NCBI RefSeq assembly: GCF_002929805.1
Contig: NZ_PJJM01000087.1
Coordinates: 1 to 64,000, forward strand
Length of the DNA: 64,000 bases
Source of the DNA: Cryobacterium sp. Y50
GTDB taxonomy: Bacteria > Actinomycetota > Actinomycetes > Actinomycetales > Microbacteriaceae
Direction: 5' to 3'
Shown here: in pieces, positions 1 to 64,000 of the stretch
Numbering within the stretch: the first letter of the stretch is position 1
How the letters are laid out: every line of letters begins with the position of its first letter
Translations under genes and position numbers: made by a program
The notes under the pieces: model-generated
Told to the model about the DNA's origin: nothing
The model's database searches: none
What the model saw: only the letters and a program-made list of their open reading frames with translations

Positions 1-63
1 GCTAACCAATTTCGGGACTGGCTCCACAAGCAAAAAGCCATCCAAAAAAACAATTGACAACTA

Positions 64-357
64 TAGGAGCATCACGTAGGGCACATTCAGATCGTGATTG
101 TCCGCAAGCTTCGCCGTGGCGAAAGCTTCCTGGTGTCCTGGAAAGATGCCTCTGAGACGGGACATGGTCGCAGTTCAATATGGGTACACCCCGCCATGCC
201 CCTCTACTTCAAATTCCATGGCGGTCGCTCGCCCAGCGTGAACCCGGTCTGGTTGGCGGAACTCACCCTCTCCGCCGACAGCTCTTTCGGGATGCTTATT
301 ACGTCAGAGACGATATCGCCCAAAATTACGCGGCAAACGAATTCACGGGAGTGTTGA
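64..357 (+). pseudogene. Remnant of a DUF7882-type small actinobacterial protein
   Basis: The reading frame after an in-frame TAG at about 64 carries a recognisable block: KLRRGESFLVSWKD, then GRSSIWVHPAMPLYFKF. This resembles the conserved core of the roughly 100-residue proteins common in Microbacteriaceae and often mislabelled as ATP-dependent DNA ligase. The usual N-terminus (MGxLIYG-type strand and acidic linker) is missing and the frame is closed just upstream, so only a GTG at 94 could start it. I read it as a 5'-truncated copy. Its function is unknown in the family. Family assignment is from memory of the motif, so moderate confidence. Confidence 0.45.
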
Positions 358-868
358 CATGCGCTATGTCAGCACCGCGATGGCCTCCGCCATCCGGCGG
401 CAACGAACGCGCGAGCAGCAGCCAACAGCGTCGACACGCAACAACCATTCGAAACTTCTGGCAGTCTCGCGACCTGTGGGCTACGAAGAGTCTTGTCACT
501 ACGACATCGGCACGTCTCCGTGTCATGTTCCCCATACTCGTCTGCACAACGAACGCTTAGACGGTGATGTCCCCGGCGCGTTGGATCGCGCGGTAGACCG
601 TGGACCTGGCCACGCTGAAGAGTTCAGCGATCTGCGCGGTGGTGCGTTCGCCTCGCCGGTGGACTTTGACTCCGTACTTCTCCCGCGCCTGGAATAGCTC
701 AGGCTACGTGACCGCAACCAGCGACAATTGTGCCCACACCATCGCCACCTAAGAGACCTCAGGCGAGCGGCAGACGCGCTCAACATCAAGAGGTCAACCA
801 AACCGGGGGCAGTCCCGCCTCTCGTGCGCAGAGAGTGCGTCGGTGCTTGCTCAACGAGTGGCATTTCT
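358..868. other. Non-coding or decayed stretch
   Basis: Apart from the resolvase tail I find no reading frame with protein-like composition here. The open frames on both strands are arginine/serine-rich artefacts of high GC. It probably represents eroded mobile DNA preceding the catabolic operon. Confidence 0.4.
557..704 (-). pseudogene. C-terminal HTH remnant of a serine resolvase/invertase
   Basis: On the minus strand about 48 codons read ELFQAREKYGVKVHRRGE, then TTAQIAELFSVARSTVYRAI, ending in TAA at 557-559. This is the DNA-binding helix-turn-helix tail of Hin/Tn3-type serine recombinases. The frame is closed by TAG directly upstream (about 702-704) and there is no catalytic domain nearby, so only a fragment survives. 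It marks past mobile DNA at the left side of the first catabolic operon. Confidence 0.6.
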
Positions 869-919
869 TCACCATAATGAATAAATTCATTGACTTCGTC
901 AATTTATTCAATATAGTTG
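869..919 (+). promoter_or_regulatory. Promoter with overlapping palindromic operator (site A) for the MHS/CoA-transferase operon
   Basis: A -35 TTGACT (890-895) and a -10 TATAGT (912-917) are separated by 16 bp. The spacing and sequence fit a housekeeping promoter. It is overlaid by symmetry: the arms GAATAAATT (879-887) and AATTTATTC (901-909) are a perfect inverted repeat, and TTGAC/GTCAA forms an inner one centred at 896. About 39 of 51 bases match the block at 9550-9600 before the XRE-cupin gene, including TTCACCATAAT at the left and TTCAATAT at the right. I infer that both are bound by that regulator. The leader to the first gene would be about 230 nt. Confidence 0.65.
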
Positions 920-1157
920 TGCTTAGTTCTCAAGTGCACTGCCAACATTGTAGGAGTCGGTTTTCCGGCAGTTCTCCGCAAACGCGCACTGGAAAGTCTG
1001 CGAAGAGCCATGCGTAGCACTCCGGGTCAACACCCTCTGGTGAGGCCGACCCTAGCGGCCGTCCCCAACAACCGAAAGGAATTAGTCGACGTGACCTCGT
1101 CACGGCGAATGTCAGCACCCTCACGCGCCAATGGTGGCGTCAGAGACGGAAGCAACT

Positions 1158-2456
1158 ATGCTCACCACTGCAGTCAAAGACGATGCACCCACACGATCCC
1201 AGCTGTCTCCTGACGTTCGCCGAGGTCTGATCGGCCTTGGCCTCGGCAATACCTTGGAGTGGTTTGACTGGATGATTTTCGGTCTCCTCTCGGCGTTTAT
1301 CGGCCCGAAATTCTTTCCCTCCGAGGATCCCCTCACGGCGACCCTGAGCGCCCTTGCGGTCTTCGCGGTCGGCTTCGCATTCCGTCCCCTCGGCGGAGTG
1401 CTCATGGGTACGCTCGCCGACCGGATCGGTCGGCGCCGGGTCATGCTCTTGTCGATTTCGATGATGGCGCTGACCACCGCGGTCATCGCCGTCTCGCCCA
1501 CGTACGAGCAGATCGGGTCCTGGGCCGGCATCATCCTGCTGCTGTGCCGCGTCGTGCAGGGCATCTCCACTGGCATCGAGGCGCCCTTGTCCACCGCGCA
1601 CGCCGTGGAACTGGCTCCCATTGGTCGTGAAGGCATGGTCGCCGGGCTGATGTCGTTCTACGTCAGCATCGGCATCCTGCTCGCCTCCCTGACGAGCTTC
1701 CTCACCAGCCTGCTCCTCGGCGGCGAGGTCATGGCCGACTGGGGTTGGCGGGTGCCGTTCATCATCGGCGCGATCTTCGGCCTCGTCGTCGTTTACCTGC
1801 GCCGTTCCCTCCCGGAGACGATGACCACCGAGGAACTCGCGACGAATTCACTGAAGAAGGTCTGGACCGAGGTGCGCAAGCACTGGCTCAGCGTTCTCGC
1901 CATCATTTTCGTCGTCGGAGCTGCACAGGCCTACAACTACGCCTGGAACGTCGGCCTCCCCAGCGCAGCCCGCGGCAACTTCAAGGAAGACCCCACCACC
2001 GTCTTCGCCCTGACCACCGTGCTCGGCGTCATCCTCGTCATCGGCAGTTGGGTCATCGGCCGGCTTGTCGACGGCAAGGCCATGTCGAAGTGGTTCCTGA
2101 CCACCCGCATCCTCGCCATCCCCTCCGTCTTCCTGATGCTGCTCTACGCTGAGCCGGGCATCGTCGGCTTCGCTGCGGTGCTCCTCGGCGGATCGATCGT
2201 GCTGGTGCTGAACATGACGCTCTACAACGTCGTCTCCTCGTCACTCATGCCCAAGAGCTGCCGCGGAACGGGCGTCTCACTCGGCTACGGAATCGGTGTC
2301 GCTCTCTTCGGCGGTACCGCGTCCTACCTCCTCGTCTGGCTGCAATCCGTCGACCTCAACTGGGTCTTCCCCGTCTACGTCGCCGTGCTCTCCATCCTCA
2401 GCATCATTTTCTACCTGCTCGCCCGCCGCTCCAACGGCCTGTTCGTTGGAAAGTAA
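1158..2456 (+). CDS. MHS-family (major facilitator) metabolite:H+ symporter
   Basis: Likely imports the carboxylate or zwitterionic growth substrate of the operon by proton symport across the cytoplasmic membrane. The protein has about 12 hydrophobic segments. It carries the MHS hallmark NTLEWFDWMIFG in TM1 and the loop 2-3 signature GTLADRIGRRRVM, as in ShiA, ProP and KgtP. I chose the ATG at 1158 (432 aa) because ACGGAAG precedes it; an in-frame ATG at 1131 lacks a ribosome site. First gene of the operon downstream of promoter A, 11 bp before the FAD oxidoreductase. The family is secure; the substrate cannot be read from sequence. Confidence 0.88.
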   Translation: MLTTAVKDDAPTRSQLSPDVRRGLIGLGLGNTLEWFDWMIFGLLSAFIGPKFFPSEDPLTATLSALAVFAVGFAFRPLGGVLMGTLADRIGRRRVMLLSISMMALTTAVIAVSPTYEQIGSWAGIILLLCRVVQGISTGIEAPLSTAHAVELAPIGREGMVAGLMSFYVSIGILLASLTSFLTSLLLGGEVMADWGWRVPFIIGAIFGLVVVYLRRSLPETMTTEELATNSLKKVWTEVRKHWLSVLAIIFVVGAAQAYNYAWNVGLPSAARGNFKEDPTTVFALTTVLGVILVIGSWVIGRLVDGKAMSKWFLTTRILAIPSVFLMLLYAEPGIVGFAAVLLGGSIVLVLNMTLYNVVSSSLMPKSCRGTGVSLGYGIGVALFGGTASYLLVWLQSVDLNWVFPVYVAVLSILSIIFYLLARRSNGLFVGK

Positions 2457-2467
2457 GGACACTCAAT

Positions 2468-3832
2468 ATGACTACTCTCGACCTGCGTACAAATACGACC
2501 GACCTCACGGCGCCCGTCATCTCCCGCTCCGACATCCTCGTGGTCGGCGGCGGCCCGGCCGGCGTCGCCGCCGCCGTCACCGCCGCGCGCAGCGGCGCCA
2601 GTGTCACCCTGCTGGAGCGCTACTCCGCGCTCGGCGGCCTCGCCTCCGGCGGCATGGTCCTGGTCCTGGACGACATGATCAACGGCCCGGAGATCACCGT
2701 CACCGGTATCGTCAGTGAATACGTCGACCGGCTCGAAAGCATCGGACTGGCCGTCGTTCCGCCGGAAGAGGACCGCCACGCTGCGACCGACACCTGGAAC
2801 AAGTGGGGCCGCTTTGGCCTCTTCGACTTCCACTCACACAGCAACCCGAAGCCGGTCTGCTACGCGGCCGCATTCGACCCGGACGGCTGGAAGCGCGTCT
2901 CCAATGACCTCGTCCGCGAGGCCGGCGTAAACCTGCGCCTGCACTCCTGGTTTTCCCGGCCGATCGTCGACAACGGCGTCATGAAAGGTGTCATTTGCGA
3001 GACCAAATCGGGCCCGCAGGCGTTCATGGCCGACGTGGTCATCGACACCACGGGCGACATTGACGTGGCCTCGCGGGCCGGGGCAAGCTACGCCCACGAC
3101 AGCTACCTGACCACCCTCGTCTTCCGCCTGGGCGGCGTCGACACCGTCGCCGCCGAACAGTACGAGCAGGACCACCCCAAGGAAGCCCGCGCGATCAACC
3201 GTCAGGTGAAACGCCTGCTCGGCGGCGCGTGGGAGCTGTGGTGGCTCAAGACTCCGATCCCCGGCGTGGTCTGGTGCAACGCCCCGCACATGACCGGATT
3301 CGACGGTGTTGATCCGGAAGACATGACGAAAGCCGAGTTCGCCGCCCGCGACCGCATCACCGAGGCGGTCGACTTCGTCAAGACGAACTTGCCTGGCTTT
3401 GAAAATATCTACATCGTCGACGTCGCCCAGCAGATGGGCGTGCGCCAGACCCGGCTCCTGCAGGGGGAATACGTCATGACCAAGGAAGATGTCACCTCGC
3501 GGCGCCACTTCGCGGACTCCGTAGCCCGCGGCCGCGACTACTACTACCCCTATCGGTCACTCCTGCCCAAGGAGGTCGACCAGCTGCTCGTTGCCGGACG
3601 GCATTACTCCGCCACGCCAGAGGCTCAGAAGATGTCCCGCGAGATCCCGCCCTGCATGGCCATGGGACAGGCCGTCGGCGCGGCCGCCGCGCTCGCCGTG
3701 GACCAGGGCGTGCTCGCTCGCGACGTGCCGGTCGCCAACATTCAGCGCGAAATGCACAAGCACGGTGCCGACCCGGGAGACGTCCCGTCCGCCAACGCCA
3801 CCCTCGACTCGGATGCGCTGGCCCAGGTATGA
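2468..3832 (+). CDS. FAD-dependent oxidoreductase (FAD_oxidored family)
   Basis: A flavoprotein of 454 aa with an N-terminal dinucleotide-binding fold: VVGGGPAGVAAAVTAARSG followed by an acidic residue in TLLER at about residue 48. Then come GGLASGGMV and a late FAD-contacting segment near EIPPCMAMGQAVGAAAALA. This layout matches PF12831 enzymes, which are poorly characterised oxidoreductases of carboxylates or glycolate-like substrates. AAGGA lies 8 bp before the ATG, and the stop overlaps the CoA transferase start (ATGA). It could dehydrogenate the imported acid before CoA activation, or work with the operon's ferredoxin. Function is inferred from context only. Confidence 0.82.
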   Translation: MTTLDLRTNTTDLTAPVISRSDILVVGGGPAGVAAAVTAARSGASVTLLERYSALGGLASGGMVLVLDDMINGPEITVTGIVSEYVDRLESIGLAVVPPEEDRHAATDTWNKWGRFGLFDFHSHSNPKPVCYAAAFDPDGWKRVSNDLVREAGVNLRLHSWFSRPIVDNGVMKGVICETKSGPQAFMADVVIDTTGDIDVASRAGASYAHDSYLTTLVFRLGGVDTVAAEQYEQDHPKEARAINRQVKRLLGGAWELWWLKTPIPGVVWCNAPHMTGFDGVDPEDMTKAEFAARDRITEAVDFVKTNLPGFENIYIVDVAQQMGVRQTRLLQGEYVMTKEDVTSRRHFADSVARGRDYYYPYRSLLPKEVDQLLVAGRHYSATPEAQKMSREIPPCMAMGQAVGAAAALAVDQGVLARDVPVANIQREMHKHGADPGDVPSANATLDSDALAQV

Positions 3833-5022
3833 CCGCCCCCGCCTCGATGCCGCTTTCCGGCGTCACCATCGTCGACTTCACCCAGGTGTACATGGGGCCG
3901 TGCTGTACCCAGCTGCTCGGTGACTTCGGCGCCGACATCATCAAAATCGAACGACCAGTCACGGGTGACATCTCCCGCAACTCCTTCCCGGACAAGGACG
4001 GTCAGGACAACCCGATCTTCCTCGCAATCAACCGCAACAAGCGCAGCCTGTCCATAGACACCCGCAAGGAGGAGGGCCGCGAGGTTCTGCATCAGCTCCT
4101 GGTCGACGCGGACGTCGTCGTCAGCAACTTTCGCGCCGGAGTGATGGAGCGGATGGGTTTCGGCTACGAGGAACTCAAGAAGATCAACCCCGGCCTCATC
4201 TGGGCCTCCGGCACCGGATTCGGCACGGAGGGCCCCTACGCGCACAAGGGCGGCCAGGACGTCATCGCCCAGGCCTACTCCGGTGTGATGTGGCGCCGGG
4301 AATCCGCGGATTCCCCCCTCTCCGTCTACCCGACCACGCTGTGTGACTACACGACCGGCATGCACCTGATGCAGGGGATCCTGTTGGCACTGCGCACCCG
4401 CGACGAATCCGGTGTCGGCCAAAAGGTTGAGGTCACCATGTACGACTCGATGCTGCACATGCAGATGCAGGAGGCATGCATGCAACTCAACCGCGGCTAC
4501 GAGGTCAACTGGGGCGCCATGCCGCTCAGCGGCGTCTACGCGACGATGGATGGCGCCATCACCATGGTCGGCGGCTTCACCGAAGACCCGCTGCGGCACA
4601 TCTCGCTTGCCCTCGAGTTGGATGAGGACCTGAGCCTGCGGCCCGAATTCGTCACGCTCGAGCAGCAGTTCGAACACAAGCCCGCGCTCCAGAGCATCTT
4701 CAGGGACAAAATTGCCACCAACACGACCGCATACTGGGGCGAGCGACTCGAGAACGAAGGCCTGCTCAACGCTCCGGTACACACCCTGGAGCAGGCGCTG
4801 GCCGACGAACAGACCACGGCGAACCAGATGATCGTCGAGGCCGAGCATCCGACCGTGGGAAAGGTGCGCATGCTCAACGCCCCTATTCGGCTGTCGGCCA
4901 CGCCGCCGACAATCCGCCGCAGCGCACCGCGCCTCGGAGAGCACAACGTGGAAGTGCTGCAGGAAAACGGATACGACGAGGCGGCCATCGCACGGCTGCA
5001 GGAACTGGGCGTGCTGCGATGA
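3829..5022 (+). CDS. Family III CoA transferase (CaiB/BaiF type)
   Basis: Transfers CoA from a donor thioester to a carboxylic acid through an enzyme-bound mixed anhydride. The 397 aa length is typical. The start SGVTIVDFTQVYMGPCC, the NRNKRSLSIDTRKEEGRE segment and the catalytic aspartate D144 in GGQDVIAQAYSG (equivalent to Asp169 of formyl-CoA transferase) are all present. It is translationally coupled to both neighbours by ATGA overlaps. In this operon it probably activates the imported or oxidised acid for the enoyl-CoA hydratase encoded next. Carnitine, formate, mesaconate or aromatic acids are all possible family substrates; none can be chosen here. Confidence 0.9.
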   Translation: MTAPASMPLSGVTIVDFTQVYMGPCCTQLLGDFGADIIKIERPVTGDISRNSFPDKDGQDNPIFLAINRNKRSLSIDTRKEEGREVLHQLLVDADVVVSNFRAGVMERMGFGYEELKKINPGLIWASGTGFGTEGPYAHKGGQDVIAQAYSGVMWRRESADSPLSVYPTTLCDYTTGMHLMQGILLALRTRDESGVGQKVEVTMYDSMLHMQMQEACMQLNRGYEVNWGAMPLSGVYATMDGAITMVGGFTEDPLRHISLALELDEDLSLRPEFVTLEQQFEHKPALQSIFRDKIATNTTAYWGERLENEGLLNAPVHTLEQALADEQTTANQMIVEAEHPTVGKVRMLNAPIRLSATPPTIRRSAPRLGEHNVEVLQENGYDEAAIARLQELGVLR

Positions 5023-5819
5023 GTGCGGCGCTGCACAGCGACGGGGTTGTGCTGGAGATCGAGAACCACGTGGCCACCGTGACGATCAACCGTCCGCAGG
5101 TGATGAATGCCGTCGACGAGACCACCACCACCCGGCTCAACGAGATTTGGGATCAGATTGAAAACGACTGCGACATTCGCGTCGTCGTTCTGACTGGCGC
5201 CGGGGACCGCGCGTTCTGCGTGGGTGCCGACATGTCCGCCGCGGCGGTGGACAAGACCGGCCTGCAGTACTGGGCCGACCTCGACCCGAACGGATTCGGC
5301 GGCCTTAGCCTGCGCACTACCTTGGATATCCCCGTCATCGCCCGAGTTAACGGCTACGCACTCGGTGGCGGCATGGAAATGGTGCTCGGCGCCGATATCG
5401 TTGTAGCCGCCGAGTCCGCCCAGTTCGGCCTGACCGAACCGCGCGTGGGTCGGCTGGCCCTCGACGGCGGAATCAGCCAACTCGTGCGGAAGATTCCCTA
5501 CACTCAGGCCATGGGGCTGCTCCTGACCGGGCGCAAGGCGCCAGCCGCCGAAATGTCGGACCTGGGCCTCGTCAACGAGGTGGTTCCCGGCGCTGAACTG
5601 GACGCAGCCGTTGACCGCTGGGTTCAGCAGATCCTGTCCTGCGCCCCGACCTCCGTGCGCGCGGTCAAGCAGATGGTGACCCGCACCACGCATCTGTCCG
5701 CTCAGGACGCCCGCCGGGTTCGGCTGCCCGCTCTGATGGATTCGCTCGACAGCAGCGACTCGGCCGAAGGCGTTCTGGCCTTCCAAGAGAAGCGTCGACC
5801 CGTTTGGCCCGGAAAATGA
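5019..5819 (+). CDS. Enoyl-CoA hydratase/isomerase (crotonase) family protein
   Basis: A 266-aa crotonase-fold enzyme acting on an acyl-CoA. Both oxyanion-hole segments are visible, GAGDRAFCVGADMS and ARVNGYALGGGMEM, and a glutamate in FGLTEPRVGR sits where ECH1 has its first catalytic Glu. The second half (LLTGRKAPAAEMSDLGLVNEV) is standard. It overlaps the upstream CoA transferase and the downstream lyase by ATGA. Expected role: hydration, isomerisation or hydrolytic ring or C-C cleavage of the CoA ester formed by the preceding enzyme. The crotonase family is mechanistically broad, so the exact reaction is open. Confidence 0.88.
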   Translation: MSAALHSDGVVLEIENHVATVTINRPQVMNAVDETTTTRLNEIWDQIENDCDIRVVVLTGAGDRAFCVGADMSAAAVDKTGLQYWADLDPNGFGGLSLRTTLDIPVIARVNGYALGGGMEMVLGADIVVAAESAQFGLTEPRVGRLALDGGISQLVRKIPYTQAMGLLLTGRKAPAAEMSDLGLVNEVVPGAELDAAVDRWVQQILSCAPTSVRAVKQMVTRTTHLSAQDARRVRLPALMDSLDSSDSAEGVLAFQEKRRPVWPGK

Positions 5820-6742
5820 CCGGGCAGCAGACCGCGTTCGCGCGCCGGTCGTTCACACCCGGTGTGTGGGGCGTGCTCGCAACGCCCTTCCAGGGCAGCA
5901 CGTTCGACGTCGACGTCGACAGTCTCGCCATGTTGGCGGAGCACTATGAAGCCATCGGCGCGACCGGCCTGACTGTCCTCGGAGTCTTCGGTGAAGCCGC
6001 CGCGCTCTCCGCCCCGGAGCGGGAACTGGTCCTCGAGATTGTGACCGAGTCCACGACCCTCCCGCTCGTCGTCGGCATCTCCGCCCTGGCCACCCAGCCG
6101 GCGATCGAGGAGGTGCTGGTGGCCCAGGCCGCCGCCGCCGATCGAATCGCCGCCGTGATGGTGCAGGTCAACTCCGCGAACCCTCGCGTCGTGACCCACC
6201 ACCTGCAGGCCATCCACGAGGCGACGGGCGCGTTCATCGTGTTGCAGGACTACCCTCTGGCCAGCGGAGTCAGCATTCCGACGCCGGCACTGATCTCGGT
6301 GGTCTCCTCCTGTGCGTTCGTCACTGCGCTCAAGGCCGAGGCGCCGCCGACACCGGTGGCCATTGCCGTCCTCAGCGCGGCCCTTGATGTTCCTGTGTTC
6401 GGCGGTTTGGGAGGCCAGGGGCTGCTCGACGAGCTGGTGTCCGGCGCCGCCGGCGCGATGACGGGATTCTCCTACCCGGAGGCACTCATCGCCTGCGTGA
6501 AGGCGTGGACGAGCTCGGGGTACGAGGCGGCGCGCGACGCGCTCCTGCCTGTGCTGCCGTTGATCAACTTCGAGCAGCAGGCCAGGATCGCCCTGGCCCT
6601 GCGCAAGGAATGCTTCCGCCAGCGGGGCTTGATCAAGGAATCCGGTGTGCGGCCCCCCGCCGCGGAATATCCGGAGAGCCTGCGCGCCTCGATGCTTATT
6701 CACCTGCGCGAAGCTGCCGCAGCATACCCCGGGAGTAACTGA
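5816..6742 (+). CDS. Dihydrodipicolinate synthase/N-acetylneuraminate lyase family aldolase
   Basis: A class I aldolase-fold enzyme of about 308 aa. The start GVWGVLATPFQGSTFDVDVD is typical of DapA-like proteins. A tyrosine in LQDYPLASG matches the proton-relay Tyr, and the lysine in TALKAEAPPTP matches the Schiff-base Lys. I chose ATG 5816 because it gives the same ATGA coupling as its neighbours; an in-frame TTG at 5804 would add four residues. It is not biosynthetic DapA: it sits in a catabolic operon before an SDR and an aldehyde dehydrogenase. A retro-aldol releasing an aldehyde plus pyruvate or another keto acid is a reasonable inference. Confidence 0.82.
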   Translation: MTGQQTAFARRSFTPGVWGVLATPFQGSTFDVDVDSLAMLAEHYEAIGATGLTVLGVFGEAAALSAPERELVLEIVTESTTLPLVVGISALATQPAIEEVLVAQAAAADRIAAVMVQVNSANPRVVTHHLQAIHEATGAFIVLQDYPLASGVSIPTPALISVVSSCAFVTALKAEAPPTPVAIAVLSAALDVPVFGGLGGQGLLDELVSGAAGAMTGFSYPEALIACVKAWTSSGYEAARDALLPVLPLINFEQQARIALALRKECFRQRGLIKESGVRPPAAEYPESLRASMLIHLREAAAAYPGSN

Positions 6743-7515
6743 TGGATCTCAAACTGCAGGGAAAGACGGCGCTCGTTGCCGCGTCCACCGGTGGCCTCGG
6801 CCTCGCCGTCGCCACCGCACTGGCCGGGGAGGGCGCGAACGTCGTCATCACCGGTCGGCGGGCTGACCGCGCCAAGGAGATTGCAGACGCGCTGCCGAGT
6901 GCGATTGGCATCGCGGTAGACCTGGGCACCGAGGAGGGTGTCGACGCAGCATTCGACGGCACCGTCGCGGCCTTCGGCCCCATCGACATCCTCGTGCTCA
7001 ACGGCCCAGGACCCAAGCCAGGGGCCGCCGCGGCGCTGAGTAGCGAGGACATGGCGTCGGCCTTCGACCTGCTCGTCAAGCCGCACCACGCGTTGATCAG
7101 CCGGGCGTTGCCCGGCATGCGATCCCGGCGCTGGGGGCGCATCCTCGCCCTCGGCTCAAGCGGAGTCGTCGCCCCGCTGCCCAACCTGGCCGTCTCCAAC
7201 ATCGGCCGGGCGGCGCTAGCCGGCTACCTCAAGACCCTGGCGGCCGAAGTGGCCCTGGACGAGGTGACGGTCAATCTGCTCCTTCCCGGTCGAATCGACA
7301 CAGACCGGGTAGGCGAACTCGATCACGCAGCAGCAAAACGGCGGGGCGCGACAGTTGAAGCGATCCAGCAGGAATCACGCATCGGTATTCCCGCCCGTCG
7401 CTACGGCGACCCGGCGGAGTTCGGCGCCGCGGCGGCCTTCCTGTGCAGTGGACCGGCCTCCTACATCACCGGAGTGGCCCTGCGCTGCGACGGCGGCCTC
7501 GTTCGCGGCCTCTAG
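6742..7515 (+). CDS. SDR-family oxidoreductase with atypical active site
   Basis: A 257-aa Rossmann-fold protein: ALVAASTGGLGLAVA is the nucleotide-binding loop, followed by VVITGRRADR and an NGPG strand motif instead of NNAG. A serine is present in LGSSG, but the YxxxK position reads SNIGRAAL, so Tyr becomes Ser and Lys becomes Arg. Similar SNxxR variants occur in divergent SDRs annotated as FabG-like, so it may still bind NAD(P)H but use other catalytic residues. It starts by TGATG overlap with the lyase gene. It probably reduces or oxidises the lyase product, but activity is uncertain because of the missing pair. Confidence 0.78.
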   Translation: MDLKLQGKTALVAASTGGLGLAVATALAGEGANVVITGRRADRAKEIADALPSAIGIAVDLGTEEGVDAAFDGTVAAFGPIDILVLNGPGPKPGAAAALSSEDMASAFDLLVKPHHALISRALPGMRSRRWGRILALGSSGVVAPLPNLAVSNIGRAALAGYLKTLAAEVALDEVTVNLLLPGRIDTDRVGELDHAAAKRRGATVEAIQQESRIGIPARRYGDPAEFGAAAAFLCSGPASYITGVALRCDGGLVRGL

Positions 7516-7541
7516 ACATCGACCCAAACGAAGGAATCCCC

Positions 7542-8975
7542 ATGAGTAACTCAGCAATTGCACAGAACTTGATCAACGGCGAATGGCTCGGCGGAGCCGA
7601 CGTCGAGAGAATGAACCCGGCGCGTCCTGGCCAGGTCGCGGTCGTCTCGCCGAGCTCAAGCCTCGAGGCCCTCGACGACGCCATCGTCGCCGCCGAATCG
7701 GCCCACGCCGCCTGGGCCGCCCTGCCACTACCCACCCGCGGCGCCATCCTGATCACCGCCGGCACGCTGCTGCAGGAGCGCAAGCGCGCTATTGCCGAAG
7801 ACCTCGTGCGTGAAGAGGGCAAGACAATTGCCGAGGCGATGGGCGAGGTCACGCGCGCCATCGACGTGATGCGCTTCTTCGGATCGCTCGGCTGGGCGCC
7901 GACCGGGGACGTCTTGCCAAGCGGACTCCCGAACACCTCGATCTACACCCGCCGGGAGCCCCTCGGCGTCGTCGGCCTGATCACGCCGTGGAACTTCCCG
8001 ATCGCCATTCCTGCGTGGAAGACCGCCCCGGCGCTGATCAGCGGCAACGCCGTTATCCTCAAGCCTGCCGAAATGACACCGATGTCGGCCACGCACCTCG
8101 CCCGGGCTCTGGCCGACGCCGGCCTGCCGGCCGGAGTGCTCAACATCGTACACGGCAAAGGACGCATCATCGGATCCGCCCTCGCCCGCGACACCCGCGT
8201 TGCCGGGCTGTCGTTCACCGGATCCACGGCCGTCGGTCTGGGCCTGCACCAGGTTATGAGTGAGCGTCGCGCCCGCGTGCAGCTCGAAATGGGCGGCAAA
8301 AATGGCGTGCTCGTCCTCGACGATGCCGACCCCCGCAAGGCCGCCCAGGTCGTCGCCGCCGGCGGCTTCGCCCTCACCGGGCAGGCGTGCACGGCGACAT
8401 CGCGGGTGTACGTTACACCGGGCATCCGCTCTGCATTCCTCGAGGAGCTCGTGGCGCAGGCCGGTTCCTACGCACCCGGCGACGGTCTCGACGCTGCCAC
8501 CAAAATGGGCGTCGTGGTCAGCGACGGTCAGCTGGAGCAGAACGAGGGCGCCGTTCGCGACGCGCTCGGCCGCGGCGCGACCGCCCTGCACGGCGCCGCC
8601 GCCGACAACGGCCTATACTTCACCCCGACGGTGCTCACCGATATCGCGCACGACGATCCCGCCGTGCGCGACGAGATCTTCGGCCCGGTCATCGCTGCCC
8701 TGGAGGTTCCGGACTACGAGTCCGGCCTCGCCGCCATCAACGACTCGCGCTACGGCCTCACCGCCGGAATCTGCACCGACAGCCTCGCCCGCTCCAGCGA
8801 TTTTGCCCAGCGCGCCCAGGCCGGCGTCATCAAGATCAACCGTCCGACGGCGGGTCTGGACCTGAACGTGCCGTTCGGTGGCGTAAAAGACTCCTCCACG
8901 AACACTTTCCGGGAACAAGGCCGCACCGCGCTGGACTTCTTCACCTGGGGCAAGACCGTCTACACCGGGGTGTGA
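7542..8975 (+). CDS. NAD(P)-dependent aldehyde dehydrogenase
   Basis: A 477-aa ALDH superfamily enzyme oxidising an aldehyde to an acid. Visible motifs: TPWNFPIAIPAWKTAPAL for the cofactor pocket, FTGSTAVG, the general-base glutamate in QLEMGGKNG, the nucleophile cysteine in ALTGQACTATSRVYV and the late EIFGPVIA. The start is set by GAAGGA 7 bp before ATG 7542; the longer open frame from 7443 runs into the SDR gene. It most resembles 2,5-dioxovalerate or vanillin/succinate-semialdehyde type enzymes. In the operon it would oxidise the aldehyde released by the DapA-like lyase. Confidence 0.9.
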   Translation: MSNSAIAQNLINGEWLGGADVERMNPARPGQVAVVSPSSSLEALDDAIVAAESAHAAWAALPLPTRGAILITAGTLLQERKRAIAEDLVREEGKTIAEAMGEVTRAIDVMRFFGSLGWAPTGDVLPSGLPNTSIYTRREPLGVVGLITPWNFPIAIPAWKTAPALISGNAVILKPAEMTPMSATHLARALADAGLPAGVLNIVHGKGRIIGSALARDTRVAGLSFTGSTAVGLGLHQVMSERRARVQLEMGGKNGVLVLDDADPRKAAQVVAAGGFALTGQACTATSRVYVTPGIRSAFLEELVAQAGSYAPGDGLDAATKMGVVVSDGQLEQNEGAVRDALGRGATALHGAAADNGLYFTPTVLTDIAHDDPAVRDEIFGPVIAALEVPDYESGLAAINDSRYGLTAGICTDSLARSSDFAQRAQAGVIKINRPTAGLDLNVPFGGVKDSSTNTFREQGRTALDFFTWGKTVYTGV

Positions 8976-8976
8976 G

Positions 8977-9309
8977 ATGACATTTGTCATCGCCCAGCCG
9001 TGCGTGGACGTTAAGGATAAGGCCTGCATCGAGGCCTGCCCGGTGGACTGCATCTATGAGGGCGAGCGGTCGCTGTATATCCACCCGGACGAGTGCGTCG
9101 ACTGCGGAGCCTGCGATCCGGTCTGCCCCGTGGAGGCCATCTTCTACGTCGACGACGTACCCGATGAATGGGCGAAGTACACGCGAGCCAACGTCGAATT
9201 CTTCAGCGAATTGGGCTCGCCCCAGGGCGCCGCCCCACTCGGGAACACCGGCCGGGACCATCCATACATCGCGGGGCTCTCTCCGCAGAATCAGGGAGGA
9301 CTAGCTTGA
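8977..9309 (+). CDS. Seven-iron ferredoxin (FdxA-like)
   Basis: A 110-aa electron carrier. Two cysteine clusters are visible: CVDVKDKACIEACPVDCI in the N-terminal part and CVDCGACDPVCPVEAI after it, the layout of actinobacterial [3Fe-4S][4Fe-4S] ferredoxins. A C-terminal extension (WAKYTRANVEFFSELGSPQG) is also typical of FdxA. It begins 1 bp after the aldehyde dehydrogenase stop, so it is surely co-expressed. It probably takes electrons from, or gives them to, the operon's FAD oxidoreductase; this partner is inferred. Confidence 0.9.
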   Translation: MTFVIAQPCVDVKDKACIEACPVDCIYEGERSLYIHPDECVDCGACDPVCPVEAIFYVDDVPDEWAKYTRANVEFFSELGSPQGAAPLGNTGRDHPYIAGLSPQNQGGLA

Positions 9310-9533
9310 TCGACGCCATCGGCTGGGTAGGCTCTGCCCTCATCATGGTCTCACTCGCGCAACCGCAGGCGCGGCGTCTGCACACCTTGAACATTGCCGC
9401 CTGCGTGGTCCTGATTGGCTACAACAGCCTGATCGGGGCCGTGCCCGGCGTAGCGCTCAATGCCGGTCTGATTCTCATCAACTGCTGGCGGCTCCGCGCC
9501 TTGTCCCGGGAGGTAACGATGGAAGAAAGGTGA
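9306..9533 (+). CDS. Small membrane protein, CBU_0592/YgjV-like
   Basis: A 75-aa protein starting at TTG 9306, which overlaps the ferredoxin stop as TTGA and is preceded by GGAGG at 9296-9300. The sequence AIGWVGSALIMVSLAQPQA followed by two more hydrophobic stretches predicts three short transmembrane helices and a basic tail (RLRALSREV). Small three-helix proteins with a GWxGSALI start are found next to transporters and metabolic operons, with no proven role. The TTG start, coupling and last-gene position argue that it is translated. It might assist the MHS importer, but this is only a guess. Confidence 0.65.
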   Translation: MIDAIGWVGSALIMVSLAQPQARRLHTLNIAACVVLIGYNSLIGAVPGVALNAGLILINCWRLRALSREVTMEER

Positions 9534-9549
9534 CGATTCAGGTTATATT

Positions 9550-9600
9550 TTCACCATAATAAATATTTGCGTTGACAACGTCGATATTTTCAATATTCTT
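9550..9600 (+). promoter_or_regulatory. Promoter with overlapping operator (site B) for the XRE-cupin gene
   Basis: TTGACA (9572-9577) and TATTCT (9594-9599) with a 16-bp spacer give a good promoter. The flanking A/T half-sites (AAATAT on the left, GATATTTT on the right) form an imperfect palindrome around TTGACAACGTC. The block aligns without gaps to site A (869-919), sharing TTCACCATAAT, TTGAC, CGTC and TTCAATAT at identical spacing. Lying before the regulator gene it suggests autoregulation. Confidence 0.65.
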
Positions 9601-9632
9601 ATATTCACTCTCCATTTGACAAGGATGTACCG

Positions 9633-10238
9633 ATGACTGATACCAAAACGGGGGTCCCCTCAGCTTCGCTGAATGGACTGCTGGCGGCGGTCGGAACTCT
9701 GGTGCATTCCCTGCGCAAGGAAAAGGGAATGACTCTGGCGCAGTTGGCCGAGGACGCCGGGCTGAGCCCGGCGATCGTGAGTCAGATCGAACGTGGCAAG
9801 GCCAACCCGTCGTTTATCACGCTGGCGCAGTTGGCCCACGGCCTCGAAATCCCGGTGGGCCGGTTCTTCCTCGGCCACGAGGGACCAGCATCGCCCGTCG
9901 TGCGCGGCACAGGTCGGCGCAATCTGAAAGGTGTCACCCGGGAGTCCGTGGGCGAAGCAGCCCACGAGCTGCTGACCCCGGATCAAAACGGCCTCCTCGA
10001 GGCGCAGTGGATTGTGAGCCCCCCGGGGCACAACACAAGCGAAACGCCCTTCCGCCACAGCGGGGAGGAATTCGGAATCATCCTTTCCGGCAAGATCGAC
10101 ATTTATCTTGACGGAGAACGTCACATCCTGGAGGCGGGCGATTCGATCACCTATGCCTCCACCGTGCCGCACTGGTACGTCAACCGCTACGAAGAGTCAT
10201 GCGTAGCAGTCTGGGTGAGCACCCCTCCCGCTCGGTGA
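9633..10238 (+). CDS. XRE-family transcriptional regulator with C-terminal cupin
   Basis: A 201-aa regulator. Residues about 17-75 form a Cro/C1-type HTH (MTLAQLAEDAGLSPAIVSQI, then ERGKANPSFITLAQLA). Residues about 125-195 form a small cupin barrel (HSGEEFGIILSGKIDIYLDG, then AGDSITYASTVPHWY) that normally binds a small ligand or metal. Such HTH-cupin proteins (PuuR/SutR/ClgR-unrelated group) usually control an adjacent catabolic operon and respond to a pathway metabolite. AAGGATG lies before the ATG. Promoter B upstream and its twin before the MHS operon make it the likely local regulator; repression versus activation cannot be decided. Confidence 0.9.
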   Translation: MTDTKTGVPSASLNGLLAAVGTLVHSLRKEKGMTLAQLAEDAGLSPAIVSQIERGKANPSFITLAQLAHGLEIPVGRFFLGHEGPASPVVRGTGRRNLKGVTRESVGEAAHELLTPDQNGLLEAQWIVSPPGHNTSETPFRHSGEEFGIILSGKIDIYLDGERHILEAGDSITYASTVPHWYVNRYEESCVAVWVSTPPAR

Positions 10239-10281
10239 GGCCGCTCCACCCAGGCTCTTCCCATCATTCCGATCGATTCCC

Positions 10282-10311
10282 TCGCGGCAGCGTGCCTGCC
10301 GCGACGATTTT
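10282..10311 (+). terminator. Rho-independent terminator after the XRE-cupin gene
   Basis: A perfect 8-bp inverted repeat, TCGCGGCA (10282-10289) and TGCCGCGA (10297-10304), with a 7-nt loop is followed by CGATTTT. It lies only 30 nt before the ABC transporter gene, so it separates the regulator transcript from the transporter operon unless bypassed. Confidence 0.55.
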
Positions 10312-10340
10312 CGGTCCCGTAAAGTTCAATGAGGAGCTTC

Positions 10341-11432
10341 ATGTCTACTATTCGTTTACCCAACGCGCAGCGCCGGAGTTTATCTCGCCGCGTCGTAGCC
10401 GCCGCTGTCGCCGCGGCCTCCCTCTCGCTTATTCTCTCCTCCTGCAGTTCAACAGCGCCCGACGTTCCCGCCGGCGATTCTCCTGCAGAACTGACGCCGC
10501 TGTCACTGCAGTTGGGGTGGCTGATTGATGACGGAATCGCAGGTGAGGCTGTTGCTCTCTCGAAGGGTTGGTACGAGGAGGCGGGAATCGACCTTAAGAT
10601 CAACGCAGGCGGTCCCAGCCTGGACGGTGTCGCGCTCGTGTCCAGCGGGGCCAGCGACATCGGACAGCTGTCTTCCAGCCCGAGTTTGATGCTGGCACGA
10701 TCGCAGGGCATCCCGGTGCAGGCATTCGCTGCGGGACTCCAGAAACATCCGTACACGTTCTTCTCCCTTGCGGAAAACGCCGTAACGGAACCACACGATC
10801 TGATCGGCAAGACGGTCGGTGTCCAGGCGACCGGCCAAGTGCTGCTCCAAGCAGTGCTGGCCGCTAACGACATTGATCCGTCCGACGTGACCGTGCAGGT
10901 TGTGGGGTCCGAGATCACGCCGCTCACAACCGGTGCCGTTGACGTGTGGACGGGTTGGGCGACAACGGCCTCAATCGGACGCACCCTCGGCGAAGTCAAT
11001 AAGGACTACTTCGAGATGGCGCTGTGGGACGCCGGCGTGCAGCTGTATCCCCGGGTGTACTACGCGACCGAATCGACTCTGGCCGACAAGCCCGAAACGC
11101 TTGAGACGTATCTCGAAGTCACCTCGCGGGGATGGGAATATGCCTACGCCAATCTGGATGAAGCCGCCGCAGCTGTGGCCGCGCTCGCCCCTGGGCTGGA
11201 CGCGGGGATCATTGCCGACGGTATCACCATTGGACACACCTATGAAGCTGAGAGTTCAGGCACTCGAGTGCCTTGGGGCAGCATGGACCCCGACGTGTGG
11301 GCTAAACAGCTCGATACGTGGGAATCTCTCGGCCTGTTCCCGAACGCTGTTCCTGCGCTGGACGATGTCATCGATACAACCATCCTGGACGAGACCAAGG
11401 ACACTCGGGTGAAAATGAGTGACGAACAATGA
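10341..11432 (+). CDS. ABC transporter substrate-binding lipoprotein (NMT1/SsuA-like)
   Basis: A 363-aa periplasmic-type binding protein. The signal peptide ends in the lipobox LSSC with lipidated Cys35. The mature part begins PLSLQLGWLIDDGIAGEAVA, and the motif GWYEEAGIDLKIN is typical of the SsuA/THI5 class (PF09084), which binds sulfonates, nitrate or thiamine pyrimidines. I chose ATG 10341 because GAGGAG at 10331-10336 precedes it; ATG 10329 overlaps that site. It is coupled by ATGA to the ATPase. The neighbouring deaminase-like gene hints that the ligand could be an amino-pyrimidine or similar base, which is only an inference. Confidence 0.88.
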   Translation: MSTIRLPNAQRRSLSRRVVAAAVAAASLSLILSSCSSTAPDVPAGDSPAELTPLSLQLGWLIDDGIAGEAVALSKGWYEEAGIDLKINAGGPSLDGVALVSSGASDIGQLSSSPSLMLARSQGIPVQAFAAGLQKHPYTFFSLAENAVTEPHDLIGKTVGVQATGQVLLQAVLAANDIDPSDVTVQVVGSEITPLTTGAVDVWTGWATTASIGRTLGEVNKDYFEMALWDAGVQLYPRVYYATESTLADKPETLETYLEVTSRGWEYAYANLDEAAAAVAALAPGLDAGIIADGITIGHTYEAESSGTRVPWGSMDPDVWAKQLDTWESLGLFPNAVPALDDVIDTTILDETKDTRVKMSDEQ

Positions 11433-12220
11433 CCGTTGTAACGGCGACGGTAACCGAAATCGACGAGCTGCGGGTGAGCGACGTCACAGTGACTTTTGAA
11501 AGCAACCGGGCAACGGTCACCGCGATCGAGGGGCTGAGCGCCGTATTCCCGGCCGGAAGCTTCACGTCGCTGCTCGGCCCGTCGGGCTGCGGAAAATCCA
11601 CCCTGCTCCGGGTAATCTCCGACCTGATACAACCGACGGAGGGGACAGTCAACCTCTTTGGCCAGAGCCCGCGCGAAGCCCGGACCACACGGAAAATTGG
11701 ATTTGTCTTCCAGGATGCGACGCTGCTGCCCTGGCGCAATGTTTTAGACAATATACTTTTGCCGCTCCAGGTGGGAGGGGGAGGCAGCATCACCGACCAC
11801 GCCGACCCGCACGAGCTTCTGAAGCTCGTGGGACTGGAAGGGCGGGAGCTGGCATTTCCCCATGAATTGTCCGGTGGTATGCGCCAGCGCGTCGCGATCG
11901 CGCGAGCCCTGATCTGTAAGCCGAAGATTCTACTGATGGACGAGCCGTTCGGGGCGCTGGATGAGATCACCCGCGATCACTTGAACGGTGAATTGCTGCG
12001 GATCTGGCGGACCACCCGGACCACGATCGTCTTTGTTACACACTCGATCGCCGAAGCCGCGTTCTTGTCTGAGCAGGTCATCCTTTTGGCGGCAAACCCG
12101 GGGCGCGTGCAGGAGGTCGTGACGATCGATCTACCGCAGCCTCGAGAACTGAGCATTCGAGATTCCATGAAGTTCACAAACGTGGCCGCACATCTGCGGC
12201 GTGTTCTGGAGGTATGCTAA
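11429..12220 (+). CDS. ABC transporter ATP-binding protein (SsuB/TauB/ThiZ-like)
   Basis: A 263-aa ATPase powering import with the adjacent permease and binding protein. Walker A GPSGCGKST is at 50-58, the Q-loop in FVFQDATLLPW near 93, signature LSGGM at 147-151, Walker B ILLMDE at 167-172 and the switch His in FVTHSIAEA. FQDATLLPWRNV is characteristic of nitrate/sulfonate/thiamine-precursor importers. ATGA overlap with the binding protein gene and overlap with the permease start show operon coupling. Confidence 0.92.
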   Translation: MTVVTATVTEIDELRVSDVTVTFESNRATVTAIEGLSAVFPAGSFTSLLGPSGCGKSTLLRVISDLIQPTEGTVNLFGQSPREARTTRKIGFVFQDATLLPWRNVLDNILLPLQVGGGGSITDHADPHELLKLVGLEGRELAFPHELSGGMRQRVAIARALICKPKILLMDEPFGALDEITRDHLNGELLRIWRTTRTTIVFVTHSIAEAAFLSEQVILLAANPGRVQEVVTIDLPQPRELSIRDSMKFTNVAAHLRRVLEVC

Positions 12221-13029
12221 TGGCCGTCATTAGCCCTGTCGCCACGCGACAAGCGGAACCGAGCCGAAAACGTCGGCGCGGTGGCCACCGGCTCGTACCC
12301 ATCGCCGGGATCGTCGTCCTCGTGATCGTCGCCCAGATACTGACTACAGCGTTCTCCATCCCTGTCTATATTTTCCCGGCGCCGAGCGACGTGGTGGGCG
12401 CGATGATAAGCAATTATCCGCTCGTGCTGACTCATATGTGGCCGACGATCTTTGAAGCGGTCATGGGTTTCCTGCTAGGTAACTCCGTGGCAATTCTGCT
12501 GGCGGTTACCTTCATGTACTGGCGGTCGGCCGAACGCATGGTGATGCCGATGGCGATCATTGCGCACACTATCCCGGTGGTTGCCATCGCCCCGGTGCTC
12601 GTGATAATGATGGGAAGCGGATTCACTTCGAAGATTGCCGTTGCTGCGTTGGTCTGCTTTTTCCCGACTCTCGTGAACATGGTCAAAGGACTGCGATCAG
12701 CGGATCGCCAGTCCATCGAACTCATGCAGGTCCTCTCCGCCAGCAAGACCGAAACGCTCACCAACATTCGCGCCTATGCGTGCCTGCCATTCCTGTTTTC
12801 TGCACTCAAGATCGCGGCCGGCAGCGCCTTCATCGGCGCGATCATCGCCGAATGGATCGGCTCGCAACAAGGTCTCGGCTACCTCATCATCCAAACCACC
12901 TACAGTTACGACACTCCACTGCTGTACGTCGTCATGCTGGCAGCCTCCGTATTGTCGATCTCTCTCTTCTCGGTGGTCGCCACCGCGGAACGCCTCATCG
13001 TGCGCTGGAAACCAGCGGAAGACAGCTAG
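12220..13029 (+). CDS. ABC transporter permease (SsuC/TauC-like)
   Basis: A 269-aa inner membrane protein with about six helices. FPAPSDVVGAMISNYPLVL follows the first helix, as in SsuC/ThiX, and the cytoplasmic EAA-type loop is seen around KGLRSADRQSIELMQVLSAS. I chose ATG 12220, overlapping the ATPase stop as TAATG with GGAGG at 12208-12212; ATG 12214 is too close to that ribosome site. It forms the channel of the three-part importer. Confidence 0.9.
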   Translation: MAVISPVATRQAEPSRKRRRGGHRLVPIAGIVVLVIVAQILTTAFSIPVYIFPAPSDVVGAMISNYPLVLTHMWPTIFEAVMGFLLGNSVAILLAVTFMYWRSAERMVMPMAIIAHTIPVVAIAPVLVIMMGSGFTSKIAVAALVCFFPTLVNMVKGLRSADRQSIELMQVLSASKTETLTNIRAYACLPFLFSALKIAAGSAFIGAIIAEWIGSQQGLGYLIIQTTYSYDTPLLYVVMLAASVLSISLFSVVATAERLIVRWKPAEDS

Positions 13030-13043
13030 AAGGTAGGCACTCT

Positions 13044-13499
13044 ATGAACACTGCTCTTGAAACACTCGATATTGACCTCTACCACGCTGCATCTAGAACT
13101 CTGCTCGCGTCCCATCATGCCGACAATCATCGAGTCGCATCCGCGATCCGCGGAGCATCGGGGACGATCTACCTCGGGTTGCACCTGGGGTCGAAGCGAG
13201 TGAATATCTGTGCAGAATCGTCTGCCATAGCAAATGCTCGAATGGCCGGCGAGACCCACCTCAGCAGCGCGGTCGCGGTATGCATGAACGCGGACACTGG
13301 CATTCCGCAGGTCGTCAATCCCTGCGGAGTGTGCCGGGAGTTATTCAGTACCTACGGTCCTGACTTGTCCGTTCTGGTGGATGCTCAGGGCGTAATAGCA
13401 AAGGTCACTATGGCAGAATTACTGCCACTTCCGTGGATGCGAGCCAACGAGACCGACTGGATTGTGCCGCAACCAACAGTCGCGGTAATTTTGAGATAA
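13044..13499 (+). CDS. Cytidine/blasticidin-S deaminase-fold zinc enzyme
   Basis: A 151-aa protein with both zinc motifs of the cytidine deaminase superfamily: C56-A-E58 (ICAESSAIANA) and PC94-GVC97-RE. The Cys-Ala-Glu version and short length are closest to blasticidin-S deaminase and tetrameric Cdd proteins. A Zn-activated water would deaminate an amino-pyrimidine or related ring. It follows the permease by 14 bp with AGAAGG before the ATG, so it belongs to the importer operon. That makes salvage or catabolism of an imported amino-heterocycle plausible. The C-terminal tail (MRANETDWIVPQP) is not typical of housekeeping Cdd. Confidence 0.85.
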   Translation: MNTALETLDIDLYHAASRTLLASHHADNHRVASAIRGASGTIYLGLHLGSKRVNICAESSAIANARMAGETHLSSAVAVCMNADTGIPQVVNPCGVCRELFSTYGPDLSVLVDAQGVIAKVTMAELLPLPWMRANETDWIVPQPTVAVILR

Positions 13500-13540
13500 T
13501 CACCCGAGGTTCCAAATAACCCCGTCGCTGGCGTGTTCCT

Positions 13541-14257
13541 GTGGGTAATATCAATGCCCGTCGGGCATCTCGCGTCGGGCAGTTGCCCACCAAGTACTTT
13601 GGCCGGTTCTGGGCAGAAGCGCTCGATTGGGGAACGTCCAGTGAGGGGCCGGGTGTGACCAACGTTGAACCCCTGGGATTTGTCTTGCCTAACCCGGTCG
13701 CCGTCTCCGTCGATGTCGTCTCCGTCCCAGATCCAGAAACTTTGAAGTACCGCGCACACCTCGAGGTCGCCACCACCCCTGCGGCCCATCAGTCGGAATT
13801 GGTCGCGCGCCTGCAGGAGCCTCGACAGATCTACCAGGACACCGGGCCGATCGCTGCGGTGGTCGTCAGTTGTGCGGATATTCGGGCCATGGCCCGGTTC
13901 TGAAACGAGGCGCTCGATTGGACCCTGCAAGAGGTGACCGATGATCTGGCGAGGCTGCGGTCGGCAGCGGGTGTCGGTCCGCATCTGGAGTTCATTCGCG
14001 TGCCCGACATAACAGCGTGGACCCGCGTCCGTCTCGACCTGCGACCGTATCTCGGTCACGACCAAGCGGCAGAGGTGGCCCGGCTGAGGGTTTTGGGCAC
14101 AGCCGACGCTGACATTGGGCAGGGCGCTGACCCTTGGGTGGTGCGCGCCGATATCGAAGGCAGTGAGTTTTTGCGCCCTCACGCCTGGATAACGTCCAGA
14201 GTCGGCTCCAACAAGCGCGTCGCGCTGACGCAGATGATGTCTACAGCCCGATGGTGA
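13541..14257 (+). pseudogene. Two-domain VOC/glyoxalase-like protein interrupted by TGA
   Basis: One frame carries two tandem glyoxalase-like domains. The first contains GRFWAEALDWGTSSEG and VPDPETLKYRAHLEV. The second contains MARF-stop-NEALDWTLQEV, VRLDLRPYLGHDQAAEVARL and ADIGQGADPWVV. The TGA at 13901-13903 stands exactly where the first repeat has Trp (RFW), so a TGG-to-TGA change is the simplest explanation. The C-terminus after FLRPHAW looks shifted. Family members are uncharacterised VOC proteins of actinobacteria. Start GTG 13541 is uncertain. Probably non-functional. Confidence 0.7.
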
Positions 14258-14556
14258 GACTTGGCGTACGTTCAGTTCGTGGTGACGACCAGATCGTTGG
14301 GCATGCCGTCACTTCGAAGAGCTGGCTGGCGCCTCTTCGGGCGCGTCATGGGCCGGCGCCCGCATCAACCCCTCGATTTCCTCACGGTTCGCGCGCAACT
14401 CCGTTGCGTCGGGGCGCGCGGTCCACATCTGCAGGCTGGCGATGATTGGCGGGGCCGCGCGGAGCATGATCAGTCCGATGCTTCATACAAGGTTGACAGA
14501 GAGGGCGACGCCGTGGTCGTCGTGCAACAGGAGTGCCTGATCGATAGTCTGGCGAC
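14258..14556. other. Short gap with possible minus-strand gene debris
   Basis: No intact gene. The minus strand has a protein-like stretch (LIMLRAAPPIIASLQMWTAR, then TELRANREEIEGLM) ending near 14260, with a TGA just upstream and QALLLHDDHGVALSV before it. I do not recognise the family and cannot exclude chance. Confidence 0.3.
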
Positions 14557-14851
14557 ATGCCCAACAAGACACGCGGCGCCACGCGCTCACCTGTAGTCGC
14601 AGCTTGCGTCGTCCTTCTGGGCTTGCTAGTGCTTTGGATGGCGCAGCCGGTCCTGCCCGGTTGGGCCTTTTCGTGTATCGCTGATTAGCGCAGGTATCCT
14701 CTTCGCGCTGCTCGCGACTGTCATCGCCGGGCTGCTGCTTCGGCCCAGAGCAAACCGGTGGCTGGGCGGTATGTCCCGAAGTACCGTCTTCGCCGTGCCG
14801 GTAATCCTGGCCCTGACAGCCGTCGCGCACTTTCTGATCCCGCAGCCTTAA
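14557..14851 (+). pseudogene. Small membrane protein, frameshifted
   Basis: From ATG 14557 the frame gives a helix PVVAACVVLLGLLVLWMAQP and stops at TAG 14686. In the next frame, from about 14675, two further helices follow (SLISAGILFALLATVIAGLL and STVFAVPVILALTAVAHFLI) to TAA 14849. Joined, they make a coherent protein of about 98 residues with three helices. The length of 295 nt is not a multiple of three, which fits a single-base indel near 14670. Family unknown. Confidence 0.55.
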
Positions 14852-14976
14852 TTCGAGCCTGCTTGGCTCGGATTGCCGACGCGGCCCTCGAAACGTCGTG
14901 CCCGTAAGCCGAACGTCGAGCGTGACATCGGATTCGTCCGAAAAGGGGATCCACCACTGAACGCACCGATTGTTCC

Positions 14977-15225
14977 TCAGCGGTCAACGAGATGGGTGAT
15001 GACCTTGTCGATAATGTTGAGCTGTGCGTTCGCTGACTCGCGCCAGCCCTTCGACGCCAGTTCGAGGCTGTGATTGGCAGTCTCGACGGTCACGAGCTGC
15101 GCATAGGTCTCCCCAACGAGATCCGGGCGCCAAGAAGGATCGGCCGTTCCGCTTACTGCAAGATGCTGTCCAGCGGAGGCTCCGGCCAAAGTCTTGGCGA
15201 CTGCCGGAGTCTCCCAGACGCATCC
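14977..15225 (-). pseudogene. C-terminal remnant of an alpha/beta hydrolase
   Basis: The minus-strand frame reads HLAVSGTADPSWRPDLV, VTVETANHSLEL and GWRESANAQLNIIDKVITHL to its stop. This is the C-terminal part of a small hydrolase, where the acid Asp (GTADPSW) and catalytic His (ANHSLEL) lie. No nucleophile elbow or N-terminal half is present upstream; the frame runs into the promoter region of the XRE-TetR gene. A degraded fragment, the third in this 1.7-kb zone. The upstream limit is approximate. Confidence 0.55.
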
Positions 15226-15288
15226 GTGAGTCGCAATTCCTGTCGCCGAGAACTGCGTGAATCGCAAGGTTGGGTTAGTGTTGGTCAA

Positions 15289-16176
15289 ATGCAATCGCAA
15301 GAAGAGGGCGCCACCCAGGCCGAATACCGTGCGGCACTCCTGGTGCGGGTGCGCACTGCCATTCATGATTCCGGCCTCGCCCAGCGCGACGTCGCCCGCC
15401 ATATCGGCATCGACGAAACGAAGCTGTCCAAGGCGCTCAAGGGCACCCGCCGGTTTCGCCCGGATGAGCTGACCCAGCTCGCCACTGCCGCCGGTGTGAC
15501 CGTGAACTGGCTGTTGTCGGGCACCGACGATGCCAGGGGGGTGTCAGCCGTGCCGGCCGCGACGATTCTGCCGACCCGGCACCGCGAAGACAGCGGCCAC
15601 GCCCAGAAGCGCAGGAACATCGTCGAAAAGGCGTGGTGGTTGTTCGCCGAGCGCGGCTATTCCTCGGTGCGCATTGCTGATATCGCCGCGGCAAGCGGCA
15701 CGAGTGACAGCACCGTGCACTATTACTTTCGCACCAAGCGTGAGATCTTCGCCGAAACGCTGCGCTTCTCCGTCAAACTCGCCTTCGACCGCCAAATCGC
15801 CGAGTTGCACCTTTTTGCCAACCCGGTCGACCGGCTCAAACGCCTGGCCTTTCTACAACTGCCAGCCGGAGAGCGGGGCCGCGCCGAGATGTCGATTTGG
15901 CTGCAGACCTGGGCCGAAGCCGCCGTAGACCCGACCGGGCGGGAAGGGCACGCGCAGAGTTACCGCCGCTGGTCGCAGACCGTGCACGACATCATCGTCG
16001 ACGGGCAGCACAGCGGATGCTTCATCTCGGTCGATGCAGACGAGCTCACCCAACACCTCACCGCACTCATCGACGGCCTGATCATCAAGGTGCTGACCGG
16101 AATGCTGACTTCGGATCAGATGTATGCGCAAATCACAAAATTCATCGACCGCACGGTCGTGACCCCAACTTCCTGA
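15289..16176 (+). CDS. XRE-TetR fusion transcriptional regulator
   Basis: A 295-aa regulator with two different DNA-binding modules. Residues about 15-75 are a Cro/C1-type HTH ([20 protein letters not shown], then [17 protein letters not shown]). Residues about 105-155 are a TetR N-terminal HTH ([20 protein letters not shown], then [12 protein letters not shown]), followed by a helical TetR ligand domain with [14 protein letters not shown] chose ATG 15289 because the longer open frame overlaps the hydrolase remnant; the ATG lies about 10 nt after a TAGTGT element, so the message may be leaderless. It precedes the carnitine genes in the same direction and probably controls them. Confidence 0.85.
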
Positions 16177-16216
16177 ACCGCCCCACCATGTACAGGACTA
16201 CAGAAATGAGCTCCAC

Positions 16217-17104
16217 ATGAACAAGAAGGTCATCGTCACCTGCGCCGTCACCGGCGCCGGTGACACCACGGGCAAGAGCGAACACGTTCCGGTCACTCCC
16301 GGCGAGATTGCAGCGGATGCCGTGGCGGCGGCCCGCGCCGGGGCATCCGTTGTGCATATTCATGTTCGCGACATCGTGACGAAGCAAAGCTCACGCGATG
16401 TGGCCCTGTACCGCGAGGTCGTGCGCCTGATCAAAGTGAGCGACGTCGACCCGGTCATCAATCTGACCGCCGGTATGGGCGGCGACCTGGTGCTCGACCC
16501 GTCGAACCCGACCCGACAGCTGCCGGGCACCGACCTGGTCAGTGGCCTCGAACGGCTCGCCCACGTCGAGGAGCTGCGCCCGGAGATCTGCACGATCGAC
16601 ATGGGCACGCTCAACTTCGGTGAGGGTAGCAACGTCTACATCTCCACCCCGGACATGCTGCGCGAGGGTGCCGCCCGCATCCAGGAGCTCGGCGTCAAGC
16701 CCGAAATGGAGATCTTCGACACCGGAAACCTCTGGTTTGCCAACGTTCTCGTAGCGGAAGGCCTGATCACCCCGCCGCCGCTATACCAACTGTGCATGGG
16801 CATTCCCTACGGCGCCCCGGCCGATCCCGGCCTGCTGCAGGCCATGGTCAACATGCTGCCGGCTGGCGCGAACTTCACCTCGTTCGGGATCGGCCGCAAT
16901 CAGATGCCCTGGGTCGCCCAGTCGGTGCTGCTCGGCGGCCACGTGCGAGTGGGCCTGGAGGACAACCTTTACCTCAGCAAGGGGGTCAAAGCCACCAACG
17001 TGCAACTGACCGAACGGGCCATTGCCATCGTGCACGACCTCGGCAAAAGCGTCGCCACTCCCGACGAAGCCCGCGACATTCTTCAGCTCGACCGAAAGGC
17101 CTAG
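16217..17104 (+). CDS. cdhC: BKACE-family 3-dehydrocarnitine cleavage enzyme
   Basis: A zinc-dependent beta-keto acid cleavage enzyme (DUF849, 295 aa). In carnitine degradation it condenses 3-dehydrocarnitine with acetyl-CoA to give betainyl-CoA and acetoacetate. The metal ligands H47 and H49 in VVHIHVRD, the glutamate in [12 protein letters not shown] and the NLTAGMGGD loop are present. The start SHxxxPxTPGEIA-like segment ([15 protein letters not shown]) is typical. Next to a carnitine dehydrogenase and a hotdog thioesterase it reproduces the cdhCAB module of Pseudomonas, so the substrate call is strong although other BKACE substrates exist. Confidence 0.88.
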
Positions 17105-17108
17105 CACC

Positions 17109-18086
17109 ATGACCGACATCACCAGTGAAACGGACGTCCGCGGCAACGTCGCCGATGTGCGCACCATCGCCTGTATCGGCGCCGGAACCATCGGTGCCGG
17201 CTGGGCCGCCTACTACCTCGCCAAGGGCTACCACGTGCGGGTCTGGGACCCGGCTCCAGACGCCGCACCCAAGGTGCGTCAGCTCATCGACGCCGCCTGG
17301 CCGGCGCTGACCCTGCTGGGCCTTCACCCGGACGCATCGCCCGGCAACTTCACCGTGCACACGGACATTGCTGAGGCCGTCGCCGGCGTGGGTTTCGTGC
17401 AGGAAAGCGCCCCTGAGGTGCTCGAACTCAAGCAGAACCTGCTGGCCGACATCGACGCGGCCACCGCCGACGGTGTCGTGATCGCCTCATCCACCTCGGG
17501 TTACAGCATGACCGATATGGCCACCCGGGCCGCGAATCCGAGTCGGCTGGTGGTCGGGCATCCGTTCAACCCGCCGTATCTGATTCCGCTGGTCGAGGTG
17601 GTCGGTGGCGAGGCCACGAGCACCGCCGCAGTGCAATGGGCCGCCGACTTCTACGAGTACATCGGCAAATCCGTGATCAAGATGGACCGTGAGGTGCCCG
17701 GCTTCATCGCCAACCGCCTCCAGGAAGCGCTCTGGCGCGAGGCCCTGCACATGATCGACAACGGCGAAGCGACCGTCGAGCAGATCGACCGCTCGATCAC
17801 CGACGGCCCCGGACTGCGCTGGCCGATCCACGGCCCGATGACCACCTTCCACCTCGCCGGCGGCCAGGGCGGCATGCGCCACATGCTGGAACACTTCGGC
17901 CCGTCGCTGAAATCGCCGTGGACCCGGCTCGAAGCCCCCGAACTCACCGACGACCTGCGTGAAGCCGTCATCGCCGGCGTCGACGCCGCCGAAGAGCGCT
18001 CGGTCAACGACCTCATCATTGAACGCGACGCCGCCATCATCGCCGTGCGTAACGTGATCGACGAAATCAAGGGACGCCGCGCATGA
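17109..18086 (+). CDS. cdhA: L-carnitine dehydrogenase (3-hydroxyacyl-CoA dehydrogenase family)
   Basis: Oxidises L-carnitine to 3-dehydrocarnitine with NAD+. The 325-aa protein has the Rossmann motif G24-x-G26-x-x-G29 (CIGAGTIGAGWAAYYLAKG), VQESAPEVLELKQ, the catalytic His region VGHPFNPPYLIPLVEVVGG and the C-terminal helical domain starting GFIANRLQEALWREAL. ATG 17109 was chosen over an upstream frame that overlaps the BKACE gene; 4 bp separate them. Family members include hydroxyacyl-CoA dehydrogenases, but PPYLIPLVEVVGG plus the BKACE and thioesterase neighbours point to carnitine. Confidence 0.9.
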   Translation: MTDITSETDVRGNVADVRTIACIGAGTIGAGWAAYYLAKGYHVRVWDPAPDAAPKVRQLIDAAWPALTLLGLHPDASPGNFTVHTDIAEAVAGVGFVQESAPEVLELKQNLLADIDAATADGVVIASSTSGYSMTDMATRAANPSRLVVGHPFNPPYLIPLVEVVGGEATSTAAVQWAADFYEYIGKSVIKMDREVPGFIANRLQEALWREALHMIDNGEATVEQIDRSITDGPGLRWPIHGPMTTFHLAGGQGGMRHMLEHFGPSLKSPWTRLEAPELTDDLREAVIAGVDAAEERSVNDLIIERDAAIIAVRNVIDEIKGRRA

Positions 18087-18538
18087 GCGTGCTCGATTCC
18101 TACCACTGCACCGTGCAGCCGGACTGGATCGACTACAACGGCCACCTCTCCGAGGCGTATTACGTGCTCGCCTTCGGCTTCGCCACCGACCAGGTCATGG
18201 ATGGCCTCGGCCTCGACGCGGCCTACCGTTCCTTTAGCGGATGCTCCCTCTATACGGTTGAAGCGCACGTACGCTATCTGGCCGAAACGGGAGAGGGCGC
18301 CGACCTGACGATCACCAGCACCGTCGTCGGCGCCGGAGCAAAGAAGCTGCACCTCGCGCACGAGATGCGCTCCGGCAACACCCTGATCGCCACCGAAGAG
18401 CTGCTCGCCCTGCACGTTGATGCCGGAACCGGCCGCACCACGCCGTTCCCCGCGCCCGTGGCGACCGCGATCAGCGACCACCAGCTGCCCGGTTCCACCG
18501 CCGCACCGGACTGGATCGGTCGCACCGTTTCGCTCTAA
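18083..18538 (+). CDS. cdhB: Hotdog-fold thioesterase, probable betainyl-CoA thioesterase
   Basis: A 151-aa thioesterase of the 4-hydroxybenzoyl-CoA thioesterase type. IDYNGHLSEAYYVLAFGFAT carries the active-site DxNGH region and YTVEAHVRYLAETGEG the second strand pair. It overlaps the carnitine dehydrogenase stop (ATGA). In Pseudomonas the equivalent protein releases glycine betaine from betainyl-CoA, completing carnitine to betaine conversion. No betaine demethylation genes are seen nearby, so betaine may be accumulated as an osmolyte or degraded elsewhere. Confidence 0.85.
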   Translation: MSVLDSYHCTVQPDWIDYNGHLSEAYYVLAFGFATDQVMDGLGLDAAYRSFSGCSLYTVEAHVRYLAETGEGADLTITSTVVGAGAKKLHLAHEMRSGNTLIATEELLALHVDAGTGRTTPFPAPVATAISDHQLPGSTAAPDWIGRTVSL

Positions 18539-18596
18539 CCCCTGACCAGCCAGCCGTCAGCTGCCGTTTCACGTTCTGCAACCGAAAAAGAGTCCC

Positions 18597-20222
18597 ATGT
18601 CTATCTCTTCACTTGGTCCGAATTCGCCGGGCACCGCCCGCTCGGCGCTCTCCGCGGCATCCGCCCGCTTCTTCTCTCGTCGCCACGTTCTCGGTGGCGG
18701 CATGGCGATCGGCGTAGGCGCACTGTTGACCGCGTGTGGCGGTACGGCGGTCGCCCAGCTGCCGGCGCTCACCGGACCACCCCAGCGCGGTGGCATTCTG
18801 CGAGTCGGCCTGGTCGGCGGCGGAGCGGCGGACACCCTCGACGCGCACATTCCGGTCGGCACCACCGACATCGCCCGCGTCGTCAACCTCTACGAGGCTC
18901 TGCTCTACCGGGACGAGAACTTCGACCTCAAGCCCTTGCTCGCGCTCTCGGCCACGCCCTCTGCCGATGCCAAGACCTGGACCGTGCGCCTGCGCCAGGG
19001 GGTGACCTTTCACAACGGTCATCTGATGACCGGCCGCGACGTGGCCTCGACCTTTGCCCGCATCACGGACCCGGAGAATCCGAAGTCGGGGGCTTCAAGC
19101 CTGACCATTCTCGACGAAGTCGTCGTGCTCGATGACTACCTGCTGGAATTTCGGCTCAACACGCCCACTGCGACCTTCGACGACTCGCTCGGGCAATATT
19201 CGCTCGGCATCGTGCCGGACGACTACGACCCGCAGAACCCAGTGGGCACCGGACCGTTCCGATACGAATCGTTCACCGCCGGGCAACGCAGCGTCTTCAC
19301 CCGCAATAAAAACTATTGGCAGGATAACGAGCCATACCTCGACGAGCTGCGCATTCTGAACTTCAGCGACGACAACGCCCTGATCAACGCACTGTTGTCC
19401 ACCCAGGTCGACGCCATCGGACAGGTTCCCCTGGCCCTGCTCGAGGTGCTCAAAACCGACCCGCGGGTGGATATTCTCAACTCGGAAACCGGCATGTGGC
19501 TGCCGTTCACCATGCGTGTCGACCGTGCCCCGTTCGACGACGTGCGAGTGCGCCAGGCCTTTCGACTGGTCGTCGACCGGGAAGAAATGGTCGAACAGGT
19601 GCTCAGCGGCCACGGCACCGTCGGCAACGACATGTACGGTCTGTACGACCCCGGCTACGCTGAGAACCTGCCGCAACGCGTGCAGGACATCGATCGCGCC
19701 AAGGAACTGCTGGCAGAGGCTGGCTACCCCGACGGGCTCGAGGTGGAACTGGTCACGGCGCCGATCCAGGCCGGTGTCGTCGAAGCGGCGCAGGTCTTTG
19801 CCCAGCAGGCCCGCGCCGCGGGTATCACCGTGACCATTCGCCGGGTCGACACGACCACCTTCTTCGGTGACGACTACCTGCAGTGGGATTTCGCACAGGA
19901 CTTCTGGTACACCCGAAACTTTCTGCCACAGGTCGACAGCGGCTCGCTGCCGACCTCGCCCTACAACGAAACGCACTGGGCTAACCCCCGCTTCCTCGAA
20001 CTGGTCGAACAGGCGAAATCGACCATTGACCCGACCCAACGCAACGAGCTGATCACCGAGGCGCAGACCATCGAATATGACGAAGGCGGTTACATCATCT
20101 GGGGCTACCCCAACCAAGCGGATGCCTACCAACGTTACGTAGGAGGTCTCGTGCCCAACGGCACCGGCCTGCCGCTGTCCGGATTCGAGTTTCGTCGTGT
20201 GTGGATGGGCGGGCAGCACTGA
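18597..20222 (+). CDS. ABC transporter substrate-binding lipoprotein, family 5 (DppA/OppA-like)
   Basis: A 541-aa extracytoplasmic solute-binding protein. A twin-arginine pair (S27-R28-R29-H-V-L) precedes the hydrophobic core and the lipobox LTAC with Cys47, so export by Tat followed by lipidation is likely. Family 5 features include VRLRQGVTFHNGHLMTGRDV and VGTGPFRYESF. It begins 59 bp after the thioesterase gene with AAAGAG before the ATG, and it is coupled to two permeases and a double ATPase. The family binds peptides, nickel, opines and quaternary ammonium compounds; the neighbours suggest carnitine or an acylcarnitine. Confidence 0.88.
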   Translation: MSISSLGPNSPGTARSALSAASARFFSRRHVLGGGMAIGVGALLTACGGTAVAQLPALTGPPQRGGILRVGLVGGGAADTLDAHIPVGTTDIARVVNLYEALLYRDENFDLKPLLALSATPSADAKTWTVRLRQGVTFHNGHLMTGRDVASTFARITDPENPKSGASSLTILDEVVVLDDYLLEFRLNTPTATFDDSLGQYSLGIVPDDYDPQNPVGTGPFRYESFTAGQRSVFTRNKNYWQDNEPYLDELRILNFSDDNALINALLSTQVDAIGQVPLALLEVLKTDPRVDILNSETGMWLPFTMRVDRAPFDDVRVRQAFRLVVDREEMVEQVLSGHGTVGNDMYGLYDPGYAENLPQRVQDIDRAKELLAEAGYPDGLEVELVTAPIQAGVVEAAQVFAQQARAAGITVTIRRVDTTTFFGDDYLQWDFAQDFWYTRNFLPQVDSGSLPTSPYNETHWANPRFLELVEQAKSTIDPTQRNELITEAQTIEYDEGGYIIWGYPNQADAYQRYVGGLVPNGTGLPLSGFEFRRVWMGGQH

Positions 20223-21178
20223 TGCTCGGTCTCATTCTTCGCCGTCTCTCGATCAGCGCGGTCATTTTGCTCGTCGTCTCGATGCTGGTCTTCGTGGCGA
20301 CCCTGCTGCTGCCGGGCGACCCGGCCCAGGCCATTCTCGGCCAGCAGGCCACTCCTGAACGGCTGGAGGCCCTGCGCGAGCAGATGAACCTCAACGATCC
20401 GTTTGCGCAGCGCTATCTGCATTGGCTCGGCGGTCTGTTCGTCGGCGACTTCGGCGTCTCCGCTGCGTCCGGCGGGTCGGTGGCCGCTCTGCTTGGTGAT
20501 CGCATTGCCGCTTCGCTCGTACTCATGGTCGCTGCGGCCGCAATCAGCATTCCAGTCGGAATCCTTGTTGGCACCTACAGCGCCCTGCGCCGCGGCAAGG
20601 CCGGCGACCACGCCGCCACCGGAATCTCGCTCGTGCTCGCCGCGCTGCCCGACTTCGTGATCGGCATCGCGCTCGTGACCCTGTTCTCCACCACCGTGTT
20701 CACTGTGTTGCCCTCCGTGACGATGGCCCCGCCCGGCGAGCAGGTCTGGGACTACCCGAGCCAGCTGATTCTGCCGGTGCTGACCCTCGTGCTCGTCGTC
20801 ATGCCCTACATCATTCGCATGATGCGCACCACGATGATCGAGGTGCTCGACTCCGGCTACGTCGAAATGGCCCGGCTCAAGGGCGTTCCCGAACGCCAGG
20901 TCATCTGGCGGCATGCCCTGCCGCACGCGATCGCACCGGTCGCCCAGGTCGTAGCCATTCAGCTCGCCTGGCTCGCCGGCGGCATCGTCGTCGTCGAGTT
21001 TCTATTCCGCTACCCAGGCGTGGGCCAGGCGCTCGTCGACGCAGTGACCAACCGGGACGTGCAGGTCGTGCAGGCCCTCGCCATGCTGATCGCCGCCGTC
21101 TACGTCGTGGTCAACCTCTTTGCCGACATCGTCGGCATTGTGACCAATCCGAAATTGCGCACGGGAGGAATCCGATGA
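20222..21178 (+). CDS. ABC transporter permease (DppB/OppB-like)
   Basis: A 318-aa inner membrane permease. The start MLGLILRRLSISAVILLVV and the motif LLPGDPAQAILGQQATPE are hallmarks of DppB. The EAA-like loop VEMARLKGVPERQVIWRHAL is clear. Start ATG 20222 overlaps the binding-protein stop (TGATG); it forms the channel with the next gene product. Confidence 0.92.
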   Translation: MLGLILRRLSISAVILLVVSMLVFVATLLLPGDPAQAILGQQATPERLEALREQMNLNDPFAQRYLHWLGGLFVGDFGVSAASGGSVAALLGDRIAASLVLMVAAAAISIPVGILVGTYSALRRGKAGDHAATGISLVLAALPDFVIGIALVTLFSTTVFTVLPSVTMAPPGEQVWDYPSQLILPVLTLVLVVMPYIIRMMRTTMIEVLDSGYVEMARLKGVPERQVIWRHALPHAIAPVAQVVAIQLAWLAGGIVVVEFLFRYPGVGQALVDAVTNRDVQVVQALAMLIAAVYVVVNLFADIVGIVTNPKLRTGGIR

Positions 21179-22047
21179 CCACGATTGACACTCCCACCGA
21201 GACGATTGCTGCGCCGCCCGGACTGCTGCGCCGCATCATCCGTCAGCGCCAGGCCAGGATCGGCCTCGCGTTCACCGGAATCATCGTGCTCGTCGCCGTC
21301 GCCGGCCCCCTGCTGCTGCCTTGGCTCACCGGGTACACCAGCACCGAATTCACCGGGCGCCCGTTTCAGCCCGATGGAGTCTTCGGCACCGACAACCTCG
21401 GTCGCGACATTCTCAGCCGCTTCCTGGACGGCGGCCTGACTCTGCTGGTCTTCGCCGCCCTCGCCACCGCTCTCGGCATGCTGCTCGGAACCGCCGCCGG
21501 CATGCTCGCCGCCTACCAGGGTGGCAAACTCGACAGCATCATCATGCGCGGCAACGATGTGCTGCTGGCCCTGCCGCAGCTAGTCTTCGCCCTGCTCGCC
21601 ATCACCGTGCTCGGCCCACAGGGCTGGGTGGTGGTGCTGGTCATCGGCATCACCCACGCGCCGCGGATTGCCCGCGTGACGCGCTCGGCGGCATCCGCCG
21701 TCATCACTGAGGACTTTATTCGAGCCTCGGAAATGTACGCGGTGCCGCGCTGGAAGATTCTGCTGAAGGATGTGCTGCCCAACATCACCGGCCCGCTGAT
21801 GGTCGAGCTCGGCCTGCGGATGACCTATTCGATCGCGGCGATCGCATCGCTGTCCTTTCTCGGCCTGGGCATGCAGCCGCCGACCGCTGACTGGGGCCTG
21901 ATGATCAACGAGAACCGCATCGCCCTGACCCTGCAGCCGTGGGGCGTTATTCTGCCGGTGCTCGCCATCGCCATTCTGACCGTCGGCAGCAACCTGATCA
22001 CCGACGCCGTCGCGCGCGCCTCGGCCACCGTGGAGGAAAGCAAATGA
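21175..22047 (+). CDS. ABC transporter permease (DppC/OppC-like)
   Basis: A 290-aa permease. RQARIGLAFTGIIVLVAVAG is the first helix, FGTDNLGRDILSRFLDGG the strongly conserved DppC segment and IRASEMYAVPRWKILLKDVL the EAA loop that contacts the ATPase. ATGA overlaps join it to DppB upstream and the ATPase downstream. It is the second half of the transmembrane channel. Confidence 0.92.
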   Translation: MTTIDTPTETIAAPPGLLRRIIRQRQARIGLAFTGIIVLVAVAGPLLLPWLTGYTSTEFTGRPFQPDGVFGTDNLGRDILSRFLDGGLTLLVFAALATALGMLLGTAAGMLAAYQGGKLDSIIMRGNDVLLALPQLVFALLAITVLGPQGWVVVLVIGITHAPRIARVTRSAASAVITEDFIRASEMYAVPRWKILLKDVLPNITGPLMVELGLRMTYSIAAIASLSFLGLGMQPPTADWGLMINENRIALTLQPWGVILPVLAIAILTVGSNLITDAVARASATVEESK

Positions 22048-23705
22048 GCACACTGATCGAGCAGCAGACCGAGGTAGCGCTGCAGGCCACCGACCTGCGT
22101 GTGGCCACTACCCTCGGCAAGGAAATTTTGCACAGCGTCTCCTTCACGCTGCAGCGGGGACGGATGCTCGCCCTCGTCGGCGAATCCGGCTCCGGCAAGA
22201 CCACGGCCGGGCTAGCCTGCCTCGGCTACTTTCGCACCGGACTCGCGCACGTCGGCGGCACCGTTGAACTCTCTGATGGCACCGACCTGTTGGCGCTGGC
22301 GGATGCCGGTCGGCGCGGTTTGCGCGGTGGCTCCATCTCCTATGTTCCGCAGGACCCAGCCCTGTCGCTGAACCCGGCTATGCGCATCGGTACTCAGATC
22401 ATGGAGGTGCTGCGCGTACACGGCTACGGCGCGTCGGAGCAGGCTCGCCGGGAACGGCTGGCCGAAGTGCTCACCGACGTCGGGCTGCCGAACGATGCCG
22501 CTTACCAGCGGCGCTGGCCGCACGAGCTCTCCGGTGGGCAGCAGCAGCGCGTGGGCATCGCCATGGCGTTCGCCTTTCGCCCCGAAGTCATGGTGATGGA
22601 CGAACCCACCACCGGGCTGGACGTCACCACGCAGGCCCTCGTGCTGCAGACGATCCATCAGCTGGTCACGACCCATGCCGTCGCCGGGCTGTACATCACG
22701 CACGACCTCGCCGTGGTGTCGGAGGTGGCCGATGAGGTCGCCGTCATGCTCGCCGGCCGCATCGTGGAGCAAGGTCCGAGCGACCAGGTTTTGCACGACC
22801 CGCAGCACGCCTATACCCGCAAGCTGCTGAACGCCGTGCCCGACCTGGCCGGGCGCCACCACATCGGGGCGGTCGAGGCGGTGACCGGAGCCATGCCGAT
22901 CATCAGCCGGGAGCGGGCGGCATCCGCTCGCCTGACGGCGCCCATCGTCGCTTCGACCAGTCTGCTGTCGGTTGCCGACCTGCGGCTGTCCTACGGCAGC
23001 AACGCGGTGCTCAACGGGATCGACTTCGAGCTCGGTCGGGGCGAATCGCTCATGCTGCTCGGGGAATCCGGCTCGGGCAAGACCACGGCCGCCCGCTGCA
23101 TCGCCGGGCTGAATGACAGCTACACCGGCTCGGTCAGCCTCGCCGGAACGACCCTGCAACCCGGAACGCGGCAGCGCAGCGCCGAGGAACGCCACCGCAT
23201 CCAGTACGTGTTCCAGTCGCCGCTGTCCTCGCTCAACCCGCGTCGCACCATCGGCGAATCGGTCGCGGTTCCCTTGTATATGTCGGGAACCTTCAGTCGC
23301 AAGGAACGTCGGGCCCTCGTGTTAGAGGCGCTCGATCAGGTGCAGCTTGCCGCGTCATTCATCGACCGACGGCCGGGCCAGCTCAGCGGAGGTGAACGTC
23401 AGCGCGCCGCGATCGCCCGCGCACTAGTGAATGCCCCCTCCGTGCTGGTATGCGATGAGGTCACGAGCGCGCTCGACGTGTCGGTGCAGGCCTCAATCAT
23501 CGACCTGCTGCGCACCCTGCAGGTGGAAACCGGGATGGCGATGGTGTTCGTCACCCACAACATCGCGCTTGCCCGCCACATCTCCCAGCGTCTGGCCGTG
23601 CTGCACGCCGGCCGCATCGTCGACATCGGACCAACCGACGAAGTGCTCGAGAACCCGCAACACAGCTACACCCGCGAGCTGCTGACCCACGTTCCGACGT
23701 TGTAA
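22044..23705 (+). CDS. Dual ABC ATPase (DppD-DppF fusion)
   Basis: A 553-aa protein with two complete ATPase domains fused, as usual in actinobacterial Opp/Dpp systems. The first has Walker A GESGSGKTT at 46-54, signature LSGGQQQRVGIAMAFAF and Walker B VMVMDEPTTGLD. The second has Walker A GESGSGKTT near 340, LSGGERQRAAIARAL and VLVCDEVTSALD. I start it at ATG 22044, overlapping DppC by ATGA, rather than the longer frame. It energises the importer encoded by the three preceding genes. Confidence 0.92.
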   Translation: MSTLIEQQTEVALQATDLRVATTLGKEILHSVSFTLQRGRMLALVGESGSGKTTAGLACLGYFRTGLAHVGGTVELSDGTDLLALADAGRRGLRGGSISYVPQDPALSLNPAMRIGTQIMEVLRVHGYGASEQARRERLAEVLTDVGLPNDAAYQRRWPHELSGGQQQRVGIAMAFAFRPEVMVMDEPTTGLDVTTQALVLQTIHQLVTTHAVAGLYITHDLAVVSEVADEVAVMLAGRIVEQGPSDQVLHDPQHAYTRKLLNAVPDLAGRHHIGAVEAVTGAMPIISRERAASARLTAPIVASTSLLSVADLRLSYGSNAVLNGIDFELGRGESLMLLGESGSGKTTAARCIAGLNDSYTGSVSLAGTTLQPGTRQRSAEERHRIQYVFQSPLSSLNPRRTIGESVAVPLYMSGTFSRKERRALVLEALDQVQLAASFIDRRPGQLSGGERQRAAIARALVNAPSVLVCDEVTSALDVSVQASIIDLLRTLQVETGMAMVFVTHNIALARHISQRLAVLHAGRIVDIGPTDEVLENPQHSYTRELLTHVPTL

Positions 23706-23707
23706 CC

Positions 23708-24880
23708 GTGTCGGTTCAGGCGCACAATGACGGCGATCTGCCTGGCTTCGACCGGCTAGTGCGGGTCTTCACCGAGCTGGTCGACCGGTCCCGCGGCGGG
23801 ATGGCGTTCTGCGTGTATCGAAACGGGCATCCGCTCGTGCGCCTGTACGGCGGCAGCACGGAACAACGCGCCGAACCGACCGACGCAATCGCCACCGGCT
23901 GGGGCCCACAGACGCTGGCCGTGATGTTCTCGGGCACCAAAGGAGTCGTAGCCGCCGTGGCCGCGCTGCTGGTCGACCGTGGCCTGCTTGATGTGCACCG
24001 CACGGTTGCGCACTACTGGCCCGAATTCGCCGCCGCCGGCAAGGAACGCGTGACCGTGGCGCAGGTACTCAGTCACACGGTCGGTCTGGTCTACGTCGAC
24101 CCGGAACCGTCGGGGGAGTGGGCCGACCTCGACAACGCTGCCAACGCCGTCGCGCTCGGCGCGCAGGCACCGCTGTGGGAGCCTGGAACCCGCGTCGCCT
24201 ATCACGCCATCACCTACGGCTACCTGATGAACGAGATCTTTCGGCGGGTGACCGGTCAGAGTGCCGGGCAGCTGATCGACGAGCTCATTGCGCGGCCGTT
24301 CGACCTCGACATCTATTTGGGGCTCCCTGACGCGTTGGAATCGCGCGTGGCTCCGATGTTTCGAGCCGAGGGCTATGCGATCAGTACCTACCTGACCGAC
24401 CCGGAGCGACGCAAAATAGTGGAGCGGATGTATTCCAAGACTCTGCTCGGAACGTCCCTGCGCGCCAACACCCCCGAACTGCATCGCGGAGAGCTGGCAG
24501 CCGGCGGCGGAATCGCGACGGCCGATGGGATGGCCGCGCTGTACTCCCGGCTGGGATCACTCGTGTCGTCGGGCACGCTCGCGGCGGCGACCGAGACCTG
24601 GTCTGAGGGTATCGATGCGATCAACGACCGGCCGCTGCGCTTCGGCCTCGGTTTCGAGCTGGCCGACCTGATCGGTACCTACGGGCCGGAGGCGTCGGCT
24701 TTCGGGCATTCCGGGGCGGGCGGCAGCCTGCACGGCGCCTGGCCAGAGCAGAGCCTCGGCTTCTCTTTTCTGACCAACGAGATGCTCGCCGAGAACTTCG
24801 ACACCCGTGTGAAAGAGCTGCTGGTGGTACTGCCCGGCCTGGTCCGCGGAGGGGGTTCGGATCAGGGAGGGCTAGCCTGA
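23708..24880 (+). CDS. Beta-lactamase-fold serine hydrolase (family VIII esterase type)
   Basis: A 390-aa serine hydrolase. The nucleophile motif S75-G-T-K78 (MFSGTKGVV) and the HAITYGYLMNEIF segment that supplies the Tyr/His partners match class C beta-lactamase-like esterases (EstB/LovD group). No signal peptide is seen, so it is cytoplasmic. GTG start 2 bp after the ATPase stop implies co-expression with the importer. An attractive inference is hydrolysis of an imported ester such as an acylcarnitine, which would feed the carnitine dehydrogenase; D-aminopeptidase or other ester activity cannot be excluded. Confidence 0.82.
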   Translation: MSVQAHNDGDLPGFDRLVRVFTELVDRSRGGMAFCVYRNGHPLVRLYGGSTEQRAEPTDAIATGWGPQTLAVMFSGTKGVVAAVAALLVDRGLLDVHRTVAHYWPEFAAAGKERVTVAQVLSHTVGLVYVDPEPSGEWADLDNAANAVALGAQAPLWEPGTRVAYHAITYGYLMNEIFRRVTGQSAGQLIDELIARPFDLDIYLGLPDALESRVAPMFRAEGYAISTYLTDPERRKIVERMYSKTLLGTSLRANTPELHRGELAAGGGIATADGMAALYSRLGSLVSSGTLAAATETWSEGIDAINDRPLRFGLGFELADLIGTYGPEASAFGHSGAGGSLHGAWPEQSLGFSFLTNEMLAENFDTRVKELLVVLPGLVRGGGSDQGGLA

Positions 24881-24906
24881 AGTTGTACGCAATTGAAGGA
24901 GTGATT

Positions 24907-25251
24907 ATGCAGGTCATCGTCAATACCGACAGCAACGTCGACGGCACCGAACGGGTCGCTGGCGCGCTCGAAATGATCGTCGAAGAGTCCCTTTCGCGCT
25001 ACGGCGAACGCCTGACTCGGGTTGAGGTTCACCTCTCCGATGGCACCGCCGGCCGCAGCAGCGCCGACGACATCAAGTGCACGCTCGAGGCCCGCCCAGC
25101 CGGCGGCACGCCCGTCGTCGTCACCGAAAACGCCAACGCCGTGGAGGAAGCCCTGACTGGCGCCTTGCACAAGATGAAGAGCCTGCTGGTGAGCCACTTC
25201 GGAAAGTTAGATGCCCGTAAGGGCAACCTCCCGATGGGCGAGGTCATCTAG
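24907..25251 (+). CDS. HPF/RaiA-like ribosome-associated protein, short form
   Basis: A 114-aa protein: MQVIVNTDSNVDGTERVAG, then VEVHLSDGTAGRSSADDIKC and CTLEARPAGGTPVVVTENAN with an alpha-helical VEEALTGALHKMKSLL. The beta-alpha-beta-beta-beta-alpha layout is that of hibernation-promoting factor (PF02482), which binds the 30S subunit in slow growth. The long-form C-terminal dimerisation domain is absent, and it is not the usual actinobacterial long HPF. GAAGGAG precedes ATG 24907, 26 bp after the hydrolase gene, so it is the last member of this run before a strong hairpin. Confidence 0.72.
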   Translation: MQVIVNTDSNVDGTERVAGALEMIVEESLSRYGERLTRVEVHLSDGTAGRSSADDIKCTLEARPAGGTPVVVTENANAVEEALTGALHKMKSLLVSHFGKLDARKGNLPMGEVI

Positions 25252-25294
25252 GCCGGGTGACGCGCTCGAGGGATACGCAGCGCGCCACCCGGCC
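25251..25294 (+). terminator. Strong hairpin terminator after the transporter/HPF-like operon
   Basis: GGCCGGGTGACGCGCT and AGCGCGCCACCCGGCC form a 16-bp stem with one mismatch and a 12-nt loop. No U-run follows on either side, so it may be a Rho-assisted or bidirectional terminator between this operon and the convergent lipoprotein gene. Confidence 0.6.
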
Positions 25295-25390
25295 TAGCGG
25301 TTTGACGCCTCAGTGCGATGACACCGGCGTGGAAATTGCAACGTAAGACGGAAACGCACAGTCCCACGGCGCGCCGGCGGCGCTGGGCAG

Positions 25391-26539
25391 TTAGCGGGTG
25401 TGGGCGATGATCGCTTCGGCGACCGCCACCGTGTCGCTGTTCGACTCGACCTGGTAGGCCGATTGTCCGAGTGAGAAGATCACGATGCAGAAATGCGTGA
25501 TGTCGGTGCAGATCTGCACGGCGTGCTCACCCTCGACCGCGCCCTTCAGCGCAACCGTCGGCAGAGCCTGGCTGTCTGGCGTAGAGACCATCGTGTCGAC
25601 GAGTCCGGCAAGGTCGTAGCCGACCGTGACGGACGTACCCAGGAGGCCGGCGGCCGCCAAGTCGACCGGGACGCCGTCGACCTGCACGGAGCAGCGGAAT
25701 ACCCCAGACTGCTGCGCCACGTAGCTCTCGAAGGAAGTCGAGCCGCTGTTTGTTACGGACCAGACTTCGTAGTCGAGCGAGTCGACGCCGAGGGCCGTGG
25801 CTATGCCCTGCGACCCGAGCGCGCCGGTGCAGTCGGGTTCGCGTTCGACCAGATCGACCGCTGACCAGACCAATTGGCCGGGCTGAGCATCCGTCAGAGC
25901 GGTGAAAACGGATGCCGCGAGCGGCTGCATCTGCGCCAGGATCGCGTCGGGCGTCAGCCCGGAGAAATACCAACCGTCGCGTTGGTTCCAGTTCGTGCTC
26001 AACACGATTTCGACCCAGGCATCGCCGACCGGTGCGCTGATGAAGCAGCCGGGTTCGACGCCGCACCCGGTCGCCGCTTCAATGCCTTCGATGGTCATCG
26101 GGGCGTCGGAGGGGCCGTCGCCGAGCGAGAAGGTGTCGCCCACCTTGTAGGGCGCCCAGGAGTCGGCGCCGCCGGGAACGACCTCGACGCTGACGTACGC
26201 CCAGTCGGAACCGACGGGGTTCTGCATCGGATTGCCGACCGCGGGACCAACCCGCCAAGAGCAGGACAGACCCCCCAGGGCTGGCACGGCGTACTCGGTG
26301 AGGTTAGCCGCTGGCTGGAACGCGGCTACCGGGGTCGGCGCAGTTCCGTCGGCGGTGACGAAAACGGGCGCCACATCATCAAGGACAGCAATGTCGTCGC
26401 AGGCGTAACCGCTCGCTGCCACCGGTGTTGGTGGGACTGATCCTGACGCTGACGTTTCTACCTGAGGCCCCGCAGTGCATCCGCTGAGGACCACGATCGC
26501 GAGCAAAACGGTCGGATTGATCAGACTGCGGCGTAACAT
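25391..26539 (-). CDS. Putative lipoprotein of unknown function
   Basis: A 382-aa secreted lipoprotein: signal peptide with lipobox LSGC and Cys21, then a low-complexity linker. The rest contains two similar halves with cysteine pairs (SGYACDDIAVL, LGGLSCSWRVG, GCGVEPGCFISAPVG, EPDCTGALGSQG) suggesting disulfide-linked extracytoplasmic domains. The pattern resembles DUF3558-like actinobacterial lipoproteins, but I cannot assign a family. It is transcribed convergently to the HPF-like gene and stands alone, with start ATG at the 3' coordinate. Confidence 0.75.
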   Translation of the reverse strand: MLRRSLINPTVLLAIVVLSGCTAGPQVETSASGSVPPTPVAASGYACDDIAVLDDVAPVFVTADGTAPTPVAAFQPAANLTEYAVPALGGLSCSWRVGPAVGNPMQNPVGSDWAYVSVEVVPGGADSWAPYKVGDTFSLGDGPSDAPMTIEGIEAATGCGVEPGCFISAPVGDAWVEIVLSTNWNQRDGWYFSGLTPDAILAQMQPLAASVFTALTDAQPGQLVWSAVDLVEREPDCTGALGSQGIATALGVDSLDYEVWSVTNSGSTSFESYVAQQSGVFRCSVQVDGVPVDLAAAGLLGTSVTVGYDLAGLVDTMVSTPDSQALPTVALKGAVEGEHAVQICTDITHFCIVIFSLGQSAYQVESNSDTVAVAEAIIAHTR

Positions 26540-26649
26540 GCGGTCAGCCTAGCAGCAGCCATTTTGCCTGGTGAACTGTGCTTTCCTCGACAAACAGCAC
26601 CGGCGAGTACGACACACCTGAATGAATCCCTAAATGATATGCTGGCAGT

Positions 26650-26800
26650 ATGAGCCGACAGATTGCGGTGCGCCTGCCCGACGACATTGTGGACTATCTC
26701 GACCGAGCGGTGGGAAGGGCCGCGAAACCAGCCGCGCCGCCGACAGCGTCAGTCGCTCTGGTGCGCTGGAGGTCCGGCTTGTGGGATTCATTCTCTGGGC
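26650..26800 (+). pseudogene. Ribbon-helix-helix antitoxin remnant, frameshifted
   Basis: ATG 26650 opens MSRQIAVRLPDDIVDYLDRA, the canonical start of a MazE/VapB-type RHH antitoxin. The continuation SRAADSVSRSGALEV appears in another frame, so the gene has at least one indel near 26710 and a second near 26760. No toxin gene of the MazF/PemK type follows. A decayed toxin-antitoxin locus; the 3' limit is approximate. Confidence 0.55.
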
Positions 26801-26859
26801 CACGACGTTTCGTTCGGCCCGGCATGGCATGTTCTGTGGGCGCCCAGTAGCCTGAGGGC

Positions 26860-27057
26860 ATGTCCACCGCTCAGATCACCTCAATGCAACGTCGAATTTG
26901 AATTTTCGGAATTTTCTACAGCCTGACAATTCTCGCAACCGGACTGTGGGTGAGCTTGGCCACCGGAGAGTGGATTGCTCTTTTCTGCGCGGGAGGCTTA
27001 GTCGTGTTCCCCGTCAGCGCTGTGGCGTTGTTCCGTTCACGCAAATCGTCGCGGTAG
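26860..27057 (+). pseudogene. Small two-helix membrane protein with in-frame TGA
   Basis: From ATG 26860 one frame reads MSTAQITSMQRRI, a TGA at 26899-26901, then IFGIFYSLTILATGLWVSLA and LFCAGGLVVFPVSAVALF to TAG 27055. The membrane-protein character resumes directly after the stop in the same frame, so a single nonsense change (Trp or Arg codon) is likely. About 65 residues if restored. No family recognised. Confidence 0.45.
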
Positions 27058-27181
27058 CGGTGCGGCTTGCGGGTGCGGGCGTTGGGTGACGAACCCACGA
27101 CGTCAGCTCCTTTGCGAACTTTGCTCGGGGCGGGGACACGTTTCTCACCCGTGTTCTCCCCGCGCCCTTTAGAGTCGAACC

Positions 27182-28006
27182 ATGGGTGGGAACACGGTCG
27201 TTGGAACGGTACAAACACGATTCGCGATCTTGGCCATAGTTTGTCTTGCTCTTGCCGGGGCCAGCGCTTACGCGGCAGGGCATCCGGATGTCGCTCAAGT
27301 ACTCGCTTTAGCCGAACTGGACGTTGTCTGGATCACGCTTCTGATCACCGGGCTCATCTTACGAAAGCGCGGTATCCCGTTGCTTGCTGGTTGGAGGAGT
27401 ATCGCGGCGTCCTTGCCGCCGGCCCCCGTGCATAAGGCGATAGTCGCAGAAGTCGGTCTTGTAACTGCGGTCGCTCGAGTCGTGACACGTCGCCCTCCCC
27501 GGGTTCCAGAAAACGGAACTGCCATCGTTTCAACGCGAGGCACTTTGGCGACTCCGATCGCTTTCGCCGTCGCCACGATGATCGAGATTGTCGTCCTTCA
27601 CCTCGTCATTCCTTCGCCTTCGCTGGCCAGCGCGGTGACGTTGCTGAGCCTGTACGCACTCATCCTCCTCTTCGGCGTGATCGCCATACGCTGGCAGCAT
27701 CCGCACTATGCCACGAATACAGCACTCGTACTTCGCAATGGCACCCACACCGTCGCTACTATCTACTTCGCAAACATCCGCAACGCAACAGTGATAAACG
27801 ACGGCATAGCGACCTATCCCCTGGTCGACGGATCACTCGTGCGACTCGCTAACGCGAACGGATGCTCCGTCAGCATTCAGCTGCTATCCGCCCAACCAAT
27901 CACACTCACGGGCAGACGCCGCGCCCCGGAGCACACCATCACCGAAATTCGACTCGCAGCCGATGACCCGAAGTCAGTAATCGAAATGCTCCGACACCGC
28001 CGCTAA
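27182..28006 (+). CDS. Hypothetical membrane protein
   Basis: A 274-aa protein with two pairs of hydrophobic helices: FAILAIVCLALAGASAYAAG and LDVVWITLLITGLILRKRG in the first 65 residues, then TPIAFAVATMIEIVVLHLVI and LLSLYALILLFGVIAIRW near 125-180. A hydrophilic C-terminal domain follows (TITEIRLAADDPKSVIEMLR). No catalytic motif is visible and I do not recognise the family. The ATG has only a weak ribosome site. It is flanked by decayed genes but its own frame is intact. Confidence 0.55.
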   Translation: MGGNTVVGTVQTRFAILAIVCLALAGASAYAAGHPDVAQVLALAELDVVWITLLITGLILRKRGIPLLAGWRSIAASLPPAPVHKAIVAEVGLVTAVARVVTRRPPRVPENGTAIVSTRGTLATPIAFAVATMIEIVVLHLVIPSPSLASAVTLLSLYALILLFGVIAIRWQHPHYATNTALVLRNGTHTVATIYFANIRNATVINDGIATYPLVDGSLVRLANANGCSVSIQLLSAQPITLTGRRRAPEHTITEIRLAADDPKSVIEMLRHRR

Positions 28007-28204
28007 AGACGGTTCATACTTCGACCACACGTACAACACCTCACAAAAATCGAGTGTTGCGACGAGCGGTTGAATTCGCCCCTTCTGTAATCGCAGACGG
28101 GTCTGATCGCCGGGCCTTTCTGGTCGAAACCTATGGGTTGTCTGGTCGGCTGGCAGACTAGAGCTGGTGTCGGCAGGCGGCGCCACTACGGGAAGGCAAA
28201 TTTT

Positions 28205-28591
28205 ATGCGGCCTAGGACCTGGTTCCTCAGCGGCGGCGTGCTTGCTCTGATCTGCGTGTGGGCTGTGGCGCACGTCCTGCCTGAGCAACTCGCGTGGATA
28301 CCCCCAGTCCTATACGGCCTACTCATCGTTGCAGCCGGTATAGGGTCACTGCAGATGCGCAAGTCGATCGAGCGGCGCATGGTTGAGGGCCCACCAGACA
28401 GCAACGAGCCGGATCTGACGGTCAACGCTCGTGCTGACTCCTTCCCGGTACTTCTCGTCATGAATACCGTGCTCGGCGCGTACCTGGTCAACAGCGGCGT
28501 GTTTGCCGCCGGCCTGGCCTGCCTCGGCATAACGGTGTTCGCCGTCGCCTGGTTCGGGGTTCGCTATCGTCTGCTGCGATCACGCTCGTAG
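28205..28591 (+). CDS. Small hypothetical membrane protein
   Basis: A 128-aa protein beginning at ATG 28205 with GGAAGG at 28191-28196. Four hydrophobic stretches are visible (FLSGGVLALICVWAVAHVL, IPPVLYGLLIVAAGIGSL, FPVLLVMNTVLGAYLVNSG, AGLACLGITVFAVAWFG) with a basic C-terminus RYRLLRSRS. It looks like a complete integral membrane protein. No family or neighbour-based role; it is followed by a hairpin terminator. Confidence 0.6.
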   Translation: MRPRTWFLSGGVLALICVWAVAHVLPEQLAWIPPVLYGLLIVAAGIGSLQMRKSIERRMVEGPPDSNEPDLTVNARADSFPVLLVMNTVLGAYLVNSGVFAAGLACLGITVFAVAWFGVRYRLLRSRS

Positions 28592-28627
28592 CGGAACGAG
28601 GCTTAGCGGACGTCTTCGTTCCACTAC
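28588..28627 (+). terminator. Hairpin terminator after the small membrane protein
   Basis: GTAGCGGAACGA (28588-28599) pairs with TCGTTCCACTAC (28616-28627) with one mismatch. The left arm begins inside the stop region of the upstream gene. No clear U-run follows. Confidence 0.5.
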
Positions 28628-28765
28628 TCCTACTAGTCAGGCGCCGTGCTTTCGCGCTATGTTCGGTCTCAACTGCTGCTGGCGCACAATCCTTCGTATC
28701 TTCCTGCTGCGGCCGGTCATCAGCTTGAGCACTTGGGTCGCCCCGCACTATCGCAGCGGCAGTTG

Positions 28766-30007
28766 TTACCGGCGTCCCACCCCGACTGCTTTCGGCCGAG
28801 AGAATACAGTCTTGAAGGACACTTTGTTCGTGTATTCGATGGACCCATACCGGAACAGCCGCACGGCCAGCTGCAGCACGATAGCGCTCAGGAGGAACAG
28901 TTCCGTGATGACGATGGCGGCTTCCCAGCCGGCAAGAGAACCAAACGCGTTGCGAAGCATCGCGGTGATCGGCGCCGAATACGGGAAATACGTGAACATC
29001 TGCACGACGGGGCTGTTTGGGTCTGACATGACCAGCGAGAGGGCGTAAAGCGGGACGATCATCAGGACGATCAATGCGGAGAACCAGCTACCGGCGTCTT
29101 TCGCGGTGGGCATGACCGCTCCGATTGCGACCAGCGTGCCGGTGAATAAAGCGAACCCGCCCAGAGCCAGCAGGGCGCCGATGATCATCTGTACGGGGTC
29201 GAAAGTGAAGCTGGACAGGTCAATCTCTGGAAGGTTTAGCGGCGTGCGGAAGAACACATACGCCACCAGCACTGGAACTAGGAATACGAGTACCTGAACA
29301 AACCCGACGATGAACAGGGAAATGATCTTCCCGCTGATCAGCGCGGTGGGATTCAACGTGGTCAGGATCATCTCCGTGACCCGGTTTTCTTTCTCTTCCA
29401 ACGTGCTGGTGAGCATTTGGTTGGAGAGCAGCATGAAGACGAGGAAGAAGATGGCCACGAAGATCAACGGCGGGATCATGCCCATGAACCCGGCCGTTTC
29501 TTCCCCGTCGGTGAAGGTGGTCGACGTCACGGAGATGTTGCCCTGGGCCAACGCTGTCAATGCCGGATCCCCGATTTGGTCCTGAGCGCTGATACTCAAG
29601 ACCTGGGTTGCGACACCGTCGTACTCGCCATTGCCGAACAGGCCCTTATCAACCCCATACACCTGAGTGGCTGTTTTAGCCGGGTCAGCCGGATACACAA
29701 AATGGGCGTCCCCATCCCCGGACTTCACTGCAGCGATCGCCGCCGCATCATCGGTGATGATCGTGCCGCCTAGCGCCGTGGCCACGGCGGGGTCGACGTA
29801 CCCGGACGCGTCACTGTAGGTGAAGGTGATTTTTGCGTCGGATCAGGCGTTGATAGTGCTCGCGGCCATCGAGTTCCCCAGGCTCACCAAGGCAATGACG
29901 ATGCCAATCGCGATCGGCACCAACAAGGTGATGAACCAAAACTTTCTCTTACCCAGGGTGCGGCTGACTTCGAAGCTGATGACGGTGCGGAGGTTGCTTC
30001 GTCCCAT
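28766..30007 (-). pseudogene. ABC-2 type permease (NatB-like) interrupted by TGA
   Basis: ATG 30005-30007 starts MGRSNLRTVISFEVSRTLGK, a basic N-terminus and first helix (FWFITLLVPIAIGIVIALVS) typical of NatB. At 29843-29845 an in-frame TGA interrupts STINA-stop-SDAKITFTYSD; the same frame then continues for 350 residues with the remaining helices (MIPPLIFVAIFFLVFMLLSN, the loop LEEKENRVTEMILTTL and more). One nonsense mutation therefore separates helix 1 from the rest. It pairs with the intact ATPase gene, whose stop lies 1 bp before this start. Downstream internal starts could still make a truncated permease. Confidence 0.75.
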
Positions 30008-30008
30008 C

Positions 30009-30968
30009 TCAGGCACCGACCATTTCGTTCTGCTCGCCATACACACTCACGAAGATCTCCTCGAGCGAGAGCTTGCTCGTCGTGAAGCTGCGCACCAGGA
30101 CTCCCGCGTCGACGAGGTCACGCAAAATCAGGGCCTCATCAACAGTCTTGGTGCCGGTGCCGGTGAGGGTCAATTCGGCATAGTTACGGTCACGGACACT
30201 GATGTCGTAATGCGGTGAATCCGGTATGTCACCGGAGTAACCGATGCGGATCATGGTCCCGCCGTACTGATTCTGCACCTCAGGAATCGTCCCATAGGCT
30301 TCCGCACGGCCGCCCTTGAGCAGGATCACCCTGTCGCACAACCGCTCCACTTCCTCCATCTGATGCGTCACCATCAACACCGTCGCCCCCGCCCGCTTCT
30401 GCTCCTCCATGATGTCCATCAGCAGGCGCCGATTCACCGGGTCAAACCCCTTCGTCGGCTCATCCAAGATCAGTAGCTCCGGGTCGTTCATGATCGTGAC
30501 GCCGAGCTGGACCTTCTGCTGCTGCCCGCCAGAGAGATTGTCGACGCGGGCCTTCGCCTTATCTTCCAAACCCACCCGCGCAAGATAATTCATCGACCAG
30601 GACACCGCAGCCTTCTTACTCAACCCTTTGAGCTGACCGAAGTACGTCATCACAGTCAGGACGGATTCCTTCTTATACAACCCCCGCTCCTCCGGCAGAT
30701 AGCCCAGACGACTGCCCGCCTCCGGCGTGAACGGGCGCCCATCAATATGAAGAACCCCCGCAGTCGGCAAATAAATCCCCAGCAACGCCCGAAGCGTGGT
30801 GGTCTTACCCGACCCGTTAGAACCGAGGAAACCAAACGTCTCCCCCCGCCTCACATCGAAAGAAAGATCCTCAACGACCGTGCTGCCGGCAAAATCCATC
30901 CGAAAATGCTCAATATGAACAAGTGGTTCTCCGACAGAAATCACGGGCGCTACCGGGACCGTCTCCAT
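30009..30968 (-). CDS. ABC exporter ATP-binding protein (NatA-like)
   Basis: A 319-aa ATPase. Walker A GSNGSGKTT is at 49-57, then YLPEERGLYKKESVLTVMTY, signature LSGGQQQKVQLGVTIMNDP, Walker B LLILDEPTKGFD and switch His in MVTHQMEEVERL. The YLPEERGLY segment and C-terminal DUF4162 extension are characteristic of NatA, the ATPase of Na+ or drug exporters. I chose the ATG at 30966-30968, since the longer frame adds 63 residues unlike the family. Its permease partner carries a nonsense codon, so the exporter may be inactive. Confidence 0.88.
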   Translation of the reverse strand: METVPVAPVISVGEPLVHIEHFRMDFAGSTVVEDLSFDVRRGETFGFLGSNGSGKTTTLRALLGIYLPTAGVLHIDGRPFTPEAGSRLGYLPEERGLYKKESVLTVMTYFGQLKGLSKKAAVSWSMNYLARVGLEDKAKARVDNLSGGQQQKVQLGVTIMNDPELLILDEPTKGFDPVNRRLLMDIMEEQKRAGATVLMVTHQMEEVERLCDRVILLKGGRAEAYGTIPEVQNQYGGTMIRIGYSGDIPDSPHYDISVRDRNYAELTLTGTGTKTVDEALILRDLVDAGVLVRSFTTSKLSLEEIFVSVYGEQNEMVGA

Positions 30969-31470
30969 CACAACACCACCGCCAGTACGGGCGTCTGTTC
31001 TTGTTCTCGAGGGCTTACTCGCAGCCTCAGCCCTAGCAAACAGTGAACTCCACCCCGCCGAACAGCAGCGATAGTAACCCTGGACATACTCATGAAACGC
31101 AAATTTCCCCCATGTGCTTGTGTTCCCATCCTCCCCCATCACAGCAACAACGCTCAAGCCGAGAGCGGCGGCGGCACCAAAAATCCAACCGCAGGAACAT
31201 TCTTAGTTCACTATTGAAAGTTTCTAATTGGGGCAACAAATTGAGGTGGCTCTCAAGCACGCCAAGGGTGGCTCTGAAAGACACGATTCATGGTTTGGTG
31301 TGATGGCCGTCACCGGCACCACCACTGGCTCCCTCGGAAGCCAGTATTTACTTGAAAAGTAAAGTCTGGGTATCCTTTTCAAGCAATCAAGAACCGACGG
31401 TCGGAAGAGGGCCGACGTCACAGGCCGGACAGGGACACCGCCGCGCAACATTCTGAAATGACGGACCGGG
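30969..31470. other. Intergenic gap without a recognisable gene
   Basis: About 500 bp upstream of the NatA-like gene and downstream of the MHS transporter gene. It is relatively AT-rich in parts (for example around 31180-31260), and I see no protein-like frame or RNA gene. It should hold the promoter of the NatAB pair. Confidence 0.45.
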
Positions 31471-32790
31471 CTATCGCTGCTGGAACACGCGCCGTGACAC
31501 CACGATGCTCCCAAGCGACAGGGCTGCAATCGCCACGAGGTAGTACCCCGGCACGAGCAGTGACCCGGTGGTGCTGATGAGGAACGTGAGAATGAACGGT
31601 GCGAACCCGCCGAACACCGTCACGCCGATGTTGTAACCGAGCGAGAGTCCCGTCGTGCGGATCTGCACGGGGAACATGGCCGACATGATCGCCGGCAGCG
31701 GCGCGAAGTACGCCGCGCCCAGCACGCCGAGAACCAGCTCGATGCCGATCATGGTCACAAGGTTGGGCGATTGGTTCAGCAGTATGAACAGGGGAACGCC
31801 GAGTACGAGGGTTCCCGCGGCGGCCCAGGTCATCACTCGGGCCGGCCCCACACGGTCGGCGAGCTTGCCGATGAATGGCGAGCCGACACTCATGATCACG
31901 CCGAAGACCAGCGTGGAGACGAATGCCGCGGCGGTGGGCATGCCCAGATTGATGATGGCGTAGGTGGGCATGAACAGTGCGATATACACACTCACCGACG
32001 CAAGCGCCACGACGCCCACCATTGTCCAGAGGCGTCCGCCGTTCGCGATGAAGGTCTCCTTCAGCGGTGACGTCGACGGCGTCATGGTCAGAAATTCTGG
32101 GGTGTCCTGCATCTTTGAGCGGATGTACCAACCCACTGGCCCGATCAGTAGCGCGAAGATGAACGGAACACGCCAGCCCCAGCTTTCCAAGCTCTGCTGG
32201 CTCAGGTAGTTGTTCAGGACAAAACCAAACAGCCCGGCCAGCAATATCGCCGCGCCCTGCGTGGCCACCTGCCAACTGCCGTAGAACGCCTTGCGGTTCG
32301 GGGCGTACTCGATCAGGAACGCGGTCGCGGTGCCGAATTCCCCGCCCGCGGCAAAGCCCGTCAGCAACCGAGCCACGAGAATGATCACGGCCGCAGTCAC
32401 CCCGATCATGGCGGCCGTGGGAGCCAGCACGATCAAAAGGGTGCCGAGAAACATCACCGAGATGGACACGAGCATGCCCGCCCTACGCCCAGCACGATCC
32501 GCGTAACGCCCGATCAGGATGCCACCGAGCGGCCGCACGATAAATGACACGCCGAACGACGCAAAGGCCAGCAGCAACGACGCCGTCTCATCGGCCGTGG
32601 GGAAGAACAACTTCGCGATGGTCACGGCGAAGCTGCCGTAGACGATCACGTCAAACCATTCCAGCCCGTTACCAATCGATGCAGCCACAACCGCCTTGCG
32701 GGCCTGTCGCCGCCGCTCAGCCAGAGCCGGACCATCCATTTTGGGCGTGCCGGAAACAGCGGGGACTGCTGACGCGTTGCTCATGGACAT
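31471..32790 (-). CDS. MHS-family (major facilitator) metabolite:H+ symporter
   Basis: A 439-aa twelve-helix transporter. GNGLEWFDVIVYGSFAVTIA and IGRYADRAGRRAGM are the MHS signatures; FMPTYAIINLGMP and the late IRTTGLSLGYNIGVTVFGG also fit. The second MHS protein in the window, only distantly similar to that at 1158. Upstream in the same orientation lies an M20 deacetylase, 32 bp away, so the pair may import and deacylate an N-acyl amino acid or similar compound. The exact substrate cannot be read. Confidence 0.88.
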   Translation of the reverse strand: MSMSNASAVPAVSGTPKMDGPALAERRRQARKAVVAASIGNGLEWFDVIVYGSFAVTIAKLFFPTADETASLLLAFASFGVSFIVRPLGGILIGRYADRAGRRAGMLVSISVMFLGTLLIVLAPTAAMIGVTAAVIILVARLLTGFAAGGEFGTATAFLIEYAPNRKAFYGSWQVATQGAAILLAGLFGFVLNNYLSQQSLESWGWRVPFIFALLIGPVGWYIRSKMQDTPEFLTMTPSTSPLKETFIANGGRLWTMVGVVALASVSVYIALFMPTYAIINLGMPTAAAFVSTLVFGVIMSVGSPFIGKLADRVGPARVMTWAAAGTLVLGVPLFILLNQSPNLVTMIGIELVLGVLGAAYFAPLPAIMSAMFPVQIRTTGLSLGYNIGVTVFGGFAPFILTFLISTTGSLLVPGYYLVAIAALSLGSIVVSRRVFQQR

Positions 32791-32822
32791 TCTTTCTGTT
32801 CGAAAGCGGTTGTGTGATTAGG

Positions 32823-34025
32823 TCAGTGCTGGTGCGCGAGGTGCCTAGCGAGTGCGCGCATGAAATCTTCACAGGCGCTGATTTGCGCCAGGTCGATGTA
32901 CTCGTTGGCGGTGTGACCCTGACGGATGCTGCCGGGGCCACAGACCACGGTGTCGATTCCAGCCAGTTGAAACAGGCCGCCCTCGGTGCCGTAGCCGACG
33001 GTCTCCTCCGAGCTCGTTCCGGTGAGATCATGCACCAGCTGCAACGCGGCGCCAGTTCCGGCCGCGCTCAGGGCGGGAACGGCGCCGATCGGAGCGAACG
33101 ACACATCGGCGGTTGCATGTTCGGCCCGCATCGCGGTGCGTAGCTCCCCGAGCAAGAAGTCTTCGATGCGGGAGAAGATCGCGGCGGTGGACACTCCCGG
33201 AATCGCGCGAAATTCGAATTCGAAATCGCAGCGCTCGGCAACCATGTTCACGGCCGCTCCGCCCGAAATCGTGCCCACGTTGATGGTTGTGTACGGCACC
33301 TCGAAGCTTGCATCGAAGGGTCCGTTGACTCGGTGCTCGTCGGCGATCGAGCGAATAAACGCGATGGCCCGGGCCGCATACTCGATGGCGTTGACGCCAT
33401 TGGGGGTGTTGGAGGAGTGCGAGGCCAGCCCGGTGAAACTCACCCGATACAGGTGGCTGCTCTTGTGCGCCGACACCGCCCGCATGCTGGTCGGTTCCCC
33501 CACCACACAGATGTCCGGTCGGATACCCCGCGCGGCCAGGTCGGCCAGCAGGGTGATGGCCCCGTGGCATCCCACCTCTTCGTCGTAGGTCCAGGCGAGG
33601 TGCAGCGGCATCGCCAGCGGCCGTGCCAGAAACTCCGGCAACAACGCCAGAATGACACCGCTGAACGCCTTCATGTCGGCAGCGCCCCGGCCATAAAGCC
33701 GGTTCTCGCGCACCTCAGCGATGAACGGGTCGCTGCTCCACGACTGCCCATCCACGGGCACCACATCGGTGTGGCCAGCAAGCATCACGCCACCCGTCGT
33801 CGACCCATCGTGCGCCGGGATCGTGACCACGAGATTGGCCTTCGTACCATCGGAGTTAGGCACGAGGACCGGCTCGAGCCCCTGCCCCCGCAGCTCCGCG
33901 TCGATGACGTCAATCAGTTCTTGGTTGGAATTGCGGCTGGTGGTGTCACAGGCGATCAGGCGGGTGATCCACGCCAGGGTGGTGGGCGCGAGAACGACGG
34001 AGCGAGTGATGGGAAAACCTTTCAA
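32823..34025 (-). CDS. M20-family ArgE/DapE-like deacylase
   Basis: A di-zinc peptidase/deacetylase of about 400 aa. Metal and catalytic residues are visible: His and Asp in LAGHTDVVPVDG, Asp in YGRGAADMKAF, the Glu-Glu pair in YDEEVGCHGA, the dimerisation-domain region and the last His in GSIRQGHTANEY. It resembles acetylornithine deacetylase (ArgE of actinobacteria). The start is unclear: no ATG or GTG lies near the expected N-terminus (LAPTTLAWITRLIACDTTS). I use TTG at 34023-34025; a longer frame reaches 34328. It precedes the MHS gene in a likely operon. Confidence 0.82.
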   Translation of the reverse strand: MKGFPITRSVVLAPTTLAWITRLIACDTTSRNSNQELIDVIDAELRGQGLEPVLVPNSDGTKANLVVTIPAHDGSTTGGVMLAGHTDVVPVDGQSWSSDPFIAEVRENRLYGRGAADMKAFSGVILALLPEFLARPLAMPLHLAWTYDEEVGCHGAITLLADLAARGIRPDICVVGEPTSMRAVSAHKSSHLYRVSFTGLASHSSNTPNGVNAIEYAARAIAFIRSIADEHRVNGPFDASFEVPYTTINVGTISGGAAVNMVAERCDFEFEFRAIPGVSTAAIFSRIEDFLLGELRTAMRAEHATADVSFAPIGAVPALSAAGTGAALQLVHDLTGTSSEETVGYGTEGGLFQLAGIDTVVCGPGSIRQGHTANEYIDLAQISACEDFMRALARHLAHQH

Positions 34026-34452
34026 AGGGGTACGAGCTAGCCAATACCCAGGTGCACGAAGCAGAATTACGCGAACACGGCTGAGAGTAGCAGCGCGCGG
34101 AAGAGCAGCCGCTCGCCCAGGGCGGGCGTTGGACACAAACAGACACAAACAGACGGTACCTTTATGGCCAGTCCCGCCCGGCACGTACGTAGCGACCGTC
34201 ACCTGTGACACATTCCAGACGAACGTCACTCGAATGATCTGGGGGCGTGAGAACCATCTTTCCCCTCGACCGGCCGGACTGTCGGTGATCGGTCCGAAGC
34301 TCGGCCGGCGCATACCGGCCGCGCGCAATCAAGACAGTCCTGCTGTCCAGATCGATGCCAGCCATTCGTGCACTCCCCGACTCAAGCGACAGCCTGCCCG
34401 CTTTCGCCGAAGACTCGGCCCAGGGCCGATACCGCCCTCTGCCGCCCGGTTT
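34026..34452. other. Intergenic gap
   Basis: About 430 bp between the M20 gene start and the end of the DUF4143 ATPase gene, holding the presumed promoter of the M20-MHS pair. I see no protein-like frame, repeat or RNA. Confidence 0.4.
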
Positions 34453-35726
34453 TCACGGGCCGAGCAGAGCCAACGGAATGACTGCGATGCCATCAGCTCG
34501 CCGGTACGCCACTTTCCCCGTAGTGATGACCGCCGCATCCACGAGGTCGGGGCCAATCTCACCGGCCAGCCACCTCAGATGCCGGGTGTCCTTGTCGTCA
34601 ACGGTCCCCGACAGCTTGATCTCAAGCGCCACCACCCGACCGTCTGGTCGCTCAATAATGAGATCCACTTCACGCTCTCCTCCGTGGGTGCGCAAATGAT
34701 AAACAGCTGCCCCCGAGGCTTGCGCATAGACTCGAGCGCTGAGAGTGACCAAGGATTCAAACAAAGCACCGAGCATCGGCCCATCCCGCAGCTCAGCCGG
34801 GCCAATGTCTGCCTTGCTGATGAGCGCTTCTGCTGACACGCGCAGAAGGCGCGCCGCCAATGCGGGGTCTGCCAGCTGGTGCTTGGGCGCTTGCCCCAAC
34901 CCGTTGAGACGATTCCTGCTCGGTAGCCAACCCGGAATCTGATCCAACAGCCACAGTTTCGTGAGCACTTCCCGGTAATCCTGCGCCGTGGCTTTTGAAG
35001 GTTTGGTTGCCTCGCCCGGAGTCGCCGCACGGATGATGCTGTCGTAACTGGCCGTCGTAGAGCTGGCTGCCGCGTAAGCCGCCAACCACGCTCGAAGAGT
35101 TGCTGGCCGCCTCACTGTGTAACCGGCCTCGGGAAAATCGTGTTCAACGACTGCCGCGAGATAGCCGTCGAGTGTCGCCGCCCTGTTCGTCTCCGTCTGA
35201 AGTCGAATCGCCGGAAACCCGGACCGCGTTATCTCAGACGCATAGTCCACGAGCGTCAATGGGCTTTCGCCAGCTATTGCTGCGGGCTCATCCGACAGAA
35301 GATCCCCCAGTGACACGGTTGGCCGGGTGAGCTGTCGTTCGGAGAAAGCCATGGGCCTCATCCGCAGGTGCACGATGCGGCCGGCACCGGAGTGCGCAGG
35401 TGCCATCGCCGGGCTCGCACTTCCGGCCAGGATGTACTGACCGGGCCGTGAATCGTAGTCAACGCCCCGACGAACGGTGTCCCAAATCGCTGGATACATC
35501 TGCCACTCATCCAATAAGACAGGCCGTGGCAACCGAGCTATCCGCTCACGGTCAGCCTGGAGCAATGCGAGCTGGTCAGGGTCGTCGAATTGGATGACAG
35601 ATGCGGCCCTGCGCGAGGCCGTGGCCGTCTTACCGACAGCTTTGGGCCCGTCGAGAGCTATATAGCGGGAAGCCCATCGAGCAGTGCAGTCAGTTCGGCA
35701 TCAACGATACGCGGCGAGTAATCCAT
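34453..35726 (-). pseudogene. AAA ATPase with DUF4143 domain, 5' frameshift
   Basis: The expected start ATG (35724-35726) reads MDYSPRIVDAELTALLDGLP but then hits TAG. The Walker A segment ALDGPKAVGKTATASRRAAS follows in a second frame that continues to the end: Walker B-like PVLLDEWQMYPAIWD, GQYILAGSASP, then a DUF4143 nuclease-like C-terminus (GEREVDLIIERPDGRVVALE). The frames join at a (TA)3 run, 35659-35664; removing one TA restores GLPAI-ALDGPK. This could be a recent mutation or slippage site. Family function is unknown, often linked to mobile or defence regions. Confidence 0.75.
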
Positions 35727-35748
35727 CAGCCTAGATTACCATTCCAAG

Positions 35749-35817
35749 ACCTCATACTTTACTGTTTCGGAACCTTATAATTTACTGTTTTAGACACTCA
35801 TACTTTACCGTTTCGAC
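35749..35817. repeat. Three 23-bp direct repeats (iterons) upstream of the DUF4143 ATPase
   Basis: Three adjacent 23-bp units at 35749, 35772 and 35795 share the pattern CTCATACTTTACTGTTTCG, with the middle unit more diverged. They lie 23 bp upstream of the presumed ATPase start. In the gene's direction each unit reads GAAACaGTAAAgTATgAG. A regular two-helical-turn period in the promoter region suggests cooperative binding of a regulator, possibly the ATPase itself. Too short and spacerless for a CRISPR array. Confidence 0.7.
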
Positions 35818-35829
35818 GACCCAGTGCAT

Positions 35830-36078
35830 CGCTTGCGTCATTCGGGTATAGGAATGCATACCCCGTTCAGCGTTCAGCTCGGCGGGGGTGCTGGCCATTC
35901 AGTACGCCCGCGCACGCGTCCTCACGACGGCATATACCGAGTACCCTGAGCGCTTGGTTCGGTAGCACCCGCAGCCACCCACGTTCCCGACGACGACCTG
36001 GATCAACGAACTCGAGAAGGAGAAAACGAACTTAATGACCGGCTAAAGAAACTGACTCATAAAGGTTGACATCTTCCG
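35830..36078 (+). mobile_element. 3' remnant of an IS3-family element
   Basis: The plus strand keeps the C-terminus of an IS3 transposase, RHSGIGMHTPF followed in other frames by RARVLTTAYTEYPERLV and HPQPPTFPTTTW. The DNA from about 35990 to 36078, ending TTGACATCTTCCGC, matches the reverse complement of the end of the IS3 element at about 41277-41360. Only this end survives, and it is shifted and interrupted, so it is an old copy in the opposite orientation. The left limit is approximate. Confidence 0.65.
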
Positions 36079-36183
36079 CACCTGCCAGGGCGAGACAGCC
36101 ATCCAGATGTGCAATGTCGATGCGGGAGTCCAGGAACGATGCAATCGGTGCACTGTGCAATCAGTTCACCTCCTGATCCATAG

Positions 36184-36846
36184 TCACTGTGAGTGTCCAG
36201 CGAGACGGTGGAGCAGATGCTTCCGTAGTATTTGAACATCGGACGGCTCTGTGTCGGTGCGCATCTGAGGCTCGGCAGTGATGCTAGCCACCGCGAGCTC
36301 GAGAAGGCGGCGGGAGGCTGCTCGGGCCTCTTCTTCGGGCAATATGACAAGTTGTTCGTTGAGATAGATGAGCAGGAGGAGATCCTCGGCCCAGCGGTCA
36401 GCACGGATTCGTCCCTCAGACTTCGCTCGCCGTACCAGCGATGTGAAACCCTCGGTGATGAAATCACGAAGGCGGTCAACTTCAGGACTCTGGCCAGCGG
36501 CAATTTCACGGAGTGCGCTCAGGTAGCCGACATTCTTAAGCTGCTCCTCCCACAACCAGCTCACATAAGCCATCAAGCCATCCCAACCGGTGTCTGCCGC
36601 CATCGCATTGCTGATGACCTCCTCATGCTGGATGAGATTGACTAAAAGCACGGCCTCGATGAGCTTGTGACGGTCGGAAAAGTGGCGGTACAGGGTCGCA
36701 CCACTGACTCCAGCCCGCTTGGCGATTGCATTAAGGGGAGCGTTGATCCCGCTTTCAGCGAAGACTTCGAAGCCGGCAGCGATGAGGGCCTCGCGATTCC
36801 GCTGTTGGTCTCTACGTGGGGCTCGCGATCGCCCGGTCTCCACCAT
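36184..36846 (-). CDS. TetR-family transcriptional regulator
   Basis: A 220-aa regulator. The N-terminal HTH is at about 20-65 (AGFEVFAESGINAPLNAIAK, then AGVSGATLYRHFSDRHKLIE), with an all-helical ligand domain after it. It is divergent from a GMC oxidoreductase gene, with 166 bp between them containing a good palindrome (36878-36901). It presumably represses that gene, which is now destroyed by IS1380, leaving the regulator without its obvious target. Confidence 0.9.
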   Translation of the reverse strand: MVETGRSRAPRRDQQRNREALIAAGFEVFAESGINAPLNAIAKRAGVSGATLYRHFSDRHKLIEAVLLVNLIQHEEVISNAMAADTGWDGLMAYVSWLWEEQLKNVGYLSALREIAAGQSPEVDRLRDFITEGFTSLVRRAKSEGRIRADRWAEDLLLLIYLNEQLVILPEEEARAASRRLLELAVASITAEPQMRTDTEPSDVQILRKHLLHRLAGHSQ

Positions 36847-36877
36847 CGTTCTAATCTACTTGGAAACGACACTAAGA

Positions 36878-36901
36878 AAAACGTACACATTTATACGTTT
36901 T
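36878..36901. promoter_or_regulatory. Palindromic operator between tetR and the GMC gene
   Basis: AAAACGTA (36878-36885) and TACGTTTT (36894-36901) form a perfect inverted repeat with an 8-bp centre (CACATTTA), in an AT-rich stretch between the divergent starts. The size and position are typical for a TetR dimer site. Confidence 0.6.
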
Positions 36902-37012
36902 AGGCTAAACTCCGGACTACAACCCGATATCGTGACCCAGCCGCACTGGCTGGGAATCGTCAGTCATTCAGCCGGTATGGCATTGAACTGACTGACTCGA
37001 CGGAGGTAAGCA

Positions 37013-37477
37013 ATGGACACCGGCATTTTCGACTACATCATCGTCGGCGCAGGAGCGGCAGGAGCGACCCTCGCGGATAGGCTTAGCAGGAAAACGCCAG
37101 GATCGGTGTTGGTCCTGGAAAGCGGTGGCCCCGATTGGGACCCGATGATCCATATCCCGAAGGGCTTCTTTTTCCTCTACGGGGGCAAGAAACACTCCTT
37201 TTATTACAACCCACGCACACCACAGAATTCCGAGTTCAAAGATTCCTGGCAGCGCGGTAGGGTCGCCGGAGGTTCCACCTCACTGAACGGCCTGCAGTAC
37301 GACCGTGCCCGGCAGCATTACTGGGACTCGGTGGCCAAGGTCACTGACGACCGTTGGGCATGGGACAACGTCCTGGACGCCTACCGCGAGATCGAGGACC
37401 ACGAACTTGGAGCCTCGCCCACCCGCGGCGCGGGAGGACCGTTAAGCCTCAGTCCACCGATCGGGATTGGGATCTAG
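37013..37477 (+). pseudogene. GMC-family oxidoreductase, truncated by IS1380
   Basis: The first about 145 residues of a flavin-dependent choline dehydrogenase-type enzyme: DYIIVGAGAAGATLADRLS is the FAD-binding start, then VLVLESGGPDWDP and GRVAGGSTSLNGLQYDR. The gene sequence stops at the IS1380 end (37447), and the last ten codons are read from the insertion sequence. The missing C-terminal two thirds, with the catalytic His, is not found on the other side of the element, so flanking DNA was also lost. Likely inactive. Confidence 0.82.
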
Positions 37478-39103
37478 CGGCGCGTTAAACAGAGAATGCC
37501 TTTCTTATCAGGGAAAATTGTACTTACCACAGAACAATTCGCTGATTCAGAGGGACATCTCGTAGATGCAAGTTTCGCACACCACCCGCGCCGTGGCCCA
37601 CGTCTTCGACGATTCCAACCTCGTGTCTTCTGCGGGTTTGGTACCCGCGATGAAACTGGCCGAGAAAGCTGGTCTGCGGCGGCTGGCCGACAAATGGTTG
37701 AGCGTCCCCACCGACAAGGGCGCGAACGCCGGCCTGAAGATCGCGTCGCTGGTCGCCGGGATGGTGGCCGATGCGGAGGCCATTGACGACATGGCCGTGT
37801 TGCGCCACGGCGGGATGCGGAAGCTCTTCGCCCACCTTTACGCGCCGTCGACGCTCGGGTCGTTCCTGCGCGCGTTCACGTTCGGCCATGTGCGCCAGCT
37901 CGACGCTGTCGCGTCCCGGTTCCTGATCAACCTCGCCGCCCTGAGCCCGCTGATCAGCCCGGAACCTGACGACTATGTGTTCCTGGACGTGGACGACACC
38001 ATCATCGAGGTCCACGGGAACCAGAAGCAAGGCGCCAGCTTCGGGTACTCCGGGGTGCGGGGTTTGAACGCGCTCCTCGCAACACTAAAAACGGTCACCG
38101 GCGCCCCGATCATTCTCGCGCAACGCCTGCGCCGGGGCGCGTGTTCGTCCCCGCACGGCGCGACCCGGCTGATCAGTGACGCCCTCGCGACCATCCGCCG
38201 CTTGCCCGAGATGAGCGCCGCCCGGATCCTGTTCCGCGCCGATTCCGCGTTCTACAACTTCGCGGCCATCCGCGCCGCCCTGGCCGGCGGTGCGGACGTC
38301 TCCGTCACCGCCCGCCTCGATTCCGCAGTGCGCAAGCGCATCGCGGCCATCCCGGCGACCGGGTGGACGCCGATCAAGTACACCCATGCGATCTACGACG
38401 AGGACACTCGGACGTGGCTCTCCAACGCTGAAGTCGCCGAGATTCCCTACACCGCGTTCACCTCACGAAAGAAGTCGGACCACATCAGCGGCCGGCTCAT
38501 CGTGCGCCGGATCCCCGAGTTGAACAAGCACAAACTCGCCGGCCAGACCACGCTCTTCGACCTGTACCGCTTCCACGCGTTCTTCACCACCAGCACCCTG
38601 GGCACGGTCGCAGCGGACAAAACCCACCGCGCCCACGCGGCGATCGAGCTCGTCAACGCCGATTTGAAGGGCAGCGCTCTGGCCCACATGCCCTCCGGCG
38701 TGTTCGCTGCCAACGCGGCATGGCTGGTCCTGGCCGTGATCGCCTTCAACCTCACCCGCGCCGCCGCGGCGACCGCCGGCACCGGTCTGGCCCGGGCCAC
38801 GACCGCTACCATCCGCCGGAAACTGATCAACATCCCCGCGAGGATCGCCTCCTCAGCCCAGCGCATCACACTGCACCTGCCCGAGAACTGGACCTGGGCA
38901 ACCGGCTGGACCCACCTCTTCGACCACGCCTTCGCACCACCAAGCCCAACCCCGACCTGACCCGCACGCCCCGACCCGGCCCGACCTGGAAGCCAAGTGG
39001 AACACCACGAGCAGCGAGGCTCACCACTCAAGCACGCCCCAGCGGCCGGCAGTCCCTCAAATCAGAAAACGACTCCCAACCTCAGCCGGTCGGTGGAATG
39101 AGG
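37447..39103 (+). mobile_element. IS1380-family insertion sequence, complete
   Basis: The ends are imperfect inverted repeats: CCTCAGTCCACCGATCGG at 37447 and, read inward from 39103, CCTCATTCCACCGACCGG. The 1657-bp element holds one intact transposase gene. The flanks (TAAG on the left, TTTA on the right) do not show a target duplication, so a rearrangement after insertion is likely. A second, truncated and inverted copy lies at about 39927-41114. Confidence 0.85.
37566..38960 (+). CDS. IS1380-family transposase
   Basis: A 464-aa DDE transposase. DYVFLDVDDTIIEVHGNQK carries the first catalytic Asp and ARILFRADSAFYNFAAIRAA the second; the Glu region lies in the AHAAIELVNADLKGSALAH segment. 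MQVSHTTRAVAHVFDDSNL is a typical start. It is intact and flanked by matching ends, so this copy could be active. It differs at a few residues from the truncated copy at 39901-40995. Confidence 0.92.
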   Translation: MQVSHTTRAVAHVFDDSNLVSSAGLVPAMKLAEKAGLRRLADKWLSVPTDKGANAGLKIASLVAGMVADAEAIDDMAVLRHGGMRKLFAHLYAPSTLGSFLRAFTFGHVRQLDAVASRFLINLAALSPLISPEPDDYVFLDVDDTIIEVHGNQKQGASFGYSGVRGLNALLATLKTVTGAPIILAQRLRRGACSSPHGATRLISDALATIRRLPEMSAARILFRADSAFYNFAAIRAALAGGADVSVTARLDSAVRKRIAAIPATGWTPIKYTHAIYDEDTRTWLSNAEVAEIPYTAFTSRKKSDHISGRLIVRRIPELNKHKLAGQTTLFDLYRFHAFFTTSTLGTVAADKTHRAHAAIELVNADLKGSALAHMPSGVFAANAAWLVLAVIAFNLTRAAAATAGTGLARATTATIRRKLINIPARIASSAQRITLHLPENWTWATGWTHLFDHAFAPPSPTPT

Positions 39104-39117
39104 TTTAGCAGGGCCGG

Positions 39118-39441
39118 CTACTGAGCTGGTGAACTGATAGTTATTGTGTCGCTGGTGCGGGCATCGGCGAGGCAGTCAGCCAGACGCAGAGCATCGGTTT
39201 CGGTTGACCCCGGTACGAGCCGCAAGCCATAGGCAGACGACGGCATGTCCATGCTCAGGACCGCAGTTTCCACGCTTGGGTCGGCGTGACATTCACCGAG
39301 CGAATCGACCCTCGGATCTGCGACGCTAACACCCCAAGCGTCACTCTCGCCGACGACACGGTCATACCCGCCAGCGAAGGACCCGGAGCATCCAGGGAGC
39401 AGCAGAATCAGCGGCAGAAAAGCGAGCGGAAATCGTCGCAT
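39118..39441 (-). CDS. Small putative lipoprotein
   Basis: A 107-aa protein with signal peptide FPLAFLPLILLLPGC and lipidated Cys18, followed by about 88 hydrophilic residues with two more Cys (LGECHADPSVE, LADCLADA). No family recognised. It sits just outside the right end of the IS1380 element in the segment trapped between two inverted IS1380 copies. The frame is intact. Confidence 0.6.
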   Translation of the reverse strand: MRRFPLAFLPLILLLPGCSGSFAGGYDRVVGESDAWGVSVADPRVDSLGECHADPSVETAVLSMDMPSSAYGLRLVPGSTETDALRLADCLADARTSDTITISSPAQ

Positions 39442-39590
39442 GGCACTCCTTAGTTATCCCGATCCTCTGTCACCGAGATTTCAGCCCTCCCGCTGTCCGA
39501 ATGCCGTCAGAATTCGGGATGACGAGGCCACGCGTGCGACCGATGAGCGTTCGGCTTACGCAGATCTCAGGACTCTGCCATTCTCAAGGA

Positions 39591-39926
39591 ATGGATTGGC
39601 CCACAACTGAACCGATTATTTCTGTGCGACTTTTGTTGGAACCGCTGTCGGTGGAGCATGTGCCTGCGATGATCGAGGTTCTGGCAGACCCTTCGCTCTA
39701 TGAATATACCGGCGGAGAAATACCGTCTCTGACGGTGTTGGAAAAACGCTATGCCGCGCAGGCCGTTGGGCACTCTGATGATGGTTCGCAGTGGTGGTTG
39801 AACTGGATTGTCATTAAGTGAGACGTAGGGAGACCGGTGGGATTCGTGCAGGCAACCGTCGACGACGACGGGGCAAGTCTCGTGGCTGACATCGCTTGGG
39901 TCATTTCACCGAACTGGCAAGGGCGT
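39591..39926 (+). pseudogene. GNAT acetyltransferase, interrupted by TGA and truncated by IS1380
   Basis: ATG 39591 with AAGG upstream begins MDWPTTEPIISVRLLLEPLS, a RimJ/RimL-like GNAT start. At 39819-39821 the frame meets TGA (NWIVIK-stop-DVGRPVGFVQATVD) and then continues in the same frame with VADIAWVISPNWQGRG, the acetyl-CoA binding region. Restoring CGA (Arg) would heal it. The gene is also cut at about 39926 by the 3'-truncated IS1380 copy, so the C-terminus is missing. Confidence 0.7.
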
Positions 39927-40995
39927 GGGCGCGGTGGGTTTTGTCCGCGGTGACCGTGCCCAGGGTGCTGGTGGTGAAGAACGCGTGGAAGCGGTGCAGG
40001 TCGAAGAGCGTGGCCTGGCCGGCGAGTTTGTGCTTGTTCAGTTCCGGAATGCGGCGCACGACGAGGCGGCCGGGGATGTGGTCGGACTTCTTCCGTGAGG
40101 TGAATGCACTGTAGGGAATCTCGGCGACTTCAGCGTTGGAGATCCAGGTTCGGGTGTCCTCGTCGTAGATCGCATGGGTGTACTTGATCGGCGTCCACCC
40201 GGTCGCCGGGATGGCCGTGATGCGCTTCCTGACGGCGGAATCGAGGCGGGCCGTGACGGAGACGTCCGCGCCGCCAGCCAGAGCGGCGTGGATGGACGCG
40301 AAGGTATAGAACGCGGAATCGGCGCGGAACAGGATCCGGGCGGCGCTCATCCCAGGCAGGCGGCGGAGAGTGGCGAGGGCGTCCCGGATCAACCGGGTCG
40401 CACCGTGCGGGGACGAGGCAGCACCCCGGCGCAGGCGCTGGGCGAGGATGATCGGCGCGCCGGTGACCGTCTTCACAGTCGCGAGGATCGCGTTGAGCCC
40501 GCGGACCCCGGAGTAGCCGAAGCTGGCTCCTTGTTTCTGGTTCCCGTGGACCTCGATGATGGTGTCGTCCACGTCCAGGAACACATAGTCGTCAGGTTCC
40601 GGGCTGATCAGCGGGCTCAGGGCGGCGAGGTTGATCAGGAAACGGGACGCGACGGCGTCGAGCTGGCGCACATGGCCGAACGTGAACGCGCGCAGGAACG
40701 ACCCGAGCGTCGACGGCGCGTAAAGGTGGGCGAAGAGCTTGCGCATTCCGCCGTGGCGCAACACGGCCATGTCGTCAATGGCCTCCGCATCGGCCACCAT
40801 CCCGGCGACCAGCGACGCGATCTTCAGGCCGGCGTTCGCGCCCTTGTCGGTGGGGACGCTCAACCATTTGTCGGCCAGCCGCCGCAGACCAGCTTTCTCG
40901 GCCAGTTTCATCGCGGGTACCAAACCCGCAGAAGACACGAGGTTGGAATCGTCGAAGACGTGGGCCACGGCGCGGGTGGTGTGCGAAACTTGCAT
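39901..40995 (-). pseudogene. IS1380 transposase, C-terminally truncated
   Basis: The first about 355 residues match the intact transposase (same MQVSHTTRAVAHVFDDSNL start and DVDDTIIEVHGNQK motif) with scattered substitutions. After KTHRAHA the frame runs into the acetyltransferase remnant, giving an unrelated LASSVK tail. The region with the third catalytic acidic residue is missing, so it should be inactive. Confidence 0.85.
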
Positions 40996-41114
40996 CTACG
41001 AGATGTCCCTCTGAATCAGCGAATTGTTCTGTGGTAAGTACAATTTTCCCTGATAAGAAAGGCATTCTCTGTTTAACGCGCCGCTAGATCCCAATCCCGA
41101 TCGGTGGATTCAGG
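39927..41114 (-). mobile_element. IS1380-family insertion sequence, 3'-truncated and inverted
   Basis: The left end (CCTGAATCCACCGATCGG, read from 41114 on the minus strand) and the leader are nearly identical to the complete copy at 37447. The element ends abruptly near 39927, losing about 100 codons of transposase and the right end. With the complete copy it makes a pair of long inverted repeats about 820 bp apart, a possible substrate for inversion. Confidence 0.8.
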
Positions 41115-41158
41115 CTTAGGCAGGCCTACCAGCACGGACGGTGGGTATTTCGTAACTT

Positions 41159-41173
41159 CCGTATAATATACGG
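41159..41173. promoter_or_regulatory. Perfect 15-bp palindrome, possible orphan operator
   Basis: CCGTATAATATACGG is symmetrical around 41166 and is followed by CGTATACG 2 bp later. It lies between the truncated IS1380 and the IS3 element with no gene start beside it. It probably belonged to a promoter whose gene was removed by the insertions. Confidence 0.35.
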
Positions 41174-41360
41174 TCGTATACGCTCTTGATGCTGGCCGTA
41201 TCGGAGGTTGCGAATCGCCTGTCAACCTAGCTGCGTCGGGAGTCGTCGACGTGTCCTTCCGCAACGTTCATGGGCGCCGTTGGCGGAAGATGTCAATCTT
41301 TATGAGTCAGTTTCTTTAGCCGGTCATTGAGTTCGTTCCTTCCTTCTCGGGTTCGTTGAT

Positions 41361-42345
41361 TCAGGTCGTCGTTGGGAACGTGGGTGGCTGCGGGTGATGC
41401 CGCACGAAGCGCTCGGGGTGGGCGGTATATGCGGTTGTGAGGACCCGGGCGCGGGCGTGCTGAATGGCGGGTGCGCGGCCGTGGTGAACGTTGAACGGGG
41501 TATGCATTCCGATACCCGAATGACGATGTTCACCGTTGTACCAGTCGTAGAATTCGCTGCAGAATGAGCGTGCCTCGGCGAGGCTATAGAACCGGTCGGG
41601 GAACTCGGGCCGGTACTTCAGAATTGTGAAATGCGACTCGCTAAAGGGATTGTCGTTACTTGTATGTGGGCGGGAGTGCGACGTGGTCACACCCAGGTCA
41701 GCGAGCAGAAACGCGACGGGTTTCGAGGCCATCGAGGAGCCGTTGTCGGAGTGGATGGTCAGCTGATCTCGACGAATGTTTTGCTTCTCGATCGTGTCGA
41801 ACAGGAGCCGCTCGGCCAGCTCAGCGGATTCTGCAGGTCGCGACCATCCAACCGACGACGTACCGAGAGTAAATGTCGACAATCGTATACAAGTGAAAGT
41901 ACGACCATGTGGCTGGGCCCTTGATTTTCGATATGTCCCACGACCAGGTCATATTGGGGCCTGTGGCGATGAGTTCAGGCTTGACGCGTGCCGGGTGCTC
42001 GGCCTGGGCACGACGCTCACCGGTCTCACCGTGGGCGCGGAGCAGACGATACATCGTCGCTACCGAGCAGAGGTAGATGCCCTCGTCGAGGAGGATCGCC
42101 TGGATCTCTGCCGGTGCTTTGTCCACGAACCGACTCGAGCGCAGCACCTTGAGCACGGCAGCACGTTCCAGCTCGGTCAGTGCGCGCGGCTGCTTGGTCG
42201 GTTCCGGCCGCGGCCGAGGCGCTGAAGGCGCCCGTGGCGACCGGGGATGACGGCGGTAGTGCGTCGCCCTCGACCTGCCTACTGCTAAGCATGCATCCCG
42301 CGTGCCCACGAGCGGGACGAGGGCGGTGATGGTGGCGTCGATCAT
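41361..42345 (-). pseudogene. IS3-family transposase orfB, frameshifted
   Basis: The first part (from 42345) has the HTH_21-like region and the rve catalytic core with TWSWDISKIKGPATWSYFHL (first Asp) up to YVVGWMVA. Then the frame shifts near 41840 and continues as ESAELAERLLFDTIEKQNI, IHSDNGSSMASKPVAFLL (second Asp) and the Glu region NDNPFSESHFTILKYRPEFP. All DDE residues are present, but in two frames. Unlike programmed IS3 shifting this lies inside orfB, so it is a mutation. Confidence 0.8.
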
Positions 42346-42380
42346 TTCTCGGTGTTCGGCGCGCTGCTGTTGGTCGAGAG

Positions 42381-42824
42381 TTAATTCAACAGAGCCGAGA
42401 GTTTTCCCTGGATCGCGATCACCTGCCGTGCCGTATCCAACTCGCCCGACAGCCGGAGATTCTCTTTTAGTAGCCGGGCCGCGTCCTTCCCTGATGTACT
42501 GGCCGGCGGCGCTCCCGCCGGCCGCGCCAAAGCAGCCAGCACCCCCGTGTCTCGCTGGTCACGCTGGTCACGCCACGAGCTGAGTAATGAGGTATACAGC
42601 TTTTCCCGGCGGAGCAAAGCACCGCGGCCCTGCCGATCAAGGCTGTCGTACTCGGTGAGAATGTCGCGTTTGTACTTGGCCATGTAGGTCCGCCGCCGAG
42701 CACGCTCGGGAACCTGGGGATCGGGAACATCGTCCATCCCTACAGCCTGCCCGGTCGAGCTGAGTCCTGTCATCACTGCGTTCGTCAAGGGAACTCCTTC
42801 CCCGCCTTCTACGACACTATTCAC
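42381..42824 (-). CDS. IS3-family transposase orfA
   Basis: A 147-aa frame whose core RRTYMAKYKRDILTEYDSL, then LRREKLYTSLLSSWRDQRD and the C-terminal coiled coil KENLRLSGELDTARQVIAIQ are typical of IS3 orfA (HTH DNA-binding protein). The true start may be downstream of the first ATG, near the VPERARRRTYM segment. The end KLSALLN lies about 36 bp before orfB, whose frame extends upstream through LTLDQQQRAEHRE, so orfAB fusion by frameshifting is possible. Confidence 0.75.
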   Translation of the reverse strand: MNSVVEGGEGVPLTNAVMTGLSSTGQAVGMDDVPDPQVPERARRRTYMAKYKRDILTEYDSLDRQGRGALLRREKLYTSLLSSWRDQRDQRDTGVLAALARPAGAPPASTSGKDAARLLKENLRLSGELDTARQVIAIQGKLSALLN

Positions 42825-42880
42825 GACGATCCCGGTGCCCTACACAAGGATGACAGGGAGGGTGGCACCCACAAGATTCA

Positions 42881-43134
42881 GGTTGCCGAACACCGCGCAG
42901 CACTTCCCTGATCTCATTCACACTGACCTTCCTGAATCCCACAGCCGATGACCTCCACGTCGAAAGAATGCTGACGCGATGATCAAACAGCTAGCTCGAG
43001 GACCTACCGGCACGACTCGCCGAGTGGCCCCATATTCAGGGCAGGCGACAGGCTAGGTGGTCTGTAAACGTTTTGCATGCTTTAGCTGATCTTGGTATCA
43101 ATTGCATGGCGACTCGAAACTGACGCCTATGGCG
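42881..43134. other. Intergenic region before the catabolic island
   Basis: About 250 bp between the IS3 element and the first GntR-type promoter. I see no gene; it marks the junction between mobile DNA and the catabolic cluster. Confidence 0.4.
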
Positions 43135-43168
43135 TTGACATGATTCCTAAAACGTGTATACAGTATTT
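43135..43168 (+). promoter_or_regulatory. Promoter with GntR-type operator (site 1) for the reductase/amidohydrolase operon
   Basis: TTGACA (43135-43140) and TACAGT (43159-43164) make a promoter with an 18-bp spacer. TGTATACAGTAT (43155-43166) overlaps the -10. The same core recurs at 45588-45604, 59292-59302, 61386-61399 and 62870-62884. I infer binding of the FCD regulator encoded at 62157, with repression by blocking RNA polymerase. Confidence 0.6.
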
Positions 43169-43220
43169 CCTAAGGGGCCACCCGGCTCGGATGAATATGC
43201 ACGAAGGAGTGGTTTGCTCG

Positions 43221-44387
43221 ATGAAGAACATCACCATCGTGGGTGCGTCCCTTGCTGGGACCAGCGCTGCTAAGGCGTTACGCGAGGATGGGTACGACGG
43301 GCACATCACGATCGTCGGCGAGGAAATCTGTCGCCCTTATGATCGGCCTCCATTATCGAAGGACATTCTGGTTGGATCCAAGACGGTTGACGAGATCGCC
43401 CTTCATGATCTGGATGACCTCGATATCGACTGGAAACTCGGCACTCCCGCGACGGGTCTGGACCTTAGCCAACGACGGGTGCGGACGGGGTCCGAGGAGA
43501 TTTCATTTGATGGCCTGGTCATCGCCACGGGAGTGAGAGCGCGGGTGCTCGCTGGCTTCGAACCCGATGGCGAGCGTGTCTTGACTCTGCGCAGCCTCGA
43601 CGACGCACTACGACTGCGAGCCTGTCTGCGTTCAGGCACCCGCGTTCTCATCGTTGGCAACGGTTTCATCGGTATTGAGGTCGCCACGTCAGCTCGATCG
43701 CTCGGCTGCAATGTCACAACAGTAGGTCTGCTTGAACCGCTCAGCGCTGCGGGCCCGATCGTCTCAGCCACCTGCGCTCGCCTCCTCGCTCGCGATGGAA
43801 TCACTTCGACCGTCGGGCGGAGAGTCATCTCCATGGATCGTGAGCGGGGGACCGCCCATCTCGATGACGGCGGCGTGCTGGAGTTCGATGTTATGGTCGT
43901 CGCCATTGGCAGTGTCCCCAACGTGGAATGGTTCGCTGGCAGCGGCCTCGCAATCGAAGACGGCGTGCTGTGCGACGAAAGATGCTCAGTGATCGGTGGA
44001 AACGGTGTGGTGGCCGCGGGCGACATCGCTCGGTGGCCGAACCCCACCTTTGCCGGGCGTTCGATGCGGATCGAACACTGGGCGAACGCCATAGAGCAAG
44101 GTGCCGCAGCCGCCCGGACGCTGCTGCACGGCGAGCAGGCCCCTGCCTTCGCCTCCCTGCCGAGCTTCTGGTCGGATCACTGTGGTGTTCGTCTGCAGTC
44201 GGTCGGACTTCCGCTCCTCGGTGATCGAATCGAATTTACCGACGGCGCCATAGATGCCGAGAAGTACGCAGTCGCCTCGTATCTCGATGGTCAAATCATA
44301 GGTGGACAGACCTACGGCATACCACGCGCGATGGCACACCTCCGTATTCGCATGTCACAGGAGCTAAAAAGAAAGCAGGCAGCATGA
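43221..44387 (+). CDS. Ferredoxin reductase of a Rieske oxygenase system (NAD(P)H/FAD)
   Basis: A 388-aa flavoprotein passing electrons from NAD(P)H to a ferredoxin. NITIVGASLAGTSAAKALRE binds FAD, RPYDRPPLSKDIL is the signature of BphA4/HcaD-type reductases, VLIVGNGFIGIEVATSARSL binds NAD, and VVAAGDIARWPNP is the late FAD motif. I chose ATG 43221; GAAGGAG lies 12 bp upstream. The only Rieske oxygenase and its ferredoxin are encoded 16 kb away (59350-61384), under a similar operator, so they are the likely partners. It overlaps the next gene by ATGA. Confidence 0.88.
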   Translation: MKNITIVGASLAGTSAAKALREDGYDGHITIVGEEICRPYDRPPLSKDILVGSKTVDEIALHDLDDLDIDWKLGTPATGLDLSQRRVRTGSEEISFDGLVIATGVRARVLAGFEPDGERVLTLRSLDDALRLRACLRSGTRVLIVGNGFIGIEVATSARSLGCNVTTVGLLEPLSAAGPIVSATCARLLARDGITSTVGRRVISMDRERGTAHLDDGGVLEFDVMVVAIGSVPNVEWFAGSGLAIEDGVLCDERCSVIGGNGVVAAGDIARWPNPTFAGRSMRIEHWANAIEQGAAAARTLLHGEQAPAFASLPSFWSDHCGVRLQSVGLPLLGDRIEFTDGAIDAEKYAVASYLDGQIIGGQTYGIPRAMAHLRIRMSQELKRKQAA

Positions 44388-45568
44388 GTATCGCAATCGT
44401 CTCAATCGGTCGAAGCCACACTGGTGATCTCGCCGGAACTCCATTGGCCGGGGATGCCATTGTCTGCGATGCCGGGCAGATCAGTTGGATCGGCCCCAGT
44501 TCGGACGTGAACCGCGACGAACATGAAACGATCGTGGACGCGCGCGGTGCCGGCGTCGTCCCTGGTCTCATCGACTCGCACGTCCACACAACCTTCGGCG
44601 ACTTCACTCCACGGCAGCAAACGGTCGGATTCCTGGAAAGTTACACACACGGAGGAGTCACGCGCGCGTTGAGCGCAAGCGAGGTACATGTCCCAGGTCG
44701 GCCAACCGATCCTGAAGGAGTTAAGGCTCTCGCCATCGCGGCGCAACGCTCTTTTGAGCACTTCCACCCGGGTGGGATGACAGTCCATGCCGGCTCAGTG
44801 ATCTTGGAGCCGGGTTTGACAGCTGAGGACTTTCGCTTCCTACGAGAACAAGGTGTCTGGCTTGCGAAAGGCGGTTTCGGAGCGTTTTCATCACCGATGG
44901 GCTATGTACCGCTCGTTCGCGATGCACGTGCCGCTGGCATCGTCGTCACGATGCACACCGGCGGCGGATCGATTCCGGGAACGCTCGAGCGCATTGACGC
45001 GGATGCGCTCTTAGCCATGAACCCTAACGTGTCCTTCCACGCCAACGGAGGGCCAACGGCGATGTCCAAGGAAGATAACAAACGACTCGTCGTCGAGGGT
45101 GGCGACATCGCACTTCAGCTCGTGATGGCAGGGAACTTGCGTTCGTCGTTGGATATCTGTCGGCTCGCTCGCGATCACGATCAGGAGGCCCGCCTCCTGA
45201 TCGCCAGCGACACTCCGACCGGCACCGGAGTCGTGCCGCTCGCCCTCTTGCACCTCATGGCCGAGCTCGTGTCACTCGGGGGTTTGAAATGGCAACAGGC
45301 AATCGCTGCGACCACGGGCAATGTAGGGACGGTGTACGGTCTCGATGCTGGGCGTCTTGAGGTCGGACGTCCCGCTGATTTGCTCGTCGTGGATGCCCCT
45401 CTCGGATCGGCCGGCGAGGACTGGGTTGGCGCCCTCGAGGCTGGCGACGTGCCGGGGATCTCGGCTGCCATCATTGGGGGAGTCCTGCGTTACACGAGGA
45501 GCCGCAATACTCCGACCGCCCGTCGACAGGTGCTTGTAAACGGCCTCGAAGCACCTACAGGTCATTGA
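44384..45568 (+). CDS. Enamidase-like metal-dependent amidohydrolase
   Basis: A 394-aa TIM-barrel amidohydrolase. Metal ligands are visible: H66 and H68 (DSHVHTTFGD), a metal-binding candidate K162, H191 (VVTMHTGGGSIPG), H219 (VSFHANGGPTAM) and D276 (IASDTPTGTG). These blocks, and PLGSAGEDWVGALEAGDVPG near the end, closely follow what I recall of enamidase from Eubacterium barkeri, which opens the cyclic enamide 6-oxotetrahydronicotinate in nicotinate fermentation. Hydrolysis of a cyclic enamide or lactam is thus the best guess. It is coupled to the ferredoxin reductase gene by ATGA. Confidence 0.8.
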   Translation: MSIAIVSIGRSHTGDLAGTPLAGDAIVCDAGQISWIGPSSDVNRDEHETIVDARGAGVVPGLIDSHVHTTFGDFTPRQQTVGFLESYTHGGVTRALSASEVHVPGRPTDPEGVKALAIAAQRSFEHFHPGGMTVHAGSVILEPGLTAEDFRFLREQGVWLAKGGFGAFSSPMGYVPLVRDARAAGIVVTMHTGGGSIPGTLERIDADALLAMNPNVSFHANGGPTAMSKEDNKRLVVEGGDIALQLVMAGNLRSSLDICRLARDHDQEARLLIASDTPTGTGVVPLALLHLMAELVSLGGLKWQQAIAATTGNVGTVYGLDAGRLEVGRPADLLVVDAPLGSAGEDWVGALEAGDVPGISAAIIGGVLRYTRSRNTPTARRQVLVNGLEAPTGH

Positions 45569-45586
45569 ATCACCAATCGTTCAACC

Positions 45587-45614
45587 TTGCATACTGTATA
45601 CTGTTGTCTATAAT
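45587..45614 (+). promoter_or_regulatory. Promoter with GntR-type operator (site 2) for the 45.6-53.0 kb operon
   Basis: TTGCAT (45587-45592), a 16-bp spacer and a consensus TATAAT (45609-45614). TGCATACTGTATACTGT (45588-45604) fills the -35 and spacer; its reverse complement contains the shared core ACAGTATACAGTATGCA. A strong core promoter occluded by an operator fits inducible expression. Confidence 0.65.
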
Positions 45615-45638
45615 TCACTGAAAGTAGGGAATGCCGTC

Positions 45639-46214
45639 GTGAGTAAACCTGAAGTCCGCAACTGGGTCACCGTCGTCCAGGAGATCAACACAGACGGAGG
45701 CCCAAAGGTAGAGGAGCCGCTTGTGAAAGCTGCGGTTGCAGCCGTGATCTCAAATCCGTACGCGGGGGGCTACGCCGAGAACCTCGATGACCTCATCGAT
45801 TTCAGCGTCGAACTCTCCCGGGAACTTGTCGCCCGCTGCCTCGCGGCACTTGGTGGTCGAACCGCGGAGAGCTGTGGCAAGGGAGCAATTGTCGGCACAT
45901 CCGGAGAGCAAGAACACGGGGTCGCCTGCCTCACAACACCATTCGGTGATGCAATGCGCGAGGGTATCGGCGGCACCGGCTGGGTCACCTCGACCACAAA
46001 AGTCGGCGCCGCCGGATCAACTCTCGACGTGCCGCTCGCGTATAAGAAGGCGCTGTTCGTACGCGAGTTCTACGACACCATCTCGGTGACGCTCTCTGGA
46101 GGCCCGCGCCCCGACGAGATCGCCGTCATCGCCGCACTCGCGACGCGCGGCCGGGTCCACAGTCGTGTGGGCGGCCTCGCCAAGGCGGATGCGATTGGGG
46201 ATGGTCTCCGATGA
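45639..46214 (+). CDS. DUF1185 ('amino acid synthesis') family protein
   Basis: A 191-aa protein. The motif pattern VVQEINTDGGPKVEEPLVKA, then AAVISNPYAGGYAENLDDLI, YGKGAIVG-like SCGKGAIVGTSGEQEHG and DVPLAYKKALFVREFYDTIS matches PF06684. Despite the name its reaction is not established; members occur in catabolic clusters for N-compounds. GTG start 45639 has GTAGGGA upstream; an ATG 8 bp earlier stops at once. First gene of the seven-gene operon, overlapping the next by ATGA. Confidence 0.78.
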   Translation: MSKPEVRNWVTVVQEINTDGGPKVEEPLVKAAVAAVISNPYAGGYAENLDDLIDFSVELSRELVARCLAALGGRTAESCGKGAIVGTSGEQEHGVACLTTPFGDAMREGIGGTGWVTSTTKVGAAGSTLDVPLAYKKALFVREFYDTISVTLSGGPRPDEIAVIAALATRGRVHSRVGGLAKADAIGDGLR

Positions 46215-46876
46215 CCGCTGGCATGTTGTTCTCTCAGATGCATCCGCCCGTGGGGGAAGAGAGCGACTTCCGCGACTGGTACGAGTCGGAGCACATCCCG
46301 GTCCGATTGGATGTCCCTGGTTTCGCGAACGCGGTGAGGTACGAGCAGCATGGAGACGGCCCACGGTATCTCGCTGTCTACTTTCTGGATGACATGGCCG
46401 CCCTCGATACAGCCGAGTACGGCCGCATCAAGCAAGAGCCCAGTGCACGTACTGCTCATATGCTCGAGAATGTCACCGGGTTCACCCGGTACACGGCCGA
46501 CCTCATCTCAGATACGGGCGAGACCGATCCTCGTGCTGCAGGAGTTCTCTTCGTCGTCGCATTCGAAGTCCCCGTGTCCGAGGAGGGCGACTTCGAAGCC
46601 TGGTACCAGGGTGAGCACGTCCCTTTACTAATGAAAGTTCCTGGTTGGCAACGAATCCGTCGCTACAAGACACGACCCGGTGCAGAGGGGCGTCCTTGGA
46701 CCCACTTCGCGCTGCACGAGATCCAAGACCTCGCCACGCTGGATGCGCCCGAGCGCGCCGCTGCACGAGACACGCCGTTGCGTGACGAACTCGCAAGCCG
46801 TCCGTGGTTCGACAGCGGGCGCTGGAACTATTTCCCAATTCACTACGCATTCTCGACCTCCAAGGAGCACAGCTAA
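46211..46876 (+). CDS. Tandem EthD-like/dimeric alpha-beta barrel protein
   Basis: A 221-aa protein with two similar halves. Each begins with a strand, then an acidic segment and a conserved WYxxEH: DFRDWYESEHIPVRLDVPGF at about 18-38 and DFEAWYQGEHVPLLMKVPGW at about 120-140. This is the EthD/DABB fold, found in decarboxylases, isomerases, monooxygenases and accessory proteins; the His of each EHxP may be catalytic. The duplicated form would make a pseudo-dimeric barrel in one chain. Function unknown; coupled by overlaps with DUF1185 and the DapA-like gene. Confidence 0.75.
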   Translation: MTAGMLFSQMHPPVGEESDFRDWYESEHIPVRLDVPGFANAVRYEQHGDGPRYLAVYFLDDMAALDTAEYGRIKQEPSARTAHMLENVTGFTRYTADLISDTGETDPRAAGVLFVVAFEVPVSEEGDFEAWYQGEHVPLLMKVPGWQRIRRYKTRPGAEGRPWTHFALHEIQDLATLDAPERAAARDTPLRDELASRPWFDSGRWNYFPIHYAFSTSKEHS

Positions 46877-47889
46877 TGGCCCTTCCCTATTCTCGCGCCG
46901 AAGCAAAAGACCGCGCTCGATCGGAATGGCGAGGAGGCTGTAATGTCACCTTGCCGTCCTTTAATGCCGACTTCTCCGGATTGAATGAGGCGGGCATCCG
47001 CCACGACATTCGCCGTGGTGCCGAGCTCGGATTTTGGGGCACACTCGTCGCTTCTGAGAGCGGCACCACTTTCGCGGAGTACAAGCGTTTCTTAGAGATC
47101 GCGGTCGATGAAGCGCCAGCCGGCTTCAAGATCGTCGCACACCTCAGTTTCGACACGGTCGAGCAGGCGATAGAGGCTGCACAGCTCGCGGAGGCCCTCG
47201 GTGCTGAGGCGGGTCTGCTTTCGTACCCGCAATCCTTCCGGCCCAAGTCCTCGGCCGACATTGTGGAACACACCCGCCATGTGACCGACAACACAGATCT
47301 GGCAATGATTCTCTTCGCGACGAGCGCTTGGGGATTCAAGCCGTTGCACACGGCCGGCTTCCCGCTCGACGCACTCAAAGAAATGGTGCAAATCGACACA
47401 GCCGTCGCGCTGAAGTATGAAGGTGGCGGTTCCGCCGTAATGTCGGCATTGACCCAAGTACATGAGCTGTGCAGTCCTTATGTGATCGTCGAGAACCCCA
47501 TGGAGCAGCAGATTCCCGTGCAGGCGCGCGAATTCGGTACGCGCTGGTGGGGTACGAGCGCCTACGAGTCGTTCGGAGACCGGGTACCGCGGGTCATGGC
47601 GGCCTTGGCAGAGGACCGATTCGACGACGCGATGGATATCTTCTGGAGCTACAACGCGGCGCGCGAGGCCAAGGGCGCGTTCCACGCTTCATTCGCCGGG
47701 GCCAACCTCATTCACCGCAACGGGTGGAAGTACCTCGGTTGGCTCAATGGCTTCAACGGCGGACTTGTGCGGATGCCCCACATGCGTCTCGCACCCGGAC
47801 AGATGAAGTCCCTTCGAGCTGGCCTTGCTGCCTCGGGGTTCGACCTCCCAGCGAACGACGATGACTTCTATACCGGACGCGTGCAATGA
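46876..47889 (+). CDS. Dihydrodipicolinate synthase-family lyase
   Basis: A 337-aa TIM-barrel enzyme of the DapA/NanA family. The Schiff-base lysine is seen in TAVALKYEGGG; LPSFNADFSGLNEAGIRHDI and LGFWGTLVASESGT occupy the substrate-loop region. The usual YNxP tyrosine segment is replaced by FATSAWGFKP, so it is a divergent member. TAATG overlap and AAGGAG upstream set the start. In this pathway it may cleave or form a C-C bond next to a keto acid, for example after extradiol ring opening; hydratase-aldolase activity on an aromatic side chain is also known in the superfamily. Confidence 0.78.
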   Translation: MALPYSRAEAKDRARSEWRGGCNVTLPSFNADFSGLNEAGIRHDIRRGAELGFWGTLVASESGTTFAEYKRFLEIAVDEAPAGFKIVAHLSFDTVEQAIEAAQLAEALGAEAGLLSYPQSFRPKSSADIVEHTRHVTDNTDLAMILFATSAWGFKPLHTAGFPLDALKEMVQIDTAVALKYEGGGSAVMSALTQVHELCSPYVIVENPMEQQIPVQAREFGTRWWGTSAYESFGDRVPRVMAALAEDRFDDAMDIFWSYNAAREAKGAFHASFAGANLIHRNGWKYLGWLNGFNGGLVRMPHMRLAPGQMKSLRAGLAASGFDLPANDDDFYTGRVQ

Positions 47890-48860
47890 CTTTATTCTTG
47901 AGCAGTGACGACGTTCGTTTGCTCTGCTCCCAAGATGTCGCGGCACGAGCCGCACGCACGGTGCTCGATGCCCAGGCATCGGGCCACTATCGGCTGCCTC
48001 ACCGCTACGACATCGATCTTCCCAACGGTTTCTTCCGGATGATGCCCGCCGCCGTCGGGGATTACGTCGGCGTCAAGATCATGACTCTTGCACGCGGCGT
48101 CGGCAATCGATACCTTCTCGCACTCTATTCACAGCAGACCGGTGAGTTGATTGCCTTGGTCGACGCCGCTGAGGTGACGCAACTCCGAACCGCGGCCACC
48201 ACTGCGGTCGCCGCAGGTCTCCTCCACCCAAACGGTGCCTCACATGTAGGCCTCATCGGGACGGGGTTCGAGGCGGCCGGCCACCTCAGGGCTTTAGCCC
48301 ACTGCTGGCCGCTCGAATCGGTGACCGTATACAGCCGTTCACCGGAGCACCGTGATGAGTTCGCTGATCGAATGAGCGCGGAACTTGGGATAACGGTTAA
48401 ACCGGCTGCCGATCCGGCGGGCGTGATCATGACGAGTGAAGTCTCGATGCTCTGCACGAAGTCGAAAGAGCCCGTGATTGAGGGCATGAAATTCGCGCGA
48501 GGAGCAACCGTCCTTTCGATTGGCTCCACCCGTCCCGACCTTCGAGAACTCGACATCGCGACATTTGCTCGCTCCGCCGCACTCCTCGTTGACGATCCCG
48601 AACAGGTCATCGCGGAGTCCGGCGACGTGGCTGCTGCGATCGCCGCCGGTGTACTGGATCGAGACAGGATCTTCGCCATGAGCGAGTGGTCGGGTGCCAC
48701 CATCGACAGTGATCGTGACCTGCTGACATTCAAATCCGTCGGTACCGCGATCCAGGACCTCGTGCTAGCCGCGGAGCTCGTCGCCAGTGCGCGCGAGAGC
48801 GGGGTGGGACGGGAGCTCGGCGAACTGGCGAGTCTCAAACGGGTGCCCTCCCTTGCCTAA
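47886..48860 (+). CDS. Ornithine cyclodeaminase/mu-crystallin (ketimine reductase) family protein
   Basis: A 324-aa NAD(P)-dependent enzyme. GNRYLLALYSQQTGELIALV, then AEVTQLRTAATTAVAAGLL and the Rossmann GLIGTGFEAAGHLRAL are standard for PF02423. Family members deaminate ornithine, or reduce cyclic ketimines such as piperideine-2-carboxylate. In an operon with an enamidase homologue, reduction of a cyclic imine formed from an N-heterocycle is a reasonable hypothesis; alanine-dehydrogenase-type activity is an alternative. It overlaps the upstream gene by ATGA. Confidence 0.85.
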   Translation: MTLFLSSDDVRLLCSQDVAARAARTVLDAQASGHYRLPHRYDIDLPNGFFRMMPAAVGDYVGVKIMTLARGVGNRYLLALYSQQTGELIALVDAAEVTQLRTAATTAVAAGLLHPNGASHVGLIGTGFEAAGHLRALAHCWPLESVTVYSRSPEHRDEFADRMSAELGITVKPAADPAGVIMTSEVSMLCTKSKEPVIEGMKFARGATVLSIGSTRPDLRELDIATFARSAALLVDDPEQVIAESGDVAAAIAAGVLDRDRIFAMSEWSGATIDSDRDLLTFKSVGTAIQDLVLAAELVASARESGVGRELGELASLKRVPSLA

Positions 48861-48893
48861 GTCGGCCACAACCAACGAAGTTGAGGAGATATT

Positions 48894-49742
48894 TTGACCG
48901 AGTTTGCATATCGTCCTGTCCTGACGCGTGTCGTTGTCGGGGTCCCTGACCCCGACAAGACAGTCGCGTTCTTGACGGATGGCTTTGATTTTAGAGTCCG
49001 AACTGAGAACGGTCGCATCTTCGCGGACACCCTCGGTGACTATGGGCCGAACGGTCAAAGTGCTCTCGAAATCCGCAAGGCAGATAGTCTCCAATTCCTG
49101 AATGTGGTCTTCACTCTGACCGAGGACTTCGACGCTGATACCTTGGTCAAGAACTTGGGCGGAACGCGAACGGAGACCGGCGGAGTGCAGCTGGTCGATC
49201 CGACCGGCCTGCGGGTGGCAATTGAGCCCGCTGCCGAATTCATTATCGATAAGCCCGAAGTGTCAGCTTATCGTCCGCGTCGGCTCGGCCATGTCAATGC
49301 TCGGACACCTGACCCCGTGCTCTCGTCGGAGTTCTACCGACATGCATTCGGTATGGCTCTATCGGAGCAGATCGGGGATGACTTCTTCTTCCTGCGTACG
49401 AACACCGAGCATCACAACGTGGGACTGCGCCGCGCACCGCGCACCGACCTCCATCATCTGGGCTTCGAACTCGCTGGATGGCACGCGTACCAGCCGATCC
49501 TCGACCACCTCGATGCCGCCGGATACAAGGCGGAATACGGCCCCGGCAAACATCGGCCAGGCACCAGCTACTTCACTTACGTCCGCGACCCCTCATCGGG
49601 TCTTCGGTTCGAACTTTTCGCCGACATGGCGCACATCAGGACCGGCTGGGAGACCGAGCCGATTCGTTGGCAAGGCGGAGACCGAATGACGAAGACGATC
49701 AACATCTGGGGCCCGACGCCGCCCGAGAGCTTCCTCGAATGA
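48894..49742 (+). CDS. Extradiol ring-cleavage dioxygenase (VOC superfamily, type I)
   Basis: A 282-aa two-domain VOC protein. The Fe(II) triad is intact in the C-terminal domain: H133 (RRLGHVNAR), H188 (LHHLGFEL) and E240 (LRFELFAD). The second-shell residues in TEHHNVGL and GKHRPGTSYFTYVRDPSSG also fit catechol 2,3-dioxygenase/BphC. TTG start follows GAGGAG by 5 bp. It should cleave a catechol-like or dihydroxy-heterocyclic ring next to the two hydroxyls, using the diol produced by the Rieske oxygenase and SDR encoded at 59.3-62.2 kb. Confidence 0.9.
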   Translation: MTEFAYRPVLTRVVVGVPDPDKTVAFLTDGFDFRVRTENGRIFADTLGDYGPNGQSALEIRKADSLQFLNVVFTLTEDFDADTLVKNLGGTRTETGGVQLVDPTGLRVAIEPAAEFIIDKPEVSAYRPRRLGHVNARTPDPVLSSEFYRHAFGMALSEQIGDDFFFLRTNTEHHNVGLRRAPRTDLHHLGFELAGWHAYQPILDHLDAAGYKAEYGPGKHRPGTSYFTYVRDPSSGLRFELFADMAHIRTGWETEPIRWQGGDRMTKTINIWGPTPPESFLE

Positions 49743-49758
49743 CAGCAGGTGGCGCGAT

Positions 49759-51441
49759 ATGACAACACGGTATGGTTCCAGCGTCATCGTTGATCTGATG
49801 AGGCAGGCGGGTATTCGCCACGTCGCCTTCAACCCAGGTGCCTCATTTCGCGGCATCCATGATTCCCTCATTCACGAACCCGACGCACCTGAACTCATCC
49901 TGTGCCTTCATGAAGCAATCGCGGTCGGCGTGGCACAGGGATACGTCAAGGCACTCGGTGAGCCGATGGGCGTTCTCCTGCACGACGTAGTCGGATTGCA
50001 GAACGCTGCGATGTCGATTTACAACGCCTGGCGAGACCGCGCCCCGATGCTCCTTTTCGGAGGAACAGGACCGAAGTCCCTGCGGACCCGGCGCCCGTGG
50101 ATCGATTGGATCCATACGGCATCCGTTCAAGGTAGCGCGGTCCGTGATTTCGTCGTATGGGACAACGAGCCGCACGACCTGTATTCGGTGCCTGACAGTT
50201 TCGTGCGCGGGCTGCGCGCGGCCACCAGCACGCCCGGCGGGCCGGTATATCTCTGCTACGACGTCGATCTACAGGAAAACTTAGTCCCGGCAGATTTCGT
50301 CGATCCCATGATCTCCGAATTCGACACTCCCGCTCCGCCGGCTGCCGCCAGAGACACGGTTCGGCACATCGCAGCGCTGATGCGCGAAGCAAAATTTCCC
50401 ATCATCCTCGCGGGATTTGCAGGCGAGAGCGATGAAAACTTCGCTGCCCTAGCAGCCCTAGCGGACGCGCTCGGCGCAGCCGTGATCGACACCGGCGTGC
50501 GGCACGCATTCTCGACGACACACCCTCTCTGCGCGACCGGAATGCCTGAAATGCTTGAGAGAGCAGACTTGGTGCTCGCCCTTGATGTCGACAATCTCCC
50601 GGTGTCCCTTCAGCAGACGTCGGCGACCGTTATCAATGTAACGCTGAGCGGGATGCGATTGCGCGGGTGGGCGCAGGATTACCAACTGCTCGTCCGCGGT
50701 GAAACCGTCGCTGCATCCGCAGACAGCGTTATCGCGGCGCTGCTAGCCGAGCTGCGGGCGGAGCCGGTCTCGACCGCGATCCTCACACATCGCACTAAAA
50801 ACGTGGCAGCAATGGTAAGTGACACCCGTGCGGACTGGCGTTCGAGCGCTGCAACCAGCACTCGAGAGGGCCTCGTACCGCTTGACCGCTTGCTCTACGA
50901 GGTTGGGGAAGCACTCCGCTCCGACCGCTACGTGCTCGCCAACGGAACGAATCAACGGCTGGAGCACCGCACCTGGCGTCTGGACCAACCCCGGCAATAT
51001 CTCGGCTGGCACAGCGGCGGTGGCCTCGGCTACGGCGTACCCGCGACGATCGGCGCGTCCATTGCGCTCGGACCGGAGACAATCGCCGTTGACATCCAGG
51101 CAGACGGCGATCTCCTCTTCTTGCCATCCGCCCTCTGGACCGCCGCCAAATACAGCACCCCGACCTTAATTGTGGTGAATAACAACCGGCAATATGGCAA
51201 CACAGTCGAACACGCGACACGGATCGGGGCCAACCGAGATCGTGTTCCCACAAAACGTTGTGTCGGCGCAGGGTTGAGCGAGCCAGCGGTCGATCTGCGA
51301 GCGATGGCTGCGTCATTTGGAGTCTGGGCCTCCGGGCCAATCTCCGACGTCGCACACCTCCGACAAGAACTCGAAGCAGCATTGCGAATCGTCCGCAGCG
51401 GCAAGCCGGCGCTCCTGGACGTGCTCACCCCCGGCTTCTAG
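49759..51441 (+). CDS. Thiamine diphosphate-dependent enzyme (acetolactate synthase/decarboxylase family)
   Basis: A 560-aa ThDP enzyme. The activating glutamate is E52 (LCLHEAIAVGVAQGY); the ThDP/Mg motif is QADGDLLFLPSALW followed by PTLIVVNNNRQYG. The central domain has LAGFAGESDEN. It lacks the strict GDG triplet (ADGD here). Decarboxylation or carboligation of a 2-oxo acid is expected, producing an aldehyde that the next gene's dehydrogenase would oxidise, a benzoylformate decarboxylase-like pairing. The ATG follows a weak ribosome site 17 bp after the dioxygenase gene. Confidence 0.87.
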   Translation: MTTRYGSSVIVDLMRQAGIRHVAFNPGASFRGIHDSLIHEPDAPELILCLHEAIAVGVAQGYVKALGEPMGVLLHDVVGLQNAAMSIYNAWRDRAPMLLFGGTGPKSLRTRRPWIDWIHTASVQGSAVRDFVVWDNEPHDLYSVPDSFVRGLRAATSTPGGPVYLCYDVDLQENLVPADFVDPMISEFDTPAPPAAARDTVRHIAALMREAKFPIILAGFAGESDENFAALAALADALGAAVIDTGVRHAFSTTHPLCATGMPEMLERADLVLALDVDNLPVSLQQTSATVINVTLSGMRLRGWAQDYQLLVRGETVAASADSVIAALLAELRAEPVSTAILTHRTKNVAAMVSDTRADWRSSAATSTREGLVPLDRLLYEVGEALRSDRYVLANGTNQRLEHRTWRLDQPRQYLGWHSGGGLGYGVPATIGASIALGPETIAVDIQADGDLLFLPSALWTAAKYSTPTLIVVNNNRQYGNTVEHATRIGANRDRVPTKRCVGAGLSEPAVDLRAMAASFGVWASGPISDVAHLRQELEAALRIVRSGKPALLDVLTPGF

Positions 51442-51481
51442 TCCACACGATAAACGCCACCTGTTCGAAGGAGACAACACC

Positions 51482-53002
51482 ATGGACATCATCCCGGACC
51501 CCGTCAAACAGTATGTCGACGGCCGCCGCTTTCGCATGCTCATCGACGGCGCACTCGTAGAGTCGCAGAGCGGGCAACGAGTCATCACCGTCAACCCCAA
51601 CACTGGCGAGGACCTGGCCGAAGTGCCCGAGGGCGGTGCTGAAGACGTGCAGCGCGCCGTCTCGGCCGCACGCGCTGCTCAGCCTGCATGGGACGCCCTC
51701 GGGGTGGCAGGGCGCAGTAAAGCGTTCAAGCGCTTCGCCCAACTCGTCGCGGAACACCGCGAGGATCTCGCCATGCTCGACGCGATCGATTGCGGTAACC
51801 CAGTGCAACAGATGCGACTCGACGTCGATCTCGCGCTCAACTACGTCGCGGGCTGGCCGCCACTCGCCGCCGCTATGAACGGTCAAGTCATCCCTGCAAG
51901 CCCCGGCAACCTCCACTACACGGCCAGCAAACCCTATGGCGTAGTCGGTAGGATTACCGCCTACAACCACCCCGCGATGTTCGCGATCACCCGACCGCTG
52001 CCCTCACTGATAACGGGAAACACCCTCGTCATGAAGCCGGCGCCGCAGGCCTCGCTCTCCGCGTTGCTCCTGGCCGAGCTGTACAACGAGGCCTTTCCAC
52101 CAGGAGTTGTCAACATCGTGACCGGCGGAGCCGAGGTCGGCGACTCGTTAGTCACCGACCCGAGAGTCAAAAGACTCGCCTTCACTGGCAGCGTAGGCAC
52201 AGGTCTCACCATCCAGCGCCGCGCGGCCGAATCTGGTCACGTCAAATACGTGACGCTGGAGCTCGGCGGCAAGAACGCTATGGTGATCATGCCCGACGCC
52301 GATGTCGACGAGGCAGTCGAGGGCGCGATCTTCGGCATGAATTTCAATGTCTCTCAGGGACAGTCCTGCGGCTCGAATTCCAGAGTCTTGGTGCATAGCA
52401 CCCTGTACGACGAGTTCACGTCCAAGCTTGCAGCCCGCGTCAGCGAATACCACGTTGGGGCGGCTTATGACGAAACTAACGATATGGGACCGCTGGTCAG
52501 CCGCCAGCACTACGAACGGGTACAGAGCTACATCGATAGCGGCTTACAGGAGGGTGCCGAACTCCTCACGGGCGGAGAACGACCCGACGGCGCTCCCGAC
52601 GGCGGTTTCTATCTGCGCCCTACCATGTTCGGTAGCGTGCGAAAGGACATGCGCATCGCCAGCGAAGAGATCTTCGGCCCGGTGATCGCCGTCATGCGAT
52701 TCGACGGATATGAGGAAATGCTCGACCTCGCCAACGGCACTGACCTTGGCCTCACAGCCTCGGTGTGGACCCGAGACCTCTCCCTCGCGCACCGCACCGC
52801 TGATCGGCTCGACGCCGGATACGTGTGGATCAACGACTCGTCCCGCCACTACTTCGGCACACCCTTCGGCGGTACTCGGAACAGCGGCATCGGCCGAGAA
52901 GAGTCCGCTGATGAACTCCTTTCCTTCCTGGAATCCAAGGTCGTACACACCCGGCTTAGTGACCCCGGTGTCGCCTTCGAACGGCTGATAGCCAAGCGCT
53001 GA
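51482..53002 (+). CDS. Aldehyde dehydrogenase family protein
   Basis: A 506-aa ALDH. The general base is in TLELGGKNAMVI, the nucleophile in SQGQSCGSNSRVLV, and EEIFGPVIAVMRF and GIGREESADELLSF are standard. The cofactor-loop motif WNFP is changed to YNHP (GRITAYNHPAMFAITRPL), seen in a minority of subfamilies. GAAGGAG precedes ATG 51482. As the last gene of the operon it likely oxidises the aldehyde made by the ThDP enzyme. Start inside the long open frame is clear from the ribosome site. Confidence 0.88.
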   Translation: MDIIPDPVKQYVDGRRFRMLIDGALVESQSGQRVITVNPNTGEDLAEVPEGGAEDVQRAVSAARAAQPAWDALGVAGRSKAFKRFAQLVAEHREDLAMLDAIDCGNPVQQMRLDVDLALNYVAGWPPLAAAMNGQVIPASPGNLHYTASKPYGVVGRITAYNHPAMFAITRPLPSLITGNTLVMKPAPQASLSALLLAELYNEAFPPGVVNIVTGGAEVGDSLVTDPRVKRLAFTGSVGTGLTIQRRAAESGHVKYVTLELGGKNAMVIMPDADVDEAVEGAIFGMNFNVSQGQSCGSNSRVLVHSTLYDEFTSKLAARVSEYHVGAAYDETNDMGPLVSRQHYERVQSYIDSGLQEGAELLTGGERPDGAPDGGFYLRPTMFGSVRKDMRIASEEIFGPVIAVMRFDGYEEMLDLANGTDLGLTASVWTRDLSLAHRTADRLDAGYVWINDSSRHYFGTPFGGTRNSGIGREESADELLSFLESKVVHTRLSDPGVAFERLIAKR

Positions 53003-53105
53003 CGCCCGAAGACGCCGCATCGATATATAGATACACATCCCGCCGGCATTCCAACCGATTGAGTCCTGCGGCGTGTGTAGTTCCTGTTGACGCCGATGTA
53101 TCACC

Positions 53106-53142
53106 GGTTGGCGGCCCCGTGCAAAACGGAGGGCCGCCAACC
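53106..53142. terminator. Bidirectional hairpin between convergent aldehyde dehydrogenase operons
   Basis: GGTTGGCGGCCC (53106-53117) and GGGCCGCCAACC (53131-53142) form a perfect 12-bp stem with a 13-nt loop. It lies in the 288-bp gap where the plus-strand operon (ending 53002) meets the minus-strand operon (ending 53291). Confidence 0.75.
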
Positions 53143-53290
53143 TTCCTGAGCAGTTCAGTTGCCATCAGTCACCCTCCCACCGGAGCCATCGCCTGCGGCA
53201 CGACCAGCGAAGTCCCCGCCTTCTCCGACGGTCTGGAGCTCAGCACGCGCCTAACCGGTAATCTGCTGGCAAGCGGGCAAAGACGTGAGG

Positions 53291-54718
53291 TCAGCTGTTC
53301 AGCGCGATGTATTTTTCCTCAAGGAATTCGAGAATTCCTTCTGAACTACCTTCCCGACCGAGTCCACTCTGCTTCACACCACCGAACGGCGCGGCGGGGT
53401 CGCTGAGTACCCCGCGATTCACGGCGACCATGCCGTACTCCAAACAATGAGCCACTGCGATAGCCTCCCGCTCTTCACCAAAGACGTAGGCCATGAGGCC
53501 GTAAATCGTGTCGTTCGCCATCCGGATGGCGTCATCGACATCGTCGTATTTCACGACAGCGGTAACTGGCCCAAATATCTCGTTGGCGTTGATCTGTGAC
53601 CCGTGCCGTACACCGACGACCAGAGTCGCGTCGTAGAAGGCCCCCCGATCCGACTTGCGTCCCCCGGTCATAATGGTTGCGCCGTCAGCCACGGCGGATT
53701 CGACCAGAGCAGCCACCTTGTCGCGCTCCCCCACGGAGACGAGGGCGCCGAGACTGTTGGAACGGTCCAGACCTGGCCCGACTTTCATTGCGCTCAGCTC
53801 TGCCGACATCCGTTCCACGAAGTTATCGTGAAGAGACGAGTGCACGTAGAACCGATTCGCAGCGGTACAGGCCGAGCCGCCATTACGCATTTTTGCAAGC
53901 ATTGAACCCTCAATCGTGGCGTCCATGTCGGCGCCCGGGAGCACGATCACCGGAGCATTACCTCCGAGTTCCATCGATGCACTCACCACCGACTCCGCAC
54001 ACTCCCGGAGCAGATCGCGTCCGACCTCGGTGGATCCGGTGAATGACAGTTTTCGTACTTCGGGACGCGCTATTATTTTTGCCACCAGCGGCCCAGTCGG
54101 CACCGGAGTAACGAGGTTGACCACGCCATTCGGAACGCCGACACGGCGCAACACCTCGACCACGTACGCGGCGGTCAGCGGCGTCTCGCGAGCAGGCTTC
54201 AGAAGCGTGGTACATCCGGCCGCGAGGGCAGGGGCGAGTTTGCGAGTCGCCATCGCTGCGGGAAAGTTCCAGGGCGTGATGAGGAGGGACACACCAATCG
54301 GCTGCCGGTCGACGAGGATGCGCTTGTCGCCAGCTGGCGAGAGCCGGTATTCGCCGGGGATACGGACCGCTTCTTCGGCGAACCACCGGAAGAACTCCTT
54401 GGCGTAGTTCGCCTCCCCGAGGGCGTCTGACCACGACTTTCCGTTCTCGCGCACCATGATTTCTGCGAAATAGTCGACTTCGTCGGTGAGAATGTCGTAC
54501 GCAGACCGCAACAGCTCGCTCCTCTCTCGGGGAGATGTTGCTGCCCACGAAAGCTGGGCTGCTGCTGCTGCATCGACCGCGGCCATGCAATCGCTTTCGG
54601 TCGCGATCGCGAAATCAGCGATCGTTGATCCGTCGGACGGGTCGATGACGGGGAAACGGGTGTTGTCGCCGCCCGCTCTCCAGACACCATCGATGAAGAG
54701 GTCTGCAATATAGGGCAC
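53291..54718 (-). CDS. NAD(P)-dependent aldehyde (succinate-semialdehyde type) dehydrogenase
   Basis: A 475-aa ALDH. ITPWNFPAAMATRKLAPALA, FTGSTEVGRDLL, the base in ASMELGGNAPVIVL, the nucleophile in RNGGSACTAANRFYV and PFGGVKQSGLGREGSSEGI give the GabD/SSADH subgroup pattern. GTG start with AAAGAG upstream; 75 bp after the alpha/beta hydrolase gene, so it probably ends the transporter operon that begins at 59245. Succinate semialdehyde, a common end product of N-heteroaromatic breakdown, is a plausible but unproven substrate. Confidence 0.88.
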   Translation of the reverse strand: MPYIADLFIDGVWRAGGDNTRFPVIDPSDGSTIADFAIATESDCMAAVDAAAAAQLSWAATSPRERSELLRSAYDILTDEVDYFAEIMVRENGKSWSDALGEANYAKEFFRWFAEEAVRIPGEYRLSPAGDKRILVDRQPIGVSLLITPWNFPAAMATRKLAPALAAGCTTLLKPARETPLTAAYVVEVLRRVGVPNGVVNLVTPVPTGPLVAKIIARPEVRKLSFTGSTEVGRDLLRECAESVVSASMELGGNAPVIVLPGADMDATIEGSMLAKMRNGGSACTAANRFYVHSSLHDNFVERMSAELSAMKVGPGLDRSNSLGALVSVGERDKVAALVESAVADGATIMTGGRKSDRGAFYDATLVVGVRHGSQINANEIFGPVTAVVKYDDVDDAIRMANDTIYGLMAYVFGEEREAIAVAHCLEYGMVAVNRGVLSDPAAPFGGVKQSGLGREGSSEGILEFLEEKYIALNS

Positions 54719-54793
54719 TGATCATTCTCTTTTCGTGTGTGAGCGCAACGCTCATTGGATTCTGAGGGCACAGCTGCCACAGAAAGGTACGGT

Positions 54794-55717
54794 TCAGCGG
54801 GCGACGATACAGTCGAGCTGTTTCGTCACGATGTCTAGGACTTCGAGGTAGTTGCGTTCCCTCGGAAGATAGTGGCCATTGCCCTCAAGCCCCTCGTCCG
54901 CTAGCCATACCACTTCCGCGTCCGCTCCCCATGAGGTGAGGAGTTGGGCGGTCCGCCGCTCGAGTTCGAGGGTGTGTGCAGGATCTTCGCTTCCGGCCAG
55001 CAATCGGATGCGCTTTCCTTCGAATCCCTTGACACTCTCAATTACGGGCATGCCCGGGATCGCACCCACTCGTTGCAGAAGCATCCGGGGAGACATTGAG
55101 CCAACCCCGGCCTTCAGAATTGGCAGCCATTCAGGGTCGAATTGCGTACTTCCTGCGATGGCCTGATCGTTGATGTAACTATCACCGTAGGTGTAGGGCG
55201 TGCGCCGATCCACTTCGAACGACACCCCTGTGTCGACGAAGGTCAAGTGCACCACGTTGCCATCATCGCTCGTGACCTCCGATTTTTGTTGGATATTCGC
55301 CGGGTACGCGCACGCGATCCCAACGACTCCGGCGATAAGTTCGGGGATCTCCTCGATGAGTCGCCAGGCGACCGCTCCTCCCATCGAATGGGGCATGACT
55401 ACTACGGGACGTCCGATGATATCTCTGACAAGCCGAATGTAGCCGTCGACCACGTCTTGGTAGTCAAGTGTCAGAAGGTCACGGTAGCCGGAACGACCGG
55501 AACCAGGCCAGTCGGTAACCCAGCATTCGTACCCATCAGCGGCGAGCCGGTCCGCCCACCCTGCGCCACCGTCAAAGGAAGATCGCCACGTCGTTCCGAA
55601 GGATGCTCCACCGTGGATGAAGAGTACGGGATATGGGTACCCCGAACCATCACCCAAAACTTCGTAGTACAGGCCGCTTACAATTTCGCGGCCCACAGTA
55701 GCCTTGATATCACTCAT
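54794..55717 (-). CDS. Alpha/beta hydrolase
   Basis: A 307-aa hydrolase. The oxyanion region is FIHGGASFGTTW, the nucleophile elbow VMPHSMGGAVAW (GxSxG-like HSMGG), the acid in LLAGSEDPAHTLE and the His in EGNGHYLPRE. WVTDWPGSGRSGYR is typical of carboxylesterase/C-C hydrolase relatives. It overlaps the ABC ATPase gene by 8 bp. It could hydrolyse the imported compound (ester or amide) or the extradiol ring-fission product; co-transcription with the importer favours early steps. Confidence 0.82.
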   Translation of the reverse strand: MSDIKATVGREIVSGLYYEVLGDGSGYPYPVLFIHGGASFGTTWRSSFDGGAGWADRLAADGYECWVTDWPGSGRSGYRDLLTLDYQDVVDGYIRLVRDIIGRPVVVMPHSMGGAVAWRLIEEIPELIAGVVGIACAYPANIQQKSEVTSDDGNVVHLTFVDTGVSFEVDRRTPYTYGDSYINDQAIAGSTQFDPEWLPILKAGVGSMSPRMLLQRVGAIPGMPVIESVKGFEGKRIRLLAGSEDPAHTLELERRTAQLLTSWGADAEVVWLADEGLEGNGHYLPRERNYLEVLDIVTKQLDCIVAR

Positions 55718-56510
55718 TCGCGGCGCCGACGCTCTCGCTATCCGGCGCGTGACGAATGAGCCGGGCGACTTGAGATCGAAGGGTCACGAACGCGCTCGAC
55801 TCCTTCGTCGTGACCTGGTCGCGCTCAGCGGGGAGGTCAACCGCGATGCGCTCCACGACCCTGCTCGGCGATTTCGAGAGCACGAGAACCTCGTCCGCCA
55901 AGTAGACCGCTTCGTCAATGTCGTGTGTCACGAACAAAATTGTCATTCCCAGCGTCCTGTGGACGTGTCCAACTAGATCTTCGAGGTCTGCTCGTGTTTG
56001 GGCATCGACGGAAGCAAACGGTTCATCCATCAACAAAAGCTTCGGATGAAACGCGAGCGCACGGGCGATCGCTGCCCGCTGCTGCATACCACCGGACAGC
56101 TCCCACGGGTACTTGTCAGCCTTGTTACCGAGCCCGACGGCCTCGAGACTTTCCTGAGTCCGCTGCTCACGTTCCTTAACGTCCAGTCCCCGGTAACGCA
56201 GCGGCAGTTCGACATTCGCTCCGATCTTCAACCACGGAAAAAGTGACCGGCTGTAATCCTGGAACACCATGGCGAGGTCGGAAGGGACCTCCGTGACATC
56301 CTGGCCGAGGAGATTGACCTGCCCGCTCGTGAACGAGAGTAGGCCCGCGATCGACTTCATGAGAGTCGTCTTTCCACATCCTGAAGGACCCACGATCGAT
56401 GTGAACTTACCGTTGTTCACGCTGAAGGTCACGTCGTCGATCGCGATGCTTCCTGGACCATACGCATGGTGCAAATTTTTGATGTCGAGTAATGGGGCTG
56501 TGGTCGTCAT
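55710..56510 (-). CDS. ABC transporter ATP-binding protein (SsuB/TauB-like)
   Basis: A 266-aa ATPase of a NitT/TauT importer: Walker A GPSGCGKTT at 41-49, Q-loop MVFQDYSRSLFPW, signature LSGGM at 138-142, Walker B LLLMDE at 158-163 and FVTHDIDEAVYLAD. Part of a five-gene import unit with two permeases and a binding protein. GGAGACC precedes the ATG. Confidence 0.92.
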   Translation of the reverse strand: MTTTAPLLDIKNLHHAYGPGSIAIDDVTFSVNNGKFTSIVGPSGCGKTTLMKSIAGLLSFTSGQVNLLGQDVTEVPSDLAMVFQDYSRSLFPWLKIGANVELPLRYRGLDVKEREQRTQESLEAVGLGNKADKYPWELSGGMQQRAAIARALAFHPKLLLMDEPFASVDAQTRADLEDLVGHVHRTLGMTILFVTHDIDEAVYLADEVLVLSKSPSRVVERIAVDLPAERDQVTTKESSAFVTLRSQVARLIRHAPDSESVGAANE

Positions 56511-56523
56511 GGGTCTCCGAGGG

Positions 56524-57393
56524 TTAGTCGTGCTGGCGGGCGCCGCGATACCAACGGAGGACGCGCCGTTCGATCACGGTAAAGCCGAGATTCAGTAGAT
56601 AGCCCAGAATTGCAAGCAGGGCAATGCCCGCCCACATGTCCGTCAGGGCGAATGTCTGTTGCGCAGTAAGGAGTTGATGCCCGATCCCGTCGGTAGAAAC
56701 GGTAAGTTCGCTGATCACCATCAAAACGAGGGCGACAGCGAGCGACACCTGAATCCCAGCAAATATCTTGGGCATCGCGGCAGGGATCACAATTCGGAAG
56801 ATCCGCGCGCGCCACGGCAGGCCGAAAGCGCGACCCGTCTCAAGCTGAGTCGAGTCGATCGCGCGGACGCCGTCGATGCTGTTCAAGAGAACAGGCCAAA
56901 TAGAACCGAATGCAATCAAAGAGATGCGCATCAGATTGTCGGTACCGAGAAGGATGAGGAACACCGGGATCAGTGCGGGACCGGGGGTCGACCGCAAGAA
57001 GTGGACTATCGGGTCGACGAGCTGCGACACCACCCGGGACCGTCCAATCGCAATTCCGAGGGCCACGCCGAGGACGACAGCGATGCCCCACCCCGCAAAC
57101 ATCCGTCCCAGGCTTGAGCCGATATCTGCCACAAGTGCCGGCGTGACAAACCAGGGTGACGGTCCGGAAAACCACAGCTCGTACATCCGTACCGCGATCT
57201 CCGAGGGCGGGGGGAAATAAAGCGAATCGCCCGCAACAGCTGCGATCTGCCACAGCACCACGAGAATGACCGGGGCGGCGATCCTGATGATTACGAACTT
57301 GGCCCCAGACATGAACTCGTTTTGGAGTTTGGGCGCGCCCGACGCGGGTGGACGAACGGCACGTGATGCGGTTCCCGACAATATTGACGCCAT
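56524..57393 (-). CDS. ABC transporter permease (SsuC/TauC-like), second of two
   Basis: A 289-aa six-helix permease. YFPPPSEIAVRMYELWFSG and the EAA loop LETGRAFGLPWRARIFRIVI fit the family. Start ATG 57391-57393 overlaps the upstream permease stop (TAATG) with GGAGA before it; the longer frame is rejected. Two non-identical permeases suggest a heterodimeric channel. Confidence 0.9.
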   Translation of the reverse strand: MASILSGTASRAVRPPASGAPKLQNEFMSGAKFVIIRIAAPVILVVLWQIAAVAGDSLYFPPPSEIAVRMYELWFSGPSPWFVTPALVADIGSSLGRMFAGWGIAVVLGVALGIAIGRSRVVSQLVDPIVHFLRSTPGPALIPVFLILLGTDNLMRISLIAFGSIWPVLLNSIDGVRAIDSTQLETGRAFGLPWRARIFRIVIPAAMPKIFAGIQVSLAVALVLMVISELTVSTDGIGHQLLTAQQTFALTDMWAGIALLAILGYLLNLGFTVIERRVLRWYRGARQHD

Positions 57394-58256
57394 TAGTTCT
57401 CCGTTCCGCGCCGTACCCAGCGAAAAAATCGACGATCGACCAAGCTCAGGATGCCATTGATCGCCAAACCGAGCACTCCAGCCCAAATAGCCCCCGCAAG
57501 AACGGTGGCGACGTCGTCACCCGCACTACTCGCTTGGAGGATGAAGGACCCAATGCCTGATGTAGCGCCGGCTACAAGCTCGGCACCGACGATGATTACG
57601 AGGCCGAGGCTCGCGGCGATCCGTATTCCTGTCAAAATGAACGGTGCGGCGCTCGGTAGGACAACTTCTTTCAGGATCGCAAAACGTGGGATCCCGAAGC
57701 TCCGTGCGGTCTCTTTCACGACCGGATCGACGTCCCGAACCCCATAGATGGTATTAAAAAGTACTGGCCAAATAATGCCGAAGGTCGTGAGCATTACTTT
57801 CATCTCGGTGCCCTGCCCCCACACTAAAATCGCCAATGGGATGAGTGCGACGGCAGGAATGGGACGGAGCGCGTTGATGACTGACGAGCTGGCAGCGTAC
57901 GCCAGCTTTGATGACGCTAGCGCCACGCCCGCCGGAATCGCAATCACAGCGGCGAGGACGAGGGACAGTGCCCATCCCCATAGCGTCCAGCCGACCTCTT
58001 GCAGGAACACCGGGTCGACGATGAGCTGCAATGCGCGCACGATGACGGTTGACGCATGGGGAAGGTATTTTTCGTCGACGATGCCGAGTCTCGAGACCAT
58101 CTCGGCGATCAGGAGAAATCCGATCGCCCCCGAGACGCCGTAGACGAGCTTCGTACTGATGCGACGCTTTCCTTTGCGGGAAGAGGATGCCTCGGAGCCG
58201 ACACCCTCCGGCTTCCGCCGGTCGAGGGTGTCGACTCCACTACCAAGGGATTGCAC
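57393..58256 (-). CDS. ABC transporter permease (SsuC/TauC-like), first of two
   Basis: A 287-aa permease. YLPHASTVIVRALQLIVDP and the EAA loop KETARSFGIPRFAILKEVVL are characteristic. A basic, Ser-rich N-terminal tail (about 35 residues) precedes helix 1. GTG start is 5 bp after the binding-protein stop. It shares the general layout but little sequence with the other permease. Confidence 0.88.
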   Translation of the reverse strand: MQSLGSGVDTLDRRKPEGVGSEASSSRKGKRRISTKLVYGVSGAIGFLLIAEMVSRLGIVDEKYLPHASTVIVRALQLIVDPVFLQEVGWTLWGWALSLVLAAVIAIPAGVALASSKLAYAASSSVINALRPIPAVALIPLAILVWGQGTEMKVMLTTFGIIWPVLFNTIYGVRDVDPVVKETARSFGIPRFAILKEVVLPSAAPFILTGIRIAASLGLVIIVGAELVAGATSGIGSFILQASSAGDDVATVLAGAIWAGVLGLAINGILSLVDRRFFRWVRRGTEN

Positions 58257-58261
58257 GGGGG

Positions 58262-59245
58262 CTACTTATCTGCACCCGGGATGGTCGCGTTCGGCACCAG
58301 ACCGGTGTCGCCCAGAACGTCTACGACGATTTGAAGCTTCGAGAAATCGGACTCCTCCGGATACGACGGCAGCGTCATGTTTGCCGCCGCAGCCTCCGGG
58401 ATTTGCGTGTACTGCAGAATGGCTACGCGGACTATGTCGGGATCGGTCCGCGCCAAATCCGTCGCCTTCTGAAGCGCACGCTTCACAGCCGCTACGGTAT
58501 TCGGATTGGCGGACGCATATTTCTCCGACGTGGTAAATCCGACGATCGGAAACTGTTCGTAGTCTCCCGAGAAGAGATCATTAATTGACCGGAATCCGCC
58601 AGCTGCCTTCATCGCACTGAGCGTGGGTTCGGGGACGCATGCGGCGTCGATGCCACCACGTTGCACGTTGCCCGGCATGTCGGGAATAGCAATGGTCACG
58701 AAATCCGGCTGGGCATCAGAGCCAGAATTCGCCAGGGCTGCCAACGGAATCTGATCACAGTTACCCGGTGTTACAACTACGCCAACCTTTTTACCATCGA
58801 GGTCGGCCAACGTTTTAATTGGCGAGTCCTCGAGAACCATGATCTCGGCATAGCCGGGCCCACCTCGATCCGCCTCAGCGACCGCAGAGATCTCAATACC
58901 CTGACTGACGGCCTGCAAATATCCGACCCAGTTGACACCGACGACGTCCAAGCTGCCGCCGAGTACTGCCGGAATCGCTCCGCCGGGACTCATAACCTCT
59001 GTGGTCGCCGCGATCCCTTCGTCTTCGAAGAATCCCTGATCGAGTGCGATTTGGATCGCTACGTAGTCTGGAGTCGGAAGGATCCCGAACTTGACTGACG
59101 TCTGTTCCAGGGCACCTTCAGCCGTTGCTGGCGTCTTTACCTCAACGTCGGATTGGGCGCAACCGGCGAGCAGGAGCGCAGCTGACGCTATCGCAGCCAG
59201 CGCAGCTCGGCCGGCGTTGGTGCGGGTCTTATTTGCTGTGACCAT
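58262..59245 (-). CDS. ABC transporter substrate-binding lipoprotein (NitT/TauT family)
   Basis: A 327-aa binding protein: signal peptide with lipobox LAGC and Cys29, then TSVKFGILPTPDYVAIQIAL and QGFFEDEGIAATTEVMSPGG, the NMT1/SsuA pattern. GGSLDVVGVNWVGYLQAVSQG lines the ligand cleft. The phthalate, sulfonate and aromatic-carboxylate importers of this class share this form, so the ligand is probably an anionic aromatic. GGAGG precedes the ATG. It is the first gene after operator site 3. Confidence 0.9.
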   Translation of the reverse strand: MVTANKTRTNAGRAALAAIASAALLLAGCAQSDVEVKTPATAEGALEQTSVKFGILPTPDYVAIQIALDQGFFEDEGIAATTEVMSPGGAIPAVLGGSLDVVGVNWVGYLQAVSQGIEISAVAEADRGGPGYAEIMVLEDSPIKTLADLDGKKVGVVVTPGNCDQIPLAALANSGSDAQPDFVTIAIPDMPGNVQRGGIDAACVPEPTLSAMKAAGGFRSINDLFSGDYEQFPIVGFTTSEKYASANPNTVAAVKRALQKATDLARTDPDIVRVAILQYTQIPEAAAANMTLPSYPEESDFSKLQIVVDVLGDTGLVPNATIPGADK

Positions 59246-59287
59246 TTGTTGCCTCCGTAACTTCTTTGTAAAGGAGCATAAAACTAG

Positions 59288-59326
59288 TACGTGTATACAG
59301 TAGTCACTATCTCACTAGTAAGTCAA
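59288..59326 (-). promoter_or_regulatory. Promoter with GntR-type operator (site 3) for the importer operon
   Basis: On the minus strand TTGACT (59321-59326) is followed after 18 bp by TACTGT (59297-59302). TGTATACAGTA (59292-59302, plus strand) covers the -10 and matches site 1 exactly over 11 bases. It lies about 45 bp upstream of the binding-protein start. Confidence 0.6.
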
Positions 59327-59349
59327 TCGACCACGTTAGTGAGCTGAGT

Positions 59350-59550
59350 TTAAGCGCGCATTGCCACGCTGATCGCGGCCACTGGGCACACTTTTACTGC
59401 AGCCTGGACCTCGGTCAGGCGTTCCTCGCCGATGTCGGACATGAGCAGGAAAGCATGCCCTTCGTCGTTAATATCGAAGACCTCAGGGGCCGCAGACACG
59501 CAGTTACCGTAGCCCTGGCACCTGCTCAGATCAATCGTCACGTCGATCAT
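59350..59550 (-). CDS. Small ferredoxin ([3Fe-4S] or [4Fe-4S], P450/Rieske-type partner)
   Basis: A 66-aa ferredoxin: DLSRCQGYGNCVSAAPEVF carries a CxxxxxC segment, and AAVKVCPVAAISV the CP motif. Three cysteines in the pattern C-x5-C ... CP indicate a single cluster. It overlaps the oxygenase beta subunit gene (ATGA) and ends the Rieske operon. It should shuttle electrons from the reductase at 43221 to the oxygenase, an uncommon choice because most such systems use a Rieske ferredoxin. Confidence 0.85.
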   Translation of the reverse strand: MIDVTIDLSRCQGYGNCVSAAPEVFDINDEGHAFLLMSDIGEERLTEVQAAVKVCPVAAISVAMRA

Positions 59551-60065
59551 AGGAATACTCCGAGATTCTTCGTGCCGAGAGAGGACTGGTCGAGGATCGC
59601 CCGTCGGCGGGCGATCTTCCACTCCTGTCCAATCCTGCGGAAACGGTCCTGACGTTCTCCGGCGATTAGGTCATAGGAACCACGGTCGCCGCGGCTTCGA
59701 AACATCAGAAGATTGGATCGGACATCCAGTTCGTCAGCTATATCCGTCAGACGAATTCTGATATTGGTGATCAGGCGACGGGTGTGCGACGGCGGATCCT
59801 CCGCCCATGCGACATCGGTGCGCAATCTTTTGACCCGCATGGTCAGCGAGGCGAAGTCGTCGTCGAAGTGGCCGATGTCGTCGACGATATCGGAAGCTGG
59901 CGACTTCCGGTGGACCCGGATCGGTGCGGTGTAGTGAATGTCCGGAGCGAAGATCGTGAGCCACTCTTCATACTGCCGATCGTCAAGGTACTCCGCCTCT
60001 TGCACGAGGAAATCGGAGATCTCGAGCCGGGTCTCGAGGTCAACTTGTATGGCCGAGCGCGTCAT
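59547..60065 (-). CDS. Ring-hydroxylating dioxygenase beta subunit
   Basis: A 172-aa protein of the SnoaL-like beta-subunit fold (PF00866): ISDFLVQEAEYLDDRQYEEW, FAPDIHYTAPIRVHRK and TRRLITNIRIRLTD are recognisable. It has no cofactor and supports the alpha3beta3 hexamer. ATG 60063-60065 overlaps the alpha stop, so the longer frame is rejected. Similar to salicylate/anthranilate- and biphenyl-type beta subunits, but substrate is not readable. Confidence 0.88.
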   Translation of the reverse strand: MTRSAIQVDLETRLEISDFLVQEAEYLDDRQYEEWLTIFAPDIHYTAPIRVHRKSPASDIVDDIGHFDDDFASLTMRVKRLRTDVAWAEDPPSHTRRLITNIRIRLTDIADELDVRSNLLMFRSRGDRGSYDLIAGERQDRFRRIGQEWKIARRRAILDQSSLGTKNLGVFL

Positions 60066-61384
60066 TTCTCCGGCTCCTTCAGAACCAAGTCCAGCCAAGT
60101 GCGCCAATATTTCCGGCCGGCCGCCTCAGAAAACTTTCCGTCGAAGACATGTCCGGGGCCTGGGAATTCGGTCAACGGCTCCATTCCCAGTCCCATGCCG
60201 TAATGAAGCATGATCTCCTCGTCTCGCGCCAGCGCGGTGTTTGAATTCCGTGTTTGAGCTTCCCAGTTCTCCGTGTCGTCCTGGTCGAACATCCCGGATG
60301 AGCCGAAGGTCTGCACGTAGGCGGCCTTAGCGGCCTTCTTCCACCAATCCGGACCGTTCTTCTCGATCAGGTGCCACGACCAGACCTGCAGCTTGTCTGG
60401 ACCGATAGGCTGCCAGACTCGCAGCATCAGACCGCTCACCTTCTTGCCGTCGATGTCGATGAAGTTAGGTTGCAGGAAAGACATGTGAGGGAACACGTTC
60501 CCGTGCAGATTCTTCAAATGACTAAGCAATTCGTACTGCTCTTCGCTTAATCTACTGCGGTATTCTTCCTGCAATTCCGGCGGAAAGTATGACTCGTCGT
60601 CGGAATGGGTTCCGATTCCGAGCCCGTGGCCATTATCGGGCGCGACGTGATAACCGTCACGGCCGAAGTCGACCCCTTTCGTGAGATTGAGCCGGGCCAT
60701 AAACGAGTGTGCCGTGGCTGTGTGGTAAGCGTCGGATGTGAAGTTGTCAGCGGGCAGCTTCCATCCGGATGGCACCACCCACTTCTGAGGCACGCCAACG
60801 ACCTCCATCTCGGCACGACCGAAGAGGAGATCGAGGTACCACCGCACATCGCCCAGAAAATCGGACAAAGGGGCGATTTTCTTGTCCCAAGTGGCGAAGA
60901 TCAGCCCTTGATAGGTCTCCACCCTCGCCTCGATCAAACTCAGCGCTTTCCGATCGAGCCCTTGTGGATACGCCTGGCGCTCGAACGGGGCGCCGAGCAG
61001 TGTGCCCATGAAATCGCCCTTCGATCCGTAAGTGAACCCGTGATACTGGCACCGCCACATGTCGACCTGGCCGAAGTCTTCGCACGCGAGCTTCATTCCC
61101 CGGTGCCGACACGAATTCAGGAACACGCGCACAACGTCGTCGTCTCCACGGCCAACAATCACGGACTGCTCTCCCATGTCGCGTACCACGAAAGAACCGG
61201 GCCCTGAGAGCTCCGACGCGTGGGCGAGGAACAGCCAGGTGTGAGGGAAGACGCGCTCAAGTTCGAGCTCATACACGTCCGGATCCGAGTAGACGAACAT
61301 CGGGACCCAACCTTGCTCGGGTTCTACTGTATTGCGGAGACGTTCTGTGACGCCCATCCGCCTGTCATTGCTATTTTGAGGCAT
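60062..61384 (-). CDS. Rieske non-heme iron dioxygenase alpha subunit
   Basis: A 440-aa oxygenase. The Rieske cluster ligands are C92-x-H94 and C112-x2-H115 (SCRHRGMKLAC, CQYHGFTYG). The mononuclear iron site is DNFTSDAYHTATAH with H221 and H226, and bridging D218; the third ligand Asp lies in the C-terminal half. It should cis-dihydroxylate an aromatic ring. Its start codon is 7 nt from the -10 TATTCT, so the transcript is likely leaderless; an in-frame ATG at 61357 is an alternative. The operon order is alpha, beta, ferredoxin, and an operator overlaps its promoter. Confidence 0.9.
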   Translation of the reverse strand: MPQNSNDRRMGVTERLRNTVEPEQGWVPMFVYSDPDVYELELERVFPHTWLFLAHASELSGPGSFVVRDMGEQSVIVGRGDDDVVRVFLNSCRHRGMKLACEDFGQVDMWRCQYHGFTYGSKGDFMGTLLGAPFERQAYPQGLDRKALSLIEARVETYQGLIFATWDKKIAPLSDFLGDVRWYLDLLFGRAEMEVVGVPQKWVVPSGWKLPADNFTSDAYHTATAHSFMARLNLTKGVDFGRDGYHVAPDNGHGLGIGTHSDDESYFPPELQEEYRSRLSEEQYELLSHLKNLHGNVFPHMSFLQPNFIDIDGKKVSGLMLRVWQPIGPDKLQVWSWHLIEKNGPDWWKKAAKAAYVQTFGSSGMFDQDDTENWEAQTRNSNTALARDEEIMLHYGMGLGMEPLTEFPGPGHVFDGKFSEAAGRKYWRTWLDLVLKEPEK

Positions 61385-61399
61385 AGTACACAGAATACA
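61384..61399 (-). promoter_or_regulatory. GntR-type operator (site 4) over the -10 of the Rieske operon
   Basis: GTACACAGAATACA (61386-61399, plus strand) is a divergent half of the shared palindrome. In the gene's direction it reads TGTATTCTGTGTAC, containing a -10 TATTCT (61392-61397). It ends one base before the ATG. Shares GTGTATTCTG with site 5. Confidence 0.6.
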
Positions 61400-61440
61400 C
61401 TTTCTGCTTTTTTCTGCCAGTAAAGATTCAATGAAGACTC

Positions 61441-62160
61441 TTACGGCATTAGTAATCCACCGTTAACGTGCAGAACTTGACCGGTGATATAAGCTGATTC
61501 TTCGCCCAGAAGGAAGAGGATCGGTGCGACTATATCGTCGATCTCACCCAGCCGGCCCATGGGAATAGCCGCGGCCTTCTTGTGCTCATCGAAGGCGGGA
61601 TTGTCTTGAATCATCGCAGTCTTGACCGGGCCCGGCGCGACACTGTTGACACGGACGCCGCGGAGCGCGTACTCAAGGGCTAATGATTTCGAGAGTGCCT
61701 CAACACCGCTCTTCGCAGCCGCATAGTTTGACCCGAACGGATAGCCTTTTCGCCCCCATCCACTCGACATCGTCACGACCGCTCCTCCGCCACGGCGTAC
61801 CATACCGGGCAACATTTCACGGGTGATCAGATACACGCTCGTGAGTGAGACATCGATCACGCGTTGCCACTCCTCCAGTTCGAGGTCTTCGAAAGGAAAC
61901 TCCTTCACGACTCCCGCCGCACAAACTAATAGCTCGGGATCCCCAAACTCCGAGCGCACTCTGCGCATCCCCGCAGCAACATCGCGCGCTTCAGTGACAT
62001 CGCACGTGATCGAGAGGGTCGCATCGCTCGACTGCGCGATGTCGAGAACAGCAACCGTGGCCCCGCGAGCACGAAGAGCTCGCACGACTCCTCCGCCGAT
62101 TCCGCCCGCTCCACCGGTTACGACGATAGTTTTCTCCACGAAATCGTCAGAGCGCGTCAT
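61441..62160 (-). CDS. SDR-family dehydrogenase (probable cis-diol dehydrogenase)
   Basis: A 239-aa classical SDR: VVTGGAGGIGGGVVRALRA binds NAD, LLVCAAGVV is the NNAG-region, and the catalytic Ser in MSSGWGRKG and YAAAK in GSNYAAAKSGVEALS are intact. ATGA coupling to the GntR gene fixes the start at 62160. Located between the Rieske operon and its regulator, it is the obvious candidate for dehydrogenation of the cis-diol to a catechol-type product. Confidence 0.87.
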   Translation of the reverse strand: MTRSDDFVEKTIVVTGGAGGIGGGVVRALRARGATVAVLDIAQSSDATLSITCDVTEARDVAAGMRRVRSEFGDPELLVCAAGVVKEFPFEDLELEEWQRVIDVSLTSVYLITREMLPGMVRRGGGAVVTMSSGWGRKGYPFGSNYAAAKSGVEALSKSLALEYALRGVRVNSVAPGPVKTAMIQDNPAFDEHKKAAAIPMGRLGEIDDIVAPILFLLGEESAYITGQVLHVNGGLLMP

Positions 62161-62870
62161 GCGAGTTCGAGATTCTTTAGTCCGAGCGACACGCCGTAGT
62201 GAACGACGCGATCTCGAGTGTGCAGGACGTGCTCTTGGATTGCGTCCTTCGCCTCGGCAACGGCACCACTCTCTACGAGATCGAGGATTGTGTTGTGCTC
62301 CTGACAGGTCTCGGCGGGTCGGTGAATTCCGGTTCCTTGGCTCCACATCCGGGCATACCGTTCTGCGCGAGCGCGTAGTTGGTCGAGCAATTCCAGCGTA
62401 ATCAAGGCTCCCGAGGGCTCGTATAGTTCCCGGTGGAACGCCGCATTAATTTCTAGCCATCGCGCGTGGGACTGTTCGATCTCGAGTTCCGCGTTCAATT
62501 CCCGTGCCTTCTCGATTTGTTGCGAGGTAATGTTGGGTATCGCCTGCTCGATCAGCCAGCCTTCCAACACCGAGCGGAGCGTATAGACCTCGACCAGCCG
62601 GTCAATGTCTAGACCACGAACCACGGCCTGTTGGTGCGCACGTGAGTCGATGAGGCTCTCAGCTTGGAGCTGCCGCATAGCTTCTCGGACCGGTACCCGC
62701 GACACTCCGAAGTACGTCGCGAGGTCAGCCTGGTTCAGAACGGCGCCGTCTCCGAGGGATCCAGAATTGATGGCATCTCGGATAGCGTCGGCAATGTAGT
62801 CGGCCGTGATCCGTCGGTCGGAGAGGACGCGCGTGATACTAATACCGTTTAAATCGGGGCGACGTGACAT
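62157..62870 (-). CDS. GntR-family regulator with FCD domain
   Basis: A 237-aa regulator. The winged HTH at about 20-85 has NQADLATYFGVSRVPVREAM and RQLQAESLI. The C-terminal FCD domain has conserved metal/ligand His (INAAFHRELYE, CQEHNTILDL, EHVLHTRDR). The start ATG 62868-62870 overlaps a TGTATGCAGAATACA palindrome and is 6 nt from a -10, implying autorepression and a leaderless message. An in-frame ATG at 62885 would lie inside the operator. It probably controls all five operator-bearing promoters of the island. Confidence 0.88.
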   Translation of the reverse strand: MSRRPDLNGISITRVLSDRRITADYIADAIRDAINSGSLGDGAVLNQADLATYFGVSRVPVREAMRQLQAESLIDSRAHQQAVVRGLDIDRLVEVYTLRSVLEGWLIEQAIPNITSQQIEKARELNAELEIEQSHARWLEINAAFHRELYEPSGALITLELLDQLRARAERYARMWSQGTGIHRPAETCQEHNTILDLVESGAVAEAKDAIQEHVLHTRDRVVHYGVSLGLKNLELA

Positions 62871-62884
62871 GTATGCAGAATACA
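62870..62884 (-). promoter_or_regulatory. GntR-type operator (site 5), autoregulatory
   Basis: TGTATGCAGAATACA is a near-perfect palindrome (13 of 15 positions counting the centre). It overlaps the GntR start codon and contains the -10 (TATTCT on the minus strand, 62877-62882). The best-conserved member of the five-site family. Confidence 0.65.
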
Positions 62885-62885
62885 C

Positions 62886-63333
62886 CTTCAGCGGGATCTG
62901 TCTGAATATTGTTATCCGCGATTGACAAAGCGTTGGAATCCTCTCTCGGCTAGGATTTGTGCGGTCCCATCAGGATCGGGCATTCCGATTACACCCGTGC
63001 AAGGACTACACGGTCATCCTGTTGTTCGCTTGCTTATGTCACTCCTCCGTCGGTTTCAATCATCTTCATTTCTGCCCACCCGGTCGCGCCTAGTTCTTTC
63101 AAGACCTCGACCCGGGAGTTGTTAAGCGCTATTCGCCTGTGGCGAGTCTATTCTTGCCGGGCAGGCCGCTCTCGGCATTGCTCCGGGTGGACTCTCTGCG
63201 TACTTCGTGAGCTGTCACCGGACCGGAGTCGGCACCGTCTTCAACCGGGTGAGTTCACCGTGCTCGCGGCCACGACCTCGTGATTTGGCTGTCATCGTAG
63301 CCGGTCTCGGAGTCGGTTCTTGAGGAAGATGGT
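62886..63333. other. Intergenic gap without a recognisable gene
   Basis: About 450 bp between the GntR promoter and the end of the isochorismatase-fold gene. I see no protein-like frame, repeat or hairpin of note. It should hold the -35 region of the GntR promoter at about 62900. Confidence 0.4.
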
Positions 63334-64000
63334 TCATAACGCGTCGATGGCAGCAAGGAGTGAGTCGAGTTCTACGACATCGGCATACTTTGCGCCCATG
63401 TCGAAGAGCTCCACCTCATGCGAGAGCTGTGATCGGTCGGCGACGCACTCCACCGGCACGATTACCCGACGGTTGAGCATGAATCCGTCGTTCACCGTTG
63501 CGCGCACGCATCCACTGGTCGTCATCCCGGTGATGATCACGCAGTCCGTTTTCAAGGCGTTGAGTATTGATTCCAACTGCGTGCCGAAGAACGCCGAGGG
63601 TTTCGGCTTGACGAAGACGATGTCATCCTCTGCGGGTGCGAGCTCTTGCACAACGTCGTGGTGTCGCCCGGCCCGGTCGAAGGGGAACATGGTCGGCTCG
63701 TCGCGCTTGAGCCAGTCACCGATCTGGGCGCTATGGCCCATTTCGGCGCTGACGGTGTAAAGGACCGGTAGCCCGGCGAGTTTGGCGGAAGCTCTCAGCC
63801 GTGCAATGGCTTGCGCGCAGGGCTCGCCGGTCGCTGCCCATCCCGTCGGGAACTCGTCGCGGACGAACCCTTCCGTCATGTCTACGATGAGAAGCGCTGG
63901 CCGTTGACCGAGCGGTCGCGGCGCTGGAATCTCGCCGCTCCACATCTTCCGCAACGCCCTGACGTCCTCCTCGGGGATCCTAGTCAGGTTTCCTAGCGCG
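63334..64000 (-). CDS. Isochorismatase-family cysteine hydrolase (amidase), partial
   Basis: A cysteine hydrolase related to N-carbamoylsarcosine amidase and maleamate amidohydrolase. The triad is visible: Asp in LLIVDMTEGF, Lys in FVKPKPSAFFGT and Cys in MTTSGCVRATVND. The frame stays open to the window edge (NLTRIPEEDVRALRKMWSGE before the first internal TTG at 63954), so the true start probably lies outside. An amide-cleaving enzyme fits the nitrogen-compound theme of the neighbouring island, but it has its own transcription unit. Confidence 0.8.
   Translation of the reverse strand, partial: ALGNLTRIPEEDVRALRKMWSGEIPAPRPLGQRPALLIVDMTEGFVRDEFPTGWAATGEPCAQAIARLRASAKLAGLPVLYTVSAEMGHSAQIGDWLKRDEPTMFPFDRAGRHHDVVQELAPAEDDIVFVKPKPSAFFGTQLESILNALKTDCVIITGMTTSGCVRATVNDGFMLNRRVIVPVECVADRSQLSHEVELFDMGAKYADVVELDSLLAAIDAL

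Follow-up and report, generated by a model that had tools for sequence, protein, structure and literature searches.

Which compound is consumed by an island in which a Rieske dioxygenase system stands beside a relative of enamidase? This is the question raised by two convergent gene runs at 43.2-62.9 kb of the window, by which we mean the whole 64,000-nucleotide stretch of Cryobacterium sp. Y50 DNA analysed here (Table 1). The runs encode a complete Rieske system, an SDR, a type I extradiol dioxygenase, a ThDP enzyme and two aldehyde dehydrogenases (ALDHs), together with amidohydrolase, PF06684, double EthD, DapA-like and ornithine cyclodeaminase (OCD) proteins; all the gene families listed by the first-pass annotation were present where it had placed them. 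Judging from gene content and homology, we see an even chance that the island was acquired horizontally and serves the catabolism of a carboxylated, benzo-fused nitrogen heteroaromatic of the quinoline or quinolone type. Its occurrence is sporadic: a search of 197 further genomes from the order gave one full-length relative. Transposase remnants, of IS3 type by eye, lie to the left of the island and at ~67.8-68.6 kb. The latter are beyond a second NitT-like importer, located outside the window after the isochorismatase-like hydrolase; the island may extend to include that hydrolase and importer. The remnants at 41.3-41.6 kb and 67.8-68.2 kb are 82% identical over 360 bp, but with another related fragment at 35.8-36.1 kb, these repeats are not unique edge markers.

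Table 1. Features of the island and its flanks, with window positions.
Feature	Position	Strand	Evidence
Transposase remnants, IS3-type by eye, left of island	41361..42345	-	translations
FAD-dependent ferredoxin reductase, Rieske system	43221..44387	+	PF07992 E 3.7e-46
Amidohydrolase, enamidase relative, Lys164 clade	44384..45568	+	PDB 2vun E 6.1e-94
PF06684 AA_synth (DUF1185) protein, amidohydrolase partner	45639..46214	+	Pfam E 3.1e-59
Double EthD / DUF4286 dimeric alpha-beta barrel protein	46211..46876	+	PF14114, PF07110
Divergent DapA-superfamily protein	46876..47889	+	PF00701 E 1e-7 (longer ORF)
Ornithine cyclodeaminase / mu-crystallin NAD(P) enzyme, imine reductase homologue	47886..48860	+	PF02423 E 1.2e-35
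Type I (VOC) extradiol dioxygenase	48894..49742	+	PF00903, PDB extradiol matches, motifs
ThDP enzyme, putative benzoylformate-decarboxylase-like 2-oxoacid decarboxylase	49759..51441	+	PF02775/PF02776
Aldehyde dehydrogenase 1	51482..53002	+	PF00171 E 1.2e-148 (longer ORF)
Aldehyde dehydrogenase 2, succinate-semialdehyde-dehydrogenase-like	53291..54718	-	TIGR01780 486 bits, cut-off 646 not reached
Alpha/beta hydrolase	54794..55717	-	PF12697 E 3.9e-18
NitT/TauT-type ABC ATPase	55710..56510	-	PF00005; taurine/nitrate ATPase families under cut-off
NitT/TauT-type ABC permease 1	56524..57393	-	PF00528
NitT/TauT-type ABC permease 2	57393..58256	-	PF00528
Substrate-binding lipoprotein, NMT1/SsuA type	58262..59245	-	PF09084 E 3.3e-19; TIGR01728 84.8 bits, cut-off 163.5 not reached
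Fer4 ferredoxin, Rieske system	59350..59550	-	PF13459 E 6e-15, PF13370 E 7.9e-13
Rieske dioxygenase beta subunit, HcaF-like	59547..60065	-	PF00866 E 4.2e-39
Rieske dioxygenase alpha subunit	60062..61384	-	PF00355, PF00848
SDR, putative cis-dihydrodiol dehydrogenase	61441..62160	-	PF13561 E 1.7e-55; YxxxK motif
GntR/FCD regulator	62157..62885	-	PF07729, PF00392
Isochorismatase-like hydrolase	63334..64011, past window end (63999 in-window)	-	PF00857 E 1.4e-29

The Rieske set is complete, as had been claimed, by virtue of a small Fer4_15/Fer4_13 ferredoxin (at E 0.001, PF13370 matches nothing else across the 4.4 Mb of the genome), which joins the reductase, the beta subunit and an alpha subunit with both the CxH..CxxH and D-H-H iron-site motifs. 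In a motif comparison across loci, the ferredoxin motif recurred in L020, L058 and L031 and was not found in L036. In PDB, the alpha subunit comes closest to naphthalene dioxygenase 2b1x (E 4.2e-93; 315.8 bits versus 259.8 for the 3-phenylpropionate enzyme). Among NCBIfam models, the beta subunit exceeds the subfamily cut-off of 145 for NF007479 (186.9 bits), the alpha subunit reaches 281 of 830 bits against HcaE, missing the equivalog cut-offs, and the reductase, with relatives at 39-40% in L058 and L031, scores best with HcaD (224 bits, cut-off 450 not reached). The proposed cis-dihydrodiol dehydrogenase is the SDR. The extradiol enzyme, aligned to PDB 1f1r, carries the His, His and Glu iron-ligand motifs of type I, although Pfam detects its C-terminal domain only; HpaD and catechol 2,3-dioxygenase NCBIfam models are matched under their cut-offs. 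For the ThDP enzyme, the best PDB match is benzoylformate decarboxylase (E 8.4e-31) and the best NCBIfam model PRK08327 (254.7 bits, cut-off 456 not reached).

The amidohydrolase, annotated as enamidase-like, aligns with enamidase over residues 5-383 of 394, with H67, H69, H193, H220 and D276 conserved in all 25 alignment rows; together with position 164, we take these to be the metal-site residues of enamidase. At position 164, preceded by a one-residue gap, enamidase has Glu whereas Lys is found in the window protein and in 19 of the 25 rows; the homology is full-length, and the complete metal site is not retained. The Lys164 and Glu164 clades split with support of 100/99, the former mostly adjoining PF06684 genes, and we know of no Lys164-clade member that has been tested. 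A Lys164-clade protein could possibly be a lactonase; we propose that this one opens a nitrogen ring. The PF06684 protein scores 199.8 bits against a Pfam cut-off of 27 and matches PDB structures 2qtp (E 1.6e-36) and 3byq. Of the 21 loci mapped around an amh (amidohydrolase) relative, 19 have a PF06684 gene in the same stretch, and PF06684 genes also adjoin amh relatives that accompany 6-hydroxynicotinate reductase; the corresponding counts are four for double EthD and five for isochorismatase-like relatives. The best of five predicted EthD models (pLDDT 79) resembles anthrone-oxidase-like and putative monooxygenase folds at 10-12% identity.

Two further assignments survived in part. The supposed DapA-like lyase is a remote relative with only remote PDB matches, none of them to PhdJ or NahE at E 0.01; it retains Lys, presumably the Schiff-base residue, and has Phe where hydratase-aldolase-type relatives have Tyr, which we take to be an active-site residue, and so falls outside the NahE/PhdJ hydratase-aldolases. 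Its AlphaFold model (pLDDT 46) was unusable. The presumed ketimine-reductase homologue is an OCD-family protein by PF02423 and its nucleotide-binding motif, and a candidate imine reductase. It matches pyrroline-2-carboxylate reductase (PDB 6t3e, E 8.1e-35) but lies under the cut-offs of all 13 NCBIfam models matched (best 149.6 of 417 bits).

That oxygenase and amidohydrolase belong together follows from Rhodococcus sp. IEGM 1381, where 10 homologues of the window set form a single co-directional run, with riA, riB, ferredoxin, amh, PF06684, EthD2, dapA, ocd, aldh, exd and thdp on one strand. This clustering is beyond chance; the gene-order search suggested by the first-pass annotation thus bears out its idea of one linked pathway. 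The Rhodococcus cluster is headed by a 52% homologue of the GntR/FCD regulator and includes a 48% relative of ALDH 2, but uses a Liv/urea-like importer rather than a NitT/TauT-type one, which removes the importer as a substrate clue. In a survey of 27 non-window amh loci, four (L020, L031, L036 and L058) contained a Rieske alpha/beta pair; the four are divided between two regions of the amh tree, and the Rieske alpha tree likewise places them in two groups. Rieske sets probably joined the Lys164 clade twice: the Rieske tree requires two changes, with well-supported branches forcing only one, and 14 rows were omitted when labels were counted on the amh tree. Within the second of these groups, T. 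roseum has a DapA relative that matches both hydratase-aldolases PhdJ (6dan, E 6.3e-80) and NahE (6dao, E 5.2e-68), the DapA-family proteins of L031 and L058 are at 61-62% to it, and the ring cleaver is of VOC or LigAB type; the hydratase-aldolase there points to fused rings.

Ring nitrogen is less directly indicated. Mo hydroxylases or 6-hydroxynicotinate reductase occur in 7 of the 27 loci, comprising 4/5 for the Glu164 clade (2vun excluded) and, for the Lys164 clade, 3/19 (L052, L036 and L028), all three with Mo hydroxylase and without 6-hydroxynicotinate reductase. In a genome set of ~58 Mb, Mo hydroxylases stand at 4 of 14 non-window amh places versus ~0.3 expected (from 72 matches), and three of the four are of the Glu type; the enrichment is mostly carried by the Glu164 clade and not by that of the window. 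Mo hydroxylases, 6-hydroxynicotinate reductase (tblastn at 1e-5) and hydratase-aldolase had no reference match, either within the window or over the 18 kb that follow it. The OCD and DapA-like genes, read earlier as signs of nitrogen, recur with ALDH, VOC extradiol and FAD hydroxylase genes on Corynebacterium and Roseomonas plasmids, with no amidohydrolase annotated in 19-kb stretches (gene table incomplete). DUF1185 fails likewise as such a sign: the 7-hydroxycoumarin operon includes, among its co-induced products, HcdD, a protein of the PF06684 family (PMC7913881). Ring nitrogen therefore rests mainly on enamidase homology, and of the cyclic enamide idea a cyclic-amide-opening step remains, weakened by the contrast between the two clades.

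HcdD, the deviation at position 164 and the rarer adjacency of the Lys164 clade to nitrogen-ring genes would all suit a coumarin, a chromone or a comparable compound with oxygen in a fused ring, with Rieske and extradiol enzymes acting as proposed and the amidohydrolase opening a lactone. We regard this as unlikely, given the Mo hydroxylases beside some Lys-type relatives, the imine-reductase homologue within the same run in two genera and a coumarin operon for which the accessible part of its description names no amidohydrolase (PMC7913881). Quite unlikely is a substrate with a single nitrogen ring or with two separate rings, such as an aryl-substituted pyridine; here the Rieske and extradiol enzymes would attack the amidohydrolase's ring or a pendant phenyl. 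The nearest NCBIfam relatives, 3-phenylpropionate dioxygenase and HpaD, are single-ring acid enzymes, and Agrobacterium and Ancylobacter amh relatives accompany an FAD monooxygenase and no Rieske set; against this stand the PDB preference of the alpha subunit for naphthalene dioxygenase and the hydratase-aldolase in parallel clusters. The evidence points to a substrate with two fused rings, which the first-pass annotation did not include.

The oxygenase part might instead degrade a nitrogen-free, arylpropionate-like aromatic, with the amidohydrolase, PF06684, OCD and DapA-like genes serving another substrate as neighbours by chance or shared regulation. The convergent runs and the OCD/DapA relatives beside other hydroxylases are compatible with this, and in the ~58-Mb set a Rieske alpha lies at 1 of 14 amh places versus ~0.1 expected (from 24 PF00848 matches, among which the alpha subunit of the window itself did not appear), so that this link alone proves little there. 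Yet both halves form a single run in Rhodococcus, the reductase and amidohydrolase genes overlap by 4 bases in the window, and T. roseum, L031 and L058 also pair a Rieske set with the amidohydrolase; we regard this reading as very unlikely.

For the preferred quinoline-type substrate, we infer reactions and their order from gene content, homologies, motifs and cross-genus linkage. The ABC importer would carry the carboxylated substrate in, the four Rieske components would form a cis-dihydrodiol on the benzo ring, and the SDR would convert it to the diol. Extradiol cleavage adjacent to the ring fusion would leave a pyridone whose side chain is a 2-oxo-enoate; the ThDP enzyme would remove CO2 from this chain, ALDH 1 oxidising the resulting aldehyde. 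The remaining pyridone, a cyclic enamide in one tautomer, would undergo hydrolysis of its ring amide by the Lys164-clade enamidase relative, assisted by its PF06684 partner. On the open chain, the OCD homologue may reduce an imine and the DapA-like protein catalyse a C-C step, with ALDH 2, possibly joined by the isochorismatase-like hydrolase, completing degradation. Kynurenate is an attractive, unproven candidate that fits the early steps. It is nevertheless doubtful that the island holds the missing genes of aerobic mineralisation of kynurenate (or a related quinolone-carboxylate), with a new Lys164 and PF06684 class of pyridone opener; we rate as low the chance that these include the enzymes of 7,8-dioxygenation, dehydrogenation and 8,8a-cleavage, for which the literature searched gave no assigned genes. 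If the proposal is true, bacteria dismantle fused nitrogen rings by a naphthalene-style front end and an enamidase-style opener, the widespread Lys164 clade and PF06684, whose function is unsettled, gain a first testable role, and an old tryptophan-metabolite pathway with enzymology and no genes found in the literature searched acquires concrete gene candidates.

As the first-pass annotation had supposed, no described pathway with this exact set was found in the literature searched, whose reach excluded most subscription papers. In the reductive nicotinate pathway of Eubacterium barkeri, enamidase shares full-length homology and the conserved His and Asp residues with the window protein, which differs in Lys164, its separate clade and a window without 6-hydroxynicotinate reductase. 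The kpi pathway of Arthrobacter sp. IN13 for 4-hydroxypyridine, as far as its source is accessible, likewise has an amidohydrolase-family ring opener, KpiC (28% to enamidase, a reported dioxygenase of the hydroxylated pyridine ring, likened here by description), but starts with an FAD monooxygenase on one ring (PMC7356986). L037, a plasmid region of Rhodococcus pyridinivorans YF3 from a quinoline-degrading bioreactor, has Rieske A/B, ferredoxin, SDR, isochorismatase and GntR genes annotated together; unlike the window, it adds a three-subunit Mo hydroxylase, its Rieske alpha is at 37% to the window's, and no enamidase relative is annotated in the 25-kb stretch. The window resembles the Rhodococcus pNAPH-type cluster (Rieske A/B, a small protein, a diol dehydrogenase and a DHDPS-family protein), which we take to be a naphthalene upper pathway, through the window's Rieske alpha, nearest 2b1x; the sets of T. 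roseum, L031 and L058 also resemble that cluster, including the hydratase-aldolase relative. The window differs in its divergent DapA-like protein, ThDP enzyme and enamidase-PF06684 module. Finally, Taniuchi and Hayaishi reportedly described in 1963 a Pseudomonas degradation of kynurenate via 7,8-dihydroxykynurenate. The route would require dioxygenation, diol dehydrogenation and extradiol cleavage, as well as decarboxylation of the side chain and oxidation of an aldehyde; likened by step description, the literature searched having yielded no gene sequences for it, the window holds candidates for all its required steps.

Family scans of the 20 proteins encoded at 43-64 kb bore out the gene classes named in the first-pass annotation. 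Contig C70, of which the window is part, comprises 82,130 bases within a 4.40-Mb genome, and the island is laid out as two convergent gene runs meeting at 53.0-53.3 kb, with overlaps of ~4 bases between several adjacent genes. At E 0.001, the ferredoxin alone in the genome matches PF13370. References for Mo hydroxylase, 6-hydroxynicotinate reductase, UPF0280, FAD monooxygenase and hydratase-aldolase found no match in the window or in the stretch of C70 just beyond it (L026). The AlphaFold model of the DapA-like protein (pLDDT 46) was set aside; for the double EthD protein the best of five models reached pLDDT 79 (36-62 for the others), and the fold matched alpha-beta-barrel proteins of many functions, so none was assigned.

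Features of the island and of the DNA around it (window positions unless stated otherwise)
Feature	Coordinates	Strand	Content or basis
Gene run		+	reductase, amidohydrolase, PF06684 protein, double EthD protein, DapA-like protein, OCD homologue, extradiol dioxygenase, ThDP enzyme, ALDH 1
Gene run		-	GntR, SDR, Rieske alpha, Rieske beta, ferredoxin, binding protein, two permeases, ATPase, alpha/beta hydrolase, ALDH 2
Ferredoxin	59350-59550	-	ORF listing and motif scan, Pfam confirmation
Transposase-like gene stretches	37443-38638 and 39923-41118	opposite orientation	left of island; 94% over 1196 bp; label by eye
Catabolic-looking run	1131-8975		MFS transporter, FAD oxidoreductase, CoA transferase, crotonase, DapA-family protein (5804-6742), SDR, ALDH; labels by eye
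Further NitT-like ABC importer, deaminase-like small protein	10329-13499		labels by eye
Second NitT-like importer	L026 2009-5623 (C70 about 64008-67622)		just outside the window, next to the isochorismatase-like gene

On whether the two runs are one system, Rhodococcus sp. IEGM 1381 (L020), retrieved with the amidohydrolase alone, has homologues of the window set clustered: GntR (52% identity), Rieske alpha (68%) and beta (60%), amidohydrolase (76%), PF06684 protein (68%), double EthD protein (60%), DapA-like protein (74%), OCD homologue (56%), ALDH 2 (48%), extradiol dioxygenase (50%) and ThDP enzyme (58%). From Rieske alpha onward these genes form a single co-directional run, with a ferredoxin between Rieske beta and the amidohydrolase; the 21-kb stretch shows no homologue of the SDR or the reductase, and a different alpha/beta hydrolase lies downstream. 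Its importer is Liv/urea-like, unlike the NitT/TauT type of the window, which rules out importer type as a substrate clue. NCBI taxonomy assigns L020 to Rhodococcus, favoured by its GC content of 63-64%, whereas its tree label reads Cyanobacteriota.

The window amidohydrolase matches enamidase of Eubacterium barkeri (PDB 2vun) across residues 5-383, the next-best PDB match having an E-value of 2.9e-9. Across 25 aligned rows (enamidase, window, T. roseum, Comamonadaceae and 21 loci), residues H67, H69, H193, H220 and D276 do not vary. Position 164, a residue with a role at the metals, is Glu in 6 of the 25 rows and Lys in 19, including the window; these counts are biased towards loci with 6-hydroxynicotinate reductase, since the Comamonadaceae plasmid locus L034, which is about as distant as L032 and L033, was put in the tree for that enzyme. 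The two types are separated by one branch of the tree (support 100/99), and all three loci with this reductase (L034, L062, L064) are Glu164 rows; outside the tree, L028 belongs to the Lys type, and L032 and L033 appear to be Glu. The window protein is thus a close enamidase relative, its own function as an enamidase being putative. The reaction may even be of another type, since an amidohydrolase-family protein is reported (PMC7356986) to open 3,4-dihydroxypyridine oxidatively.

Loci were gathered with amidohydrolase queries only, so that links to neighbouring genes are unselected, except for plasmid contexts picked by eye (examined in 9 of 27 records). The map (blastp, E 1e-8) covered 22 stretches with 21 amidohydrolase loci, L025 lacking the gene; 19 of these loci had PF06684 in the stretch, 5 an isochorismatase-like gene, 4 a relative of the double EthD protein and 3 a Rieske alpha/beta pair (L020, L031, L058). 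Together with T. roseum (L036), L034 and four loci absent from map and tree and checked separately (L028, L032, L033, L035), there were 27 non-window loci, with PF06684 in 22, the Rieske pair in 4 and Mo hydroxylase or 6-hydroxynicotinate reductase in 7; weak partial matches (L007-L019) were excluded from the counts. Mo hydroxylase or reductase accompanied the Glu type in four of five tree rows besides 2vun (L034, L062, L063 and L064; not L061) and in neither L032 nor L033, and Mo hydroxylase accompanied the Lys type in 3 of 19 non-window loci (L028, L036, L052), the reductase in none. The L034, L062 and L064 clusters (the plasmid and two genomes of the window's phylum) also contain UPF0280 and PF06684, and may encode a reductive nicotinate-like pathway outside clostridia. 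In L028 (Mesorhizobium) and L024 (genome G042), one stretch combines PF06684 and amidohydrolase with an FAD oxidoreductase and paired type II dehydroquinase-like genes, which would represent another, unexplained use of this module.

Background rates were taken from 14 genomes (about 58 Mb; 24 PF00848 and 72 MoCoBD_2 matches), a sample without Rhodococcus or T. roseum. At the 14 non-window amidohydrolase places in these genomes (L024, L052-L064; about 242 kb), about 0.1 Rieske proteins were expected and 1 observed (L058), the PF00848 count being too low because this search missed the window's own alpha subunit; for Mo hydroxylase, about 0.3 were expected and 4 observed (L052, L062, L063, L064). 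The Mo-hydroxylase excess is real within this set, with three of the four places of the Glu type. These rates lowered our confidence in ring nitrogen and two unions from slightly better than even to evenly balanced.

The Rieske set and the amidohydrolase were likely joined in two separate unions. In the amidohydrolase tree, the window and L020, with L052 as sister to both, form a group distinct from that of T. roseum, L031 and L058, and a label count gave one change with 14 rows left out, which is no test of the two groups. On the Rieske alpha tree, the five rows need two changes, and none of 200 bootstrap trees needs only one; its well-supported branches alone force one change, a long outgroup row leaving the deep forks unsure. 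In the second group, a T. roseum DHDPS-family protein, with relatives in L031 and L058 at 61-62% identity, matches the hydratase-aldolases PhdJ and NahE. Such enzymes process the side chain that remains after cleavage beside a ring fusion, so the second group indicates fused rings and, with its enamidase relative, plausibly a fused ring system containing nitrogen. For ring cleavage, T. roseum has a VOC protein, and L031 and L058 have LigAB. PF06684 is absent from the L031 stretch, and a scan of L036 found no ferredoxin motif; T. roseum additionally has a Mo hydroxylase subunit, an AMP-ligase and two crotonases.

The first-pass annotation had read the OCD, DapA-like and DUF1185 (PF06684) proteins as signs of ring nitrogen. 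As proof, this is undone by one Corynebacterium and one Roseomonas plasmid, where OCD, DapA-like and ALDH genes accompany a VOC extradiol dioxygenase and FAD hydroxylases but an annotated amidohydrolase is lacking, and by the PF06684 member of a 7-hydroxycoumarin operon in PMC7913881, which also links trigonelline TgnF to PF06684. A PF06684 structure paper suggests amino-acid metabolism.

The best PDB match of the window Rieske alpha is naphthalene dioxygenase, and the extradiol enzyme carries the ligand motifs; the DapA-like protein has no match to hydratase-aldolases and lacks the Tyr. For a quinoline-type substrate, the benzoylformate-decarboxylase-like ThDP enzyme could decarboxylate a 2-oxo-enoate side chain and an ALDH then oxidise it, leaving it shorter. 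A 4-hydroxy-2-pyridone arising in this way may be written in a cyclic enamide form, and the enamidase relative might then hydrolyse it without prior reduction, while the released imine or enamine would be a plausible substrate for the OCD-type reductase. Older Pseudomonas work on kynurenate reportedly had the side chain decarboxylated and then oxidised, and a 1963 paper deals with 7,8-dihydroxykynurenic acid. The host has tryptophan dioxygenase with an adjoining kynureninase-like gene below the family cut-off (G000:C65:203864-206816), which neither supports nor excludes kynurenate as the substrate; that the island serves kynurenate was already improbable and, given the background rates, has become slightly more so.

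Among 197 other genomes of the order, a full-length amidohydrolase relative occurs only in G042 (51%), the remaining matches being weak (E 3.9e-12 or worse), and 13 of 396 genomes sampled from the phylum, the host included, match at E 1e-60. The island is flanked on either side by transposase remnants that share 82% identity over 360 bp, and another related piece lies at 35.8-36.1 kb. This sporadic occurrence and the flanking remnants fit acquisition of an island extending from about 42 to 68 kb.

The claim that no described pathway has this gene set held in the literature searched, which left most subscription journals outside. A plasmid of Rhodococcus pyridinivorans YF3, from a quinoline-degrading bioreactor, has Mo hydroxylase, MoaA/D/E, Rieske, isochorismatase, ferredoxin, SDR and an annotated ring-opening dioxygenase in one region (L037 3170-21291). 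The T. roseum order of DHDPS, Rieske A, Rieske B, small protein and SDR resembles that of Rhodococcus plasmid clusters, one named pNAPH, and of a Pseudarthrobacter phenanthrenivorans plasmid cluster. As far as the literature searches show, the union of the parts and the Lys164 clade are undescribed, while the parts themselves are of known kinds.
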